This document shows positions 1 through 57,379 of a stretch of DNA of 57,379 nt, one piece after another. This stretch comes from Lichenifustis flavocetrariae. Its GTDB lineage: Bacteria > Pseudomonadota > Alphaproteobacteria > Rhizobiales > Beijerinckiaceae. The DNA is taken from NCBI RefSeq assembly GCF_026130545.1, contig NZ_JAMOIM010000030.1:1-57379 (forward strand). Reading direction: 5' to 3'. Numbering within the stretch: position 1 is the stretch's first letter; the number at the start of each line of letters is the position of its first letter. The position numbers and the translations under genes were made by a program. The notes beneath the pieces were generated by a model. That model saw nothing but the letters and a program-made list of their open reading frames with translations, was not told the origin of the DNA and searched no databases.

Positions 1-2
1 CC

Positions 3-104
3 TTGCGGGGCCTGGCCGTCGACGCGGCCTACCTGCGGAGCCTGCTGGACACGATCGAGGGGTCCGTGATCCTCGTTGCACCGCACCAGGACGTGGGCTC
101 CTAA
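3..104 (+). pseudogene. alpha/beta-hydrolase fragment (left edge)
   Basis: An open frame enters from the left edge and ends at a TAA at 102-104. Its last 20 or so residues (AYLRSLLDTIEG followed by VILVA) match the helix and strand that lead into the nucleophile elbow of alpha/beta hydrolases. At the point where the conserved G-x-S-x-G elbow should follow, the protein instead reads PHQDVGS and stops, so the catalytic core is missing. I read this as the truncated 5' part of a hydrolase gene joined to foreign sequence. The rest lies outside the window. Confidence 0.4.
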
Positions 105-191
105 TCGGCTCCGTTCGTGCATGGAGGCCTTGGCCTCGCGGCCCTGGCGCGGCGGCGGCATCTGACAATGCCGCGCAACTCGGGCTCCTCT

Positions 192-284
192 TACCAGGGT
201 GGCTTCCTTTTCCAGGAATGCCTCAACTTCCGCCTCCTTTCCTGGTTTGGCCTTCAACTCAACGAGCAAAGCGAACTTGACCAT
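192..284 (-). pseudogene. ABM-family (antibiotic biosynthesis monooxygenase / quinol monooxygenase) N-terminal fragment
   Basis: The ATG at 284 is preceded by a purine-rich AGAGGGAAAATC. It opens a frame beginning MVKFALLVELKAKPG and continuing through KEAEVEAFLEKEATLVR, which is the characteristic first strand and helix of small ABM-fold dimers. After about residue 31 the sequence no longer resembles the family, although the frame stays open to the window edge. A normal family member is about 95-105 residues. The fragment is probably a gene cut by the same rearrangement that truncated the neighbouring hydrolase. Confidence 0.45.
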
Positions 285-434
285 CTGATTTTCCCTCTCT
301 TGGATACTCAGCGAGTGTGGTCGGCGCCGCAGATCTGCGGCGATTTCGAATCCAGAGCGCACGACATCTGGATGATCCTTCAGTCGGTATCCGACCGCGG
401 GCCGCATCTGCGGGCCGCAGCGGTCGAGGCGCCG

Positions 435-1424
435 TTACATCGCCAGCTCGGAGTCCTTGATATTGGCGAAGGGGCCCAGGATCGATGGGTCGAAATCCTT
501 GAGGACGCCTCGCTCGGACAAGCGCCGAGGCAAGTCGGATTCGCCAGCGCTCCGCAGCCGATGGTGACGATGTCGGCGCCGTCGTCCAGCGCGGCCACCG
601 CCCGCTCGACGTCGTGCAGGACGCCGTTGGCGAAGATCGCCGCCTTGGGCGCGTAGCGCTTGGCGAGGCGCATCAAGGAGGGGCCGCCCTCGGCGAAGGC
701 GGGCTTCCAAGCCTCATGCTCAGTCACGTGGATGAAGTCCGCACCGGCGTCCGCGAGGCTGCCGAAGATGATCTCCGCGTCGCGCTCCGCATCGGCCCAC
801 TTGTGATCGTGGTCGTTCACCTTCCCCTGGGGAATGCGGACGCCCACCGGTACCTTGACGCCGACCCTGGCGCGCACCGCCTTGAAGGTTTCGAGGATCA
901 AGCGCACGCGGTTCCCGGTGGCGCCGCCCCATCGATCCGCCCTCGCGTTGGCGTAGTCGGTCAGGAATTGGTCGAGGAGATACCCATTGGCCCCGTGGAT
1001 TTCGACGGCGTCGAACCCGGCCACCTCGATCGCGCGCCCCGCCGACGCGGCGAAGCCGTCAATGGCATCGGCGATCTGCGCCTCCGTTATTTCGGCGGGC
1101 AGAACATAGCGGTCCTTGCCGTGGTAGAATGCCATCTGTTCGCCCTTCGGCTGGACCGGGGACGGCCCAACCGTGGTCCCTCGGAAGCGATTGCCCTGGC
1201 TGAGCGCGCCGGCGTGCATCAACTGGGCGATCGCGAGCGCGCCGTGCGCCTTGATGGCGCGGACGACCGGCTTCCAGGCATTGGCCTGCGCCTCGTCTGT
1301 CAAGCCGGGCTGATGGACGTAGCCCTGCGAGAACGCCTGGTCGGTGTAGATGCCTTCGGTGATGACCGTCCCGAAGCCGCCCCGCGCGAAGCGCTCGTAG
1401 TAGCGGGTCATCGTCTCGGTTGTA
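435..1424 (-). pseudogene. Old Yellow Enzyme-type NADH:flavin oxidoreductase, 5'-truncated and frameshifted
   Basis: The frame contains the OYE TIM-barrel signatures: QLMHAGALSQGN, the FDAVEIHGANGYLLDQFL active-site stretch, NRVRLILE, and FANGVLHD near the flavin phosphate. The usual first 35-40 residues of the barrel (L-F-P, PNRIVMAPM) are absent, and the homology begins directly at TRYYERFARGGFG. Near 540 the frame shifts by one. The true C-terminus, DLPRRLSERGVLKDFDPSILG and on to the stop at 435, continues in another minus frame. With the head missing and the tail out of frame, the gene is very likely inactive. It would have reduced enones or similar acceptors. Confidence 0.75.
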
Positions 1425-1673
1425 GATGACGACATCGGGTGCCGAGACCTTTCGCTCCATATCGAGGAAAAGCTGTGCCATCTGGTCCGGTAGCGCGGCG
1501 TCTACCGCAAAAGCCGTGGCGCCCGTTTCCTGCGCCAGCGCCTGCAGCTTATCAGCATTGCGAGCCGCCAGCCCAACTCGTAGGCCACGCTCCGATAAGC
1601 GCCGCGCCAGCGAAGCGCTAATTCCCGGCCCGGCGCCGATGATCAGGGCAGTGCGATAAGGCAAATCGGACAT
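1419..1673 (-). pseudogene. SDR-family N-terminal stub fused to the OYE remnant
   Basis: Starting at the ATG at 1673, the first 85 residues form an SDR Rossmann half: IIGAGPGISASLARRL dinucleotide motif, LAARNADKL after strand 2, and the strand-4 segment PDVVIYN. The frame then runs directly into out-of-frame OYE sequence, so the catalytic Ser/Tyr/Lys half is missing. This looks like one deletion that removed the 3' two thirds of the SDR gene and the 5' end of the OYE gene. The two genes were presumably neighbours on the same strand. Confidence 0.6.
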
Positions 1674-1775
1674 GGCAGTCTCCTACGCCATGCGAAGAGG
1701 TACTTACAGGGTTCGGAATAAGTCATGGCGACCGGCACCCGCCGAACGCCGTAAGACGTGAACGGGGTCGGGACG

Positions 1776-2675
1776 TCAGGCAACTCCCCGCAGTCGCCGG
1801 ACAAAGGCAGCAATGTTTGGCGCTACGGTTTCAGGATCGTCTTCCGGAATGAAGTGTGCACCCTTGACCTGAACCTCTTCCTGATTGGCGAAGGTTCGGC
1901 AAAACGCGACCTGCTTCGGATTTTGGTCGATGATCCCCGGAGTTGCGTGGAAATAGAGTTTTGGTACGGGGGTCGTCGCCAACCACTGCGAGTATTCGCT
2001 GACAGCTTTGACCACGTCGGCCGGCTCGCCCGCGATGGGAAGCTGGCGCGGCCAGGTGAGTGTAGGCCGCCGATCTTCGCCGGGGTTCAGGAAAGGACGG
2101 CGGTATTCCGTCTTCACGACATCGGAGAGTTGCCGGCCCAGTCCCAGAAGCAACTGCTCCACAAAGACATTGTCTTGCAGGACCATCGTGTCGCCGGCGG
2201 GAGAACGCAGAGCCTGGAACGAGGGTCGGATGGCTTCGCTGAAGTCACTCCACTCGAGCGGCATCACGATCGATTCCATGTAGGCAATGCCCTGAACTCG
2301 ATCGGAGTGCTTGCTTGCATAGTCGAAGGCGAGCGCAGAACCCCAGTCGTGGATGACGAATATGATGTTGTCGCCTAGATCGAGCTTGTCCCACAACGCG
2401 TGAATGTAACTGCGCTGTTCGTCGAAGCTGTAACTGTCCGGCCCAGAATTCGGCAGCTTGTCCGAATCTCCCTGGCCAACCAGATCGGCGGCAATCAGCC
2501 GTCCCATGCCCTGGACGGCCGGCATGATGTTGCGCCAGAGATAGGACGAAGTTGGGTTGCCGTGCGAAAACACAATGGCATCGCCCTCGCCCTCGTCGAT
2601 GTAGGCCATGCGTTGACCATTGAAGGTCATGAATTTCTTCTCGGCGAAGGCGGCGTCAGTCAGTTTCATCGTCAT
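1776..2675 (-). CDS. haloalkane dehalogenase, LinB/DhaA-like (HLD-II)
   Basis: This 299-residue alpha/beta hydrolase hydrolyses carbon-halogen bonds of haloalkanes to alcohol plus halide in the cytoplasm. It carries the complete HLD-II apparatus. HGNPTSSYLWRN supplies the oxyanion and halide-binding Asn40. The nucleophile elbow VIHDWGSALA supplies Asp110 and halide-binding Trp111. The acid is Glu134 in AYMES, and the base is His274 in KGAHFIPED. The overall pattern, including GIAYMESIVMPLEW, is close to the lindane dehalogenase LinB. An AAGGA lies only 2 nt before this ATG but 7 nt before a second ATG at 2669, which may be the real start. Neighbours are oxidoreductases that could process the alcohol product, but the physiological substrate cannot be read from the sequence. 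Confidence 0.9.
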   Translation of the reverse strand: MTMKLTDAAFAEKKFMTFNGQRMAYIDEGEGDAIVFSHGNPTSSYLWRNIMPAVQGMGRLIAADLVGQGDSDKLPNSGPDSYSFDEQRSYIHALWDKLDLGDNIIFVIHDWGSALAFDYASKHSDRVQGIAYMESIVMPLEWSDFSEAIRPSFQALRSPAGDTMVLQDNVFVEQLLLGLGRQLSDVVKTEYRRPFLNPGEDRRPTLTWPRQLPIAGEPADVVKAVSEYSQWLATTPVPKLYFHATPGIIDQNPKQVAFCRTFANQEEVQVKGAHFIPEDDPETVAPNIAAFVRRLRGVA

Positions 2676-2706
2676 ATCCTTATACTAAAAATACTTCGGC
2701 ATCGTT

Positions 2707-3726
2707 CTAGTTAATCCGGATGATAACTTTTCCAAAGGTTGCTGCGTCCTGGAGCTTAGCCAACGCATGTTTTGCGTTCTCAAAGTCGAATACATCTGAA
2801 ACTACAGGCTTTAATTTTATCGCATTTATCGTGCGTGCCATGACTTCTGCGGTTTGCACAGACCCGACCCCGGATCCTTGAAGCCGAATCTTATTGAAGA
2901 GGATCGGCGAGGTATCGATCGGATCGTTGAAGCCGGTGAGAAGTCCGATCAGGTTTACGAGTCCCCCGGATCGGACGGATCGGAGCGACTTCGGCAGCGT
3001 GCCGGTTCCGCCAACTTCGATGACCTGATCGACGCCCTGGCCGTTCGTTAGTCGCAGGACTTCCTGCTCCCAGTTTGGGGTGTGTTTATAGTTGACGACG
3101 TCGGAGACACCCAAAGCCCGGAGCCGCTCCGCCTTGGCCTGGCTTGAGGTGGTTGCGATTACGCGGAATCCGCTGGCTTGTGCGAGTTGAATCGCGAACA
3201 GCGAGACGCCGCCGGTTCCCAGCGTCAGCACGGTTGCGCCGGGGGTCATGCGGCCTCCGGACTCCATCACCGCGTTCCAAGCTGTAAGAGCAGCAACCGG
3301 AAGAGTTGACGCTTCCTCGTAGCTGAGGTGATCCGGGACGCGAACCACCCCGGATTCCGAGAGCGTAACGAGTTCAGCCAGCATGCCGTCGAGCGGCCCG
3401 CCCAGGGCATGAAGCTCAGCATCGGCAGGGAATTGCCCATGAGGCCATTGCTGGTAGTAGGACCCGAAAACGCGGTCGCCAACGTTCCAACGCGTCACAC
3501 CCGCGCCCACCGCAACGATCTCTCCCGCTCCATCGGAAACCGGGATCGCGTTCTGCTTTGGGGGAATGGGAAAGTATCCACCCATCACCATCAGATCTCG
3601 AGTGTTTAATGATACGGCTTTGACTCTAATCGAGACCTGGCCGGGACCGGGCGTGGGATCGGGGAGATCAACCCGGCTCCAGCTGTCCAGACCTTTGCCA
3701 GTTTCGATGATATTGAAGGCTTTCAT
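2707..3726 (-). CDS. zinc-less MDR-family NAD(P)H-dependent oxidoreductase (quinone oxidoreductase-like)
   Basis: This is a 339-residue medium-chain dehydrogenase/reductase. It has the GroES-like half (GPGQVSIRVKAVSLNTRDLM, ending in VSDGAGEIVAVG) and a Rossmann half with the nucleotide-binding GTGGVSLFAIQLA. The catalytic and structural zinc cysteines of true alcohol dehydrogenases are absent, so it belongs with the zinc-independent reductases that act on enones or quinones. The chosen ATG at 3726 gives the normal MKAFNIIETGKG start and has AAAGGA 8 nt upstream. A longer frame begins at 3783 without support. It lies 31 bp downstream of the tandem SDR pair's strand-mates and just upstream of the dehalogenase, so the block may be one detoxification operon. 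Confidence 0.85.
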   Translation of the reverse strand: MKAFNIIETGKGLDSWSRVDLPDPTPGPGQVSIRVKAVSLNTRDLMVMGGYFPIPPKQNAIPVSDGAGEIVAVGAGVTRWNVGDRVFGSYYQQWPHGQFPADAELHALGGPLDGMLAELVTLSESGVVRVPDHLSYEEASTLPVAALTAWNAVMESGGRMTPGATVLTLGTGGVSLFAIQLAQASGFRVIATTSSQAKAERLRALGVSDVVNYKHTPNWEQEVLRLTNGQGVDQVIEVGGTGTLPKSLRSVRSGGLVNLIGLLTGFNDPIDTSPILFNKIRLQGSGVGSVQTAEVMARTINAIKLKPVVSDVFDFENAKHALAKLQDAATFGKVIIRIN

Positions 3727-3814
3727 TATATCAGTCCTTTTTTGCTTCGGCGTCTTTCGCCCGGAGGTGGGACGCCCGATCAAGTGGGGTGGGTTCGAGG
3801 TGGTATGTGTCGCG

Positions 3815-4561
3815 TCAGAATTGCGACTGACCGCCGTCGACCGGAAGCTCGGCGCCGGTCGTGTAGGTCGCCTCGAAGGCGAGGAAGAGGACCGCCTTGG
3901 CGACTTCCTCGGACGTGCCCAAGCGTTTCATCGGGTTCGCTTCGCTCATCTGCCCGGTGAGCTGGGCTGCCATTTCCTTGTCAGGAAACGACTTGCCCCA
4001 GCTTGGCGTGTCGATCGGGCCAGGTGACACCGCATTGACGCGGACGCCCTGAGGCGCCAGTTCGACGGCGAACGCCCTGGCGAAAGAACGCAGCGCGGCC
4101 TTGGTCGCTCCAGAAGCGGCCAGCATCGGCATTCCCTTGACGTTCGAGATCGCGGTCGTGAGGACGACCGAACCGCCCCGGTTGATGAACGGCGCCAGCT
4201 TTTGGACGGCGAAGAACGACCCCTTTGTGTTCACGTCAAACACTTCATCATACATCGCCTCGCTGGTGTGTTCGAAAGGCGCGAAGACCCCGACTCCGGC
4301 GTTGACGAAGAGCAGGTCGAACGTTTCGAACTCGGCCGTGGCCCGAGCGGCGAGGGCGTCGATGTCAGCCAATGATCCGGCATCGCTCGAAAGCGCCAGT
4401 GCGCCGTCACCCAGCTCTTTCTGCGCGTTCTCAAGGCTGCTCGGCGAGCGCCCGGTCACCAGAACGCGCGCTCCGCCATCGACCAGCATCTTCGCTGTCG
4501 TCAGCCCGATGCCGCTGGTGCCGCCGATGATGACGACCTTCTTGTCTTTGTACCGGTCCAT
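3815..4561 (-). CDS. SDR-family oxidoreductase with catalytic Tyr replaced by Ser
   Basis: This 248-residue short-chain dehydrogenase has a classical GGTSGIGLTTAK cofactor loop (residues 13-24), NAG at 87-89, the structural Asn at 111, and a C-terminal VDGG. Alignment with its tandem neighbour places Ser150 exactly where the catalytic Tyr of the Y-x-x-x-K motif belongs, with Lys154 kept. The codon is TCT, one base from TAT. The usual catalytic Ser of strand 5 also reads Ala137 in TTAIS. A GAGGAGAG ribosome site precedes the ATG. The frame is otherwise intact, so the protein may have lost redox activity or gained another role. The substrate is unknown. Confidence 0.85.
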   Translation of the reverse strand: MDRYKDKKVVIIGGTSGIGLTTAKMLVDGGARVLVTGRSPSSLENAQKELGDGALALSSDAGSLADIDALAARATAEFETFDLLFVNAGVGVFAPFEHTSEAMYDEVFDVNTKGSFFAVQKLAPFINRGGSVVLTTAISNVKGMPMLAASGATKAALRSFARAFAVELAPQGVRVNAVSPGPIDTPSWGKSFPDKEMAAQLTGQMSEANPMKRLGTSEEVAKAVLFLAFEATYTTGAELPVDGGQSQF

Positions 4562-4633
4562 GAATTCTCTCCTCGCGACGCCAAGGTCGCCGAGCGATGT
4601 CGATGCGTGGGACGAGATTGGTGGTGGGGGCCT

Positions 4634-5380
4634 TCAGATCTGCGACAGACCGCCGTCGACGGGAAATTCGGCGCCGGTCGTGTAGGTCGCGTCGAAGGCG
4701 AGGAAGAGGACGGCCTTGCCGACTTCCTCCGATGTCCCGATCCGCTTTAGCGGACTCATCTCGCTGAACTGCCCGACGACGTGGGCGGCCATGTCCTTGT
4801 CGGGAAGCGCTTTGCCGATGAGCGGCGTCTCAATGGGGCCGGGCGACACCGCGTTGACGCGAATCCCCTGCGAAGCCAGCTCAACGGCAAACGTCCGAGC
4901 AAAGGATCGCATCGCGGCCTTGGCCCCGCCATAGGAGGCAAGGAGAGGCATGCCCTTGACGTTGGCGATCGCGGTCGTGAAGACAACGGAACCTCCCCGC
5001 TTGATCAACGGCGCGAGCTTTTGAACCGCGAAGAACGGTCCCTTTGCGTTCAGGTTGAACACCTCGTCATAGGTCGCCTCGGTCACGGACTCGATCGGGG
5101 CGAAGAGGCTGTAGCCGGCGTTGACGAAGAGAAAGTCGTAGGTGCCGAATTCGGCCCTCACCCGAGTGGCGAGGGCGTCGAGGTCGGTCAGTGAGCGTGC
5201 GTCGCTCTGAACTGCGATGCCGTTTTCTCCGAGCTCGCTTCGCGTTGAGTCCAGGTTGGCTTGCGAGCGACCCGTCACCATTACGCGCGCGCCTCCGTCG
5301 ACGAGCATTTTCGCCGTCGTTAGTCCGATGCCGCTGGTGCCGCCGATGATGACAGCCTTTTTACCGTCGTAGCGAGTCAT
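4634..5380 (-). CDS. SDR-family oxidoreductase (tandem paralogue)
   Basis: This 248-residue short-chain dehydrogenase is clearly a tandem duplicate of the gene just downstream, with the same length and collinear motifs throughout. It keeps catalytic Tyr150 and Lys154 (SYGGAK) but also has Ala137 in place of the usual strand-5 Ser. The cofactor motif is GGTSGIGLTTAK. The start at 5380 follows a strong AAGGAGA site 8 nt upstream; the frame's earlier ATG at 5404 has no such site. It is first in the leftward block and divergent from a TetR gene 381 bp away, which is a common arrangement for a TetR-controlled reductase. Confidence 0.88.
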   Translation of the reverse strand: MTRYDGKKAVIIGGTSGIGLTTAKMLVDGGARVMVTGRSQANLDSTRSELGENGIAVQSDARSLTDLDALATRVRAEFGTYDFLFVNAGYSLFAPIESVTEATYDEVFNLNAKGPFFAVQKLAPLIKRGGSVVFTTAIANVKGMPLLASYGGAKAAMRSFARTFAVELASQGIRVNAVSPGPIETPLIGKALPDKDMAAHVVGQFSEMSPLKRIGTSEEVGKAVLFLAFDATYTTGAEFPVDGGLSQI

Positions 5381-5761
5381 ACGAAGTCTCCTTGTGGGCG
5401 CCATCGCCGTCTGGTAATTTTCTAACTGTTTTGTATATAAATAGGCGGCACAGGGTGGTCAAGCCATTTTCGTACTGGTTATTCATTTATTGTATGTGAG
5501 CCGCGGAGGGCTTGGTAGCTCTGACGTCGCGCGCTCACTCAAGGCGCCACGCTCAACTCGCCCGGATTGAGCCGCCCACGATAAGTACAGTCGAAACTTT
5601 GCGAATTGCGTTCTAACCCTCAGCGATGACCACGATCGCATGTTGACCAGCCTCTCTGTGGGGAAGGGAACGACCGGGTCAGGAGTTCACAAAGTCGTGC
5701 AGACTTGCCAATTGCCAACCGTTTAGTTATATAATCAGTAGTTGATGATGACGAAGGATAT
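5381..5761. promoter_or_regulatory. AT-rich divergent promoter region between SDR operon and tetR
   Basis: This 381-bp gap is markedly AT-richer than its flanks, for example at 5430-5500 and 5718-5760. For the rightward tetR gene there is a TATAAT at 5730-5735 with TTGCCA at 5705-5710, spaced 19 nt, which is slightly long. A GAAGGA ribosome site precedes the ATG at 5762. The SDR side shows TATATAAATA near 5435-5445. I could not identify a clean dyad as the TetR operator. Confidence 0.35.
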
Positions 5762-6403
5762 ATGAACCTCATGGTACAGATCGCCCCCAGATCGCGCGGT
5801 CGGCCGCGCAGCTTCAATGAGGAGCAGGCGTTGGACAACGCCATCCAGATCTTCCGGTCCAAGGGCTATGACGGCGTGACGATCGACGATCTCGTCGCCG
5901 GGATGGGCGTGGGAAGACCGAGCCTCTATTCGATCTTTGGGGACAAGCGGACGATATTCCTGCGCGGCCTCAGGGCGTACGCTGAGAAATACGGCGCTCT
6001 TGCTGCGAAAGCCCTCTTCTCTCCGCAGACCCTTCATGCCTCGCTCACCGGCTTTTTGAGAAACGCCGTAGAAAATGCGACCGAGGAGGGATCCGCGCCG
6101 GGGTGCCTGCTCGGGTGCGTCGCGCCGCTGGTGAACGATGCGGAGGTCCGGCAGTTCGTGCAGGACGTCGCGGCGGCCGCCACGGCGCAAGTAGAACGCC
6201 GCTTCCGCGATGGAATCAGCGCGGGAGAAGTGCCGTCTGACTTCCCGGCATCCGCGCGCGCGAGCCAGGTCATGGACATTGCCCGCGGCCTGACCATGCG
6301 TGCGCAAATGGGCGCGCCCCGCAAGACGCTTCTTAGAGACGTCGACAACGCGGCGGATCTGATCCTCCCGCCGCGGCGTGAAACGGCCGCACTGGAAAGT
6401 TGA
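5762..6403 (+). CDS. TetR/AcrR-family transcriptional regulator
   Basis: This 213-residue regulator has an N-terminal helix-turn-helix: GRPRSFNEEQALDNAIQIF, then VTIDDLVAGMGVGRPSLYSIF and GDKRTIFL. A C-terminal ligand-binding domain follows and includes the APGCLLGC segment typical of the AcrR/YcdC-like subgroup that governs reductase and dehydrogenase genes. It is transcribed away from the tandem SDRs, and by position it most likely represses that leftward block and itself. An internal ATG at 5771 is an alternative start. The ligand is unknown but could be a reactive aldehyde, quinone or halogenated compound, given the neighbours. Confidence 0.88.
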   Translation: MNLMVQIAPRSRGRPRSFNEEQALDNAIQIFRSKGYDGVTIDDLVAGMGVGRPSLYSIFGDKRTIFLRGLRAYAEKYGALAAKALFSPQTLHASLTGFLRNAVENATEEGSAPGCLLGCVAPLVNDAEVRQFVQDVAAAATAQVERRFRDGISAGEVPSDFPASARASQVMDIARGLTMRAQMGAPRKTLLRDVDNAADLILPPRRETAALES

Positions 6404-6656
6404 CGCTGAATGCCGGGGACGTCGAACAGACTGCTGGCGGCGTTTGGCGCGCGGTGACCACCCGCTCCAATCACACCTCCGGCGCCTGGAAGCGCCGAAG
6501 ATCCAAGCGTCTCGATTCCTGAGGACGTACAATGTCCGCTTGGGGCACAAGGCGGCGATGAAGGGGATGCAGTCCGACGGGACAGCATCACTCTTCACAC
6601 GGTGGTCGGCGTCTCATCAGATTTCTTTCTCGCGAGATCATCATTACACGGGAGCG

Positions 6657-6747
6657 TTGACATTCTGTAGCGGACGAGACACTATAATTATAGAGTGGTA
6701 GCTACATTATGCAATAGTGATCAGCCATCGAGAGAGGCGAAAATCCC
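6657..6747 (+). promoter_or_regulatory. promoter with 12-bp palindrome upstream of the persulfide/sulfide operon
   Basis: TTGACA lies at 6657-6662, and TATAAT at 6683-6688 sits within the perfect dyad CTATAATTATAG at 6682-6693. A repressor bound to the dyad would cover the -10 element. The 20-nt spacer is longer than optimal. Operons of this gene content are usually controlled by BigR/SqrR-type ArsR persulfide sensors, but no ArsR gene lies in the window. The rest of the 344-bp gap from 6404 shows nothing recognisable. Confidence 0.4.
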
Positions 6748-7674
6748 GTGTCCGATGCCCATATCTCCCGAGCGTCAGCGTTGGTCAGCGGGGTCCAAGC
6801 TGGGCGGGGGGCAGCGCCGATCGTCAGAAGCTTCTTCGACGAGCCCACCAATACGGCGTCCTACGTCGTCCATGATCCGGCGACTCGGTCGGCCGCCATC
6901 ATCGATAGCGTGCTGGATCTCGACATCGCGTCGGGGCGGATCTCGCATAAATCCGCGGACAAGATCATCTCCTATGTCAAGGCTGAGGGTCTGACCGTGG
7001 CCTGGGTTTTGGAGACTCACGCTCACGCCGATCACCTTACCGCCGCCCCCTACCTGAAGGCGGAACTCGGCGGTGAATTGGCGATTGGTCGCGAAATCAT
7101 CCGCGTTCAAAATGTCTTCGGCAAAATCTTTAATGTCGGGACAGAGTTTGCGCGCGACGGGTCTGAGTTCGATCGGCTGTTTGAGGATGGCGACAGCTTC
7201 GCGATTGGAAATATTCAGGCCATGGCCCTGCATGTCCCGGGGCATACCCCAGCCGATTTGGCCTATGTCATCGGCGACGTGGTGTTCACCGGCGACACTT
7301 TATTTATGCCGGACTACGGCACCGCGCGGGCTGACTTCCCCGGTGGCGACTCCCGCCAGCTCTTCCGTTCCATTCGAAGGCTCTTGAGCCTGCCGCCCGA
7401 GACGCGGCTCTTTCTCTGTCACGACTACAAGGCTGTCGGGCGCGAGCAGTTCGTCTGGGAGACAACTGTTGGCGCGGAACGATCCAGCAATGTCCACGTC
7501 CATGAGGGAGTCGTCGAAGATGACTTTGTGGCGATGCGTGACGCGCGCGACGCGACCTTGGGCATGCCGAAGCTGATCATCCCCTCGATCCAGGTGAACA
7601 TGCGCGGCGGCCATCTGCCGGAGCCCGAGACGAACGGCGCCCGTTTCCTGAAAATCCCGCTTGACGCGCTTTGA
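6748..7674 (+). CDS. metallo-beta-lactamase-fold persulfide dioxygenase (Blh/ETHE1-like)
   Basis: This 308-residue protein has the ETHE1/Blh metal-site pattern: HAHADH at 91-96, VPGH with His166, the TGDTLF segment with Asp183, and CHDYK with His225. In this family a mononuclear iron oxidises glutathione persulfide to sulfite, protecting cells from sulfide. The GTG start at 6748 has GAGAGAGG upstream. The stop overlaps the next start (TGATG), which suggests translational coupling with the two YeeE/YedE genes, as in bigR-type operons. Oxidative sulfide detoxification is well supported by motif and context; the exact substrate is inferred. Confidence 0.88.
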   Translation: MSDAHISRASALVSGVQAGRGAAPIVRSFFDEPTNTASYVVHDPATRSAAIIDSVLDLDIASGRISHKSADKIISYVKAEGLTVAWVLETHAHADHLTAAPYLKAELGGELAIGREIIRVQNVFGKIFNVGTEFARDGSEFDRLFEDGDSFAIGNIQAMALHVPGHTPADLAYVIGDVVFTGDTLFMPDYGTARADFPGGDSRQLFRSIRRLLSLPPETRLFLCHDYKAVGREQFVWETTVGAERSSNVHVHEGVVEDDFVAMRDARDATLGMPKLIIPSIQVNMRGGHLPEPETNGARFLKIPLDAL

Positions 7675-8117
7675 TGACTGATGTCGGCCTGACAGCGATG
7701 CCCTCGCAGGGGCTGATCGGCGGCTCGATGATCGGGCTGGCGTCAGCCCTCATGCTATTGGCGCTCGGTCGGATCGCTGGCGTCAGCGGTATGGCCGCGC
7801 GGGCGTCTCGTCTCGCCGCCGACGGCGCGCCGTGGTCCTGGGCGATGGCCTTCGTGGTGGGATTGCCGCTCGGCGCTGCGCTCATCGCAGCTGTTGTCGG
7901 ACCAGTTCAGACGCACTTTCCCAGCAGTCCGGCCATCCTGATTGTCGGTGGTCTTGTGGTCGGCTTTGGCACCCGGCTCGGCAATGGATGCACCAGCGGC
8001 CACGGCGTGTGCGGTCTATCCCGAGGGTCTCTCCGATCGATCGTGGCGACTGCGATCTTTACCGCCGCCGGCATCGCCACCGTCGGCCTCATGCATCTGC
8101 TGGGCGTCATGGCATGA
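7674..8117 (+). CDS. YeeE/YedE family membrane protein, first half-unit
   Basis: This 147-residue integral membrane protein has about four hydrophobic segments. It contains the family signature [21 protein letters not shown], whose cysteine lines the thiosulfate/sulfur path in YeeE transporters. It is half the length of full YeeE, and the complementary half is the next gene, as is usual in BigR-type operons. The ATG at 7674 overlaps the upstream TGA, and its own stop overlaps the next start (ATGA). It probably moves reduced sulfur species across the inner membrane with its partner. Confidence 0.88.
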
Positions 8118-8584
8118 TCCGCAACGTTCTGATCGCTCTCTTATCGGGTGCGCTCTTTGGCGCTGGCCTCGCCGTTTCGGGCATGGCAGATCCGGCGCGC
8201 GTCCGCGGCTTCCTTGATGTCTTCGGTCACTGGGATCCGACCTTGGCCTTCGTCATGGGTGGAGCGGTGGCTGTCATGGCGACGGCCTGGATGCTCAAGT
8301 CCAGGATGCAGAAGCCTCTTTCCGCTGCGGCCTTCGCAGTGCCGTCGCTGGGGTTGGTCGAAGTCCGCCTGATCATCGGTGCGGCGATCTTTGGTATCGG
8401 CTGGGGCCTGTCCGGTCTTTGTCCCGGTCCTGCGATCGCCGATCTCGCATTTGAACCGCGCTCAGCCCTGATCTTCATCGGGCCGATGCTGCTCGGAATG
8501 GCGATTCAGCGATTTGCCTTTTTGCGCGGTCGCCCTTCCGCCTGTGCCGGACAGATGCTCGCCCGATCTAGGAAACCATCATGA
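8114..8584 (+). CDS. YeeE/YedE family membrane protein, second half-unit (DUF6691-like)
   Basis: This 156-residue membrane protein begins with [20 protein letters not shown] and carries the second family signature [19 protein letters not shown], with a conserved Cys. It has four to five hydrophobic segments. It overlaps the preceding gene by ATGA (8114-8117) and the following gene by ATGA (8581-8584), so all three are likely translated together. It presumably pairs with the first half-unit to form one sulfur-species transporter. Confidence 0.87.
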
Positions 8585-8997
8585 CCTTCAAGCGACTTTC
8601 CCCCTCGTTTTCGGCTTCGACGCAGCTCTCCGCAGCCGATGTCGCTTTGGCTGCCGAGGCCGGCTTCCGCACGATCGTCGACAATCGCCCTGACGCAGAA
8701 GATGCTGGGCAGCCGAGCGCCGCGGACATGGAAGCGATTGCCAAGAACCATGGCCTGGCCCTGGTCCATATCCCAGTCACCACCGCAGGCGCTATCCAAG
8801 AGAGCGATATCGCCCTGATGCGCGCCACCCTCTCGCACTCGGCGGGTCCGGTTTTGGGATATTGCAGATCCGGAACGCGGGCGGCGATGATGTGGGCTCT
8901 TTCGCAAGTCGGCGAGACGGCGCCCGAAGCCCTCCTGAAGGCGGGCGCCGACGCCGGCTATGACCTCAGCGCCATCAAATCGCGACTGATCGCCTAA
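8581..8997 (+). CDS. TIGR01244-family DSP-like phosphatase / sulfur transferase
   Basis: This 138-residue cytoplasmic protein carries the cysteine loop YCRSGTRAAMMWAL, a dual-specificity-phosphatase-like C-x5-R fold found in the Blh-associated TIGR01244 family. It also has the conserved FRTIVDNRPDAED segment. In persulfide operons it is proposed to act as a sulfur transferase or rhodanese-like partner of the dioxygenase. It overlaps the upstream membrane gene by ATGA. The assignment to family is firm; the exact reaction is inferred. Confidence 0.82.
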   Translation: MTFKRLSPSFSASTQLSAADVALAAEAGFRTIVDNRPDAEDAGQPSAADMEAIAKNHGLALVHIPVTTAGAIQESDIALMRATLSHSAGPVLGYCRSGTRAAMMWALSQVGETAPEALLKAGADAGYDLSAIKSRLIA

Positions 8998-9157
8998 ACC
9001 ACGTCACTGATTGGCCAGGAGGCCCCGCTTTGGCGAAGCCCACGTCCAGCAGTGCCGCCTGGGCTAAGTCGACGATTCTATCGCGCATCCATCGAGGCGG
9101 GAGGCTTGAGGGCCGCAACGGGTTGGCCCAGCCCCACCCAGTGGACCTCCGTGTGGC

Positions 9158-9948
9158 GTGACCCTAGATTTCATTCAATACGGGCTTGGTGCCCTTTCCG
9201 GCTCGCTGGTGGGCTTCACCCTTGGTCTTGTGGGCGGCGGCGGTTCGATCTTGGCCGTGCCGCTGATGGTATATCTCGTGGGCGTTCGTGATCCGCACAT
9301 TGCGATCGGCACCAGCGCCCTGGCCGTGGCGGCTAATGCGGCATACGGGACAATCAATCACGCCCGGAGCGGTATGGTGAAGTGGCGCTGCGCCCTGATG
9401 TATGCCGGTGCAGGGATTGCTGGGGCTGTAGTGGGTCAACGGCCGGCAAGGCGTTCGATGGGCAGAAGCTCCTCTTCCTATTTGTCGTCGTGATGGTGGT
9501 GGTGGGCGTCCTGATGCTTCGTGACCGACGCGCGCTCGGCGACGAGGGTGCAGAGTGTATCCGTGAAAACGCACCCCGGGTCTTGGGGTTCGGCCTTGGA
9601 ACCGGGGTTTTCTCAGGGTTCTTCGGGATCGGCGGGGGCTTTTTGATCGTGCCGGGTCTCGTGGCCTCCACTGGCATGCCGATCATCAACGCCATCGGGT
9701 CATCGCTTGTGGCGGTGACGGCTTTTGGTCTTACGACGGCATTCAATTATTCTCTGTCCGGCCTAGTGGACTGGTCGCTGGCCTTCGTCTTCATCGGCGG
9801 CGGCATTGTCGGCAGCTTGCTAGGGACCAAGATGGCCAAGCGCCTCTCTGGCACCGCCGGCCTCCTGACGATGGTCTTCGCCGTCCTGATCTTCGTCGTG
9901 GCCGCTTACATGCTTTTGAAAAGCATCGGTGCGTTCATGACGATCTAG
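9158..9948 (+). pseudogene. TauE/SafE sulfite exporter-like permease with an internal frameshift
   Basis: Two overlapping frames together make one TauE/SafE permease of about 260 residues. The first, from the GTG at 9158, has the N-terminal signature LVGGGGSILAVPLMVYLVG and runs to about 9438. The second resumes at GSTAGKAFDGQKLLFLF and includes the repeat signature GFFGIGGGFLIVPGLV through to the stop at 9948. A single missing base near 9437-9440 (GTAGTGGGTCA) accounts for the break. This could be a real lesion or a sequencing error; if the base is restored, the protein is full length. It would export sulfite produced by the persulfide dioxygenase. Confidence 0.8.
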
Positions 9949-11083
9949 CGCTTTGGTTGATCAGTCAGTTCGGGTTTGGGGCGTCCTGCGGCCTGCACGA
10001 TGCGCATGTCTCTGGGATGCGCTAGCGTCTAGCGTCGGGCGGTTGAGCGCGAACGATCTACGGGCGGCGACGGCCGCGCGATCGCGCGCTGATTTGGACG
10101 CGGGCCAAGCGGACAAGCGCGCCGTCAATTCAACCTGCCTCCACGCGAAGGCCCAGGCTTCTGTCATGCAGGCCGGACTGTTATTCATGCCGCTCATCAC
10201 CGTCATTCGTTTCAATCTGCCTGGTCAAATTAACGCCCAGGTGACGAAGGCGGTCTATGAGAGCCCAGCCGGCAGAGATCCTCTGATCCCGCAGGGCGCG
10301 TAGCTGATCGGCCGATACGACAACGCTCTTTCTTTCGGGCAGTCGCGCATTTTGCTAGTCCGGACCCGCATCGTCATGCGGGAGGGCAGCTCGATCAGGC
10401 TGGAGCGCAAGCCTGGCGTCGACACGCAGGGCTAGGCCAGCAGCCGCGTCAATGTTAGAGCGCAGCGGCACTGGCGTCTTGAGCTTCGATGGCCCCCGGA
10501 TCACGGCTTTGGCGTAGTTCCTTCTTGAGTCATCCCACCTCTTGTTCCGAGCGATCGATGCGATCAAGCGTGTAGTTCACGCCCGTGGACTCCAGCGCTT
10601 GCAGAAAGACCCACAGGCCCCGAGGGCGAGGCGAAACTTACCCGGGCCTGGAACCGTAGGGTTCGCAGTGTCCGTCAGCGAAAGCTCCTCATTGGCGAAA
10701 ATGCACCCGGGGGCACCGCTGCGACCGCGCCTCTGCGGCCTAACGAGGGGATAGAGTTGTCACGCCGAACGCCCGGCTGCACCAGCTGTCCATAGCGAGC
10801 GCTATAATACCCAGGGTCCATTATTTGTATCGATCTGTACAAGACCGCTATGACCGCAGAGGGTATGCGGTTGCAAAGCCGCATGCCCGACAGAACTGGT
10901 TTGCTATAGTGGTCGTTATAATACGTCGGTAGTTATTCTGTATGATCCAGTACAGTATCGTTGATGCCACGGGGGCCTTAGTCCCACGGTGATGTTCATT
11001 CGCTGCGGTGGCATAGCGAAAATTGTGTCAGCGGCCCGTATAGGTTACAGGGCGAGTGGTATGGAATATGGGTTTTTGGAAGA
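9949..11083. other. 1.1-kb gap without a convincing gene
   Basis: No frame here resembles a known protein. On the minus strand a roughly 58-residue frame ending at a TAA at 10181 (GWALIDRLRHLGVN) has protein-like composition but no start, so it may be a remnant. Base composition shifts at 10800-11060, which is AT-rich. A hairpin (ATGCGG and CCGCAT arms) lies near 10863-10885. The spaced dyad CTGTA-N8-TACAG at 10938-10955 could serve the following tetR gene. Confidence 0.3.
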
Positions 11084-11680
11084 ATGGGCCGGCCTCGGGA
11101 ATTTGATATCGCCGACGCGATCGAGAAGGCGACGCTTCTCTTTTGGCGGAATGGCTACGAGGGGACATCGATAAGCGATCTGACGAAAGCGATTGGGATC
11201 TCCCCGCCGAGTTTCTATTTTGCTTTCGGCAGTAAGGAAGCTTTATTTAGAAAAGTCATCGAATGGCACGATCCCCATCTGATTAAGCTTGCCGAGGCAG
11301 CATTTCGGAAGACAACGCCGCGAGCCGTTGCGAAGCATTTTCTATACGGGTACGCCGACGTGCTCACTGACCCGCTTCATGCGCCAGGCTGTCTCGCTTT
11401 GAACAGCTCGCTTCCGTGTGTGGCGGGCGATCCCGTGAAGGAATGGCTGGCTGAACTGCGCGGACAAATGAGGGCGCGGTTCCGTGATAGGTTTGCCGAA
11501 GCGCGCGGAGGCGAGGGTCTTCCTGCCGGGATGGACGCTGGTTCTCTTGCACGCTTGGTGATGGTGGTTGCCTGGGGCATAGCCGTCGAGGCTCAATCCG
11601 GGGCCAGTCGTAAAGAATTGCGTCGAACGATCGCCCTTGCGCTGCCGGCGTGGCCTGGTGTCAAAGAGTCAAGCGGGTAA
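11084..11680 (+). CDS. TetR/AcrR-family transcriptional regulator
   Basis: This 198-residue regulator opens MGRPREFDIADAIEKATLLFW and continues with the recognition-helix region TSISDLTKAIGISPPSFYFAFG. The C-terminal domain has the APGCLALNSS segment of the same subgroup as the regulator at 5762. A GGAAGA ribosome site lies just before the ATG. No target gene sits directly beside it, since the downstream sequence is an IS66 remnant, so it may be an orphan left by rearrangement. Confidence 0.82.
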   Translation: MGRPREFDIADAIEKATLLFWRNGYEGTSISDLTKAIGISPPSFYFAFGSKEALFRKVIEWHDPHLIKLAEAAFRKTTPRAVAKHFLYGYADVLTDPLHAPGCLALNSSLPCVAGDPVKEWLAELRGQMRARFRDRFAEARGGEGLPAGMDAGSLARLVMVVAWGIAVEAQSGASRKELRRTIALALPAWPGVKESSG

Positions 11681-11849
11681 GTCACGGCAGTGCGGCTGCT
11701 CGGGCTAAAGGTCAAGCCCAACGGCCTTGGCAGGTGGTGTCCTCGGACATAACGATCCTAGAGCAGTGGGCCGCGCGACAACGCCTGGAAACGCTGATCC
11801 ACGAGCGATGGTCGATTGCTTGCGACCATGCGTGTCTCGGCTGCACGAG

Positions 11850-12045
11850 AATATCAATATGGTCCGGCGATCGCCTCGGAAACCGGCGTGCTGTCAGGTT
11901 GATCGCCAGGGTCCGGTCGGCGCTCCGAGCAACGGCGATATCGTGGTTGGCACGCTCGGTGGCGCTGTTCGAGAGAAAGATGCGACCATCGTCCAGAAAG
12001 CAGGTGAAGGCTGGCCAACGTCTGAGCTTGGATCCAAGCTCCGTT
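11850..12045 (-). mobile_element. IS66-family transposase remnant
   Basis: A minus-strand frame contains LRRWPAFTCFLDDGRIFLSN followed by SATERANHDIAVAR, a degenerate copy of the IS66 transposase C-terminal motif (W-x-A-L-T-R-x-L-D-D-G-R, then N-N-x-A-E-R-A-L-R). Only some 60 residues remain, and the acidic and Asn positions have decayed. It abuts the stop codon of the double RidA gene. No terminal inverted repeats or target duplication were found. Confidence 0.5.
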
Positions 12046-12843
12046 TCAGGGAAGACGCACCACCATTTCGATTTCCACCTTGATGTCCGGTCTGTAGAGG
12101 GCTTGGACGCCGATCGTCGTGATGCTGGGCATCGCGTCCCCGAACAGTTCACGGAGAGGGGCCACGGCCTGCCCGAATGTTTCGCTGGTCGCATCGACGA
12201 CGTAGACGCGCAGCATGACGATGTCTTGCGCAGCAGCTTCCAATTCCTTCAGCGCGGCGGCGAGGCTAGCGGTCGCAAGCTTTGCCTGGCCGGCGACATC
12301 TCCGGGAACCTCCTGACTCCCAGGCGTCATTGCAATTTGGCCGGACAGGAAGGCGAGGCGGCCTGGTTCTGTGACGCTGATGTGCGAGAACCCGAGCGAT
12401 GCCATGTCCCACATCGATGCAGGGTTGCGGCGGCTCACCAACGCTGATGGACGAGACGGGATGCGCGCGGTCACCTTGATCTCGAAATCGAAACCCGAGA
12501 GCCAGTTGACCCCGAGCGCGGTCCAGCTCGGGTAGGGGGCCTTGCCGAACACTTCGCCCTTGACGGCCATGATCGTGCGGAGCTGTTTCTCGGGGTCGGT
12601 ATGAAACGTCATGACGTCGACGACATCATCGAACCCGCATCCTCCCGCGAGCAACGTGGCTTGCAGATTGGCGAAGGCTCGGCGAACCTGGGCTTCGAAC
12701 TCGGGCTCGGGCGACCCGTCGGGACGGCTGCCGACCTGACCCGACACGAACAACAGGTCGTCTGACCTGACGGCTGCGGAATATCCGTGCTTCTCGTAGA
12801 TCGCCTGTCGGTCGGCGGGAAACACTGCGTCACGCTGCGCCAT
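12046..12843 (-). CDS. double RidA-domain protein (two fused Rid/YjgF units)
   Basis: This 265-residue protein is two Rid domains in tandem. Domain 1 (about residues 15-130) has LLFVSGQVGSRPDG and ends at FEIKVTARIP. Domain 2 (about 145-265) has RLAFLSGQIAMTPG and ends at KVEIEMVVRLP. Each keeps the Arg near the end of the last strand that binds the substrate carboxylate. Rid proteins hydrolyse reactive 2-imino acids to keto acids plus ammonium and act as trimers. The segment between the domains contains an in-frame GTG (VSRRNPASMWD) that looks like the old start of a separate gene, so loss of a stop codon probably fused two neighbours. It is divergent from a TetR gene with two operator-like dyads between. 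Confidence 0.82.
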   Translation of the reverse strand: MAQRDAVFPADRQAIYEKHGYSAAVRSDDLLFVSGQVGSRPDGSPEPEFEAQVRRAFANLQATLLAGGCGFDDVVDVMTFHTDPEKQLRTIMAVKGEVFGKAPYPSWTALGVNWLSGFDFEIKVTARIPSRPSALVSRRNPASMWDMASLGFSHISVTEPGRLAFLSGQIAMTPGSQEVPGDVAGQAKLATASLAAALKELEAAAQDIVMLRVYVVDATSETFGQAVAPLRELFGDAMPSITTIGVQALYRPDIKVEIEMVVRLP

Positions 12844-12917
12844 GGCATCGTCCTTCTCAATACAAGCGATCGCGCCGAGCAGGCTCGCTGGACATTCCTG
12901 CCAAGCGCGGGTAGCAG

Positions 12918-12932
12918 CATACGATGCGTATG
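12918..12932. promoter_or_regulatory. TetR operator-like dyad, copy 1
   Basis: CATACGATGCGTATG is a perfect 6-3-6 inverted repeat in the 158-bp gap between the leftward double RidA gene and the rightward tetR gene. A near copy follows 49 bp further right, centre to centre. Two matching dyads between divergent genes suit repression of both by the adjacent TetR protein. Confidence 0.55.
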
Positions 12933-12966
12933 TGAGAGCACAGGAGCGCGGTGAGCGTCAATCCCA

Positions 12967-12981
12967 TATACGCATTGTATG
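12967..12981. promoter_or_regulatory. TetR operator-like dyad, copy 2
   Basis: TATACGCATTGTATG matches the reverse complement of the first dyad at 13 of 15 positions. It lies just upstream of the AGGAGG at 12988-12993 that serves the tetR gene, so binding here would block tetR expression (autorepression). Confidence 0.5.
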
Positions 12982-13001
12982 CGAGATAGGAGGTCTTTGT
13001 T

Positions 13002-13598
13002 TTGGCAGCGAAGCGTCGCGCCGACACGATGGGGGAGAACCGCCTAAAGCTGATCGGGGCCGCGCGAGAGGCGTTCGCAGCATCGGGCTTCGCTGCGGCG
13101 TCCATGGATGACCTCACAGCCGCCGTCGGCCTCACCCGTGGCGCGCTCTACCATAACTTCGGCGACAAGAAGGGATTGCTGGCTGCCGTCGTCGCCCAAG
13201 TCGATGGCGAGATGGCCGAGCGGGCGCATTGGGCGGGAGCGACTGCGGCGACCCCCTGGGAAAGGTTGCTGGCGGTGGGCGAGGCTTATATCGAGATGGC
13301 GCTCGACCTAGAGGTCCGACGGATCGTCCTCTTGGACGGGCCCGCCTTCCTGGGCGACCCTTCGAGGTGGCCCAGTCAGAATGCCTGCTTGGCCACCACG
13401 AAGCAGGCGGTCGCCGAGTTGATAGAAGAAGGTGTCATGAAGGCCGTCGACGTCGAGGCCGCGTCACGCCTTCTCAGCGGCACGGCGTTCAATGCCGCGC
13501 TGTGGGTCGCGGCCAGCGTCGAACCGCACCTCGTCCTACCGAAGGCGATCGAGGCGTTCCGGCTGATGGCGGAAGGATTTCTGGCAGTTCGCGCCTGA
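13002..13598 (+). CDS. TetR/AcrR-family transcriptional regulator
   Basis: This 198-residue TetR repressor has the HTH region RLKLIGAAREAFAASGFAAA, then SMDDLTAAVGLTRGALYHNF and GDKKGLLAAV. The C-terminal domain contains the LDGPAFLGDPSRW segment of the TetR_C_33-type group. The TTG start at 13002 is chosen because a perfect AGGAGG lies 8 nt upstream; the next in-frame ATG at 13029 has none. The paired dyads in the divergent gap point to the double RidA gene as its target. Its C-terminus is immediately followed by an IS91 fragment. Confidence 0.87.
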   Translation: MAAKRRADTMGENRLKLIGAAREAFAASGFAAASMDDLTAAVGLTRGALYHNFGDKKGLLAAVVAQVDGEMAERAHWAGATAATPWERLLAVGEAYIEMALDLEVRRIVLLDGPAFLGDPSRWPSQNACLATTKQAVAELIEEGVMKAVDVEAASRLLSGTAFNAALWVAASVEPHLVLPKAIEAFRLMAEGFLAVRA

Positions 13599-13599
13599 G

Positions 13600-14235
13600 G
13601 TCATCAGGCGGCTCATCGCTGACCTGCTGTTCCCGGGCGAAACCTTAAGAAAGCGGACGCTGCTTGCCGCCGCGAAGCTCACCTTCTTTGGCGCCCAGGC
13701 CGAGCTTGCCGACCGGCGTCGCTTCCTGCATCACCTCGCGCCGGTGAGAACGAAGCGCTGGGTCGTCTACGCCAAGGCGCCCTTCGCCGGGCCTGAAGCC
13801 GTGCTCGCCTATCTGTCGCGCTACACGCACCGGGTCGCGATCGCGAACCGGCGTCTGATCGCCTTCGACAAGGCCGGCGTGACCTTCCAGTACAAGGATT
13901 ACCGTCGCAGCGGCCCCGAACGCCGGCAGGTCATGAGGCTTGACACGGACGAGTTCATCCGCCGATTCCTGCTGCATGTCCTGCCACGTGGCTTTCACCG
14001 CATCCGCCATTACGGGCTGCTCGCCAGCGCCACCCGCAAGGCCAACATCGCCCGCGCCCGCGAACTGCTGGCCGTCTCGCCGCCGCCCGATCCCGTTGCA
14101 CCCCTCGAACCACCCGATCAGCGACCGCCCTGTCCTTGCTGCGGCGGTCGGATGCGTATCATCGAGACATTCGAAAGATGGATGCAGCCACGCGCACCGC
14201 CTCGTGCGTCCGCGACAACCAAGGCGCCGGCGTGA
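13600..14235 (+). mobile_element. IS91-family transposase, C-terminal fragment
   Basis: An open frame without a proper start covers about 210 residues matching the C-terminal half of IS91-type Y2 transposases. It includes KLTFFGAQAELADRRRFLHH, then WVVYAKAPFAGPEAVLAYLS, RYTHRVAIANRRLIAFD, GFHRIRHYGLLAS and a C-terminal CPCCGGRM zinc motif. The N-terminal zinc finger and HUH-type part are missing, so this is a dead remnant ending at 14235. It sits directly behind the tetR gene, marking a rearrangement boundary between the left arm and the methylamine region. Confidence 0.8.
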
Positions 14236-14959
14236 CCCTGCACGGCCTGATCTTCCTCCACGTCGCAGCCATGCCGCTCCGACGAAAGGCCAGATGCGCG
14301 TCGCTCGTCCGTGACCATGTGAGACGCGACCACCCCACCGCCCGAGGGGCCTGCCAACAGACAATCAGTCCAGCTATCCCGCGCTCCGGCTCAAGACGGA
14401 ATGCGTCTTGGCGCCCTTAGACCGCGTTCCACCACGCACCTAAACTTTAAATCCCCATAGCGCGACCTGGACACCGCGGGTTCGGTCTTCGGCGACTTTC
14501 GTACGCCTCACGGCGCCCGAAACTCTTCCCGGGAGCTGCCAGTCCGCTTTCGTCGGGATGTTGGGCCTGAGCAGACGTCCCTCGGGACGGCAAGGCTAGG
14601 CACATCCGCGCCTCCCGTGGTCTGCGGCCGATCCTTTTTCGGGAGATCGTCTCGGTCAACTTTGACCAATGAGTAATGATCTGCAGCCTCGCAACAGCAG
14701 GCGCCGCCTCGGCACCGTGCGTAGGACCAGTTGTTGGGGATCTCGTAGATTTTGTCGTGATACGGGGCTTTATCGATCTGATCGAGCGCCACGACGTAGA
14801 TGACCTTTTTGCCCGCACCGAACGCGAGATTGTGTTTGGAGACGGACGGGACTGCGATCGTCCGCAGCAACTTGCCCGGCATTGACAACGACGATTTTGC
14901 CCGGTGCATCGAGTGGTCTCGGTCAGTTCGGGTGGGCTGGCTGCATGGTCAAGACTCCG
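14236..14959. other. non-coding stretch with a possible SMP-30 (gluconolactonase-like) fragment
   Basis: On the minus strand at about 14730-14876 a frame reads GKLLRTIAVPSVSKHNLAFG and then KKVIYVVALDQI. This resembles the closing strands of SMP-30/gluconolactonase propellers, where a G-K-x-L-x-x-I-x-V-P turn precedes N-L-A-F-G. Only about 50 residues fit, so it is at most a relic. The remainder of the 724 bp shows nothing recognisable. Confidence 0.3.
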
Positions 14960-17296
14960 CTAGGCCCTTATGCCGGCGCCGCGAGGTTCTAGCGACTCAG
15001 ATATCGAATCGGGAGGTGATCGTCCGCGCTCGTCGTGGGAGGCGTCCGCCCGCACTCGGGTCTTCTGCGGGTCAAAATGCGGGAAGGCCCCCACCTGAGC
15101 GGCGAGGCGCTTTTGATGACCGTCGAGCTTGCCGATCTCCACGGCCGTGCAGACAGCCGCACAGGCGACGTCGAGCCGGGCGAGCGCGATCGTCTTGCCC
15201 AGGATCGGCGACCTCGTGGCACTGGTCACGACGCCGATCTGCGCACGGCCGAGGTGGACGCAATCGCCCGATCCGACAGGCTCGTTGCCGACGACGTCGA
15301 GGCCCACGAGCTTGTGCATGGGATTGGCGCGACGCCGCGCCAACGCTCCCGCGCCGATATAGGGGTCGGCCTTGTCCTTGGGGACCACGAAGCCAATGCC
15401 GGCCTCGAAGGGGTCGGTCTGGTCGGAAAAGTCATAGCCGCCGAACGCGAGGCCAGCCTCGATCCGCAGCATGTCGAGCGCCTTCAGGCCGAGCGGCGCA
15501 ATGCCGTCCCCAGCGCCCGCGGCCATGACGGCATCCCACAACGCCGGCGCCTGCGCCGGATGGCACCACACTTCGTAACCGAGCTCGCCCGTATAGCCCG
15601 TGCGCGAGACAATCACCGGGATGCCGGAGATCTTGCCAACCGTGAAGCGGAACCACTTGAGCTCGATCAGCGTGGGATGGTGGGCGGGCGTGACCAGCAG
15701 CGTCGCCAGGATGGCACGCGACCGGGGACCCTGCACGGCGATGTTGTGGAGTTGGTCGGTCGACGTCTTCACCCAAGCCTTGAAGCCGCGCTCTGCCGCC
15801 AGCTCGCGAAGGTGGATGCCGCAATAGTCTTCCCCGCACACCCAGCGGAAATTGTGCTGGCCGAGGCGGAACACCGTGCCGTCGTCGATCATGCCGCCGT
15901 GCGCGTAACACATGGCCGTATAGACCACCTGACCGACCGCGAGCTTTTTGATGTCGCGCGTGACCGCGAGCTGCATCAGGTCTTCGGCATCGGGGCCAAT
16001 GACTTCGAACTTGCGCAACGCCGACAGGTCCATCACTGCGGCGCGCTCCCGGCAGGCCCAATATTCGGCGATGGGCCCTTCGTCGCTGAAGCAGTCGGGC
16101 AGCCAGAATCCCCTGTAGTCGACGAAGCTGCGGGTGAGCGCCGCCGTGCGGGGATGGAACCCAGTTTCGCGCGTCAGACGCGGCTCGGCATCGGGCGTCA
16201 TGCGGTGGGCGATCCCTTTGGAGAATGTCTCGGCCTTGTCGTAGAGGCGCACATGAATGTCGGTCGGGTTCCACGCATTCGCCGTGTCGATGTCGTCGGC
16301 GCAGGACGAAGTGGCGCATACCAAGTCAGTCAAGGCGCGCAGGAGCACGTAATCACCGGGGCGCGACCACGGCTCGTCCATGGCGATCGTGTCATCGGCC
16401 TGGACGAACGTGTTATAAAAGAAATTGATCGCGGGCCAGCCGGCCCGAGGCGCGACTCCGAATGGTTTCAGCGCGCGATTGAAATTATCCGTGCAGTTGT
16501 CGTGCCCCGGATAACCCATGTCCTCGTAATATTTGGCCGAACAGGCGAGCAGGAAAGCGTCATGACGGCCGACCGTGTCGCGGACGATCTCGACCAGCGG
16601 GGTCATGCGGGCATCGAAATATTTGGAGTGGAGCCCCGGTCCGGGGTTGGCGGTTCCCATCAGGGTTCGGGTCACGGTGGGATCGAGCCCGAACTCCCGC
16701 CCTTCCGCGAGCGCGGCCGCGTCGAAAGCCAGGAAATCGGAACATTGTTTCCCGTCGACGTCGATGATCTGGATGTAGTCGCCCGCGCTCACGCGAAAGG
16801 CCGATGCCGTCCCGGCGAGGATGCGCTGGTCGAGCTTGAGCATAGCGAGCGGCGGCGGTGCGATGCCGCTGCTCGGTCCTGCGGTCTCGATCTCGATGCG
16901 CAGGTCCGTGGGGGGCGTCTGCTGGTCCGGCGCCATCCGGGCGCCCGGGGCAATGACGGCGACCGTCGATCGGGACTGGGCCCGGAACACGACCGTCGCA
17001 CCCGGCTCGGCGTCGGCAGGAAAAAGGCTGAGGCCGCAGAGGTCGCCCATATCGGCATCGTGATGCCCTAAGGCGTCGCGCGCCGCCGCCACCTCGTCGT
17101 CACTCGGCTTGTCGTCACGCGGCGGAACGCCGTGCAGCACGGACATGTCGCGGGCGAACAGGAGGCCGCGCTGTCGGCCCTCGGCATCGACGACCCGGCA
17201 CAGGTCGCCCTCGGCCAGATCGAACACCGCCACCTCGCCGCCACGCAGCACGAGGCTCGTGCGACGAAGCGGAACCGCGCCGACGCGGACGTTCAT
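14960..17296 (-). CDS. tdm: trimethylamine N-oxide demethylase (DUF1989-GcvT fusion)
   Basis: Tdm splits TMAO into dimethylamine and formaldehyde, the C1 passing to tetrahydrofolate via the C-terminal domain. The 778-residue protein shows the expected order: a DUF1989-type N-terminal half (about 150-390) and a GcvT-like folate domain (about 400-740, with GYTGELGYEVW). The DUF1989 half keeps three conserved cysteines in QCSDF (Cys185), DNCTDN (Cys268) and SSCADDID (Cys332), which fit its metal site. An extra N-terminal DUF1989-like segment (1-140) matches the length of known Tdm. It begins 10 bp after tmm, is last in the operon, and acts in the cytoplasm. The fusion plus context make the call strong. 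Confidence 0.9.
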   Translation of the reverse strand: MNVRVGAVPLRRTSLVLRGGEVAVFDLAEGDLCRVVDAEGRQRGLLFARDMSVLHGVPPRDDKPSDDEVAAARDALGHHDADMGDLCGLSLFPADAEPGATVVFRAQSRSTVAVIAPGARMAPDQQTPPTDLRIEIETAGPSSGIAPPPLAMLKLDQRILAGTASAFRVSAGDYIQIIDVDGKQCSDFLAFDAAALAEGREFGLDPTVTRTLMGTANPGPGLHSKYFDARMTPLVEIVRDTVGRHDAFLLACSAKYYEDMGYPGHDNCTDNFNRALKPFGVAPRAGWPAINFFYNTFVQADDTIAMDEPWSRPGDYVLLRALTDLVCATSSCADDIDTANAWNPTDIHVRLYDKAETFSKGIAHRMTPDAEPRLTRETGFHPRTAALTRSFVDYRGFWLPDCFSDEGPIAEYWACRERAAVMDLSALRKFEVIGPDAEDLMQLAVTRDIKKLAVGQVVYTAMCYAHGGMIDDGTVFRLGQHNFRWVCGEDYCGIHLRELAAERGFKAWVKTSTDQLHNIAVQGPRSRAILATLLVTPAHHPTLIELKWFRFTVGKISGIPVIVSRTGYTGELGYEVWCHPAQAPALWDAVMAAGAGDGIAPLGLKALDMLRIEAGLAFGGYDFSDQTDPFEAGIGFVVPKDKADPYIGAGALARRRANPMHKLVGLDVVGNEPVGSGDCVHLGRAQIGVVTSATRSPILGKTIALARLDVACAAVCTAVEIGKLDGHQKRLAAQVGAFPHFDPQKTRVRADASHDERGRSPPDSISESLEPRGAGIRA

Positions 17297-17306
17297 GGGC
17301 GCACGC

Positions 17307-18659
17307 TCACTCGGCCGCGGAGGGCTGGTTGAGGAAGGCCGCCAACGAGTCGTCCATCGCTCGCATCCACGGCGTATGATGCACGGGAGCCATAGTTCCC
17401 GTGATGGTCGAGGGATAGGAGCGGTCCCGGTAGGTCAGGATACCCTCTTCCTTGTGGTGCTCCCATTGCTTGAAAAGCTCCGCCACACGGTCGACATCGA
17501 GGTGAGGGTAGTCGGTTGCCTGCAGAAGGTCACGCACGTAGTCGGTCTGGAAATCGATCATCTCCGAGGCATCCGCAAGCGCCTCCTCGCGGGCCACCCA
17601 TCGTCCGATGTCGGCCGCCATGCCGTCGCGGGCCGGCAGCGCGATACGTCCAAGCAACACGTCGCGGGCGTACCACGCCTGGGCATCGAACATGTTGAAC
17701 GTGTAGAATTGGTCCTGGGCGCCGATATACATCATCTTGGGGTTGGGCTCCCAGAAGATGCCCTTGTAGAGACCCGGCGGATAGAGGCGCGTCCGGGTCT
17801 TCAGCCGCAGTTCGTCCGGCAGGAACGGATAGTGATTGAGGTAGCCCGTGCAGAACACGATGGCGTCGACTTCAGCGCTAGATCCGTCCTTGAACACGCA
17901 ATGGTGTCCTTCGACCTTCTGCAGCAGAGGCCTCGTTTCGAAACCCTCTGGCCATTGAAAGCCCATCGGCTTCGTCCGATAGCTGAAGATGATCTTCTTG
18001 GCGCCGTACTTGTGGCACTGCACCCCGATGTCTTCGGCCGAGTAGCTCGCGCCGATCACCATTACGGTCTTGCCTGCGAATTCATCAGCGCAGCGGAAAT
18101 CATGCGCGTGGAGCACCCGGCCGAGAAACGTCTCAATGCCGCCGAATTTCGGAACGTTCGGCGTCGAGAAATGCCCGTTGGCCGCGACCACATAATCGAA
18201 CACGTCCGAGACGAGGTGATCCCCGGCCAGATCGTTGGCCAGCACCGTGAAGCTCGCCGTGTCCGGATCGTAGCTGACATGGCGAACGGCGTGATTGAAC
18301 TTCACGTGCTTGCGGACACCGCTCTTCTCGACCCGGCCCGCGATGTAATCGTGCAGGACGGCGCGGGGCGGAAACGACGGGATCGGCCGGCCAAAATGCT
18401 CCTCGAAGGAGTAGTCGGCGAATTCCAGACATTCCTTCGGGCCGTTCGACCAGAGGTAGCGGTACATGGAGCCGTGAACGGGCTCACCGAATTCGTCGAG
18501 CCCGGTGCGCCACGTGTAGTTCCACAAGCCGCCCCAGTTCGACTGTTTCTCGTAGCAGACAAGCTCCGGAACCTCGGCTCCCTTCAAGCGCGCCGCCTCG
18601 AAGGCTCGGAGCACCGCGAGGCCCGATGGACCGGCACCGATGATGGCTACCCTTGTCAT
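17307..18659 (-). CDS. tmm: trimethylamine monooxygenase (FMO-type)
   Basis: Tmm is an NADPH- and FAD-dependent flavin monooxygenase that oxidises TMA to TMAO. The 450-residue protein has FAD motif GAGPSG (8-13), the WGG and YRYLW segment, the FMO identifying run [11 protein letters not shown] (178-188), NADPH motif GASYSAED (203-210) and FCTGY (269-273). GASYSAEDI is characteristic of bacterial Tmm. The length is close to the roughly 450 residues of methylotroph Tmm. The ATG at 18659 has GAGGGTAGGA directly upstream; a longer frame from 18701 lacks support. It is flanked by the Dmm subunits and tdm, which fixes the substrate better than sequence alone. Related FMOs may also oxidise dimethyl sulfide. 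Confidence 0.92.
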
Positions 18660-18756
18660 TCCTACCCTCTTGTCGTGATGGTCTGACCGACCGTTTGGCA
18701 TCGTGGCGACCGGATGATGTTCGATTGTCGTCTATTGCTGGGCGGTGTGGCCCGCC

Positions 18757-19797
18757 TCAGTCAGCCCAAACGCCCGGGGATGTGGGCGCGCCGTCATCGT
18801 AGCGGGCCAGATAGTCGACCGCCGTCTGACGCCATCGCGACAGGCCCTTGTAGTCTGCGAGGTCCTGGGGAAGGTCGCGGAGGACCCGGTGCATGCGCCG
18901 TGCCCATTTGGGCTCCGTCACGAGCTCTTCGAGTTTCAACAGATAGCAGCGGATCGGGAACACCATCGCGTTGGAGCGCGGCAGGCGCCAAAAACTCTGA
19001 AGCTCGACCCGCAGGTGAACTTTATGGCCGACGTTCTCGGGCAACACCGTCATGCGGTCGGGTCCCCATTTGTGGTAGTTTTCCGGGCTCGTGTCGAGGC
19101 GCGCGTTGACCGTCATGGTCCAATTGGAGCGGCGCATCGGCTGCCCCTGGCGCAGTTGCAGCAGGAATTTGAGCGCTCGGTCGAATACCCCCAATTCATG
19201 GGCCCGCGGCACCGGCGCGTGCCATTCCATGAAGCTCATGCCGATGTCGAAATCGAGCGACCAGTCGGCCTGGGTGGTGACGATGCCGGCGTCCATCCAA
19301 AGGTCGCCGACGCGCTGGTCGAGCAGGCAGAAGTCGCCCTGCGCCTGGCGGGTAATGTATTCCATGGGGCCGTAAGGCAGCGTCGCGGCGTCGCCGAACG
19401 TGAACGTGTCGTCGATTCCGAGCGGCCGGTTGATCCAGCGCCAACGGGTGCTGTCGCGAACGAGCGTGAAATGATCCGGGTAGCCGGACGCCTGCTGCTC
19501 CATCAGCATTTCGAGTAGATCCCAGCCCGCCAATTCCATGTGGGGCAGAGACTGGCAGCGCAGCGGGTCCTCCTTGAGGACAAGAGCCTTGTCGGCCATC
19601 TCGGCGACGTAGTGCTCGTCGACGTCGATCAGGTGCTCGAAGGCGGTGCCGGGCCGCCCTTTGACGTGCGGCTCGATGTTGACCGCGTACATGTAGTCGT
19701 CGCGGTCGAACGGGAACGGAAAGCGTCGAATGGTGTCCGGGCTGTTGCGGAAGGTGAAGTCGTCCCGGAAACTTTCCTTGCGGAATTGAATGCCCAT
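18757..19797 (-). CDS. dmmC: dimethylamine monooxygenase haem subunit (DUF3445, HODM-like)
   Basis: This 346-residue DUF3445 protein is the haem-dependent oxidative N-demethylase subunit, which oxidises dimethylamine to methylamine and formaldehyde using electrons from the reductase subunit. Recognisable stretches are FPFPFDRDDYMYAVNI near the N-terminus, RWINRPLGIDDTF, and a C-terminal SNAMVFPIRCYLLKLEEL. The ATG at 19797 is preceded by GGGAAGA; upstream frame extension is unsupported. Predicted mass near 40 kDa fits the largest subunit of the classical three-subunit enzyme. The gene letter follows the D-A-B-C order seen here and is from memory of the marine operon, so treat the letter as provisional. 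Confidence 0.85.
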   Translation of the reverse strand: MGIQFRKESFRDDFTFRNSPDTIRRFPFPFDRDDYMYAVNIEPHVKGRPGTAFEHLIDVDEHYVAEMADKALVLKEDPLRCQSLPHMELAGWDLLEMLMEQQASGYPDHFTLVRDSTRWRWINRPLGIDDTFTFGDAATLPYGPMEYITRQAQGDFCLLDQRVGDLWMDAGIVTTQADWSLDFDIGMSFMEWHAPVPRAHELGVFDRALKFLLQLRQGQPMRRSNWTMTVNARLDTSPENYHKWGPDRMTVLPENVGHKVHLRVELQSFWRLPRSNAMVFPIRCYLLKLEELVTEPKWARRMHRVLRDLPQDLADYKGLSRWRQTAVDYLARYDDGAPTSPGVWAD

Positions 19798-19853
19798 CGT
19801 GTCGTCTTCCCGATTATCACAATCCCGGCGTCGCGGCGCCCTCGTGCCTTGGC

Positions 19854-20813
19854 TCACAGGTCCAGTGTCAGAAGCTCGCCCTCGAACCGAGACACACAGG
19901 GCATGACGCTGCGTCCCGATGCTTTTTCGTCTTCGCTCAGGAAGTGGTCGTGGTGCTGCAGGCGCCCGTCGCAGGCGAGAACCGTGGCTTGGCAATGCCC
20001 GCAGGCGCCGCCGCGACAAAGGTAGGGTGCGTCAACGCCGGCGGCCTCGATCGCTTCCAGCATGCCCTGGTGGGAGCCGACGTCGATCACCATCCCCGAG
20101 CGCGCAAGGCGCACGCGATAGGGCGCTCCTGCCGCAGGCGCCACGAAACGCTCGCTATGCAGGCTTTGCTCAGGCCAGCCGAGAGCCCGCGCCGCCGTCA
20201 GCACGCCGTCGATCAGCCGCTCGGGTCCGCACACGTAAAGGTGGGTGCCGAGGGGCTGGTGCCCCAGCACGGCTTCGACCGGGATCCGCTCGCCCTCGGC
20301 GGAGGCATAGACCTTGACGCGGTTGCCATAAAGATCGGCCAGTTCATCCGCATAGGCGGCGTGAATCCGCGACCGCACGCCATAATGAAGCTCGAACGCC
20401 TGCTGCTCCTCGAATGCCTGTGCGGCCATGGCCACGAAGGGCGTAATGCCGATACCGCCGGCGAGGAACACATGCTTCCGGGCGCGGCGCTCAAGGGAAA
20501 ACAGGTTGGCCGGATGGCTGATGAACAGGGTCGTGCCTTTCACCACATGGTCGTGCAGATAGCGTGAGCCGCCCCGGCCATCCTGGTCGCGGCGAATGCT
20601 GATCGTGTAGTCTACCGCGTTGGAGGGCGCGCCCATGAGCGAATAGGCGTTGCGGCGCAGGATGTCGCCGTCGCGCATTTCCACCACGATATGCGCCCCA
20701 CCCGAGAAGCCCGGAAGCGGGCCGCCGTCGAGAGCGGCGAAGTGGAAGCGTTTGACGAGCGGCGTGACAGTGACGACATCCGTCACCCGAACCGGAATAC
20801 GCGGCTGGCTCAC
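19854..20813 (-). CDS. dmmB: dimethylamine monooxygenase reductase subunit (PDR/VanB family)
   Basis: This 319-residue phthalate-dioxygenase-reductase-type protein passes electrons from NAD(P)H through flavin and a [2Fe-2S] centre to the haem subunit. It has flavin motif RNAYS (54-58), nucleotide motif GGIGITPF (119-126), and a C-terminal plant-type ferredoxin domain with Cys265, Cys270, Cys273 and Cys305. The GTG at 20813 overlaps the upstream TGA (GTGA), with GAGGAG 8 nt before it, so it is translationally coupled to dmmA. The upstream extension of the frame is only overlap with dmmA. Confidence 0.88.
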   Translation of the reverse strand: MSQPRIPVRVTDVVTVTPLVKRFHFAALDGGPLPGFSGGAHIVVEMRDGDILRRNAYSLMGAPSNAVDYTISIRRDQDGRGGSRYLHDHVVKGTTLFISHPANLFSLERRARKHVFLAGGIGITPFVAMAAQAFEEQQAFELHYGVRSRIHAAYADELADLYGNRVKVYASAEGERIPVEAVLGHQPLGTHLYVCGPERLIDGVLTAARALGWPEQSLHSERFVAPAAGAPYRVRLARSGMVIDVGSHQGMLEAIEAAGVDAPYLCRGGACGHCQATVLACDGRLQHHDHFLSEDEKASGRSVMPCVSRFEGELLTLDL

Positions 20814-21403
20814 TTGAAGAGCTCCTCGAGGGGCGGCACGACACCAGGGTCCTCGGCATCGATACAAACACCTTGGAACGCCGCCACGCGGCGCGAATAG
20901 TGGTCGCGCACCAGGAGGGTCAGCCCGCAATGGCTGCAGCGGCACGGCTGGCTAGTCACGTCTTCGGTGATCCCCTTGCAATGGACGCACTGCACCCGTC
21001 GGGCCAGCGAACCCCGATGTTCCGCCTCGATCGAGGCATGATCCATGCCGGCCTCCATCGCCATGCGGGTGGCTTGCCCGATTAGCCCTTCGGTGCCGGC
21101 AAGGTACAGGCGGGTTCCCATACGGGCGGTCGCCAGAACCTGCCCGAAACGGGGCAAGGCAGCCGCGAGGCTCGGTCCCTCGAACAGGGTGTCTGGCTCG
21201 AGGCGCCTCAGCTTCGCAAGGTAATGGTCGTCGGCGGGGCTCAGCGGAATGTAGAGGATATGCGCATGGGCAAAGAAGCCGGGCGGCGCCTGCGAGGCCA
21301 TGTCGAGGACGGCCGCGCCGCCCTCGCCGTCGACCGCGAAAAGGTGCATGTGACCCGGACGCGGCGTCAGGGGCCGGTAAACGGGGCGGCTCTTGATCGG
21401 CAC
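20810..21403 (-). CDS. dmmA: dimethylamine monooxygenase small subunit, DmmA family
   Basis: This 197-residue protein has the family pattern of a small dimethylamine monooxygenase subunit: a Rossmann-like half with GTRLYLAGTEGLIGQA (about 96-111) and a C-terminal zinc or rubredoxin-like ribbon with CVHC (Cys139, Cys142) and CSHC (Cys156, Cys159), then LLVRDHYSRRVAAFQGV. It starts at a GTG at 21403 with GGAGTGAGG upstream. Its stop overlaps dmmB. Its exact part in electron transfer is unknown. Size near 22 kDa suits the smallest of the three purified subunits. Confidence 0.82.
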   Translation of the reverse strand: MPIKSRPVYRPLTPRPGHMHLFAVDGEGGAAVLDMASQAPPGFFAHAHILYIPLSPADDHYLAKLRRLEPDTLFEGPSLAAALPRFGQVLATARMGTRLYLAGTEGLIGQATRMAMEAGMDHASIEAEHRGSLARRVQCVHCKGITEDVTSQPCRCSHCGLTLLVRDHYSRRVAAFQGVCIDAEDPGVVPPLEELFK

Positions 21404-21463
21404 CGCAGCCTCACTCCGTGCTGGAGAACAGCGGAGGAAGAGCTGGTTGGGAAGCGGTCGGAA

Positions 21464-22600
21464 TCATGCCGCGTTCCGCTTCTTCTTCTCAGGGTCGTCG
21501 AAGTTGATTGGGTGCGCGACGGCGGCGCAGTGCCCCGATTGACCTTCGACCTGCAGCGGGGTGCCTTCCCGCGCGACCGCCACATCCATGCGGGCAATCG
21601 CCAGGGAGCGTCCTGTTGCACGCGAATACATCCCGCAGGTCACGATACCGACCTTCTTTCCGTCTGCGTAGAGAACATCGCCCGCGTCGAGCGGCTTGTC
21701 GGAATCGGCGACCACGCCGAAGATCTTGAAGCGCTCACGGCCCTTCAGCCGGGCGTGCTCCTCGGCGCCACGGAAGCCGACCTTTCCGGGCGAGACCGTG
21801 AAGTCGAGCCCCAGTTCCCACAGGGTGTCGCCGGGCGGCTCGTCCGCGAATGGGTACATCTGCGAATTATCGTAGGGGAAGAACAGCAGGTAGCTTTCGA
21901 CGCGCAGCCAGTCCAGCGCCGTGAACGAGGCCGGCACAATGCCTATCGGGCGGCCTTCGGCCACGATCGTGTCCCAGATCTCCGTGGCATCTTCGGCCTT
22001 GCAGAAGATCTCATAGCCGCGCTCGCCGGTGTAGCCGGTTCGGGAGATCATCACATGCTTGCCGAACAGCGTCGTCTGCAGGTGGTGGAAGTATTTGAGC
22101 TCTCGGATACCAGGCACATGTCTGGCGAGATACTCTACCGCCACGGGCCCTTGCAGCGACAAATCCTGCAGGTCGTCGTCGAACAGCAGCGCGGCATTCT
22201 TGCCGAGCACGTCCTTCGTGATTTCCTCGTAGCCCGTGCCGGAACCCAGCACCACCATCCAGGAATTCGGACCTGTGCGATACAGGATGCAGTCGTCGGT
22301 AAACTTGCCGCCATCGTTCAGCATGCAGGCGTAAACGGAGCGGCCCGGGTAGATCTTGCGCACGTCGCGGGTCGTGGCACGCTGCAACACGTGGTGGGAA
22401 TGCGGACCGACGAGGTGCACCTTCCGCAGGCCCGATACGTCCATCAGGGCGGCTTTAGTGCGCACGGCCTCGTGCTCGTCGGCGAGATCGCTGGCCGTGT
22501 AGGTCCAGGCGGTCTCCATGCCGTTCCAGTCTTCGAGCGCAGAGCCTAGCGCCCGGTGCCTGTCCGCCAGGGGAGATCGCCGCCAGGACATCACGCTCAT
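21464..22600 (-). CDS. dmmD: GcvT-like tetrahydrofolate-dependent aminomethyl/C1 transferase of the dmm operon
   Basis: This 378-residue protein resembles glycine-cleavage T-protein: ALMDVSGLRKVHLVGP near the start, CILYRTGPNSWMVVLGSG in the middle, and the folate-domain signature RTGYTGERGYEIF. A GGAGGAAAAG ribosome site precedes the ATG. No other glycine-cleavage genes are nearby. Its place before dmmA-B-C matches the dmmDABC arrangement, where it probably captures formaldehyde released by demethylation as methylene-tetrahydrofolate. It is similar in fold to the C-terminal half of Tdm, so the operon carries two such C1-trapping domains. Confidence 0.85.
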   Translation of the reverse strand: MSVMSWRRSPLADRHRALGSALEDWNGMETAWTYTASDLADEHEAVRTKAALMDVSGLRKVHLVGPHSHHVLQRATTRDVRKIYPGRSVYACMLNDGGKFTDDCILYRTGPNSWMVVLGSGTGYEEITKDVLGKNAALLFDDDLQDLSLQGPVAVEYLARHVPGIRELKYFHHLQTTLFGKHVMISRTGYTGERGYEIFCKAEDATEIWDTIVAEGRPIGIVPASFTALDWLRVESYLLFFPYDNSQMYPFADEPPGDTLWELGLDFTVSPGKVGFRGAEEHARLKGRERFKIFGVVADSDKPLDAGDVLYADGKKVGIVTCGMYSRATGRSLAIARMDVAVAREGTPLQVEGQSGHCAAVAHPINFDDPEKKKRNAA

Positions 22601-22648
22601 CTTTTCCTCCAGTTCCTTGGGACGACGGCGGCCGATGGGCCGCCGGGC

Positions 22649-24364
22649 TCAGATCCGGAACAACCAGTTGGCGGCGAGCATCACGACGAGACCGGCCACC
22701 AGGGTCAGATAGGGAAGTAGGCCGGCCTTGCTGCGTTTGAGATCATCCTGCTTCAGGTTGAGATCGGCCAGCATCTGGTCGGGGAAGCGACCTTTGTCCT
22801 GCACGTAGTGACGGAAACAGAAGACCGGGATGATCATCGCGGCCGCGATCAGACCGGCCCATAAGGCGAGCGGGTTCCAGGTCTTCGCCCCCGCGCCCAT
22901 GAACACGACGTTGACGAAGGAGAAGATGGCGCCGAGCGCCAGCACCCAGCTGGGCGCAATCCAGGGCCGCCGGATGTGGCCATTATCGATGCGGTGGATC
23001 CAGCCCGCGTTCAAATTGAGGAAGTTGAAGATGATATAGCCGCAGTTCGAGACCGCCAGGATGAAGAAGAAGCTCGTGGCGTCGGCGGCTGCGATCGACA
23101 GGACGATCAGGTTGAACACGAGATCGGTCCACATGGCACGGGTCGGCGCGCCATGCTCGTTGACATGCGTCAGGTAGCGCGGCAGCCAGCCGTCGGCCGA
23201 TCCCTGGTAGAGGGTGCGCGACGAACCAGCCATGGCGGTCATGATGCAGAGCATCAGGGCCAGGATCATCAGCATGACCAGGAGGCCATGGATCAACGGG
23301 CCGCCGCCGACCATGCCGGCCAGGGCATCCGCGACGCCCGAGCCATCGACGATCGGCGTCGCCAGCATGCCGTTCAGGCCGAGGACGCCCTGGAACGTGA
23401 AAGGCACGAGGATGTACAGGACGATGCAGAGAAGGCCCGAGTAGAAGATCGCCTTGAACGTATCGGTGCCTGGGTTCTTGAACTCGCTCGTGTAGCACAC
23501 CGCCGTCTCGAAACCGTAGGTCGACCAGGCCGCGATGAACATGCCGCCGAGGACCAGCGTCCAGCCCGCGACGTTCCAGCTTCCCGGGTCGGGAGCGTAG
23601 GCGGTGGCGAGCGGAACGAGCGGCGAGAAGTTGGCGAAGTTGATCTGTCCCATGAGAATCGGAACCACGCCGACGATGAGCATGGGGACGACGACCAGAA
23701 GGCCGATGTATTTCTGGACGTTTGCGGTTCCCAAGATACCGCGATGCTGGATCGCGAAGGTGATCAGCATCAGGACGGCGCCGATCAGGAACGTCATGTT
23801 GAAGGAGAAACTGACGGGGCCCAGCGAATGGCTGAACAGCGTCCAACTGCGCAGGGCCGGGGTGGCGGCGGCCGTCACGGCCGCAATCGCGTCCGTCGGG
23901 TTCGTGCCCGCGTGAGCCCCGATGTAGCTCACAACCTCCGGCGACGTGGCCGTGAAGCCGGGGATGGGCGCGAAGGCATTCAGGATGTAGGCGGCCGCGA
24001 TCGAGCAGCCCAGGGACAGCACCGGCGACCAGGCGAACCAGTTGCACCAAACCGACAGCGGGGCGATCAACTTGGAATAAGGCAGCCATGCCGTCGCGCC
24101 GTAGACGGAGGCGCCGCCCGACTTGTTGGGGAATAGGCCGGCGATCTCGGCATAGGTGAAGGACTGCACGAAGCCCATCAGCATCGACACCGTCCAGATG
24201 AGGAACGCCAAGGTGCCCGTGGTTCCGGCCAGCCCCCCGATGGAGAACAAGACCAGGGCCGGCACGCCGCTGGCGACCCAGAAGGCGCCACGCCAATCGA
24301 TCGTGCGCTGGAGGTGCCCGGAAACCGGAATGCCGTGGTCGGTGACCGTCGAGGTGACACTCAT
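22649..24364 (-). CDS. APC-superfamily permease, probably for methylated amines or related substrates
   Basis: This 571-residue inner-membrane protein has about 12-14 hydrophobic segments. It carries the APC features SIGGLAGTTGTLAF, the EIAGLFPNKSGGASVYG segment after TM2, and GGMFIAAWSTYGFETAVCYTSE in the centre. The start at 24364 has GGGAGCA upstream and follows a clear promoter. As first gene of the dmm-tmm-tdm operon it presumably imports the operon's substrate, such as TMA, TMAO, another methylamine or their precursor betaine. Amino-acid or polyamine import cannot be excluded from sequence. Confidence 0.82.
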   Translation of the reverse strand: MSVTSTVTDHGIPVSGHLQRTIDWRGAFWVASGVPALVLFSIGGLAGTTGTLAFLIWTVSMLMGFVQSFTYAEIAGLFPNKSGGASVYGATAWLPYSKLIAPLSVWCNWFAWSPVLSLGCSIAAAYILNAFAPIPGFTATSPEVVSYIGAHAGTNPTDAIAAVTAAATPALRSWTLFSHSLGPVSFSFNMTFLIGAVLMLITFAIQHRGILGTANVQKYIGLLVVVPMLIVGVVPILMGQINFANFSPLVPLATAYAPDPGSWNVAGWTLVLGGMFIAAWSTYGFETAVCYTSEFKNPGTDTFKAIFYSGLLCIVLYILVPFTFQGVLGLNGMLATPIVDGSGVADALAGMVGGGPLIHGLLVMLMILALMLCIMTAMAGSSRTLYQGSADGWLPRYLTHVNEHGAPTRAMWTDLVFNLIVLSIAAADATSFFFILAVSNCGYIIFNFLNLNAGWIHRIDNGHIRRPWIAPSWVLALGAIFSFVNVVFMGAGAKTWNPLALWAGLIAAAMIIPVFCFRHYVQDKGRFPDQMLADLNLKQDDLKRSKAGLLPYLTLVAGLVVMLAANWLFRI

Positions 24365-24410
24365 GGTGTGCTCCCGAATAATCCGGCGTCAGGCCTTAAT
24401 GGCCCGCCAC

Positions 24411-24426
24411 GAATAAATGTTTATTC
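24411..24426 (-). promoter_or_regulatory. operator-like palindrome of the dmm-tmm-tdm operon
   Basis: GAATAAATGTTTATTC has 7-bp perfect arms around a 2-bp centre. It abuts the -10 hexamer of the leftward promoter and would cover the transcription start, a position typical of a repressor. A similar box occurs before the mgs operon at 55096-55111 (13 of 16 positions when both are compared in the best orientation). Confidence 0.55.
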
Positions 24427-24455
24427 AAGGTAAAAATCCCACCGAATGCTGTCAA
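24427..24455 (-). promoter_or_regulatory. sigma-70-type promoter of the permease-dmm-tmm-tdm operon
   Basis: On the minus strand TTGACA (24455-24450) and TACCTT (24432-24427) are separated by exactly 17 nt. Transcription would start near 24420, inside the adjoining palindrome, about 55 nt before the permease ATG. The remaining part of the divergent gap (24456-24720) shows no recognisable gene. Confidence 0.5.
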
Positions 24456-24720
24456 ATCTGAACTTTAACCACCGCGTGCCTTCTTCTTGACCAGTATGCC
24501 ATCGCAATGATCTGTATTGCCGCAAGGTCGTGATTGAAGAACGAGGGGCTTCGTCGGCATGGATAGACGGCGGTCGACAAGGCGCGCTCGATCATCCATC
24601 GCCTCTTTGTGGACACTTGTTTGAGCGCGGCCGGGAAGCGCGGAACACAAGCGGTGATGTCGCAAAATCGCAGATGCGCCCCACACGCGGCGTGACTGAT
24701 TATGGGATCAGGGATTTTTG

Positions 24721-25560
24721 ATGTCGGAGCTCGCCGTCGCCGCAGCCCAGATCGAATGCCGCCCTGGCGACATCGACAGCAACCTCGCCCTGCACCTCAC
24801 GGCGGTGGCCGAGGCGCGCGCGCAGGGGATCAACCTGCTCGTGTTTCCCGAACTGTCTTTGACCGACTACATGTCGGAGCCAGATGTGGACGCGCTCGCC
24901 CGGACCGCCGATGCGCCGGAACTTTGCCGGGTCGCCGAGGCGGCCGGGCGCACCGCGGTGTCCATGGGCTTCCTGGAACGCGGCGAAGATGGTCGCATCT
25001 ATAACGCTCAGGCATTACTGGCAGACGGGCGCTGCCTGTCCGTTCATCGCAAGCTCAACCTACCGAGCTACGGCCGGCTTCAGGAGACGCGGCACTACTG
25101 TCGCGGCGACACGTTGACCTCAGCGGGCTGGCGTGACGGCTGGACGGTCGCCACGCTGATCTGCGCAGACACCTGGAACCCAGCGCTTCCCCGGCTCGCG
25201 GCTCTTGGCGGCGCCACCCTCTTGGCAACGCCGGTCGCGTCGTCGCTCGATGCCGTTGACGAATTCGACAACCCAGGCGGCTGGGATCTCAATCTGCGCC
25301 ATACTGCACTCACCTACGGCCTGCCGATCGTGATGGCGAACCATTGTGGCCGACGCGGCGGGCTCTCGTTCTGGGGCGGCTCGCGCGTCCTCGATCCTTT
25401 CGGGCGGGATCTCGTTCGGCTCGATACGGCGCCGGGGCTCGGCGTGGCGCGGCTCCGGCAAGCGGATGTGGTCGCAGCGCGCGCCCGGCTTCCCACAATC
25501 CGCGACGCCGATCCGCAGTTCGTTCATTCCGAACTCGGCCGTCTCCTCGCTTCAGGATAA
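24721..25560 (+). CDS. nitrilase-superfamily carbon-nitrogen hydrolase
   Basis: This 279-residue amidohydrolase has the Glu-Lys-Cys triad of the superfamily: Glu44 in VFPELSLTDY, Lys111 in VHRKLNLPSYG and Cys148 in LICADTWNP. The ATG at 24721 has AGGGA 7 nt upstream. It belongs to the general amidase/N-carbamoylase-like branches, but substrate class is not fixed by the motifs. It diverges from the permease-dmm operon and converges with an epimerase gene. An amide or ureido compound linked to the nearby cyclic-ureide genes is a reasonable inference. Confidence 0.85.
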   Translation: MSELAVAAAQIECRPGDIDSNLALHLTAVAEARAQGINLLVFPELSLTDYMSEPDVDALARTADAPELCRVAEAAGRTAVSMGFLERGEDGRIYNAQALLADGRCLSVHRKLNLPSYGRLQETRHYCRGDTLTSAGWRDGWTVATLICADTWNPALPRLAALGGATLLATPVASSLDAVDEFDNPGGWDLNLRHTALTYGLPIVMANHCGRRGGLSFWGGSRVLDPFGRDLVRLDTAPGLGVARLRQADVVAARARLPTIRDADPQFVHSELGRLLASG

Positions 25561-25614
25561 CCGTCGGCTGCGCCCGATGGTCATGCGATGCATCCCCGTT
25601 CGGGCGCCGCGAGC

Positions 25615-26682
25615 TTAGGCTTCAGCGGGTCCGATCTGTCGTGGCTCGCCGGAAGGACCGTCTCGCTCCGCCGCGATCCAATCCATATAGGCATGAAACG
25701 CGTCGCGCATCGGACGAGGCCGCCAGCCGGTTTCGGCGACGATGCGGCTGATGTCGTAGGCGCCCCACATACCGCCTCGCGACGGAGAATCCTGGAGGAT
25801 GTCGGCATCGTCCGGCGGCACGACGAGGCCATGCACCCCGGCAACCCGTTCGGCCGCCCATCCGATCATGTCGGCAATCGTCGCCGTTTCCCCCAGGGCG
25901 ACGTTGTAGACGGCGTGCCGCAACGTCGCGGCGTCGAGAAGCGCGATGATCCCGTGGGCCACGTCCTCGGCATGGAGGTAGTCGCCCACGCCATCGAGCG
26001 CGTTGACGCGGATCGCGCCGCCACGATCGAGCGCCAGATGGGCGATGCGGTTCGGCAGGTGGCGGAAATTTCGGCTGGCTGTGGTGCGGTCCATCGTGCC
26101 GTAGACGGAGGACAAACGCACGGAAGCCGCCGACAGACCGAACAGGTCGCGGTAGCGCTCCGTCACCAGTTCGGAGGCGAGCTTCGAGATGCCATAAAGA
26201 CGCCTCGGCGCTACGTAACCGTCCTCGGGCAGCGGTTCACCAGGGGTGTCGGGGCCATGATGCCGGTACACCGCGCCGGAACTGACGTAGATGAAGCGCT
26301 GGAGCTCCGGCCGGCTTCGTGCCCATTCGAGCAGGTGCATCGTGCCCATCAGGTTCACGTTCATAATAGAAAACGGCATCTCGGCTTCGGGCTCGCGGGC
26401 CGCTTCGGTGGCCGAGCCCCGCGAGATCGGGGTCACGGTCGCGCCGTGCACCACATGGGTGATGTCGAGCCGGTCGAGCGCTGTGCGCCACCCGTCGGGC
26501 TGCGTGACGTCGCCGTTGAGAACCGCGAGACGGTCGCGCACGGGCGCGAAATAGCGGGTCGCGGCACTGTCGAGCGGCGCCTGATCGAGGATGACGGCGC
26601 GCCGGTCGGGTTTCGCTTCGAGCCACACGCGCGCCAGGACGCTCATGGCGAAACCGGTCGCACCGGTGATCAGCAGTGTCAT
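25615..26682 (-). CDS. NAD-dependent epimerase/dehydratase family protein (extended SDR)
   Basis: This 355-residue extended SDR has the cofactor motif GATGFAM (7-13), the VSSGAVY strand, catalytic Tyr163 and Lys167 (YGISK), and YLHAEDVAHG in the substrate domain. Such proteins act on nucleotide sugars or other hydroxy/keto compounds with bound NAD. It is divergent from an SDR gene 39 bp away. The substrate is not recognisable; it could be a sugar acid or hydroxylated intermediate. Confidence 0.85.
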   Translation of the reverse strand: MTLLITGATGFAMSVLARVWLEAKPDRRAVILDQAPLDSAATRYFAPVRDRLAVLNGDVTQPDGWRTALDRLDITHVVHGATVTPISRGSATEAAREPEAEMPFSIMNVNLMGTMHLLEWARSRPELQRFIYVSSGAVYRHHGPDTPGEPLPEDGYVAPRRLYGISKLASELVTERYRDLFGLSAASVRLSSVYGTMDRTTASRNFRHLPNRIAHLALDRGGAIRVNALDGVGDYLHAEDVAHGIIALLDAATLRHAVYNVALGETATIADMIGWAAERVAGVHGLVVPPDDADILQDSPSRGGMWGAYDISRIVAETGWRPRPMRDAFHAYMDWIAAERDGPSGEPRQIGPAEA

Positions 26683-26721
26683 GTGGCGACGCTCCAGGCC
26701 GGAAGGAGGTGACGCGGGGCG

Positions 26722-27540
26722 GTGACTGGCCTATGGGGAAAAGATCGCCTCGGGCCACCGCTTGCCATGATCCTTCTGACCGACAAGACCGCGATTGTCA
26801 CGGGTGCGAGTTCCGGCATCGGTCGCGCGATCGCCTTGAGTTTCGCCGCCGCGGGGGCCCGTGTGGCGCTGGCCGATCGCCGCGAGGATCCAATCGAGGG
26901 AGGCGCTTCAACGGCCGACCTGATCCGGGATGCGGGCGGAACGGCCTTCTTCCGGCAGACCGACGTGGCGGCATGGGCGGATGTCGATGCCCTTGTGTCC
27001 GAGACCGTGGCCCGCTGGGGCCGACTCGACGTGATGGTCAACAATGCCGCAATCTATTCGGGCACGCCGCTGCTCGACACAACGGAAGACAAATGGGCAT
27101 CCGTGATCGGCGTCAATCTGACGGGGCAGTTCCTCGGCTGCAAGCGTGCCGTCTCACAAATGATCGGGCAGGAGCCGCACGCCGAGGTGCGGGGCCGCAT
27201 CATCAACCTCGGCTCGCAGCAAGGGATCGTCACGGCACCGCGCGACTGCCCCTATGGGGTCAGCAAGGCCGGCGCGATCTATCTCACGAAGCAGATTGCG
27301 GTTGACTACGCGGCAGAGCTCATCGTTTGCAATTCGATCTCGCCGGGCAAGATCGTGACCGGCGCACCCGGACTGCCCACCGACCCGAACCTGCTCGACA
27401 ATGCCCGCCGCCGCACGCCCTGGCCGCGTCTCGGCCGGCCGCAGGATATCGCCAATGCGGCGCTGTTCCTGGCGAGCGATCTCGCGACCTACATGACGGG
27501 CAGCAACCTCGTGGTCGACGGCGGATGGCTGGCGCGATGA
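26722..27540 (+). CDS. SDR-family oxidoreductase
   Basis: This classical SDR has the TGASSGIGRAIAL cofactor loop, NNAAI, a catalytic Ser in LGSQQG, and Tyr/Lys in YGVSKAG. The C-terminus ends in VVDGGWLAR. A strong AAGGAGGT at 26703-26710 favours the GTG at 26722 (272 residues, spacer 11 nt). The ATG at 26767 would give the more usual N-terminus (MILLTDKTAIVTG) but has no ribosome site. It overlaps the next SDR by ATGA. The pair plus the following amidohydrolase form one operon; substrate unknown. Confidence 0.85.
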   Translation: MTGLWGKDRLGPPLAMILLTDKTAIVTGASSGIGRAIALSFAAAGARVALADRREDPIEGGASTADLIRDAGGTAFFRQTDVAAWADVDALVSETVARWGRLDVMVNNAAIYSGTPLLDTTEDKWASVIGVNLTGQFLGCKRAVSQMIGQEPHAEVRGRIINLGSQQGIVTAPRDCPYGVSKAGAIYLTKQIAVDYAAELIVCNSISPGKIVTGAPGLPTDPNLLDNARRRTPWPRLGRPQDIANAALFLASDLATYMTGSNLVVDGGWLAR

Positions 27541-28289
27541 GCCTGCGCCTCGCCGGACGGCGCATCCTGGTGACGGGCGCCGCGAGCGGTATCGGCGCGG
27601 CCATCGTGCTGCAATTGGTTGCGGAGGGCGCGCGCGTGGTCGCAGCCGACCTCGACCGCGATCGCGTCGAAGCTCTGGCGGCCCAAGCGTCCGGCGCAGT
27701 TGTTCCGGGTGCATGTGACGTCACCGACGAAGCATCCTGTCGTGATGCCGTGGCGGCCACTGTCGAACACCTGGGCGGCCTCGACGGGCTGGTGCACAAC
27801 GCCGCCGCACCCTCGACCGACGGCACAGTCGTGACACTCAGCCTGACCGACTGGCGCCGGGAGATGGCGGTGTCGCTCGACGGCGCCTTTCTGGTCAGCA
27901 AGGCGGCCGTGCCGGCGATCGCGGCGGCGGGCGGGGGCGCGGTTGTGCTGATCGCGTCGCAACTCGGGCACGTGGCGGTCGGTCAGGCGGTCGCCTATTG
28001 CGCCGCTAAGGCGGGGCTGATTCACCTGGCCAAGCTCATGGCCGTCGACCACGCGCCCGAACGCATCCGCGTCAACAGCTTGTCGCCCGGTGCGGTCGCG
28101 ACGGCGCGGCTCCTGCAACGCTGGCCCGACCTCGCGGCCGCCGATGCTGGGCTCGGCCCGGCGCATCTGCTCGGGCGCATCGGGCAACCGTCCGAGATCG
28201 CGGCAGCGGCGGCGTTCCTCCTGTCCGACGAGGCGAGCTTCGTGACCGGGACCGACCTTATGGTCGATGGCGGCTACACGACGCGATGA
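27537..28289 (+). CDS. SDR-family oxidoreductase
   Basis: This 250-residue SDR has the TGAASGIGAAIVL loop, NAAAP, a Ser in IASQLG, and Tyr/Lys in YCAAKAG. The C-terminus TGTDLMVDGGYTTR is typical of the family. Both its start and its stop overlap neighbours by ATGA, so it is tightly coupled to the SDR before it and the amidohydrolase after it. It probably oxidises or reduces an alcohol/ketone in the same unknown pathway. Confidence 0.86.
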   Translation: MSLRLAGRRILVTGAASGIGAAIVLQLVAEGARVVAADLDRDRVEALAAQASGAVVPGACDVTDEASCRDAVAATVEHLGGLDGLVHNAAAPSTDGTVVTLSLTDWRREMAVSLDGAFLVSKAAVPAIAAAGGGAVVLIASQLGHVAVGQAVAYCAAKAGLIHLAKLMAVDHAPERIRVNSLSPGAVATARLLQRWPDLAAADAGLGPAHLLGRIGQPSEIAAAAAFLLSDEASFVTGTDLMVDGGYTTR

Positions 28290-29644
28290 CGGTCTCGGAA
28301 TCCGCATCGGATCGACCCTACGACCTCGTCCTGCGCGGCGGCACCCTTATCGACCCGCATGGCTCGCGGGCGGTGGATCTCGCACTCCGCGACGGCCGGG
28401 TCGCGGCGCATCTCGGACGCGGGCAGCCAGCCGAGGCCCTGGCGACCCTCGACGTTCAGGGGCGCGACCTGCTGCCCGGGCTGGTCGACGCCCACGCGCA
28501 CCTCCGCGAGCCGGGACTGACCCACAAGGAGGATTTCGCCAGCGGAACCCGGGCGGCCGCCGCCGGAGGCGTCACTACGATCCTCAACATGCCCACGGAC
28601 GACCCGTGGACCGACACGCCCGTGCTCATGCGCGACAAGGCCCGGATGGCGCAAGGCCGTGTCAGGGTCGATGTCGGGTTGCAGGCCGTGGTACAATGCG
28701 AAGATAGGGATCTCCGCGCCATGCGCGACGCTGGGGCGGTGTCGTTCGAGATCTTCACCGCCGACGTGCCCGAAAACTATCGCCATGACACGTTGGACTC
28801 GCTCGTGACCGCGATGCGAAAGGTCGCGGATTGCGATGGGCTCGCGGGAGTGCAGCCAAGCGACCAGGCTCTGCTTGACGCAGGAATGAGCGCCGACGAC
28901 GGCAGCATCGCGGGCTATTGCGCGAGCCGGCCGCCGCAGGCGGAAGTCGTCGGCATCGCCCATGCGGTTCAGGCCGCAGCGGACTCGCGGGCCCGCGTCC
29001 ACGTCCGGCAGATCAGCGCCATCGCGGCGCTCGACGCTTGGCGAAGGTTTCGCGACCAGGCCGACGTCACGTTGGAAACGTCGATCCAGAACCTGCTCCT
29101 GACCGCCGATCGCTACGTCGATCTCGGCCCCGCCATCAAAGCGTCGCCACCGTTTCGGGGCGATGCAGATCGCCGGGCGCTGATCGAGGCGGTGCGGGAC
29201 GGATCGATCGACATGGTGGTGACCGACCACGCGCCGCATACTCCCGCCGAAAAACGCGCGCATGGCCGCTTTTCGGACGTTCCGGGGGGGCTGCCGGGCC
29301 TGCAGACGCTCCTGTTCTGTATGCTGCACCTCGTCGATCGAGGCGACGTGCGGCTGGCCGATGTGGTTCGGCTTTGCGCCGAAGGCCCGGCCCAGCGCTT
29401 TGGGCTGAGCCGAAAGGGATCGCTCGCGGTGGGGCACGATGCCGACCTTCTCGTGCTCGCGACCGGTGTGGCAAGCACCATCGGCAATGGTCCCTCCTAT
29501 TCGAAGGGGGGTCCGTCACCATTTGCGGGTCTCTCGGTGCCTTATCGCCTCGAGCGCGTTTTCCTGCGCGGCCAGCCGATCTGGGCCGACGGCGATTTGA
29601 TCGGTGGCGCTCGGGGTGTCGTTCTGCACCCGGATGCGTTGTGA
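28286..29644 (+). CDS. dihydroorotase-like amidohydrolase with altered metal ligands
   Basis: This 452-residue amidohydrolase-superfamily protein has VDAHAHLREPG (His70, His72), VHVRQ (His239) and VVTDHAPHT (Asp314), as in dihydroorotases and allantoinases. Two positions differ. The metal-bridging carboxylated Lys is Glu155 in SFEIF, and the His that should follow strand 4 is Gln190 in GVQPSD. The rest of the fold is intact and full length. It may use one metal only, or a Glu bridge. Real dihydroorotase activity in pyrimidine synthesis is unlikely. It is coupled by ATGA to the SDR pair and near other cyclic-amide hydrolases. Confidence 0.8.
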   Translation: MTVSESASDRPYDLVLRGGTLIDPHGSRAVDLALRDGRVAAHLGRGQPAEALATLDVQGRDLLPGLVDAHAHLREPGLTHKEDFASGTRAAAAGGVTTILNMPTDDPWTDTPVLMRDKARMAQGRVRVDVGLQAVVQCEDRDLRAMRDAGAVSFEIFTADVPENYRHDTLDSLVTAMRKVADCDGLAGVQPSDQALLDAGMSADDGSIAGYCASRPPQAEVVGIAHAVQAAADSRARVHVRQISAIAALDAWRRFRDQADVTLETSIQNLLLTADRYVDLGPAIKASPPFRGDADRRALIEAVRDGSIDMVVTDHAPHTPAEKRAHGRFSDVPGGLPGLQTLLFCMLHLVDRGDVRLADVVRLCAEGPAQRFGLSRKGSLAVGHDADLLVLATGVASTIGNGPSYSKGGPSPFAGLSVPYRLERVFLRGQPIWADGDLIGGARGVVLHPDAL

Positions 29645-29674
29645 TGGGGCGCGCTTCGACAGTGCAGGAAGGCG

Positions 29675-30428
29675 ATGACCACGAAATTCGGATTGGCAGG
29701 CAAGTGAGCCCTCGTGCTGGGTGCCAGCAAGGGACTCGGCAAGGCGGTCGCCCTGGCCCTGCTGGCGGAGGGTGCCGCCGTCACGACCGCGGCGCCTATG
29801 CGTGACGCCATCGAGGGCTGGAAGGCCGAACTCCCGGGCGATCAGGCGGCCCGGCTGACCGTGCACGACCTCGACCTCTTCGAGTCCCTGCTGCCGGCCG
29901 GCGTCGACGTGCTGGTCAACAACTGCGGCGGCCCAGCGCCGGGCGGCGTGGTCGGCACGCCGTCCGACACCTGGAGCCGTGCATTCGCCAGCATGGCGGG
30001 CGCGGTGTTCCAACTGACCGACCGGATGATCGGACCGACGCTCGATCGGCAATGGGGTCGCATCATCACATAGGCTCGTCCGGCGTCGAGCAGCCGATCC
30101 CGAACCTTGCGGTGTCAAACGCGATCCGCGGCAGCGTCGCGGGCCGGACGAAAAGCTTTGCCAATGAGGTCGCGGCGCTGAGCGTCACGGTCAACATGAT
30201 GCTGCCTGGACGCATCGCCACCGAGCGGGTCGACAGTCTCGACGCGAACGAGCCCAGACTCAGAGTCTCGACATCGACCGCCAACAGGCTCGCGCCGAGA
30301 GTCCGATGCGGCGCTATGGGACACCCGCCGAATTCGCCGCCGTGGTGGCCGTCCTGGCCAGCAAGCCCGCGTTGTATGTCGCCGGCAGCATGATCCGGGT
30401 CGGCGAGGGCGCCTTCAAGGGCTTGTGA
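29675..30428 (+). pseudogene. SDR pseudogene with premature stop and frameshifts
   Basis: After AGGAAGG, the ATG at 29675 reads MTTKFGLAGK and then meets TGA at 29705-29707 where the family has Arg (CGA to TGA). SDR sequence resumes with LVLGASKGLGKAVALALLAE, VDVLVNNCGGPAPG and WGRIIT, followed by a TAG. The continuation (GSSGVEQPIPNLAVSNAIRG, VTVNMMLPGRIATERV) is in another frame and the C-terminus (GEGAFKGL) in yet another. At least one nonsense and two frame changes show it is dead. Its 3' end overlaps the convergent carbamoylase gene by 14 bp. Confidence 0.8.
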
Positions 30429-31353
30429 AAGCCGCAGGCGGGCCGGCTCTCTCAACGATGAGGCCGTAGTCGTTCGGCCGCCGGTATCGGGCGAAGTCGA
30501 AGTTCACCGCCTGGCAGGCCGCGATGAGGTCGAGGTCGGCCCGGTGGACCACAACCTCGTCGTCGAGTGACAGCGCCTGCGCCGCGATCTCGCCTGTCGG
30601 CGCCACGATGCAGGAGCCGCCGATCAGCGCCTGGCCATCCTCCAGGCCCGCCTTCGCGGCGGCCGCGATCCAGAGCGTGTTCTGGTAGGCGCCGGCCTGC
30701 ATGGGCAAGTGGTTGTGGAACATGCGCAGGTGGGCCAAGGCTGGCGCCTCGCTGAGCATCTGCGGCGTGTTGTAGCCGATCAGCACGACTTCGGCACCGG
30801 CGAGGCAGAGCATCCGGTAGGTTTCGGGCCAGCGCCGGTCGTTGCAGAGCGCGAGGCCGATGCGGGTGCCGCCATAGTCGAACACCGGGAAGCCGAGGTC
30901 GCCCGGCTCGAAATAGCGCCGCTCCAGATGCACCGTCGTGCCGGCTTCCGGCTCGGTGGAGCCCGGCACGTGCATCTTGCGATAGCGACCGCTCCGTTGC
31001 CCGTCCGGTCCGACCAGCTCCATGCTGTTGAAGCGCCGGACCTTGCCGTCCACCATAACACGCTCCGCAAAACCGATCGCGAAGCCGATGCCGAGCCTAC
31101 GTGCGGCGTCGTAGAGCGGCTGCGTGACCGGACCGGGCATCTCGGCCTCGTATAACGCGTCGATCTCGGCGGGTTGGAGCACCCAGCGCGGGAAGAAGGT
31201 CGTGAGCGCGAGTTCGGGGAACACGGCCAGTTCGGCGCCCGCAGACGCGGCCTGCTCCAGCAGCGCCACGAGCCGCGCGACCGTGTGGGCGCGTGTTGAG
31301 GCGCGTTGGACAGGCCCGGTCTGGCAGGCCGCGAGCGTCAACCATCGAGCCAA
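30415..31353 (-). CDS. N-carbamoyl-D-amino-acid hydrolase-like carbamoylase (nitrilase superfamily)
   Basis: This 312-residue protein matches D-carbamoylases in length and motifs: Glu47 in VFPELALTTFFPRW, Lys126 in YRKMHVPG, and Cys170 in LCNDRRWPETYR. These enzymes hydrolyse N-carbamoyl amino acids to the amino acid, CO2 and ammonium. The gene overlaps the upstream hydantoinase by 16 bp on the same strand, the classical hydantoinase-carbamoylase pair. D-specificity is known for the family but only inferred here. N-carbamoyl-glutamate is a plausible substrate if the pair works downstream of the lyase at 34983. Confidence 0.85.
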   Translation of the reverse strand: MARWLTLAACQTGPVQRASTRAHTVARLVALLEQAASAGAELAVFPELALTTFFPRWVLQPAEIDALYEAEMPGPVTQPLYDAARRLGIGFAIGFAERVMVDGKVRRFNSMELVGPDGQRSGRYRKMHVPGSTEPEAGTTVHLERRYFEPGDLGFPVFDYGGTRIGLALCNDRRWPETYRMLCLAGAEVVLIGYNTPQMLSEAPALAHLRMFHNHLPMQAGAYQNTLWIAAAAKAGLEDGQALIGGSCIVAPTGEIAAQALSLDDEVVVHRADLDLIAACQAVNFDFARYRRPNDYGLIVERAGPPAAFTSP

Positions 31354-32762
31354 GGGGTGGTCTCCTCCAGAGGATGGCGGTGACGCGGCACGCCGCTCAT
31401 TCGGGACAGAAAGCGGCCGCCGGGATTGGCATCATGAAGTACGCCATTGCTCACGATCAAGCGCCCGCGCAGCAGCACATCGCGCGGTCGTCCAGTCAGC
31501 CACAATCCCTCGAAGGGCGAGAAGTCGACGGCGGATTGTTGCTCCGCGGCGCGCACCTGCCAGCGCCTGTCGGGGTTCCAAAGCACGAGGTCGGCATCGA
31601 ACCCCGGCGCGATGCGCCCCTTGCGGTCGAGGCCGTAGAGACGGGCCGCTTCGCCCCCGGCGAGCGCGAGATAACGCGACAGCGTCAACCGGTTGGTGAC
31701 AAGGCCTTCGGAAAACAGGATCGGCAGCCGCGTTTCGAGCCCTGGCACGCCATTGGCCGCCGTGAGAAACGACGGCGGTCGGTCCGCCGGAAGCTTGTCG
31801 CTGAGGCGATAGGGCGAGTGATCGGACGACCACAGGCCGATCAACCCGTCCGCAAGCCCGTCCCAAAGAGCCGCCTGCCCGGCGCGCGAGCGGGGCGGCG
31901 GCGTGAAGATAAAGCGGGCCGCCTCGTCGGGCGCGCTGGCAAGGTCGGCAGCCGTGAGCAGCAGGTATTGCGGGCAGGTTTCCGCAACCACGTCGATGCC
32001 CCGCATTTGTCCCCGCCGCACCTCGTCGGCAGCCTGATGACCGGACACGTGAACGATGACAAGGCGGGCGCCCGTTACCTCGGCGAGCGTGATGGCGCGA
32101 TGGGTGGCCTCGCGTTCCAGGATCTCGGCGTGGGCGACCGCGTGATACCGGAATCCCGTCCGGTCCGAGGCCGCAAGGCGCGCCGTCGTGCGGCGGATCG
32201 CGGCATCATTCTCGGCATGCACCATCACCACGGCGCCGGCCTCGTGAGCCGCGTCCATGACGCGCAACATCAAGTCGTCCGACACCGCGAAGCCGGTGTA
32301 GGTCATGAACAGCTTCACAGATGGTACGCCCCGGACCGCGAGCCTCTCGGTCTGCGCCTTGATGTCCGCGCCGGTGTCCTGCGTCATCACGCCATGGAGC
32401 CCATAGTCCACCAGCGACCGCCCGTTCGCGCGGTCGAGACTGCGGTCGAGCGCGGCCAGCGCTGTCATGCCGGGACCCGGCATGGCAAACGGCACGATCG
32501 TCGTGGTTCCCCCGAACGCGGCTGCCCGCGACCCCGAGGTGAAATCGTCGGCCGTGTCCACGCCGCCCCAGTTGGGCTGGTCGAGGTGACAATGCGCGTC
32601 GATGCCGCCCGGCATCACCCAGGTGCCGGAGGCGTCGATATGGGCGCGGCCCACGAGCCCGGAGCCGAGTGCCGTGATTCGGTCGGAGTCGATGCCGATG
32701 TCGCACTCCGCCCAGCCCCCGTCGAGGGCGACGCGGCCGTTGCGGACTACGAGGTCGTGCAA
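31338..32762 (-). CDS. hydantoinase/dihydropyrimidinase
   Basis: This 474-residue amidohydrolase opens five- or six-membered cyclic ureides to N-carbamoyl acids. The binuclear metal set is complete: His57 and His59 in DAHCHLD, carboxylated Lys150 in SVKLF, His182 in VHAEN, His238 in VHVSG, and Asp314 in SSDHSPY. It starts at a TTG at 32762 with GAGGCG upstream, 11 nt after the RidA stop. Its 3' end overlaps the carbamoylase. Together the two would turn a 5-substituted hydantoin into a free amino acid. Contrast this intact metal site with the dihydroorotase-like protein at 28286. Confidence 0.9.
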   Translation of the reverse strand: MHDLVVRNGRVALDGGWAECDIGIDSDRITALGSGLVGRAHIDASGTWVMPGGIDAHCHLDQPNWGGVDTADDFTSGSRAAAFGGTTTIVPFAMPGPGMTALAALDRSLDRANGRSLVDYGLHGVMTQDTGADIKAQTERLAVRGVPSVKLFMTYTGFAVSDDLMLRVMDAAHEAGAVVMVHAENDAAIRRTTARLAASDRTGFRYHAVAHAEILEREATHRAITLAEVTGARLVIVHVSGHQAADEVRRGQMRGIDVVAETCPQYLLLTAADLASAPDEAARFIFTPPPRSRAGQAALWDGLADGLIGLWSSDHSPYRLSDKLPADRPPSFLTAANGVPGLETRLPILFSEGLVTNRLTLSRYLALAGGEAARLYGLDRKGRIAPGFDADLVLWNPDRRWQVRAAEQQSAVDFSPFEGLWLTGRPRDVLLRGRLIVSNGVLHDANPGGRFLSRMSGVPRHRHPLEETTPWLDG

Positions 32763-32773
32763 GAGCGGGCGCC

Positions 32774-33121
32774 TCAGGCCGCCGCCGTGACCATGATCTC
32801 GACACGGTAACTGTCGCCCGCGAGCCGCGACTCGACCGTCGCGCGCACCGGCATGGCCGAGCGGTCGATCCAGGCGTCCCAGACCTCGTTCATTCGATCG
32901 AAATCGGCAATGTCGCGCAGCCAGATCTGTGCCGTGAGGAGCTTCGTCTTGTCCGATCCCGCCATGGCGAGGAAGTGGTCGATCTTGTCGAGCACCGCTT
33001 TCGTCTGCGCGGCCGTGTCGCCGCTCGAGTCGTCCGCCGTCATGCCGGCCAGGTAAACGGTCCCGTTATGGCTGAGGGCGCGGCAAAAACGCGGGCCGTT
33101 GTCATAGCGCTGAATGGTCAT
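32774..33121 (-). CDS. RidA-family imine/enamine deaminase
   Basis: This 115-residue single-domain Rid protein has YLAGMTADDSSGD and the substrate-binding Arg region MPVRATVESRLAG. It hydrolyses reactive 2-iminoacids to 2-oxoacids and ammonium. Its start overlaps the stop of the FAD oxidoreductase (ATGA), so the imine product of that enzyme is its natural substrate. It precedes the hydantoinase by 11 nt in the same leftward operon. Confidence 0.86.
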   Translation of the reverse strand: MTIQRYDNGPRFCRALSHNGTVYLAGMTADDSSGDTAAQTKAVLDKIDHFLAMAGSDKTKLLTAQIWLRDIADFDRMNEVWDAWIDRSAMPVRATVESRLAGDSYRVEIMVTAAA

Positions 33122-34269
33122 GAAGGCTTCTTGTCGAGGTGAGGGGAACCGCGGAGCCGGCCGGGCAAAAGATCGCCCGCCGTGAGGCCCGCGCTCAAGA
33201 GGTCGTCCGGCAGACGTCCCATATTCATGAGCGATACACAGGCGCGCGACAAGGCCGGCGCGGTCTTAATACCGGTGCCACCTTGGCCGGCGAGCCAGAT
33301 GAAGTCGGGCACTTCAGGATCCGGACCCACGACGGGCGCGCCATCCGGCGCGAAGGTGCGCAGCCCGGCCCAAGACCGGGATACTCGCCGTACCGTAAGC
33401 GTAGTGGCCCGCTGGAGGCGGTCGGCGCCGATCGCGACGTCGATCTCGTCCGCGAACACATCCACCGGTTCACTCGGGGTGGCGTCCGCCGGCGACACGA
33501 AAAGCTGCCCAGCATCATGCTTGAAATAGAAGCTTTCGCCGACATCGTCGACCAGCGGCCAGGTGCGGGCCTCGACATCCGGCGGCAGGGGCACCAGGAA
33601 GGCCGTGCGCTTCTTGGGCACGAGCCCGAGCGGCTGAACGCCCGCGAGACGCGCCACTGCGTCGGCCCAAGCTCCGGCCGCATTGATCAGGATCGCGGCC
33701 GAGACGGTTCCAGCCGAAGTCTGGACCGTCCAACCTTTCGCGTCGTGGTCGATGCGCTCGACGGCGGCATCGCAGAGGATGCGTGCGCCCTGTCGGCTGG
33801 CCGCCGCTAGAAAGCCGCCATGAAGGCCGTGGACGTCGAGGTCCATGGCGTCGGGCTCGAACAGGGCGGCCGCGACGGCTTCGGGCCGGAGGATAGGCAC
33901 CCGGGCCAGCGCCTCGGCCGGCGCGATCCGGCGTATGGACGGCGCGGAGACGCGGGCCAGCGCGAAGGCTTGTTCGAGGCGCCCGATCTGCTCCTGCCGC
34001 GCAATCGTGAGTGTCCCGCGCGGCATGAGCAGCGGGTGCGCTGCGAAGCCCTTCGGTGGCGTCTCGAGGAAGGAACGGCTGGCGCCGGCCAGTCGACGCA
34101 CAGTCGCGCCGCCATAAGCTTGCGTGAAGCTCGCCGCCGAGCGTCCGGTGGCGTGACGGCCGCATTGCTGTTCGCGTTCAACAACGATGACGGAAAACAG
34201 GCGCGACAGCTCGTAGGCGATGCCAGCGCCCGCGATGCCGCCCCCAACCACGACAATGTCGAACCGCAT
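33118..34269 (-). CDS. FAD-dependent amino-acid oxidoreductase (DAO/DadA superfamily)
   Basis: This 383-residue flavoprotein has the dinucleotide motif VVVGGGIAGAGIAYEL, the RSAASF segment, INAAGAWAD, and a C-terminal WLAGQGGTGIKTAPA flavin loop. The superfamily covers D-amino-acid dehydrogenase/oxidase, glycine oxidase and sarcosine oxidase beta. The tie by ATGA overlap to RidA, then to hydantoinase and carbamoylase, suggests oxidation of the amino acid released by the carbamoylase to an imine. The ATG at 34269 is taken; a GTG one codon earlier is possible. No signal peptide is visible. Confidence 0.83.
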   Translation of the reverse strand: MRFDIVVVGGGIAGAGIAYELSRLFSVIVVEREQQCGRHATGRSAASFTQAYGGATVRRLAGASRSFLETPPKGFAAHPLLMPRGTLTIARQEQIGRLEQAFALARVSAPSIRRIAPAEALARVPILRPEAVAAALFEPDAMDLDVHGLHGGFLAAASRQGARILCDAAVERIDHDAKGWTVQTSAGTVSAAILINAAGAWADAVARLAGVQPLGLVPKKRTAFLVPLPPDVEARTWPLVDDVGESFYFKHDAGQLFVSPADATPSEPVDVFADEIDVAIGADRLQRATTLTVRRVSRSWAGLRTFAPDGAPVVGPDPEVPDFIWLAGQGGTGIKTAPALSRACVSLMNMGRLPDDLLSAGLTAGDLLPGRLRGSPHLDKKPS

Positions 34270-34362
34270 CACCGAGGCCGTTCAATCGTCGTCGGCATTG
34301 GTATTCGTCGGAGCATCGGCCGCCTATCGCCACGATCCATAGGACCGTGTCATAAATACGGA

Positions 34363-34986
34363 ATGCAAAGTGTGGACCCGACTGACACCGAGGGGCAAGT
34401 CGCTTTGCGACTTGCCAAAGCCGCTTATGCGTTGCTGGAGCCCATTGCGGCGGCGCAGCCTTTCGTTGCGCATTGGCCGGAAACCATTGTGTTGCGCAGC
34501 ACGCCGCCGGAAACGTTGCCTGCCTTGCGCTGGCTGGACGGTGCGTCCGCGTTCAGCCACCCTACAACGTCGCGGTTGATGGCGATGTTGGCGGAGACTG
34601 CGGCAGAACTCGCGTGGCGACAGAGCTATGCGGCCGCCGATTTCGGCCCGTCTTTCCTGGAGCGCTATGGCTGGACCGAGCTAGTGGGGCCCAGCGGACC
34701 GATCGGGAGCAAGCGGATGACCTGCGGATTTCTCCTCTTGGGGCCCGACCTCCACTACCCGCCGCATGCCCATGAGGCCGAGGAACTCTACCTGCCGCTG
34801 GCCGGGACGGCTCTATGGCAGCGCGGCAACGGCGCGCCAAGCCTTGTGCCGCCGGGCACGCCTATCTACCACGAGTCCTGGTTGCCGCACGCGATGTGGA
34901 CGCGAACCGAGCCTCTCGTGGCGCTTTATTGCTGGCGGGGTGGCACGCTCGGGGCCAAGCCGCAGATCATGAGCCGCGCTTTATGA
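34363..34986 (+). CDS. DMSP-lyase-like cupin (DddL/DddQ-type family)
   Basis: This 207-residue protein ends in a single cupin domain with metal motif 1 PPHAHEAEELY (His135, His137, Glu141, with Tyr143) and motif 2 His176 in LPHAMW. This is the pattern of the dimethylsulfoniopropionate lyase family, which removes dimethyl sulfide from DMSP by beta-elimination. Many soil homologues have no shown DMSP activity. It starts at 34363 with only a weak site and overlaps the lyase by ATGA. The coupling to an enzyme that probably expels trimethylamine suggests a related onium or isomeric substrate rather than marine DMSP itself. Confidence 0.72.
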   Translation: MQSVDPTDTEGQVALRLAKAAYALLEPIAAAQPFVAHWPETIVLRSTPPETLPALRWLDGASAFSHPTTSRLMAMLAETAAELAWRQSYAAADFGPSFLERYGWTELVGPSGPIGSKRMTCGFLLLGPDLHYPPHAHEAEELYLPLAGTALWQRGNGAPSLVPPGTPIYHESWLPHAMWTRTEPLVALYCWRGGTLGAKPQIMSRAL

Positions 34987-36497
34987 CACATGGATCCGAC
35001 GTAAAGCGCACGATCCTGCTCGGGCGCGACCGCCTGACGGTCCACGACATCCGGGACGTCGCCCAAGGGGAAGCCGGCGCGCGCCTTGACCCGGACGCCG
35101 CGGCTCGCATGGACCGCGCCCAAGCGGTTCTGCAGGAGTGGTTGCGCGCCGATCGCCCTGTTTATGGGCTGACGCGCGGCCTCGGCAATCAGGCCGTTGC
35201 GACAGTTCCAATGGCGGAGCGAGCCCGCTTTAGCGAGGACATGCTGAAGGCACGTGCCTCCGGGGCCGGTGAACCCTTCGATGCAGTGGTCGTCCGTGCT
35301 GCGCTGCTGGTGCGCGCCGCCACTCTGGCGCAAGCGGGCGCGGGCGCGCGACCCGCGATCGTCGACACGCAACTCGCCATGCTCGACCGGAACGTGGTGC
35401 CCTACGTGCCCCGCGTCGGTTCCATCGGCACGTCGGATCTGATGCTTTGCGCCAACATGGGCCTCCCGCTCGTCGGCCTTGGACGCGCCACATACCAAGG
35501 TGAACTCCTGCCGGGTGCCGAGGCCATGCGCCGCGCTGGCATCCCGACATTGGTGCTGACCGAGAAGGAGGGCCTGGCGCTCTGCAGCTCCAACGCGGTC
35601 TCGATCGGCTACGGCGCGTTGGTTGTCGCCGGCGTAGCCGAACTCATCGACCTCGCGGATGCGACGCTGGCCATGAGCCTGGAGGCGTTCGGCGGCAATC
35701 CGAGCCCTTTCGATGCCCGTGTCGCCGCCGCCCATCCCTCGCCGGGGCAGCAGCAGGCCGCCGGGCGTCTGCGCACGCTGCTCGAGGGTTCGGCTCTGTT
35801 CCGGCCCGGCGTGCCTCGTCGCGTCCAGGACCCGATCAGCTTCCGCTGCGCCACACATGTGCACGGTGCGGCTCTCACGGCGCTTGGCTGGGCCAAGGAC
35901 GCCATCGAGGCAGAACTCAACTGTGCGGCCGACAACCCGCTGATCCTGCCGGACGACGACGAGATCCTGTCGACCGGCAATTTCCACACAGGCGCGATGG
36001 CGATCGCGTGCGATGCGCTGCGGCTCGCGCTGGTGCCTCTCGGCACCACTTCGGCGCAGCGGGTGGCGCAACTGCTCAACCCCGAGGTGTCGGGGCTGAC
36101 CAACAAACTCACCCGCCCTGGCGTCACCCGATCTGGACTTGGCCTTCTGGCGCTCACGGCCCATACGCTCAATCGCGAAGCCCGCACCTGTTCGGTGCCG
36201 GTGTGCAACGACGATCTGACGCCGTTCGGGGTCGAGGACGAGGCGCCCTTCACGCTGCTGTCCGTTCGCCGGGCCGCAGAGCAGGTCGCGTTCCTTCAGG
36301 AGGTGCTCGCCTGCGAGATGATCGTGGCCGCGCAGGCACTGGATCTGCGCCCGCTTGAACAAAGCGCGCCAGCCGTAACCAAGCTGCAGGGCTTCATCCG
36401 TCGCCACGTGCCTCGTCTTGACGACGATCGCAGCACGACGGAGGATATCGCGAGACTGACTGAGGCGATCCGCAGCCGTGAGGCGTCGGACATGTAG
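34983..36497 (+). CDS. MIO-less aromatic ammonia-lyase homologue, probable ergothionase (trimethylammonia-lyase)
   Basis: This 504-residue protein has the HAL/PAL fold signatures PVYGLTRGLGNQ (Tyr61), RRVQDPISFRC and ELNCAADNPLI. The Ala-Ser-Gly triad that makes the MIO cofactor is missing: HAL has GSVG-ASG-DL, whereas here GSIG-TS-DL (146-153) has one residue fewer. The Tyr of the DPYS motif is Ile285, while the Glu-Asp pair at 418-419 is kept. Ammonia-lyases need MIO. Ergothionase, a HAL relative of about this length, does not, because it expels trimethylamine from ergothioneine to give thiourocanate. The flanking TMA pathway supports that assignment. Substrate identity is inferred; hercynine or another betaine is possible. 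Confidence 0.72.
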   Translation: MTHGSDVKRTILLGRDRLTVHDIRDVAQGEAGARLDPDAAARMDRAQAVLQEWLRADRPVYGLTRGLGNQAVATVPMAERARFSEDMLKARASGAGEPFDAVVVRAALLVRAATLAQAGAGARPAIVDTQLAMLDRNVVPYVPRVGSIGTSDLMLCANMGLPLVGLGRATYQGELLPGAEAMRRAGIPTLVLTEKEGLALCSSNAVSIGYGALVVAGVAELIDLADATLAMSLEAFGGNPSPFDARVAAAHPSPGQQQAAGRLRTLLEGSALFRPGVPRRVQDPISFRCATHVHGAALTALGWAKDAIEAELNCAADNPLILPDDDEILSTGNFHTGAMAIACDALRLALVPLGTTSAQRVAQLLNPEVSGLTNKLTRPGVTRSGLGLLALTAHTLNREARTCSVPVCNDDLTPFGVEDEAPFTLLSVRRAAEQVAFLQEVLACEMIVAAQALDLRPLEQSAPAVTKLQGFIRRHVPRLDDDRSTTEDIARLTEAIRSREASDM

Positions 36498-36637
36498 TCG
36501 GCGCCGGGGTTTGTCTGAGGGCCTTACGACCGGCTTCGACTTGTTTGTCTACTTCCGCCCGGTCGCTGATGGTCTGAAAACTGCATGAGATCACGGGCCG
36601 CCGAAAAGGCTGCTCGCGACAGGGAACAAGCCGAAGC

Positions 36638-38299
36638 ATGACCCGGATCTCCAATCGGTACAGCCACCTCCGCGGCCGCCTCGGCGCACTCGAGAACGAC
36701 TTGGTCGACGAGCTCGAAAGCGGGCGCATCGATCGGCGAGTTTTCCTGCGCCATGGCAGTATGCTGGGACTATCCGTGCCGCTGCTTGGCGGCATGGCGG
36801 CGAGCGCCGGGCTCGTCGCAGCACCGACACCAGCGCGTGCTCAGGCAAAGCCTGGTGCCACCATCCGGGTCGCGTCCGTGACGCCGGCAGGTGTAATCGA
36901 TCCTGTGTCCATTGCCGACCAAGGTGGCCTCACGCTTTTGATTCAGACCGGCGAGTTCCTCTGCGTCACCCAGCCGGATCTGACTCTAAAGCCGTGCCTC
37001 GCCACCAGTTGGTCGCACAACGAAGACAGTTCGGTCTGGACTTTCAAGCTGCGAAGCGGCGTGAAATACCACACCGGTGAGACCTTCAAGGCCGAGGATG
37101 TCATCGCTTCCATCGACCGTCTCTGCGATCCGAAGAACGCATCGAATGCATTATCGGCCTTCAAGGGCATCCTGTCCAAAGGCAACATCAAGAAGGTCGA
37201 TGACCTCACGGTCGAGTTCCACCTCGATGCACCCTATGGGGCGTTCCCCTACGTGGTATCGTCCGACAACTACAACTGCGTGATGCTGCCCGTGGAATAC
37301 AAGGGCGACTACGAGAAGAACTGGACCGGCACGGGGCCGTTCAGACTCGACAAGTTCACGCAGAAACAGGGTGTCAGCTTCGTGCGATTCGATGGGTATT
37401 GGGGCGAGAAGGCGCTGCCCGATCGCACCGAGTTCGTGTTCTACGACGATCTGGCGCCGCGCGTGCTAGCCCTGCAGGGTGGACAGGTCGACATGATCGA
37501 TCAGGTGCCAGTCGCGGGGGGCCAGGCGCTCCTCAACGATCCGCAGTTCACCGTCATCCGCGAAAAGAGCGCCGCGCACGAGCAGGTGCATATGCGCTGC
37601 GACACGGGGCCGTTCACAGACAAGCGCGTCCGCCGTGCCATGGCTCTCTCAATCGAGCGTGAAAAGCTGGTGCAAGGCTTGTTTCGCGGCTATGCGGTCA
37701 CGGGGAACGATAGCCCCTTCGCGCCGGCCTTCCCTTCGACCGACACGAGCGTGCCGCAGCGCAAGCAGGATATCGCGCAGGCCAAGCAGCTGCTCGAGGC
37801 GGCGGGCGTCGCCAAGGGCTTCGACGTGACGTTGACGACGGAGCGCTACATCGAGATCCCGCAATACGCGATCCTGCTGCAGAACTTCGCCCGGCCGCTC
37901 GGCATCAACATCAAGCTCAACGTCGAGGCGCAGGACGCCTATTACGGCAAGGCTGTGTTCGGACAGTCCGACTGGCTCGACAGCACCATGGGCATTACGG
38001 ATTACGGGCAGCGCGGTGTGCCGAACGTCTACCTGCGCGCGCCGCTACTCAGCGACGGAACCTGGAACGGCGCACACTTTAAAAATCCGCAATACGACAA
38101 GCTCGTTGGTGAATTTGGCAAGGCGGGTGACCTCGGAGGACAGCGCACGCTCGCCAGGCAGATTCAGGAACTGCTACTGGACGAAACGCCGATCATTTTC
38201 GCCTACTTCTACGATTATCTCGTGGTGACCAAGAAGGCCCTTGTGGGCATCCCGCCGATCGCCAATCGGCTGTTCCTGGATCGGGCCGGATTTGCCTGA
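36638..38299 (+). CDS. ABC transporter substrate-binding protein, peptide/opine/nickel family (SBP_bac_5)
   Basis: This 553-residue periplasmic binding protein carries a twin-arginine leader: DRRVFLR (32-38), then a hydrophobic run and a likely cleavage near ARAQA at about residue 70. The body has the cluster C pattern VWTFKLRSGVKYHTGETFKAEDV and WTGTGPFRLDKF. It heads an operon with a cyclic-amide hydrolase, two permeases and a double ATPase. These importers take oligopeptides, opines and other amino compounds. By context it may bring in the betaine or its breakdown products. Tat export suggests folding before secretion. Confidence 0.88.
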   Translation: MTRISNRYSHLRGRLGALENDLVDELESGRIDRRVFLRHGSMLGLSVPLLGGMAASAGLVAAPTPARAQAKPGATIRVASVTPAGVIDPVSIADQGGLTLLIQTGEFLCVTQPDLTLKPCLATSWSHNEDSSVWTFKLRSGVKYHTGETFKAEDVIASIDRLCDPKNASNALSAFKGILSKGNIKKVDDLTVEFHLDAPYGAFPYVVSSDNYNCVMLPVEYKGDYEKNWTGTGPFRLDKFTQKQGVSFVRFDGYWGEKALPDRTEFVFYDDLAPRVLALQGGQVDMIDQVPVAGGQALLNDPQFTVIREKSAAHEQVHMRCDTGPFTDKRVRRAMALSIEREKLVQGLFRGYAVTGNDSPFAPAFPSTDTSVPQRKQDIAQAKQLLEAAGVAKGFDVTLTTERYIEIPQYAILLQNFARPLGINIKLNVEAQDAYYGKAVFGQSDWLDSTMGITDYGQRGVPNVYLRAPLLSDGTWNGAHFKNPQYDKLVGEFGKAGDLGGQRTLARQIQELLLDETPIIFAYFYDYLVVTKKALVGIPPIANRLFLDRAGFA

Positions 38300-39314
38300 A
38301 CAAGGACCGGCTGTCTCTCTGGCAACGGGTGAGTCGGCCCGCGACATCGTCGGCTATGGCGCGTCGCCGCCCCATCCGCACTGGCCTGGCGGCGCCCGGG
38401 TGGCCGTCAACTTCGTGATCAACTACGAGGAGGGTGCCGAGTACACGCTGCTCAATGGCGACGACCGGCCGGAAACCATCCTGTCGGAGGTCGGTGCGTC
38501 GGCCCCGCTGCCTGGCACGCGCGACCGCATCATGGAGTCCATGTACGAGTACGGCAGCCGGGCCGGGGTCTGGCGCGTGCTGGATGCCTTTCGCCTGCGT
38601 GGTGTGGTGCCTACATGTTACGCAGTCGGCCTTGCTTTCGAGCAGAACCCCCACGCAGCAGAGGCCTTCGCGGCACTGGGCTGCGATTTCGCCGGACATG
38701 GATGGCGCTGGATCGACTACGCGGCCGTGCCCGAGCCGGTTGAACGCGATCACATTGAACGCTGCGCCGCCACCATCCGGTCGTTGACCGGAAGGGCGCC
38801 AGCGGGCTGGTACACCGGTCGCCCGAGCGCCAACACCCGCCGCCTCGCCGTCGAGCATGGCGGCTTTCTCTACGATAGCGACGCTTATAATGACGACCTA
38901 CCATTTTGGATGCCGGTCGGCGGACGCTCCCACCTTGTCGTGCCGCATGCCTTCGACACCAACGACAGCCGCATGGCACGCAACCAAGACCTCGCGGCGC
39001 CCGACGCCTTCTTCACCTACCTGCGCGACAGCTTCGACGTGCTCTACGACGAGGGCGAACGAGCCCCCAAGATGATGACCGTGAGCCTGCATTGCCGCCT
39101 CATCGGGCGCCCTGGCCGGATCCGTGCCCTCGCCCGTTTTCTCGACCACGTGCTGGCGCACGATCGGGTCTGGGTCTGCCGGCGCGAGGACCTTGCTCGT
39201 CACTGGATGGCGCACGTTCCCGCGGCGGGACCTGCCGGAAGCACGACGGCCCGTCGCTTGCACGTCGACGGTTCCTCCGGGAGCCATGAAACTGTCGGCC
39301 CGGGGCGGGGCTGA
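38292..39314 (+). CDS. PuuE/allantoinase-like polysaccharide-deacetylase-fold hydrolase
   Basis: This roughly 340-residue protein belongs to the deacetylase-fold branch that includes PuuE allantoinase, a metal-independent cyclic-ureide hydrolase. It shares PHPHWPGGARVAVNFVINYEEG, ESMYEYGSRAGVWR, HGWRWIDY, GWYTGRPSANTRRL and VVPHAFDTNDSR with that branch. The best start is a TTG at 38292 that overlaps the binding-protein stop; its ribosome site is poor, so the start is uncertain. Lying within an ABC operon, it probably opens the ring of the imported compound or a metabolite such as a hydantoin. It is unlikely to act on polysaccharide. Confidence 0.83.
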   Translation: MPEQGPAVSLATGESARDIVGYGASPPHPHWPGGARVAVNFVINYEEGAEYTLLNGDDRPETILSEVGASAPLPGTRDRIMESMYEYGSRAGVWRVLDAFRLRGVVPTCYAVGLAFEQNPHAAEAFAALGCDFAGHGWRWIDYAAVPEPVERDHIERCAATIRSLTGRAPAGWYTGRPSANTRRLAVEHGGFLYDSDAYNDDLPFWMPVGGRSHLVVPHAFDTNDSRMARNQDLAAPDAFFTYLRDSFDVLYDEGERAPKMMTVSLHCRLIGRPGRIRALARFLDHVLAHDRVWVCRREDLARHWMAHVPAAGPAGSTTARRLHVDGSSGSHETVGPGRG

Positions 39315-40293
39315 CGATCGATCACTGGCTCAGGAGACCTCCACCCTGTCGTTCCTCATCCGCCGATTGCTGTTGTCCCTGGTCACGCTCGGCGTCCTCA
39401 GCATCCTCGTCTTCGCCGGAGGTCAGCTTCTCCCCGGCGATGTCGGGCGATCCATCCTCGGTCCTCTGGCGGACGAACGGGCCGTCGCGGCCTTGAACCA
39501 CCAGCTCGGCACCGACCGGTCGCTCACCGTGCAGTATCTCGACTGGATCAGCCATTTCGTGCGCGGCGACATGAGCACGTCCTACGCGTTCCGCAGTCCC
39601 GTGGCGCCCTTCGTCGGCGCCGCGCTTGCGAACTCCCTCAAGCTCGCCGCTGTGGCTTTCGTGATTGTGGTGCCGCTCGGCATCGCGGGTGGCGTGCTGG
39701 CAGCGATGAAGCGCGGTACGGCGACTGACCGCATCATCACCATTACCGGCCTGTCCGCGACCGTGATCCCGGAATTCGTGTCCGGCATTATCCTGATCCT
39801 GCTGTTCGGCATTGGGCTCCGACTGTTCCCGATGACTGCGACCGCACCGCCCGGGTCGGGCGTGCTGACCGGGATCTACTACCTGCTTCTCCCCTCGTTC
39901 CCGCTCGTGTTCCTCCTGTTCGGCTACATCGCCCGCATGGCGCGCGCCGGTACGATCGAGGCACTCGACAGCGACTACACCCGAACGGCTGTGCTGAAAG
40001 GGCTGCCGTGGCGCCTGGTGATCTGGCGGCACGTTCTGCGCAATGCGCTTCTGCCCACGATCACGGTCGTGGCCTCACAGGCAGGCTACATGATCGGCGG
40101 GCTGGTGGTCATCGAGACGCTGTTCCGATACCAGGGGATCGGATCGCTCATCTACACCGCGGCCCGGGGCCACGATTTTCCTATGCTCGAAGCTGGTGTC
40201 CTCGTGGTCGGCCTCGTCTACGTTGCCGTGACGCTCGCAGCCGATCTGGCCTATACTGCGCTCAACCCGCGCCTGCGTGGAGCCCTCCGCTGA
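39286..40293 (+). CDS. ABC transporter permease, DppB type
   Basis: This roughly 335-residue inner-membrane permease has about six hydrophobic segments and begins its core with LSFLIRRLLLSLVTLGVLSI. It carries the DppB-type GQLLPGD and the cytoplasmic EAA-like loop ending RTAVLKGLPWRLVIWRHVLR. The ATG at 39286 lies inside the end of the upstream gene, with GGGAG 2-3 nt before it. It forms the pore with the next permease. Confidence 0.87.
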   Translation: MKLSARGGADDRSLAQETSTLSFLIRRLLLSLVTLGVLSILVFAGGQLLPGDVGRSILGPLADERAVAALNHQLGTDRSLTVQYLDWISHFVRGDMSTSYAFRSPVAPFVGAALANSLKLAAVAFVIVVPLGIAGGVLAAMKRGTATDRIITITGLSATVIPEFVSGIILILLFGIGLRLFPMTATAPPGSGVLTGIYYLLLPSFPLVFLLFGYIARMARAGTIEALDSDYTRTAVLKGLPWRLVIWRHVLRNALLPTITVVASQAGYMIGGLVVIETLFRYQGIGSLIYTAARGHDFPMLEAGVLVVGLVYVAVTLAADLAYTALNPRLRGALR

Positions 40294-40304
40294 GCACGCC
40301 GGCG

Positions 40305-41153
40305 GTGTCCCTCGCACCGGCCCTCCGGTCCGGCCCGGTCCGCTGGGAGCGGACGCGCCTGCTCCTGAGCACGCCGACCTTTATGGTCGGGCTCGCGATC
40401 CTGTTGTTCTGGGTCGGCTGCGCGACGGTCGGGCAGACGCTCGTCGATCCGCTCGCCGACGACATGATGAACTCGCTCTTGCCGCCCTCGGCCGAGCATT
40501 GGTTCGGCACCGACCAACTCGGGCGGGATATGTTCGCGCGGGTGATCGCGGGATCCCGCGATATTCTCATCGTCGCGCCGCTCGCCACGGTGCTCGGCAT
40601 TGTGTGCGGCACCCTGCTCGGGCTCATCATGGGGTTCTTTCCCGGCTTGGTCGACGATCTTTTGAGCCGCCTCATCGAAGCCGTGCTGGCACTTCCACTT
40701 CTAATCCTAGCGCTGGTGGCCCTTACGGCGCTCGGGGCGTCGAACGGCACCGTCATCGTGGCGATCGGCCTTGCGTTCACGCCCCAGGTGGCGCGCGTGG
40801 TACGCTCGGCCGTGATGAGCGAGCGGCATCTCGACTACGTGGCCGCGGCACGGCTGCGTGGCGAGACCGCAGTCTACATCATGGTCGTCGAGATCCTGCC
40901 CAACATCCTGCCGCCCATCACGGTCGAGCTCACCGTACGGCTTGGCTACGCGATCTTTACGGTCGCCACGCTGAGCTTCCTGGGTGTCGGGCTGCAGCCA
41001 CCGTCTCCCGACTGGGGGCTCGCGATCTCTGAAAACTACGCGCTCATCGGCGGCGGTTATTGGTGGACTGTTCTGTTCGATGCGCTTGCTATCGGCTCGC
41101 TCGTCGTCAGCATCAACCTGATCGCCGAAGGCCTGAACGGAGCCCTAGAATGA
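40305..41153 (+). CDS. ABC transporter permease, DppC type
   Basis: This roughly 282-residue permease has HWFGTDQLGRDMFARVIAGS near its N-terminus and an EAA loop ending YVAAARLRGETAVYIMVVEI, both typical of DppC subunits. The GTG at 40305 is taken; a CTG at 40290 overlapping the preceding stop is an alternative. The stop overlaps the ATPase start (ATGA). Confidence 0.87.
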   Translation: MSLAPALRSGPVRWERTRLLLSTPTFMVGLAILLFWVGCATVGQTLVDPLADDMMNSLLPPSAEHWFGTDQLGRDMFARVIAGSRDILIVAPLATVLGIVCGTLLGLIMGFFPGLVDDLLSRLIEAVLALPLLILALVALTALGASNGTVIVAIGLAFTPQVARVVRSAVMSERHLDYVAAARLRGETAVYIMVVEILPNILPPITVELTVRLGYAIFTVATLSFLGVGLQPPSPDWGLAISENYALIGGGYWWTVLFDALAIGSLVVSINLIAEGLNGALE

Positions 41154-43159
41154 GTGCGCCGGCCGTCCCTGACGCTCTGCGGATCGAGAACCTCGACGTG
41201 ATGTACCGCGTGCGCGGGCAAGAGCGGTCCGTGTTGCGCAACCTCAATCTCCGGATCGGCGCCGGCGAAACCTATGGTCTCGTCGGCGAATCGGGTTGCG
41301 GCAAGTCGACGGCCGCGCTCGCGGTCATGCGATACCTGCCGCGTAACGGGCGCATCGGCGGCGGCCACGTCCTGATCGACGGCGAGGACCTCTACGGGCT
41401 GTCGCAGACGGGGTTGCGTCAACTGAGGCAAACGCGGCTGTCCATGGTCTATCAGGATCCGGGACGGGCTCTCAATCCGGCCATCACGGTGGGGGCGCAG
41501 CTCGCGGAGGTGTTCACCGTTGCCGGGGCGTATTCGGCGGACGCGGACAAGCGCGCGGTCGCCATGCTGCGCCACGTGCGCATTACCGATCCCGAACGGG
41601 TCATGGGCCGCTACCCCCATCAGCTCTCGGGTGGCATGCTGCAGCGCACGGTTATCGCCATGGCGCTTGCGGTCGACCGTAAGCTCATCATCCTCGACGA
41701 ACCCACCACCGGCCTCGATGCGACGGTCGAGGCTGAGGTGCTCGACCTCATCGACACGCTCCGGCGCGAACACGGCACCGCGATCTTGTTCATCGGCCAC
41801 AATCTCGCGGTGATCGCGCGCATGTGCGAGCGCGTCGGTGTGTTGTATGGCGGCCTACTGGTCGAGGAGGCGCCGACCCGGGAGCTCTTCGCGGCGCCGC
41901 GCCATCCATATACGGTCGGCCTGCTGCGCTGTCTGCCGCGCCTCGGTCTCGACCGCAAGCTGCGGCGCCTCGACACCATCCCTGGCTTTCCGCCTTCCGG
42001 AGCGGTCGAGCTCCAAGGCTGCATCTTCGCCAATCGTTGCGGGCTCGTGCGGGATCGGTGCCGGACCGAACCGCCGGCCTTGTCCGCTCTCGGCGGCGGT
42101 CGTAGCAGCCGCTGCTTTTTTCATGAGGAAGCGGGCGATCTGCCGAGGGTGACGCCTCCCGACCCGGTCGAACATGTGCCCCCTGGGGAAGAGCACCCGC
42201 TGCTTGTCGTGGAGAGCCTAGGCAAGACGTTCGGCTCCGGCAGCCACTCGGTGCACGCATTGCGCGACATCTCTTTCACGATCGCCCGCGGCGAAACAGT
42301 GGGGCTCGTCGGCGAGTCTGGCAGCGGCAAGTCGACCCTCGCCCGCATCCTGCTCGGGCTCGAGCGCGCCGACCCCGGGAGCCGCATCGCGTTCGAGGCC
42401 AACCGGCGCGGGGGCACTCAGGCGCGCCACGCCATTCAAATGGTTTTCCAGAACCCGGATTCGGCGCTCAACCGATCGCACCGGGTAGGCCGCATCCTGC
42501 GCCGTGCCTTGGTCCGGCTCGGGGGCCTACGGGGCGAGATCTTACGCGGCCGGCTGCTGGCCCTCTCGCGCGGCGTGCAACTCGCCGACAGCTACCTGCA
42601 GGCGAAGCCGCGACAACTCTCAGGCGGTCTCAAGCAGCGCGTCGCCATCGCCCGCGCCTTCGCGGGGGCGCCGCAACTCGTGGTCTGTGACGAGCCGACC
42701 TCGGCGCTCGATGTGTCGGTGCAGGCCGCAATCCTGAATCTCCTCGGCGACCTGCAGGCCGCCGAGCGTGTCAGTTACCTGTTCATCTCGCATGACCTGT
42801 CGGTGATCCGCTATGTGGCCGATCGCATCGCCGTGCTCTACCTCGGACGGCTGCTCGAGATCGGCCCTGCCGAAAGCGTCTTCCAGGGTCCGCATCACCC
42901 CTACACGGAAGCGCTCCTCTCCGCGACGCCGGCGCCCGATGGAACCTTGCGACGCGTCAAACTCAGCGGCGCACCACCGAGCGCCATGTCACCGCCGAAG
43001 GGCTGCGTCTTCCATACCCGGTGTCCCCGCCACATCGGCCCGATCTGCGACACGGAGGAACCAGCGCTCAGCGAGCGTGGAGGAGGACACGGCATTCGGT
43101 GCCATCTTGGCAGTGACGATCTGGGACGGGCGCAGGTCGATCAGAGTTCCGCAGCCTGA
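41150..43159 (+). CDS. fused double ATP-binding subunit of the oligopeptide-type ABC transporter (DppD-DppF)
   Basis: This 669-residue protein has two complete nucleotide-binding domains. Domain 1 has GESGCGKST, LSGGML and LIILDEPT. Domain 2 has GESGSGKST, LSGGLK and LVVCDEPT. Each is followed by the oligopeptide-specific C-terminal cysteine-rich tail (CIFANRC and CVFHTRCP). This fusion replaces separate DppD and DppF subunits. It is the last gene of the operon and overlaps the permease by ATGA. Confidence 0.9.
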   Translation: MSAPAVPDALRIENLDVMYRVRGQERSVLRNLNLRIGAGETYGLVGESGCGKSTAALAVMRYLPRNGRIGGGHVLIDGEDLYGLSQTGLRQLRQTRLSMVYQDPGRALNPAITVGAQLAEVFTVAGAYSADADKRAVAMLRHVRITDPERVMGRYPHQLSGGMLQRTVIAMALAVDRKLIILDEPTTGLDATVEAEVLDLIDTLRREHGTAILFIGHNLAVIARMCERVGVLYGGLLVEEAPTRELFAAPRHPYTVGLLRCLPRLGLDRKLRRLDTIPGFPPSGAVELQGCIFANRCGLVRDRCRTEPPALSALGGGRSSRCFFHEEAGDLPRVTPPDPVEHVPPGEEHPLLVVESLGKTFGSGSHSVHALRDISFTIARGETVGLVGESGSGKSTLARILLGLERADPGSRIAFEANRRGGTQARHAIQMVFQNPDSALNRSHRVGRILRRALVRLGGLRGEILRGRLLALSRGVQLADSYLQAKPRQLSGGLKQRVAIARAFAGAPQLVVCDEPTSALDVSVQAAILNLLGDLQAAERVSYLFISHDLSVIRYVADRIAVLYLGRLLEIGPAESVFQGPHHPYTEALLSATPAPDGTLRRVKLSGAPPSAMSPPKGCVFHTRCPRHIGPICDTEEPALSERGGGHGIRCHLGSDDLGRAQVDQSSAA

Positions 43160-43555
43160 AGGCGTCGGCGTTGGATCTGAGCGCCGGGTTGCGCATCGAA
43201 TGAACAGCTTGCACAACGTCAGAACACTCGTCCACCTGATATCCGCTTGGAAGTCCAGGTTTGAACTCTTTGAGTGACGGAGTTGGACCCGGAGCGGAAC
43301 AGTTGGTCCGGGCGAGAGGTCAAGTTCAGCTTTCCATTGATGAGCTAGCTATTCACGCTCTCAATGGTGCTCTCGATGATGTCGGAATTGGCAGCGCAGA
43401 CGAGAGGGTCTCCCAACGGGAGCACGGCAGCCTTGCCGAATCGAAAGCGGCACATTGTGCCTACGGCAACCGCAGCTTCAGTCATAAATACTCTAGCTTT
43501 CTGATTGAACATGATCCGATGAGGCGTTAGCTTCGATCCAAGTTGGACGGAGCGC
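43160..43555. other. 396-bp gap before the amino-sugar operon
   Basis: No convincing gene is present. A minus-strand frame (43345-43581) has no start support or recognisable motif. The stretch presumably holds the terminator of the peptide ABC operon and the promoter of the deoR gene. The segment at 43470-43510 is AT-rich. Confidence 0.3.
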
Positions 43556-44365
43556 ATGCAGACCGATCGCCTCGAAGCCATCCGGCAGCATCTCTACACA
43601 CAGGGAGCTTGTTCGATTCCGGCACTCGCCGAGGCTGTCGGAACCTCTCTCGCAACCGTGCGACGGGACCTGCATCTCTTGGAACAACAGGGCATCATCA
43701 GCCGCTCGCATGGCAGTGCCCGCATCGCCAATGGGGCTGAAACGGAGGCTGCCTTCGCGGTCCGTGAGAAGCAAAACCTCGAAGCCAAGCGAGCCATAGC
43801 CCAGGCCGCCTACGACCTGCTCCAGCCGCACAGCGCCGTGTTCCTCGATGCAGGCACCACGGTGCTGCAACTGGTACGCCTGCTCCGCATCAATCCTATT
43901 CCGCTGACGGTCTTCACTAACGGCTTGGTCGTCGCACAGGAGCTGATCACCATCTCCGAACTCAAGATCAGCCTAGTCGGGGGGCAACTGCGGGTTGAGA
44001 ATGCCTCGCTGGTCGGGCCCTCTGCAGAGGCGACTCTTCAAGGGCTTTGGTTCGACCGGTTGTTTCTCGGCGCTAGTGCGATCGGGGACGACCACCGCAT
44101 CTACAGTGTGGATGCCGCCGAAGCGAGCCTCAACGCCCTTATGCGCCAACGGTCGGCCGAGACAGTGGTACTAGCCGACGCGACCAAGTTTGGACGCCGC
44201 GCTACCTATTTCGTGACATCAGTCGATTCTTCCCTTCACATCATCACGGATGATAGCCTGCCGGATGAAACCGGTGCGGGGATCCGCCGGACCGGCGCGG
44301 CCCTCAGCCTCGTGGCGCCGGTTGGTCGTATCGGCCTTCGCCTCGCGCCCGGCGAGGCGGCCTGA
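43556..44365 (+). CDS. DeoR/GlpR-family transcriptional regulator
   Basis: This 269-residue regulator has the DeoR N-terminal helix-turn-helix (SIPALAEAVGTSLATVRRDL, then LEQQGIISRSHGSARI) and a sugar-phosphate-binding DeoRC domain (VFLDAGTTVLQL, LVGGQLR, FLGASAIG, VVLADATKFGR). GGACGGAG precedes the ATG. It is first in the operon with an amino-sugar kinase, importer and SIS isomerase, so a phosphorylated amino sugar is the likely inducer. Confidence 0.88.
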   Translation: MQTDRLEAIRQHLYTQGACSIPALAEAVGTSLATVRRDLHLLEQQGIISRSHGSARIANGAETEAAFAVREKQNLEAKRAIAQAAYDLLQPHSAVFLDAGTTVLQLVRLLRINPIPLTVFTNGLVVAQELITISELKISLVGGQLRVENASLVGPSAEATLQGLWFDRLFLGASAIGDDHRIYSVDAAEASLNALMRQRSAETVVLADATKFGRRATYFVTSVDSSLHIITDDSLPDETGAGIRRTGAALSLVAPVGRIGLRLAPGEAA

Positions 44366-44368
44366 GCC

Positions 44369-45331
44369 ATGGCGCATTCCCCCGATCTCATCTTGGGTTT
44401 AGATGGCGGGGGCACCAAGACCATCCTGGCCGTGACGGATCGCGACGGCTCGATCCACCACCTCGGGCGCTACCCGCCGCTTGACCCCTTTACTCATCCC
44501 GACTGGGCCGACCGCCTGCGGGAGGTGCTATCCCATATTTACCCTTGGCGGGCACGGCTCGCAGACGGTGTGTTCGCCTTGCCATGTCACGGCGAAGTCG
44601 CCCGATTGTCGGAGCAGCAGAACGTGGTTGCGTACCAGCAGCTCGAGTGCCCGCAGGAAGTTGTCAACGATGTCGAGGCCGCCTTCGATGGCGCGCTCAC
44701 GGGCCATCCCGGCGTGCTGCTGCTGGCGGGCACAGGGTCGATGGCCTGGGCCGGAAACGGGCAACGTACGATGCGGTGCGGCGGCTGGGGTGATGTGTTC
44801 GGCGATGAAGGAAGCGCTTATTGGATCGGACGCGAGGCTTTGGCCGAGATAGGCAGAGCCCTCGACGGACGGTCCCCTAACGAGAGCTTCGCCCAGGCGA
44901 TGCTCGCCGGTCTCGGCATCAAACCAGATGCGCTCCTGGGCTGGTGCTACGACCTACCGACGCGACGCGCTCCCATTGCGGCGTTGGCGCTCCGTGTCGA
45001 TGCTGAGGCCGAAGCCGGCGACATCGCGGCGCTATCCATTCTGACGCGGGCGGGCGATGCCCTGGCGGCGCATGCCGAAGCTTGCGCCCAGCGGTTGCAT
45101 CTCCCCCGCCCCCTCGTCTGGTCGCACGCAGGCAGCGTGTTCCGCAGCCGCACGGTCATGACGCGCGTCATCGAGCGGCTCGGCGCCGAGCCTCGTACAC
45201 CGCGATTGCCCCCCGTTGGAGGAGCCCTGCTTCGCGCTGCGCGGCGTGCGGGCTGGATCGTGGATGGAACATGGATCGAGCGCCTCGACCGGGTGCTCTC
45301 CGAAGCGGAACGCGGCGTTTGGGCGGCGTGA
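44369..45331 (+). CDS. BadF/BadG/BcrA/BcrD-type ATPase, probable N-acetylglucosamine kinase
   Basis: This 320-residue ASKHA-fold kinase has phosphate-1 motif LGLDGGGTKTIL (8-19), a second phosphate loop LLLAGTGSMAW, and WGDVFGDEGSAYWIG, which is typical of GlcNAc kinases of this family. It would phosphorylate the sugar imported by the following ABC system. It lies 3 bp after deoR. Glucosamine or another hexosamine is an alternative substrate. Confidence 0.83.
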   Translation: MAHSPDLILGLDGGGTKTILAVTDRDGSIHHLGRYPPLDPFTHPDWADRLREVLSHIYPWRARLADGVFALPCHGEVARLSEQQNVVAYQQLECPQEVVNDVEAAFDGALTGHPGVLLLAGTGSMAWAGNGQRTMRCGGWGDVFGDEGSAYWIGREALAEIGRALDGRSPNESFAQAMLAGLGIKPDALLGWCYDLPTRRAPIAALALRVDAEAEAGDIAALSILTRAGDALAAHAEACAQRLHLPRPLVWSHAGSVFRSRTVMTRVIERLGAEPRTPRLPPVGGALLRAARRAGWIVDGTWIERLDRVLSEAERGVWAA

Positions 45332-45344
45332 GAAGGGACGTACG

Positions 45345-46598
45345 ATGAATATGCGGAAGGTCTTTCTGGCGTCGGTCGCAGTGTTTCTGATGGCGGGTTG
45401 GGGGCCGGCGATGGCCGATGATGCCAAGCCCTATGCCGGACAGACGATCACGGTGTTGTTCCCGCCCTGGACGACGCTGCCCAAAGATATGACGGATCGC
45501 TTCACGGCGCAGACCGGCATCAAGCTCGACCTGCAGACCCTGGGCTGGGACGACATCCGCACCAAGATCGTGACCTCCATGGTGGCCGGCAGCGCGCCCG
45601 CCGACGTCACCGAGGTCGACTGGTCTTGGGTCGGGCAGTTTGGTGCCGCGCAATGGTATGTCCCGCTGGACAACAGCGTAAAGAGCGACCTGCCGACGGA
45701 TGCGATCTTCACCTACGACGGCAAGCTGATCGCGCTGCCCTACAACAACGACTTTCGCCTGCTGATCTTCAACCAGGATCACCTGAAGAAGGCCGGCGTC
45801 GACCACGCCCCAACCACGCCGGACGACCTCCTGGCCGATGCAAAGGCCATCAAGGCCAAGGGAATCGTCTCTTTTCCAATCGGCCTCCCGTTCTCCGCCA
45901 CCGAAGGCTCCGCGACGGCATGGTATCTGCTGACCAAGGCGTTTGGCGGCGAGCTCTTCGACAAGGATTTCAAGCCCCTGTTCACGACGCCAGACTCCGC
46001 CGGCTACAAGGCACTCGCCTGGGAGATGCAGGCCCTCAAGGATGGTCTGATCGACCCGGCCTCGACCGGCCTCAAGGACGTCGAGATCCAGGAACTGTTC
46101 AAGAACGGGCAGATCAGCTTCGACGTCGCGGGTTGGGCGGGCAACCTCTCGGTCTATACGGATCCGACCAAATCCAAGGTCGCCAGCGCTGCCGTCGGCG
46201 CTCTGATGCCGAACGTCTCCGGGAAGACGCGCACCTTCGGGCTACCAGGTGCGGCGGGTATCCCGGTTGCCTCGCAGCACAAGGAGGCCGCGGCCGTCTT
46301 CGTCAAATGGATGGTCGCCCCAGAGAACCAGATCGAGAGCTACACGGTGCTGGGCAACCTGCCGACACGCACCTCGGTGCTGCAGACACTCGACAATGAC
46401 GGCAAGCTCGCAAGCGGCAAAGTGCTGCTCGAACAGGCCGGCTCCGTCGAACCTTTGTTCAAGCAGGGAACACCCGGGTGGTACCCCCAGTTCTCGAGCG
46501 CTGTGGCCACGGCTCTGAACCAGGCCGCGAAGGGGCAACTCACCGTTGACGACGCGGTCAAGCAGATCGCGGTCGGTGCCACAGACGCACAGAAGTGA
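45345..46598 (+). CDS. sugar ABC transporter substrate-binding protein (cluster B, SBP_bac_1)
   Basis: This 417-residue periplasmic protein has a Sec signal peptide (MNMRKVFLASVAVFLMAG) with likely cleavage after AMA near residue 25. The mature part shows the family pattern GIKLDLQTLGWDDI, DVTEVDWSW, IALPYNNDFRLLIFN and KAAVFVKWM-like AAAVFVKWMVAPENQ. It probably binds an amino sugar, given the kinase, regulator and SIS protein in the same operon. Confidence 0.88.
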   Translation: MNMRKVFLASVAVFLMAGWGPAMADDAKPYAGQTITVLFPPWTTLPKDMTDRFTAQTGIKLDLQTLGWDDIRTKIVTSMVAGSAPADVTEVDWSWVGQFGAAQWYVPLDNSVKSDLPTDAIFTYDGKLIALPYNNDFRLLIFNQDHLKKAGVDHAPTTPDDLLADAKAIKAKGIVSFPIGLPFSATEGSATAWYLLTKAFGGELFDKDFKPLFTTPDSAGYKALAWEMQALKDGLIDPASTGLKDVEIQELFKNGQISFDVAGWAGNLSVYTDPTKSKVASAAVGALMPNVSGKTRTFGLPGAAGIPVASQHKEAAAVFVKWMVAPENQIESYTVLGNLPTRTSVLQTLDNDGKLASGKVLLEQAGSVEPLFKQGTPGWYPQFSSAVATALNQAAKGQLTVDDAVKQIAVGATDAQK

Positions 46599-46626
46599 CG
46601 ATGGCTGACGCCCGGAGGCCACGATC

Positions 46627-47562
46627 GTGACCCAACAGGCGGCCTTGCCGGTTGGGGCGATGCCGCGGCCGGAGCGACGGCGGGAGGTCGTGCCGCGCGA
46701 TGAGCGCTGGCTCGGTCTCGCCTTCGCGGCGCCGGTCGTGCTCTTGATGGCGGCGCTGGTCTTCGTACCGCTCGGACTGACGCTGTGGGACAGCCTGCAC
46801 CGGGTCGATCCCATGCGGCCCGGGACGCCTTTCATCGGGTTGCAGCACTACATCGACCTGATGTCGGACACCAACGTCCGACAGGCCTGGCTCAACACGG
46901 TCGCCTACGTGATCATTGCAGTTGTGTTGGAGACCCTTGGCGGCCTCGGCGCGGCTCTGCTGCTACAGAGGATCAGGGTCGGGCGCCGCTGGCTGCTCGC
47001 CGCCGTGATCCTGCCCTGGGCGCTGCCCCCCGTGGTCAACGCCATCGTCTGGATGTGGATCTACAATCCGAGCTACGGGCTGCTCGACGGCGCGCTGCTG
47101 CGCTTCGGGCTGATCTCCGCCCCGAGGGTTTGGTTCAACTACCGCGCCACGGCGCTGTTCCTGGTGTCCCTCGTCCATGTCTGGCGCATGATGCCGCTCA
47201 CGGCCGTGATCCTACTGGCGGCACTACAGAGCGTACCCCGGGAGCTCTATGAGGCCGCCAAGCTCGACGGAGCCGGACCCGTGCAAGCCTTCATGCATGT
47301 AACGCTCCCGCTCATCGCTGGCGGCCTTGCCATCGCGCTGAGCCAATCCACGGTCTTCGCCTTCAATCTCTTCGACGAGGCCTGGATTCTCGGGGGCTCC
47401 AGCCTCGACACCCGTACCGTGGTGGCGCAGGTCTACATGTCAGCATTTCAGAACCTGCACTTCTCCTACGGCATGGCTTTGTCGGTGCTGGTGATGGTTG
47501 CGTCCTGCCTCGTGTCACTCGTCTACGTGATGCGGGTGTATCGCGAAACGAGGTACGGCTGA
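46627..47562 (+). CDS. sugar ABC transporter permease, MalF type
   Basis: This 311-residue inner-membrane protein has six hydrophobic segments and the EAA loop PRELYEAAKLDGAGPVQAF. It starts at a GTG at 46627, and its last base is the first base of the next ATG. It pairs with the MalG-type permease that follows. Confidence 0.88.
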   Translation: MTQQAALPVGAMPRPERRREVVPRDERWLGLAFAAPVVLLMAALVFVPLGLTLWDSLHRVDPMRPGTPFIGLQHYIDLMSDTNVRQAWLNTVAYVIIAVVLETLGGLGAALLLQRIRVGRRWLLAAVILPWALPPVVNAIVWMWIYNPSYGLLDGALLRFGLISAPRVWFNYRATALFLVSLVHVWRMMPLTAVILLAALQSVPRELYEAAKLDGAGPVQAFMHVTLPLIAGGLAIALSQSTVFAFNLFDEAWILGGSSLDTRTVVAQVYMSAFQNLHFSYGMALSVLVMVASCLVSLVYVMRVYRETRYG

Positions 47563-48431
47563 TGCGTGCAGCGGCCCTGACGCGTCGCTTCGGCCTCTGG
47601 CTTGCCACCGGCGCGTTGCTGCTGTGGTCACTCGGCCCGATCTACTGGGCCGTCGCTACGAGCCTGACGGCACCCACCGACCTCGTGGCGCAGCCACCGC
47701 ATTTCCTGCCACCGCGCGTTACCTTCGAGCACTACGGGAAGCTCCTTGGAGCTACCAGCAGCTATCTAGGCACGGATATCCAATCCGTGTGGCCGCAATT
47801 CAGCCGAGCGCTAGTGAACAGCCTCGTGGTGTCCACCCTCGCCACCGTGGCAACGGTGGCGCTGGCCGCATTCGGCAGCTACGCTTTCGTGCGCCTCCGC
47901 TTTCCCGGCCGCAACCTGCTGTTCGTGCTTATCGTGGGCACCCTTGCGGTACCGGCCTATACGGTGATGATCCCACTTTACCGCCTTCTCGTGTGCCTGC
48001 ACCTTATCGACACCTATCTCGGCATCACTCTGATCTATGTGTCCGCCTTTCTGCCGCTGGCGCTCTGGCTGATGCGGAGCGTCTACCAGTCTCTGCCGCT
48101 GTCGCTGGAGGAGGCGGCGCGGCTCGACGGCGCCGGTCGCACCTATACGCTGCTCTTTATCGTACTGCCCATCGCGGCGCCCGGGCTGATCGCGAGCGCG
48201 ATCCTCACCTTCCTGAGCGCCTGGGGCCAGTTTATGATCCCGCTTGTCTTCTCTCCGACGCTCGCAACCAAGCCCCTAACGGTGCTGATCCCTGAATTTG
48301 TGACCAAGAACTATGTCGACTATGGGCTGATGAATGCCGCAGGCGTTCTCGCCATCCTGCCGCCGATCGCGGTGGTGCTCTTTCTCAACCGCTACCTCGT
48401 CCAGGGCCTGATGGCCGGATCGGGGAAGTAG
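47562..48431 (+). CDS. sugar ABC transporter permease, MalG type
   Basis: This 289-residue permease has six hydrophobic segments and the EAA loop PLSLEEAARLDGAGRTYTL. It overlaps the previous gene by one base. No MalK-type ATPase follows; the importer must use an ATPase encoded elsewhere, as multitask sugar ATPases do in other bacteria. Confidence 0.88.
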   Translation: MRAAALTRRFGLWLATGALLLWSLGPIYWAVATSLTAPTDLVAQPPHFLPPRVTFEHYGKLLGATSSYLGTDIQSVWPQFSRALVNSLVVSTLATVATVALAAFGSYAFVRLRFPGRNLLFVLIVGTLAVPAYTVMIPLYRLLVCLHLIDTYLGITLIYVSAFLPLALWLMRSVYQSLPLSLEEAARLDGAGRTYTLLFIVLPIAAPGLIASAILTFLSAWGQFMIPLVFSPTLATKPLTVLIPEFVTKNYVDYGLMNAAGVLAILPPIAVVLFLNRYLVQGLMAGSGK

Positions 48432-48449
48432 CCCAGACGGAACCTCTTC

Positions 48450-49415
48450 ATGAACACCACCGAACGCGTCATCCGCGAGCAGTTCCCTTTCTGGCGCAAA
48501 GCAACTGCCGTGGCGGCCTTCACGGACCGTGACTCGACCTTCGTGATCGTCGGCTGCGGCACCTCCTATCACCTCGCCCAAAGCATCGCAGCGTCGTTCA
48601 ACCTGCGCGGCTTGCGGGCGATCGCCGTGCCGGGCGGAGAATGGTCGCGCCGCCGCACGACCTATTTGCCGGACGGCTTCAAGACGCATGTCATCGGCTT
48701 GTCGCGCAGCGGTGAATCCACCGAGACCGTCCAGGCTCTCGAGGTGAGCCGGACGGCCGGCTACGCCACGACGGCGGTCACTTGCGAGCAAGGCAGCAGC
48801 ATCACTAAAGCAGCCGACACCGTCATCTTCACCGCGACGCATCCCGACGAGGGCATCGTGATGACGGCTTCGGCGAGCCTCATGCTGCTGGTCGGCCTGC
48901 GGTTGGCTGGGATCACGGTGGGAGAGCCGGAGGTGGCTGCGGCCCAAGCGGCGCTCGAAACCTTCGAGGCGTTGCTGCCGGCCGTGCTCGACGGACGCAG
49001 CCATCCGGTTCTCCTTGGCGCGGGTGCGCTTTACGGCATCGCGGCGGAAGGCGGCATCAAGCTGCAGGAGATGAGCCTCAGCCACGTACAGAGCTATCAA
49101 CCCATGGAGTACCGGCACGGTCCCATCAGCCTCGTCGACGACCAGAGTTTCGCGGTGTTACTCTACAGCGCGGAAACCTTTGCCGAGGAAGTGCGGATCT
49201 CGACCGAGGTGCAGAACAAGGGCGCCCGGGTGATCGGCCTCGGCGGCCCGGGCGATGCCGGCGTGGAGGTGGGCGGTTCGATTGAGGCGCGCAGCCTTGT
49301 CGTGCTGCCGATGCTGCAGGTCCTCGGCGAGCGCGCGGCGGAGATGCGCGGTCTCGACACGAGCGCGCCGCGCTACCTCAAGAAGGTCGTGGTCCTCGAC
49401 CGAACGCCGGCCTGA
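48450..49415 (+). CDS. SIS-domain aminosugar isomerase/deaminase-like protein
   Basis: This 321-residue protein has two SIS sugar-phosphate-isomerase domains (VIVGCGTSYHLAQSIA, then SRSGESTETV, and VLLGAGALYGIAAEGGIKLQ). It resembles the isomerase half of glucosamine-6-phosphate synthase, including QPMEYRHGPISLVDD. Stand-alone proteins of this kind act as glucosamine-6-phosphate deaminases or ketose/aldose isomerases (AgaS/FrlB). It closes the amino-sugar operon and converges with the sarcosine-oxidase-like gene, 4 bp away. Confidence 0.84.
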   Translation: MNTTERVIREQFPFWRKATAVAAFTDRDSTFVIVGCGTSYHLAQSIAASFNLRGLRAIAVPGGEWSRRRTTYLPDGFKTHVIGLSRSGESTETVQALEVSRTAGYATTAVTCEQGSSITKAADTVIFTATHPDEGIVMTASASLMLLVGLRLAGITVGEPEVAAAQAALETFEALLPAVLDGRSHPVLLGAGALYGIAAEGGIKLQEMSLSHVQSYQPMEYRHGPISLVDDQSFAVLLYSAETFAEEVRISTEVQNKGARVIGLGGPGDAGVEVGGSIEARSLVVLPMLQVLGERAAEMRGLDTSAPRYLKKVVVLDRTPA

Positions 49416-49419
49416 GTCG

Positions 49420-50589
49420 TCAGACGAAGCGACCGAGCGCGAAGGGCTGCAGGTCGATGCGGCTCCGACCGTCGGCCAGCAACGCGGCCAGCGCTTCACC
49501 GATACCGGCCGAATGCTTGAAGCCGTGGCCCGAGCAGGCCGAGACCACGGTGACGCGGTCCATTTCCGGATGCTGGTCGATAATGAAACCCCGGTCGGGC
49601 GTGACAGTGTAGAGGCACACGGCCGCCTTCGCGACCTGTGGGGTGGCACCCGCGAGCCGGCCCGCGATGCTGTCTCGGTACATGCGCTCCGACTCGGCCG
49701 GGTCGACGGTGCGGTCCACGGCTGTCGCCGTTGTTCTGGTCTCGTACTGCTCCTTGGCGACTTTGACCCGCGGGTCGCCCGCGAGCGGCGGAAAGCCGTA
49801 GAAATAGTCGGCATCCGTCTTGCCATACATCCAGATGTAGACGGGCGACCCGGGACCGTAGGCGCTCACGTCATCGAGGGCGAACCAATGCAAGAGCTGG
49901 CGACTGACGCTCAGCAGGCGATCGAAAGGCGCCCCCAGGAGCGGCACCGACCAGGCACCCGCCGAGACCACGACGCGATCCGCAACGATCGGTCCGTCCG
50001 ATGTGGTGAGCCGGACGCCGGCGCCGTCCCGCGACAGGCTATCGACCGCGATCCCGGTATGCACGGTCGCGCCGAGCGCTGCCGCCCTTGCGAGCTGCAC
50101 CGCGACGCAGGCCTCCGGCACCAGAAAGCCGCCGCCCGGCTCGTAATAGGCCTTTTCGCTCCCCGTGAGGCCGAGGAACATGGGAAAGCGGAGCGCCACC
50201 TCGGTACCGTCGATCACCTCGTGCGGGATGCGTCCGGCCTCGGCCGACGCGATCGAGCGCGCCGTGAAATCCGGCATGCCATGGTGGGTCGTCACGCCAT
50301 CTCCCGGACCCATGACGAGGGCGCCGCATTGATGGAACAGCGTCGCCCCGGTGTCCGCCTCGAGTTCGCGCCAGATCCGGTGCGAGGCTTGGGCCAAGGG
50401 AACGTAGTCGCGGCCCTCGCCGACACCCGCGCGGGTGATGCGGGACTCGCCGTGGCTGGAACCGAGATCATGCGGTGGCGCGTAGCGGTCGATCCCAACC
50501 ACCTTGGCGCCGTGCTTGGCCAGTTGGTAGAGCGTGGCGCTGCCCATGGCGCCGAGCCCCACCACGGCCACGTCGTATCGTTCGGTCAT
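49420..50589 (-). CDS. monomeric sarcosine-oxidase/N-methyl-amino-acid oxidase-like flavoenzyme
   Basis: This 389-residue flavoprotein of the MSOX/SolA family oxidatively removes an N-methyl group as formaldehyde, with H2O2. It has VVGLGAMGSATLYQL (about 9-23), HGESRITR, and Cys325 in AAVCLYTVTPDRGF, the position of the covalent FAD attachment in MSOX. It is the last gene of the mgs-gmaS operon, 25 bp after gmaS, where N-methylglutamate pathways usually carry the four-subunit mgdABCD dehydrogenase. It is therefore the best local candidate for N-methylglutamate oxidation. Sarcosine or another N-methyl amino acid remains possible. Confidence 0.85.
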   Translation of the reverse strand: MTERYDVAVVGLGAMGSATLYQLAKHGAKVVGIDRYAPPHDLGSSHGESRITRAGVGEGRDYVPLAQASHRIWRELEADTGATLFHQCGALVMGPGDGVTTHHGMPDFTARSIASAEAGRIPHEVIDGTEVALRFPMFLGLTGSEKAYYEPGGGFLVPEACVAVQLARAAALGATVHTGIAVDSLSRDGAGVRLTTSDGPIVADRVVVSAGAWSVPLLGAPFDRLLSVSRQLLHWFALDDVSAYGPGSPVYIWMYGKTDADYFYGFPPLAGDPRVKVAKEQYETRTTATAVDRTVDPAESERMYRDSIAGRLAGATPQVAKAAVCLYTVTPDRGFIIDQHPEMDRVTVVSACSGHGFKHSAGIGEALAALLADGRSRIDLQPFALGRFV

Positions 50590-50614
50590 CGCTCCCGGTC
50601 CCGTGTCGGCGTTG

Positions 50615-51922
50615 TCAGACGTCGAGCGTGGTGTCGCGCTCCCACTGAGTGAAATGGGACGTGTAGCTTTGCCATTCCGCCTGCTTCATCTTCAGGTATG
50701 CGGCCGAAAAATCCGTGCCCATCATGCCCTTCAGGTCTTCGTCGCGGTCGAAGGCCCGGAGGGCATCGAGCAGGTTCAAAGGCAGCTTGGGCGCGTCCGT
50801 CACCGTATGGCCCAACTGGTACATGTCGATATCGAGGCGCGGACCCGGATCGGCCTGGGAGCGGACGCCATCGAGGCCGGCCGCGATGATGACTGCTTGC
50901 AGCAGGTAGGGGTTGGCGGCACCATCCGGCAGCCGCAACTCGAAGCGGCCCTTGCCGGGCACGCGCACCATGTGGGTGCGGTTGTTGCCCGTCCAGGTCA
51001 CGGTGTTGGGCGACCAAGTGGCGCCCGAGACGGTACGCGGGGCGTTGATGCGCTTGTAGCTATTCACCGTCGGGTTGGTGATGGCCGCGAGCGCCTCGGC
51101 ATGCTTCATGATACCGCCGAGGAAATGGTAGCCCTGCCGGGACAGCCCCATCTCATCGTTCGAGGCGTAAAAAGCGTTCGTGGTGCCGGCGCGGTCCCAG
51201 ACCGAGATATGGGCGTGGCAGCCTGAGCCCGTGAGGCCCGGAAACGGTTTCGGCATAAAGGTTGCCCGCAGCCCGTGTTTCTCGGCCACCGAGCGTACCA
51301 TGAACTTGAAGAAGGAATGCCGGTCGGCCGTGATAAGCGAATCGTCGAAGGCCCAGTTCATCTCGAACTGGCCGTTCGCGTCCTCGTGGTCGTTTTGGTA
51401 GGGCTGCCAGCCGAGCTCGAGCATGTAGTCGCAGATCTCGGCGATGATGTCGTAGCGCCGCATCAGGGCCTGCTGATCGTAGCAGGGCTTCGTGGCATTG
51501 TCCTTGCCGTCCGAGATCGTGCCGCCGTCCGCGTCGATCAGGAAGAACTCGGCCTCGACGCCGGTCTTGACATGCAGGCCTTCCTTGGCGGCTTCGGCCA
51601 CGAGGGTCTTCAGCACGACGCGTGGTGCTTGTGGCACCGGCTTCTCCTCCATGACGCAATCGGCCGGCACCCAGGCGACCTCCCGTTTCCAGGGAAGCTG
51701 GATTACCGCTTCGGCGTCGGGCAACGCGAATAGATCCGGGTGCGCCGGGGTCATATCGAGCCAAGTGGCGAAACCCGCAAAGCCGGCCCCATCCTTCTGC
51801 ATGTCGGCGATGGCGGCGGCCGGAACCAGCTTGGCGCGTTGTGCGCCGAACAGGTCCGTGTAGGAGATCATGAAATAGCGGATGCCGCGCTCTTTCGCGA
51901 GGCTGGCGAGATCTTGGGTCAT
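50615..51922 (-). CDS. gmaS: gamma-glutamylmethylamide synthetase (GlnT-type glutamine synthetase relative)
   Basis: This 435-residue protein makes gamma-glutamylmethylamide from glutamate, methylamine and ATP, the entry to the N-methylglutamate pathway. It has the glutamine-synthetase fold with the type III/GmaS hallmark YQNDHEDANGQFEMNW, GVEAEFFLID, TFMPKPF-containing ATP site, GSGCHAHISVW and NRTHMVRVPGKGRFELR. It is shorter than GlnA (about 470) and lacks the adenylylation-loop Tyr context. Its position directly after mgsC fixes the assignment. Cytoplasmic. Confidence 0.9.
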   Translation of the reverse strand: MTQDLASLAKERGIRYFMISYTDLFGAQRAKLVPAAAIADMQKDGAGFAGFATWLDMTPAHPDLFALPDAEAVIQLPWKREVAWVPADCVMEEKPVPQAPRVVLKTLVAEAAKEGLHVKTGVEAEFFLIDADGGTISDGKDNATKPCYDQQALMRRYDIIAEICDYMLELGWQPYQNDHEDANGQFEMNWAFDDSLITADRHSFFKFMVRSVAEKHGLRATFMPKPFPGLTGSGCHAHISVWDRAGTTNAFYASNDEMGLSRQGYHFLGGIMKHAEALAAITNPTVNSYKRINAPRTVSGATWSPNTVTWTGNNRTHMVRVPGKGRFELRLPDGAANPYLLQAVIIAAGLDGVRSQADPGPRLDIDMYQLGHTVTDAPKLPLNLLDALRAFDRDEDLKGMMGTDFSAAYLKMKQAEWQSYTSHFTQWERDTTLDV

Positions 51923-51959
51923 GCGCGTTCTCCTGAGGATCGAGCGAATGATGGGCGGC

Positions 51960-53288
51960 TCAGAAGCCGGCTTGTCCGGGGATCCATGACGTCCCCGCGA
52001 GCGGTACGCGGGCCATTGCGGCGGCCTCGATCGTGAGGGCGCACAAGTCCTCCGGCTCGAGATTGTGGAGGTGGTTCTTGCCGCAGGCGCGCGCGATTGT
52101 CTGCGCCTCCAACGTCATTACCTTCAGATAATTGGCCAGGCGCCGCCCGGCGAGCACCGGGTCGAGCCGGGCCATGAGCTCGGGATCCTGGGTCGTAATG
52201 CCGGCCGGGTCCTTGCCCTCGTGCCAATCGTCATAGGCACCGGCCGTGGTGCCGAGCGCATTATATTCCGCCTCGTAGGCAGGGTCGTTATCCCCGAGCG
52301 CCACCAGGGCCGCCGTGCCGATCGAGACCGCATCGGCGCCGAGCGCCAGCGCCTTGGCCACATCGGCGCCGTTTCGGACGCCGCCCGAGACGATGAGTTG
52401 AACCTTTCTGTGCATGCCGAGGTCTTGCAAGGCTTGTACCGCAGGCCGGATGCAAGCGAGGGTCGGCATGCCGACGTTCTCGATGAACACGTCCTGGGTC
52501 GCGGCCGTGCCGCCCTGCATGCCGTCGACCACCACCACGTCGGCGCCGGCCTTCACGGCCAGGGCCACGTCATAGTAAGGCCGCGCGCCACCGACTTTGA
52601 CAAAGATCGGCTTCTGCCAATCGGTGATCTCGCGCAATTCGAGAATCTTGATTTCCATGTCGTCCGGCCCCGTCCAGTCGGGGTGACGGCATGCCGAACG
52701 CTGGTCGATGCCCTTGGGCAGCGTGCGCATATTGGCGACCCGGTCGGTGATCTTCTGGCCGAGCAACATGCCGCCGCCGCCAGGCTTGGCGCCCTGCCCC
52801 ACGACGATCTCGATGGCATCGGCCTTGAGCAGGTCTTCTGGGTTCATACCATAGCGTGAGGGCAGGTACTGGTAGACAAGCGTCTGGCTTTGTCCGCGCT
52901 CCTCGGTCGACATGCCGCCGTCGCCGGTGGTGGTCGAGGTGCCGGCCGCAGAGGCGCCGCGCCCGAGCGCCTCCTTGGCGTTGGCCGAAAGCGAGCCGAA
53001 GCTCATGCCCGCCACTGTGATGGGGATTTTCAATTCAAGCGGCTTCTTGGCAAAGCGCGCGCCGAGCACGACTTCGGTGCCGCAGCGCTCGCGATAGCCC
53101 TCGAGCGGATAGCGCGAGATGGAGGCGCCGAGGAACAGGAGATCGTCGAAATGGGGTAGCCGCCGTTTCGAGCCGCCACCTCGGATGTCATAGATGCCTG
53201 TGGTGGCCGCCCGGCGGATCTCCGACAGCGTGTAGTCGTCGAAGGTTGCGGACTTGCGAGGAATGGTAGGAGGGTTCTCGTAAGACAT
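51960..53288 (-). CDS. mgsC: N-methylglutamate synthase FMN-binding subunit (glutamate-synthase-like)
   Basis: This 442-residue protein is the FMN-binding glutamate-synthase-type barrel: ITVAGMSFGSLSANAKEALG, GEGG-like TTTGDGGMSTEER, GQGAKPGGGGMLLG, VKVGGARPYYDVA and VDGMQGGTAATQ. It transfers methylamine from gamma-glutamylmethylamide to 2-oxoglutarate with the other two subunits. The ATG at 53288 follows GAAGG; the 11-residue longer frame is unsupported. A 158-bp gap with a palindromic repeat separates it from mgsB. Separate small subunits and context with gmaS distinguish it from ammonia-assimilating GltB. Confidence 0.9.
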   Translation of the reverse strand: MSYENPPTIPRKSATFDDYTLSEIRRAATTGIYDIRGGGSKRRLPHFDDLLFLGASISRYPLEGYRERCGTEVVLGARFAKKPLELKIPITVAGMSFGSLSANAKEALGRGASAAGTSTTTGDGGMSTEERGQSQTLVYQYLPSRYGMNPEDLLKADAIEIVVGQGAKPGGGGMLLGQKITDRVANMRTLPKGIDQRSACRHPDWTGPDDMEIKILELREITDWQKPIFVKVGGARPYYDVALAVKAGADVVVVDGMQGGTAATQDVFIENVGMPTLACIRPAVQALQDLGMHRKVQLIVSGGVRNGADVAKALALGADAVSIGTAALVALGDNDPAYEAEYNALGTTAGAYDDWHEGKDPAGITTQDPELMARLDPVLAGRRLANYLKVMTLEAQTIARACGKNHLHNLEPEDLCALTIEAAAMARVPLAGTSWIPGQAGF

Positions 53289-53308
53289 GGGATAGCCTTC
53301 AGCGCTCC

Positions 53309-53436
53309 GTCTCCCGCACACAGGAGAAGGTGTCGCGGCGAAGCCGTGACGGAGGAATGGAATTCAAGTTCAAAAATCCCCTCACGCGACCTCGCGCTTT
53401 GCGGGACCACTTTCTCCTGCTAGCGGGAGAAAGGAG
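53309..53436. repeat. palindromic intergenic element (RIME/REP-like)
   Basis: This non-coding block between mgsB and mgsC contains two strong hairpins. One is GTCGCGGC-GAA-GCCGTGAC at 53332-53350, and the other is CTTTCTCC-N8-GGAGAAAG at 53410-53433. A third imperfect CTCCCGCACACAGGAG lies at 53311-53325. Such paired palindromes resemble rhizobial intergenic mosaic elements. It may stabilise the upstream mRNA or lower mgsC output. Confidence 0.55.
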
Positions 53437-53446
53437 GGGCGGCGCC

Positions 53447-54136
53447 TCAGCCGTAGGCGTCGGCGTGGTCGACGCTGAAATTGTAGAGTTTTCGCGCTGA
53501 GCCGTAGCGCTTGAAATCGGATGCCTTGACGTCCACGATGCCGGCGCGGTTGAGCAAAGCCTGCAGGGCATGCAGGTGTTCGCCCCGCATTTCCTTCTCG
53601 ATGCAGTCGGCTCCGAGGCTCTTCACCGCCCCGCGCACGAAGAGTTTGGCCTCGTAAATCGAGTCGCCGAGCGCGTCGCCCGCGTCCCCGCAGACGACGA
53701 GGTGCCCGGCCTGAGCCATGAAGGCCGACATATGGCCTATCGAGCCCCGCACCACGATATCGATGCCCTTCATCGAGATGCCGCAGCGTGACGAGGCATT
53801 GCCCTCGATGATCAGGAGCCCGCCCTTGCCGGTGGCACCGGCGTATTGGCTGGCGTCGCCCTTCACCCGAACCTCACCCGACATCATGTTCTCGGCCACG
53901 CCGGGGCCGGCCGAGCCGTACACCGTCACGCTCGCTTCACGGTTCATGCCGGCGCAATAATAGCCGACGCTGCCCTTGATCTCGACCGCGATGGGCGCGT
54001 TGACGCCGACCGCAACCGCATGGCTGCCGCGGGGGTTAAGCACTTCCCACAGGGTCTCGTTCGTGCCAGATCCCTGGCTGTGCAGGGCGGCGTTCAGCTC
54101 GCGGAGCCCTGTCTGCGCTAGGTCGATGACCGGCAT
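53447..54136 (-). CDS. mgsB: N-methylglutamate synthase GXGXG-domain subunit
   Basis: This 229-residue protein is a right-handed beta-helix of the glutamate-synthase GXGXG type, with repeats such as VEIKGSVGYYCAGMNREASV, GEVRVKGDASQYAGATGKGG and GHLVVCGDAGDALGDS. It corresponds to the C-terminal domain of large glutamate synthase as a separate subunit. It starts 3 bp after mgsA, so the two are probably coupled. Confidence 0.9.
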   Translation of the reverse strand: MPVIDLAQTGLRELNAALHSQGSGTNETLWEVLNPRGSHAVAVGVNAPIAVEIKGSVGYYCAGMNREASVTVYGSAGPGVAENMMSGEVRVKGDASQYAGATGKGGLLIIEGNASSRCGISMKGIDIVVRGSIGHMSAFMAQAGHLVVCGDAGDALGDSIYEAKLFVRGAVKSLGADCIEKEMRGEHLHALQALLNRAGIVDVKASDFKRYGSARKLYNFSVDHADAYG

Positions 54137-54139
54137 GAG

Positions 54140-55036
54140 TCAGCGCTCCCAGAAATAAACGGTTGCGGGCTCGGGCTCCCAGACGCGGGCCGCTTCGATT
54201 CCCGGAAGGTTGACGAGCGCCCTGTATTCCGACCCGAAGGCGACGTATTGGTCGGTCTCAGCCAGCACCGCGGGCTTACAGGCGATCGGATCGCGCAGGA
54301 CACCGAAGCCGGTCTTGGTGCCGACCACGAAGGTGTAGAACCCGTCGAGGTCGTCGAGGCTCTTCTCGAGCGCTGCGCCGAGGCTCAGGCCCTTGTCCAT
54401 CTGCGCCGTCAAATAGGCGGCCGCCACTTCCGAGTCGTTCTCGGTTTCGAAGCGCATGCCCTCGCGCACCATGTCGCGGCGCAGGTTGTTGTGATTGCTG
54501 AGAGAGCCGTTGTGGACAAGGCACTGGTCGGCTCCGGTCGAGAACGGGTGTGCGCCGAGCGTGGTCACGGCCGATTCAGTTGCCATGCGGGTGTGACCGA
54601 TGCCGTGCGTGCCCGTCATTCCGGCCAGACCGAAGCGCTGCACTACGTCTGTCGGGTAGCCGACTTCCTTGTAAATCTCAATCACGTCGCCGACTCCCAT
54701 CACACGCACCGCCGGATGATCGGCCCGCAATGCGTCCCGTGCGGCTACGGCCCTATCGGCCGGTAGGCTCAGGACCGCATGCGTCGTCTTGCGATGCATC
54801 GCGACATCGGCGCCGATGCGCTTCGCCAGCGCGCTGTCGAGGCCCGCGAAAGCCGCGTCAGGATCGGCGGCCTGAACCGTGATCTTGGCTCGGCCGTCCT
54901 GCGGCGCGCCATAGACCGCAAACCCGGCGCTGTCCGGCCCCCGGTCGCACATGGTGGCCAGCATGCTGGACAAGAGTTGGCCCAGCTGCTTCTCCAGCTC
55001 CTTGTCTTTCAGGAAAAGTCCGACGATCCCGCACAT
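54140..55036 (-). CDS. mgsA: N-methylglutamate synthase amidotransferase-like subunit (class II)
   Basis: This 298-residue class II glutamine-amidotransferase domain has the N-terminal nucleophile Cys2 directly after Met (MCGIVGLF). The ATG at 55036 is chosen for that reason over a GTG at 55048. Other motifs are MCDRGPDSAGFAVYG, GIGHTRMATESAV and CLVHNGSLSNHNNLRR. It would cleave gamma-glutamylmethylamide and channel methylamine to MgsC. It is first in the operon, with the operator-like box 60 bp upstream. Confidence 0.9.
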   Translation of the reverse strand: MCGIVGLFLKDKELEKQLGQLLSSMLATMCDRGPDSAGFAVYGAPQDGRAKITVQAADPDAAFAGLDSALAKRIGADVAMHRKTTHAVLSLPADRAVAARDALRADHPAVRVMGVGDVIEIYKEVGYPTDVVQRFGLAGMTGTHGIGHTRMATESAVTTLGAHPFSTGADQCLVHNGSLSNHNNLRRDMVREGMRFETENDSEVAAAYLTAQMDKGLSLGAALEKSLDDLDGFYTFVVGTKTGFGVLRDPIACKPAVLAETDQYVAFGSEYRALVNLPGIEAARVWEPEPATVYFWER

Positions 55037-55095
55037 AGGGCGCCCCACTTGCGTCGTTGTATTGCCAGAGGACTAAGTCCCAATCGAACCTATTA

Positions 55096-55111
55096 CAAGA
55101 AACTTTTATTC
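55096..55111 (-). promoter_or_regulatory. operator-like box upstream of mgsABC-gmaS
   Basis: On the minus strand GAATAAAAGTTTCTTG matches the palindrome before the dmm operon (GAATAAATGTTTATTC) at 13 of 16 positions. As there, it directly follows a -10-like hexamer (TCTTAA, 55117-55112), although the -35 is weak. Both boxes lie about 50-60 bp before the first start codon. A second dyad GGACTAAGTCC lies at 55070-55080. Confidence 0.45.
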
Positions 55112-55135
55112 TTAAGAGGAAAATATCAGCAGAGT

Positions 55136-55581
55136 TCAGGTGATTGGCAAAGCTGTAGGCAAGCCGCCGCTTTCTTGCGCAAGGACGGCAAGAGCGAACT
55201 TCCTGACACGGTCCACGTGGTCGAAACTGGCGCGCGCCGCGCCATCCGCATCGCCGGCGGCAATGGCCTCGATAATACGACGCATTTCGCCGCCTGCGCC
55301 TACAGCACGACGGGGCTGGGCGATCGTCATGGCGCGCAACTGGTTGATCCACGCATTCAGCCCCTGCACCACCTGCAGGCCACCGGTTTGTCAGCAATGC
55401 CGAATAGGAGTTCGTAAAATTCCGTGGTCGTTCGCAGGATGTCACGGCCATGCCGGTCGGCCACCACAGATCCTTGCTGCGGAATGACGTCCACCAATCC
55501 CTCGGACTCGAGGTGGCGCAAGGCTTCGCGCACCACGGCGCGGTTGATGCACAAGGCCGACGAGGGTATGCGCTCGCACTA
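55136..55581 (-). pseudogene. GntR-family regulator, truncated and frameshifted
   Basis: Two overlapping minus frames hold pieces of one GntR/FCD regulator. The first has the end of the winged helix (INRAVVREALRHLESEGLVD, then VIPQQGSVVAD) and RDILRTTTEFYELLFGIADK. The second has GLNAWINQLRAMTIAQPRRA and MRRIIEAIAAGDADGAARAS, the last FCD helices. The first 35 or so residues are missing, the frame shifts near 55370, and the FCD domain appears internally shortened. An IS630 remnant adjoins the broken end. It probably once controlled the mgs operon. Confidence 0.7.
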
Positions 55582-55648
55582 TTTCACGATTCAGTTCGCC
55601 ATCAACGATGCCCCCGCGCCCGACGAAATCGTTGTGGCGCTTGGCGCT

Positions 55649-56367
55649 TCATCGGCGGGCGGCCCCATCACCGCATCGGCGACCGCTACCAGAATCCCAA
55701 GGATCTTGGGCGCACGGCTGCCCTGGCCGCATGGCGATCGATGTGCGGGTCTCCCGGACGAGTTGCTTCGAGGTCTCGTCGAGGCAGACCAGCGGCCGGC
55801 GCTTGTCGTGCGACCGGGTATAGACGTCGAGCACGTCCTCCATTACGGCGACGAAAGCGGCGTTGCTGTCAGGCAGGATCACCCACTGCCGGCTGCGATG
55901 CCGTTTGAGAGCGTTTGTTTGAGCGTGTGCCCGATCGTGTTGTCGCTGGCCTGCGACACGATCGCGAGTTCAACGACCTTCTCTTCCAGGAGCCGCAACG
56001 TCCAGCGCGCACGCCCTTTGGGCGGCGGCGAGCAGGCGAGCGCGATCAGCTTGGCCTCCGCCGCGTCCTCGAAAATCGGCGCGCGCGACGGGTGTTCCTG
56101 CGTCTTCCGGGCGAGGGCCGCGTCGAGACCCTCATCGACAAAGCGCCGTCGGGTGCGCTCCACGCTGGAGCGGCTCGTGCCGAGCGTCTCAACAATGCGG
56201 CCATCGCTCAGACCCGGGCCCTCCACATCCGCGGCAAGCAGAATGCGCGCATTCGTCAGCATCTGCGCCGAGCCCCTGCCCGTGCGGATCATCCCCTCCA
56301 GCCGCTCGCGCTCGTCCGCGCTCAAACGCACAACATGCTTCTTGGTGCTCGCGGCCCGATCTGTCAT
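55649..56367 (-). mobile_element. IS630-family transposase remnant
   Basis: The ATG at 56367 with GGAGTGGAG upstream opens MTDRAASTKKHVVRLSADER and the helix-turn-helix SDGRIVETLGTSRSSVERTR typical of IS630. The frame breaks at about 55880 and continues in another as WVILPDSNAAFVAVMEDVLD, then RPLVCLDETSKQLV with the second catalytic Asp. After RPGQP the similarity ends. The final DDE part and the C-terminus are missing. No heptamer slippery site was seen, so the break is more likely decay than programmed frameshifting. Confidence 0.75.
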
Positions 56368-56437
56368 TTGCTCCACTCCTGCCAGGCAACCAAAGTGGCG
56401 TCGGAGCCTCACTCGTCACCTCAGCCGACGCAAGCGA

Positions 56438-57166
56438 CTAACGCTCGTCGCGAGGGTAGGAGATGATGGACAGAAAGCGGATCGGCAGCTGCCGCAGTTC
56501 TTCGGGCCCGTGCGGGGCATCGGCGTCGAAGAACAGGCTGTCGCCGGGTTGCATCACATAGAGTTTGTCAGCGTGCCGATAGGTCACTTCGCCCTCCAGT
56601 ATGTAAAGGAACTCCAACCCGTCGTGCTGAAACAGGGGAAACACGTCCGACTCGGCCGTGAGCGTAATCATATAGGGCTCGACGACGACGCGCGACGAGC
56701 GGTCTCCCGAATGACCCAGCAGATGGTACTGGTGCCCATTGCGTGTGCCGCGGCGTTCGATCGCCAGACCCTGGCCGGCTTTCACGAACACAGCGTCGCG
56801 CCTTTCCTCAAAGCGGCGGAAGAGCGCTGTCACCGGTACTCCAAGGGCACTCGACAGGGATTGCAATGTCGCGAGGGATGGCGAGATGACGCCGTTCTCG
56901 ATCTTCGACAACATGCCGTTGGACAGCCCTGCGGCCGCCGCCAGATCCGACACAGTCAGGCCTAACTTGGCTCTGAAGGCATGTACCTCCCGACCGATCG
57001 CGACTTCGAGAAGGTAGTCGCGTGTACCCGAAAGGGCATGCGGATCCTGGCCCAGGCCTGAACGTCTGGTTTCGCTCACAGTCGGCCCGTGTTCCGATCC
57101 GGGATCTCCTCTGGATCCCTCTCGGATAGTTGTTTGTTTGAGTTTCGCCATTCCGCCGCTGTCCAT
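56438..57166 (-). CDS. XRE-family regulator with C-terminal cupin domain
   Basis: This 242-residue regulator has a helix-turn-helix (LGLTVSDLAAAAGLSNGMLS, then KIENGVISPSLATLQSLSSA) around residues 65-120 and a cupin domain (FPLFQHDGLEFLYILEGEV, then MQPGDSLFFDADAPHG) at 170-235. Such HipB/cupin regulators often control amine or amino-acid catabolism. It is the nearest intact regulator to the mgs operon and, with the GntR gene broken, a candidate reader of the shared box. The ATG at 57151 is an alternative start. Confidence 0.85.
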   Translation of the reverse strand: MDSGGMAKLKQTTIREGSRGDPGSEHGPTVSETRRSGLGQDPHALSGTRDYLLEVAIGREVHAFRAKLGLTVSDLAAAAGLSNGMLSKIENGVISPSLATLQSLSSALGVPVTALFRRFEERRDAVFVKAGQGLAIERRGTRNGHQYHLLGHSGDRSSRVVVEPYMITLTAESDVFPLFQHDGLEFLYILEGEVTYRHADKLYVMQPGDSLFFDADAPHGPEELRQLPIRFLSIISYPRDER

Positions 57167-57285
57167 CGCGCTCGTCTCGGCAGGCTAACCAAGACAGGCC
57201 GTCCCGGACCTAAGCAGGTTGCAACGGGCTGGCCAACGGTTGGGGACTGTGATTCCGTTTTTTCAGTATGGTTCGGAGGCGAAGC

Positions 57286-57379
57286 ATGGCTGGCAGGTCT
57301 CCGGTCACAGCAACGGACGATCAATTGGTGGCGCTCAAGGCCATCGCGAACGGCGTGGATCGCGCCGAAGCTGACCGCG
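57286..57379 (+). CDS. partial gene at right edge, possibly a transposase N-terminus
   Basis: The ATG at 57286 has GGAGG 7 nt upstream and opens 31 residues running off the window (MAGRSPVTATDDQLVALKAI, then ANGVDRAEADR). The sequence resembles the N-terminal helix of some IS630-type transposases, but it is too short to be sure. Confidence 0.3.
   Translation, partial: MAGRSPVTATDDQLVALKAIANGVDRAEADR

Follow-up and report, generated by a model that had tools for sequence, protein, structure and literature searches.

A putative trimethylammonia-lyase and a DMSP-lyase-family cupin within a trimethylamine-oxidation cluster of Lichenifustis flavocetrariae

The sources of trimethylamine (TMA) are a live question in the sea, in soil and in the gut. 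A described set of genes for its oxidation is that of Ruegeria pomeroyi, which comprises tmm, tdm, dmmDABC and gmaS-mgsABC according to excerpts of two papers (PMC5520151, PMC13390433). Ergothionase, according to an excerpt of a third, is confined to few genera, and a BLAST search for it yields ammonia-lyases (PMC13405746); a TMAO review mentions both this enzyme and trimethylamine monooxygenase (PMC6213249). Among the matches listed from open-licence PMC titles and abstract starts, none describes betaine cleavage joined to methylamine catabolism, and among those listed from open-licence PMC text no paper holds ergothionase and dimethylamine monooxygenase together. A five-step ergothioneine pathway has reportedly been published; we took the names of its steps from NCBIfam models.

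We analyzed a window of 57,379 nucleotides from L. flavocetrariae (contig NZ_JAMOIM010000030.1), in which the earlier note had read tmm, tdm and dmmDABC on one side of a lyase gene and gmaS, mgsABC and an N-methyl oxidase on the other. These genes are real, and all lie on the reverse strand. Three products of the first half pass curated cut-offs: Tdm (14960..17296; trimethylamine N-oxide demethylase; NF053776, 1248.9 bits, cut-off 1100), Tmm (17307..18701; trimethylamine monooxygenase; NF058570, 812.8 bits, cut-off 675) and DmmA (20810..21403; NF041259, 118.2 bits, cut-off 60; also PF22290 and PF22289). The dimethylamine monooxygenase subunit gene dmmC (18757..20019) matches the HODM_asu-like family PF11927 (2.8e-71) and gave no match in an NCBIfam model search; a counterpart 82% identical lies 3' of dmmB in G086, a genome of the same genus. 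For the reductase subunit gene dmmB (19854..20945, an ORF with unrefined start that overlaps that of dmmC) and the GcvT-like dmmD (21464..22600), the ferredoxin-reductase and ferredoxin matches of the former and the GcvT-family matches of the latter stay below cut-offs. dmmD adjoins dmmA in G086 too, and the order dmmD-A-B-C is common to G086 and the genomes G035, G097 and G002. Next to dmmD is a TMAO permease gene (22649..24364; NF053774, 883.2 bits, cut-off 690); the plasmid DNA nearest to the tdm-permease block is from Rhizobium in 77 of 91 records.

On the far side, gmaS (50615..51922; gamma-glutamylmethylamide synthetase; TIGR03105, 670.8 bits, cut-off 469.6) is followed after 25 bp by the oxidase gene, which encodes a flavoprotein like SolA or N-methyltryptophan oxidase (49420..50589; NF008425, 437.6 bits, cut-off 257). 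The N-methylglutamate synthase genes (51960..55048) are mgsC (51960-53321; PF01645, 4.4e-87), mgsB (53447-54136; PF01493, 5.2e-9) and mgsA (54140-55048; PF13522, 4.6e-19), in an order beside gmaS that is identical in G086 and G002. All members of the TMA-to-N-methylglutamate set (tmm, tdm, dmmDABC, gmaS, mgsABC) are present in the window. The route from methylamine to glutamate proposed earlier holds through the GmaS and Mgs steps, as far as N-methylglutamate. For its last step, no N-methylglutamate dehydrogenase (mgdABCD) was seen among the scanned ORFs (14960-55048 and part of the remaining window), and the only match that the genome gives to a sarcosine-oxidase alpha model at 1e-60 lies on a different contig, so that the route 'to glutamate' is incomplete by known genes here.

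The lyase gene (34983..36497, forward strand) encodes an aromatic-amino-acid-lyase homologue (Lyase_aromatic, E 4.8e-128), proposed to be a trimethylammonia-lyase. Alignment with histidine ammonia-lyase (HAL) and with ergothionase 6s7j confirms that the MIO triad is absent: the loop reads GSIGTS-DLML where HAL has GSVGASGDL, with a one-residue deletion common to the window lyase and 6s7j (SSIGEG-D). Both proteins keep Q277, R283 and E414 (HAL positions), and R57, S195, N197 and G382 are likewise the same in the two. At HAL position 83, where HAL and 6s7j have His, the window lyase has Arg. A profile built from six non-MIO lyases finds 6s7j at the top (4e-121) and HAL next (2e-117). Without MIO, the lyase could plausibly expel something other than ammonia; this loss alone does not prove that the leaving group is TMA. 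The genome holds two further homologues, an ordinary HAL beside hut (contig C41) and an odd, long-branched one on contig C93 with the loop SVGY---V and His-83, whose neighbour genes gave no clue to its function. HAL identity was considered for the window lyase as well and rejected: it scores 350 and 383 bits with two HAL models whose cut-offs are 539 and 524, and has no MIO.

The DMSP-lyase family includes an enzyme making dimethyl sulfide in the sea. A DddQ-like cupin gene of this family, overlooked in the earlier note, occupies positions 34363..34986 on the forward strand (PF16867, 106.3 bits, cut-off 27). Its stop overlaps the lyase start via ATGA in the window sequence, and in G086 cupin and lyase form a single open frame of 731 codons. 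The best structural matches are 4b29 (1.5e-27) and DddQ 5jso (4.7e-25); a His-x-His, an EELY and a later His align with the metal-ligand His and Tyr of DddQ. The source genome has a second PF16867 cupin (contig C135, 157 bits), and the surrounding stretch examined holds no lyase. In 6 of the 13 other cupin-bearing genomes of the family, the cupins were examined and none adjoins a lyase. Those of G140 and G207 are close to an Opp-type ABC transporter and a two-domain FMN oxidoreductase.

The earlier note had also placed a hydantoinase, a carbamoylase, a RidA-family gene and an FAD oxidoreductase between the two TMA halves, and profile matches recover all four (percentages below refer to counterparts in the G086 module). 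The D-hydantoinase-like gene (31338..32762, reverse; TIGR02033, 428.8 bits, cut-off 393; 72%) is nearer to PDB 1nfg (4.5e-90) than to L-hydantoinase 1gkr (3.3e-56). The N-carbamoyl-D-amino-acid hydrolase-like gene (30415..31353, reverse; 79%) matches PDB 1fo6 (7.7e-100); the best 11 of 15 matching sequences are D-carbamoylases, and the next match falls to 7.2e-24. Judged by their nearest structures, these putative enzymes are both of the D type. The RidA-family gene (32774..33121, reverse; TIGR00004, 47.7 bits, below the cut-off of 106) and the DAO-family FAD oxidoreductase gene (33118..34272, reverse; PF01266, 1.2e-56) were not found in the G086 module; nor was a carbon-nitrogen hydrolase gene (24718..25560, forward; PF00795, 2e-34). 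Further members are a gene of the NAD-dependent epimerase/dehydratase family (25615..26682, reverse; 79%), an SDR oxidoreductase gene (26722..27540, forward; 82%) and an AllB-like amidohydrolase gene (28286..29644, forward; 63%), which scores 301 bits with TIGR03178 (cut-off 358), and 207.8 and 177.1 bits with ErtD models whose cut-offs are 600 and 650. Beyond the lyase, on the forward strand, are a peptide/nickel-type ABC substrate-binding protein gene (36638..38299; NF045468, 175 bits, cut-off 600; 84%), a PuuE-like amidase gene with unrefined ORF start (38241..39314; TIGR03212, 413 bits, cut-off 425; PuuE 3cl6, 5e-110; 70%), and genes for two Opp-type permeases and a fused two-domain ATPase (39124..43159, starts unrefined), whose G086 counterparts (72-85%) are some 15-19 kb from the lyase. 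A DeoR/sugar-ABC operon (43556-49415) shows no evident tie to the lyase or TMA genes.

The lyase block splits the TMA cluster of the window, whereas that of G086 is contiguous: the orthologous lyase lies about 1 Mb from it, with no TMA gene within about 19 kb. The union into one pathway put forward earlier is weakened by this distance and retains in its favour the presence of tmm in both lyase genomes. Across the family, the lyase orthologue occurs in 2 of 298 genomes, both among the 17 with tmm; in six members drawn from the genus, lyase orthologue and tmm occur in the same two, and neither in the other four. This co-occurrence is drawn from two genomes in a single genus; its probability by chance is about 0.003 over the family and 0.067 within the genus. 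gmaS-mgs falls within the stretch around tmm in two of seven genomes (G086 and G002), some contigs ending early. No repeats of at least 24 bases were found around 24.2-50.7 kb. A lyase-motif scan of contigs gave 118 stretches, none of them a relative, and a second scan gave 46 with no orthologue; the latter included a match of 24 residues in a Lachnospiraceae MAG. Plasmid records offered no more than lyase relatives under 60% identity (at 1e-50, 142 records), one short DNA match and two cupin matches (38-43%).

We then compared lyase neighbourhoods, examined up to about 10 kb per side. An OsmF-type transporter (a quaternary-ammonium binding protein) or a DAO-GcvT demethylase is found near the lyase in 21 of 30 non-MIO loci against 0 of 21 HAL loci (Fisher p 2e-7, a value that is biased and overstates independence, because the markers were picked after viewing the non-MIO loci and all 14 OsmF loci are closely related members of one clade). 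The 30 loci comprise 14 with OsmF, 7 with DAO-GcvT, 1 with EgtB and 8 with none of these. The source genome's own HAL locus has a sarcosine-oxidase gene, the only HAL locus to do so. Of 33 non-MIO rows, 31 carry Arg-83, and their neighbours vary. Further loci came to light after that count. The nearest relatives of the window lyase outside the genus, in G933 (51%) and G708 (49%), both have YGLTRG and Arg-83, and neither stretch has a cupin or hydantoinase; the G933 lyase lies 1.6 kb from a DAO-GcvT gene, and the DAO-GcvT and MttB matches of G708 are weak and some 18-20 kb away. The lyase of G744 (41%, YGLTTG, Arg-83) adjoins an MttB-like gene. In Rhizobium sp. CC-CFT758, such a lyase, annotated in the public record as histidine ammonia-lyase (HutH), sits in a gene run with a glycine-betaine ABC transporter. 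A wider tie between non-MIO lyases and methylated-amine genes survives this comparison.

From these sequence comparisons, we give an even chance to the window lyase being a trimethylammonia-lyase of new substrate, from an uncharacterised Arg-83 class, that would work with the cupin, the TMA route and the hydantoin arm. A cofactor-less C-N lyase would expel TMA from a betaine, perhaps imported by the adjacent Opp-type ABC transporter, and the translationally coupled cupin would share the lyase's substrate or take its unsaturated acid product. TMA would then pass through Tmm, Tdm, Dmm and GmaS/Mgs, and the D-hydantoinase, D-carbamoylase, DAO and RidA arm may process the carbon side via a D-amino acid. 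We infer both TMA as leaving group and the membership of cupin, transporter and hydantoin arm in the same pathway. The Opp type of the window transporter and the three genes (RidA, DAO, first CN-hydrolase) not found in the G086 module were counted against this explanation. More tentatively, and rather unlikely as a whole, the locus may be a betaine module that unites a trimethylammonia-lyase of new specificity, a DddQ-like cupin fused to it in one species and a D-hydantoin arm, with Arg-83 lyases forming a wide trimethylammonia-lyase class for several betaines. A doubtful reading is that lyase and hydantoin module are an independent catabolic island inside the TMA cluster, where the leaving group may differ: module and TMA cluster are separate in G086, an apparently unrelated sugar operon occupies the same interval and the module carries its own transporter, but other non-MIO lyases often neighbour quaternary-ammonium or methylamine genes, and both genomes with the lyase have tmm.

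The earlier note held that the lyase fits ergothionase, in which case the locus would turn ergothioneine into glutamate and burn TMA at the same time. The loop deletion, the four further residues in agreement with 6s7j and the closeness of hydantoinase and carbamoylase speak for this, but at 27% identity to 6s7j the window lyase has Arg where 6s7j, all five non-MIO lyases of thiourocanate-hydratase loci (a single family, f24) and G545's lyase near EgtB carry His-83, a mark of ergothionase by our own criterion rather than a published one. It also lies outside the ergothionase clade: a single clade of window lyase, 6s7j and the five hydratase-locus lyases is rejected (AU p 5e-97, for a group defined only after inspecting trees; p 0.08 in a smaller tree set without the five). 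The absence of a thiourocanate hydratase, noted for the window, holds genome-wide in the genome search that had been proposed: there is no match at 1e-240 (draft of 180 contigs, 99.7% complete), and the single urocanase copy is in hut. The hydratase cut-off is passed by 26 of 387 genomes of the order, the source genome not among them, and 15 of 20 hydratase loci have no lyase homologue in the stretch examined. Nor is a thiohydantoin desulfurase recognisable, as previously stated for the window; the sole genome homologue, S-Me-THD-like on contig C107, matches no NCBIfam model at 1e-25. Neither ErtD nor ErtE was recognised in the window: both amidohydrolases score 177-226 bits with ErtD models against cut-offs of 600-650, and the carbamoylase appears D-type rather than the L-type ErtE. 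Ergothionase is thus not supported, and we consider it very improbable. Somewhat less remote, though still improbable, is a lyase acting on an oxidised form of ergothioneine, such as the sulfonate, or on a histidine betaine with an oxidised ring: Arg-83 would meet an acidic or oxo ring, the cupin would remove sulfite or prepare the hydantoin and the D-hydantoin arm would finish. Consistent with this are the partly matched ergothionase pocket with Arg for His, the metal-site cupin overlapping the lyase, the D-hydantoinase and D-carbamoylase, and a published ergothioneine sulfonate pathway that reportedly uses a metal-dependent sulfite-lyase. Against it, Arg-83 recurs in nearly all non-MIO rows whatever their neighbours, and no ring hydratase was identified.

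Should Arg-83 lyases release TMA, the histidine ammonia-lyase label on genes like the one in Rhizobium sp. CC-CFT758 would be wrong, and TMA would have sources that have so far been hidden. Such enzymes are predicted to have no histidine activity and to release TMA from betaines whose uptake systems adjoin the lyase genes. Through its pairing with the lyase, the cupin gives an approach to DMSP-lyase-like cupins that lack an assigned role; if the betaine-module reading is true, one of them would gain a role.

Compared with known systems, the window shares tmm, tdm, dmmDABC and gmaS-mgsABC with the R. pomeroyi set as excerpted; unlike that set, it is interrupted by a 25 kb block with the lyase, has a SolA-like gene 3' of gmaS and shows no mgdABCD among the ORFs scanned. 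From ergothionase of T. denticola (6s7j), with which it shares lyase family, lack of MIO, loop deletion and Q277/R283/E414, the lyase differs in Arg-83 and clade. The five-step ergothioneine pathway differs from a genome without thiourocanate hydratase or recognisable desulfurase, and from a window with a putative D-type carbamoylase instead of ErtE and no ErtD. The cupin resembles DddQ DMSP lyase (5jso, 4la2; also 4b29) in its aligned His-x-His, EELY and later His; unlike DddQ, its gene overlaps the lyase gene or, in G086, shares its frame. Finally, as in pairs of D-hydantoinase and N-carbamoyl-D-amino-acid hydrolase, the two window enzymes are adjacent and codirectional, but here the pair is divergent from a cupin-lyase operon with PuuE-like and Opp-type ABC genes.

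The genes of the window include what we recognise, from their sequences, as a predicted route from trimethylamine (TMA) to N-methylglutamate, a route that excerpts of two reports (PMC5520151, PMC13390433) already place in Ruegeria pomeroyi. The window is one entire contig (C104, 57,379 bases) of a draft genome of 7.5 Mb and 180 contigs; its genes were called by ORF length and codon-position GC, and then tested against NCBIfam and Pfam. On the left side, all on the minus strand, are tdm, tmm (trimethylamine monooxygenase), dmmC, dmmB, dmmA, a GcvT-like dmmD and a TMAO permease gene; the right side holds mgsA, mgsB, mgsC, gmaS and a SolA-like flavoprotein gene. Curated cut-offs are passed by Tdm, Tmm, the permease, DmmA, GmaS and the SolA-like product, and these tests bear out the gene content that an earlier note had ascribed to the locus. 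No MgdABCD was found among the window ORFs scanned, and the genome's single match to sarcosine-oxidase alpha at 1e-60 lies on contig C41. The SolA/N-methyltryptophan-oxidase-like gene (49420-50589(-), 25 bp after gmaS) might encode an N-methylglutamate oxidase made of a single subunit; around gmaS in G086, a genome of the same genus with an orthologous lyase, no homologue of it was detected. A DeoR regulator, a sugar-kinase-like gene, a sugar ABC transporter and a SIS-domain gene occupy 43556-49415(+), past the lyase module and before the SolA-gmaS operon.

The lyase (34983-36497(+)) is a full-length member of the Pfam family Lyase_aromatic, scoring under both cut-offs for histidine ammonia-lyase (HAL). 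As the earlier note had observed, it lacks the MIO triad: the alignment reveals a one-residue loop deletion there, as in the T. denticola ergothionase 6s7j. A profile built from six such non-MIO lyases matches 6s7j at 4e-121 and HAL at 2e-117. With 7 repeat rows removed beforehand and two PDB chains left out, Arg stands at HAL position 83 in 31 of 33 aligned non-MIO rows, the window included, and His in all 23 MIO rows (23/23). The two non-Arg exceptions are a G545 lyase and an odd lyase of the window's own genome. The latter, a third homologue (L039, C93:66867-68330), has a larger loop deletion (SVGY---V), forms a long branch sister to the remaining non-MIO lyases, and lies near a TcuC-like transporter gene. 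The former (L093) has His-83 and adjoins an EgtB gene (ergothioneine biosynthesis); a nearby B12 radical-SAM protein exceeds the tryptophan 2-C-methyltransferase cut-off.

The shared loop deletion would be in keeping with an ergothionase, the reading of the earlier note. For comparison with context-identified enzymes closer than that of T. denticola, 387 Rhizobiales genomes were searched for thiourocanate hydratase; 27 match at 1e-240 (26 over the cut-off). The window's genome has no match at this threshold and its one urocanase stands beside HAL, so that the absence of the hydratase, remarked earlier for the window, extends genome-wide. Twenty of the 27 loci were fetched for inspection: five hold a lyase homologue, always without MIO (5/5) and with His-83 (5/5), and 15 hold none within the stretch fetched. 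As members of a single family (f24), the five represent one group, not five independent cases. In the tree, they group with 6s7j (96/93), the EgtB-linked lyase joins them (90/92), and the window lyase falls inside an Arg-83 clade of 19 rows (97/96). Forcing the window and G086 lyases together with these seven is rejected (AU p 5e-97, for a constrained group chosen after earlier trees had been viewed); in a smaller tree set lacking the five hydratase-linked lyases, the one-clade constraint is not rejected (p 0.08). With the window lyase placed in an Arg-83 clade apart from the ergothionases, its identity as an ergothionase is not supported. G086 itself has an S-methyl-thiourocanate cluster (L090, contig C2 of 152 kb, 54000-73900), with S-methyl thiourocanate hydratase, S-methyl thiohydantoin desulfurase, ErtD and ErtE over cut-offs; since this contig is not that of the lyase module, a pathway of the ergothioneine type can exist in the genus separately from the window-type module. 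A lyase above the HAL cut-off, its ASG triad intact, is also present there.

Our best reading, to which we give about an even chance, is a trimethylammonia-lyase with a specificity other than that of ergothionase, feeding the TMA route. The case for a methylated-amine leaving group rests chiefly on gene neighbourhoods, which appear to point to one. We surveyed 30 non-MIO loci (up to about 10 kb each side, some contigs being shorter) and 21 HAL loci. An OsmF-type quaternary-ammonium binding protein occurs in 14 of the 30, at 72-100% identity to that of locus L100, which scores 159 against the OsmF model (cut-off 400). A DAO-GcvT fusion occurs in 7/30, three of them also with an MttB-like gene, and EgtB in 1/30; eight have none of these markers. 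OsmF or DAO-GcvT at >=50% identity is found in 0/21 HAL loci; in the own genome's hut locus (HAL), a sarcosine-oxidase gene is present and DAO-GcvT is matched weakly. The association (Fisher p 2e-7, or 2e-6 if this hut locus is counted) is biased, as markers were picked from non-MIO loci after inspection and the OsmF loci form one clade. Cases found after the count agree in direction: non-MIO Arg-83 lyases lie in a gene run with a glycine-betaine ABC transporter in Rhizobium sp. CC-CFT758 (annotated hutH) and close to a 35% OsmF-like match in Streptomyces chartreusis; the G933 lyase (51%) is 1.6 kb from a DAO-GcvT gene, the G744 lyase (41%) adjoins an MttB-like gene, and the G708 lyase (49%) has weak matches only, some 18-20 kb distant. 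YGLTRG and Arg-83 are common to the window, G933 and G708 lyases.

Elsewhere, non-MIO lyases of L095, L111 and L040 (G366, G401, G084) share a neighbourhood with an MttB-like methyltransferase (under the TIGR02369 cut-off in L095), a DAO-GcvT fusion and an Opp-type ABC transporter, possibly another betaine pathway. Plasmids of Burkholderia ambifaria and Paraburkholderia graminis (L205, L206) carry an unusual histidine-like catabolic cluster: the hutH there is MIO-bearing, and next to it are a urocanase homologue (44-45%), two amidohydrolases and a Zn-dependent hydrolase.

In the window, the lyase module lies between the TMA halves, 25 kb (module plus sugar operon) separating the permease from the SolA-gmaS operon; on G086 contig 1, by contrast, mgsABC, gmaS, permease, dmmDABC, tdm and tmm sit together at about 7-23.5 kb, far from the lyase module at 1.03-1.05 Mb. 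Physical union is thus seen only in the window's genome. In G002, mgsABC and gmaS lie 8-12 kb or less from dmmDABC and tmm; of the five further tmm genomes inspected, none had gmaS-mgs within the stretch. Lyase, cupin and tmm were each counted in a separate draw of 298 Beijerinckiaceae genomes with the same handles; 17 have tmm. Of six genus members drawn, two have the lyase orthologue, and these two also have tmm and are the ones that do; the chance that both lyase genomes would have tmm is about 0.003 (family) or 0.067 (genus), for two related genomes only.

The hydantoinase, carbamoylase, RidA and FAD oxidoreductase genes named earlier are present. The carbamoylase (30415-31353) matches N-carbamoyl-D-amino-acid hydrolases at 1.1e-97 or better (next sequence 7.2e-24), and the hydantoinase is D-type by its nearest structures; with the DAO oxidoreductase and RidA-family protein, they could convert a D-hydantoin to a keto acid. 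The G086 module retains epimerase, SDR, AllB-like, carbamoylase, hydantoinase, cupin, lyase, binding protein, PuuE-like gene, permeases and ATPase; neither DAO nor RidA nor the first CN-hydrolase turned up in it. The 119-residue SDR-like ORF of the window (29714-30073(+)) may be a cut-short gene; its G086 counterpart has 289 residues (L033 15081-15950).

The newest element of the locus is the pairing of the lyase with a cupin overlooked in the earlier note (34363-34986(+); PF16867, 106 bits against a cut-off of 27). Cupin stop and lyase start overlap in the window (ATGA), and in G086 (cupin 55%, lyase 72%) the two run on without an intervening stop, in an open frame of 731 codons, which argues for joint function. 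The cupin is matched at 1e-12 in 15/298 family genomes; in six inspected of the 13 other than the window's and G086, none (0/6) has a lyase nearby. Cupins of this DMSP_lyase family in L084 and L087 (G140, G207) have in their vicinity an Opp-type ABC transporter and an FMN/pyridine-nucleotide oxidoreductase of 650 residues, with the architecture of trimethylamine dehydrogenase. The nearest solved structures to the window cupin are DMSP lyases, with which its His-x-His, EELY and later His are aligned.
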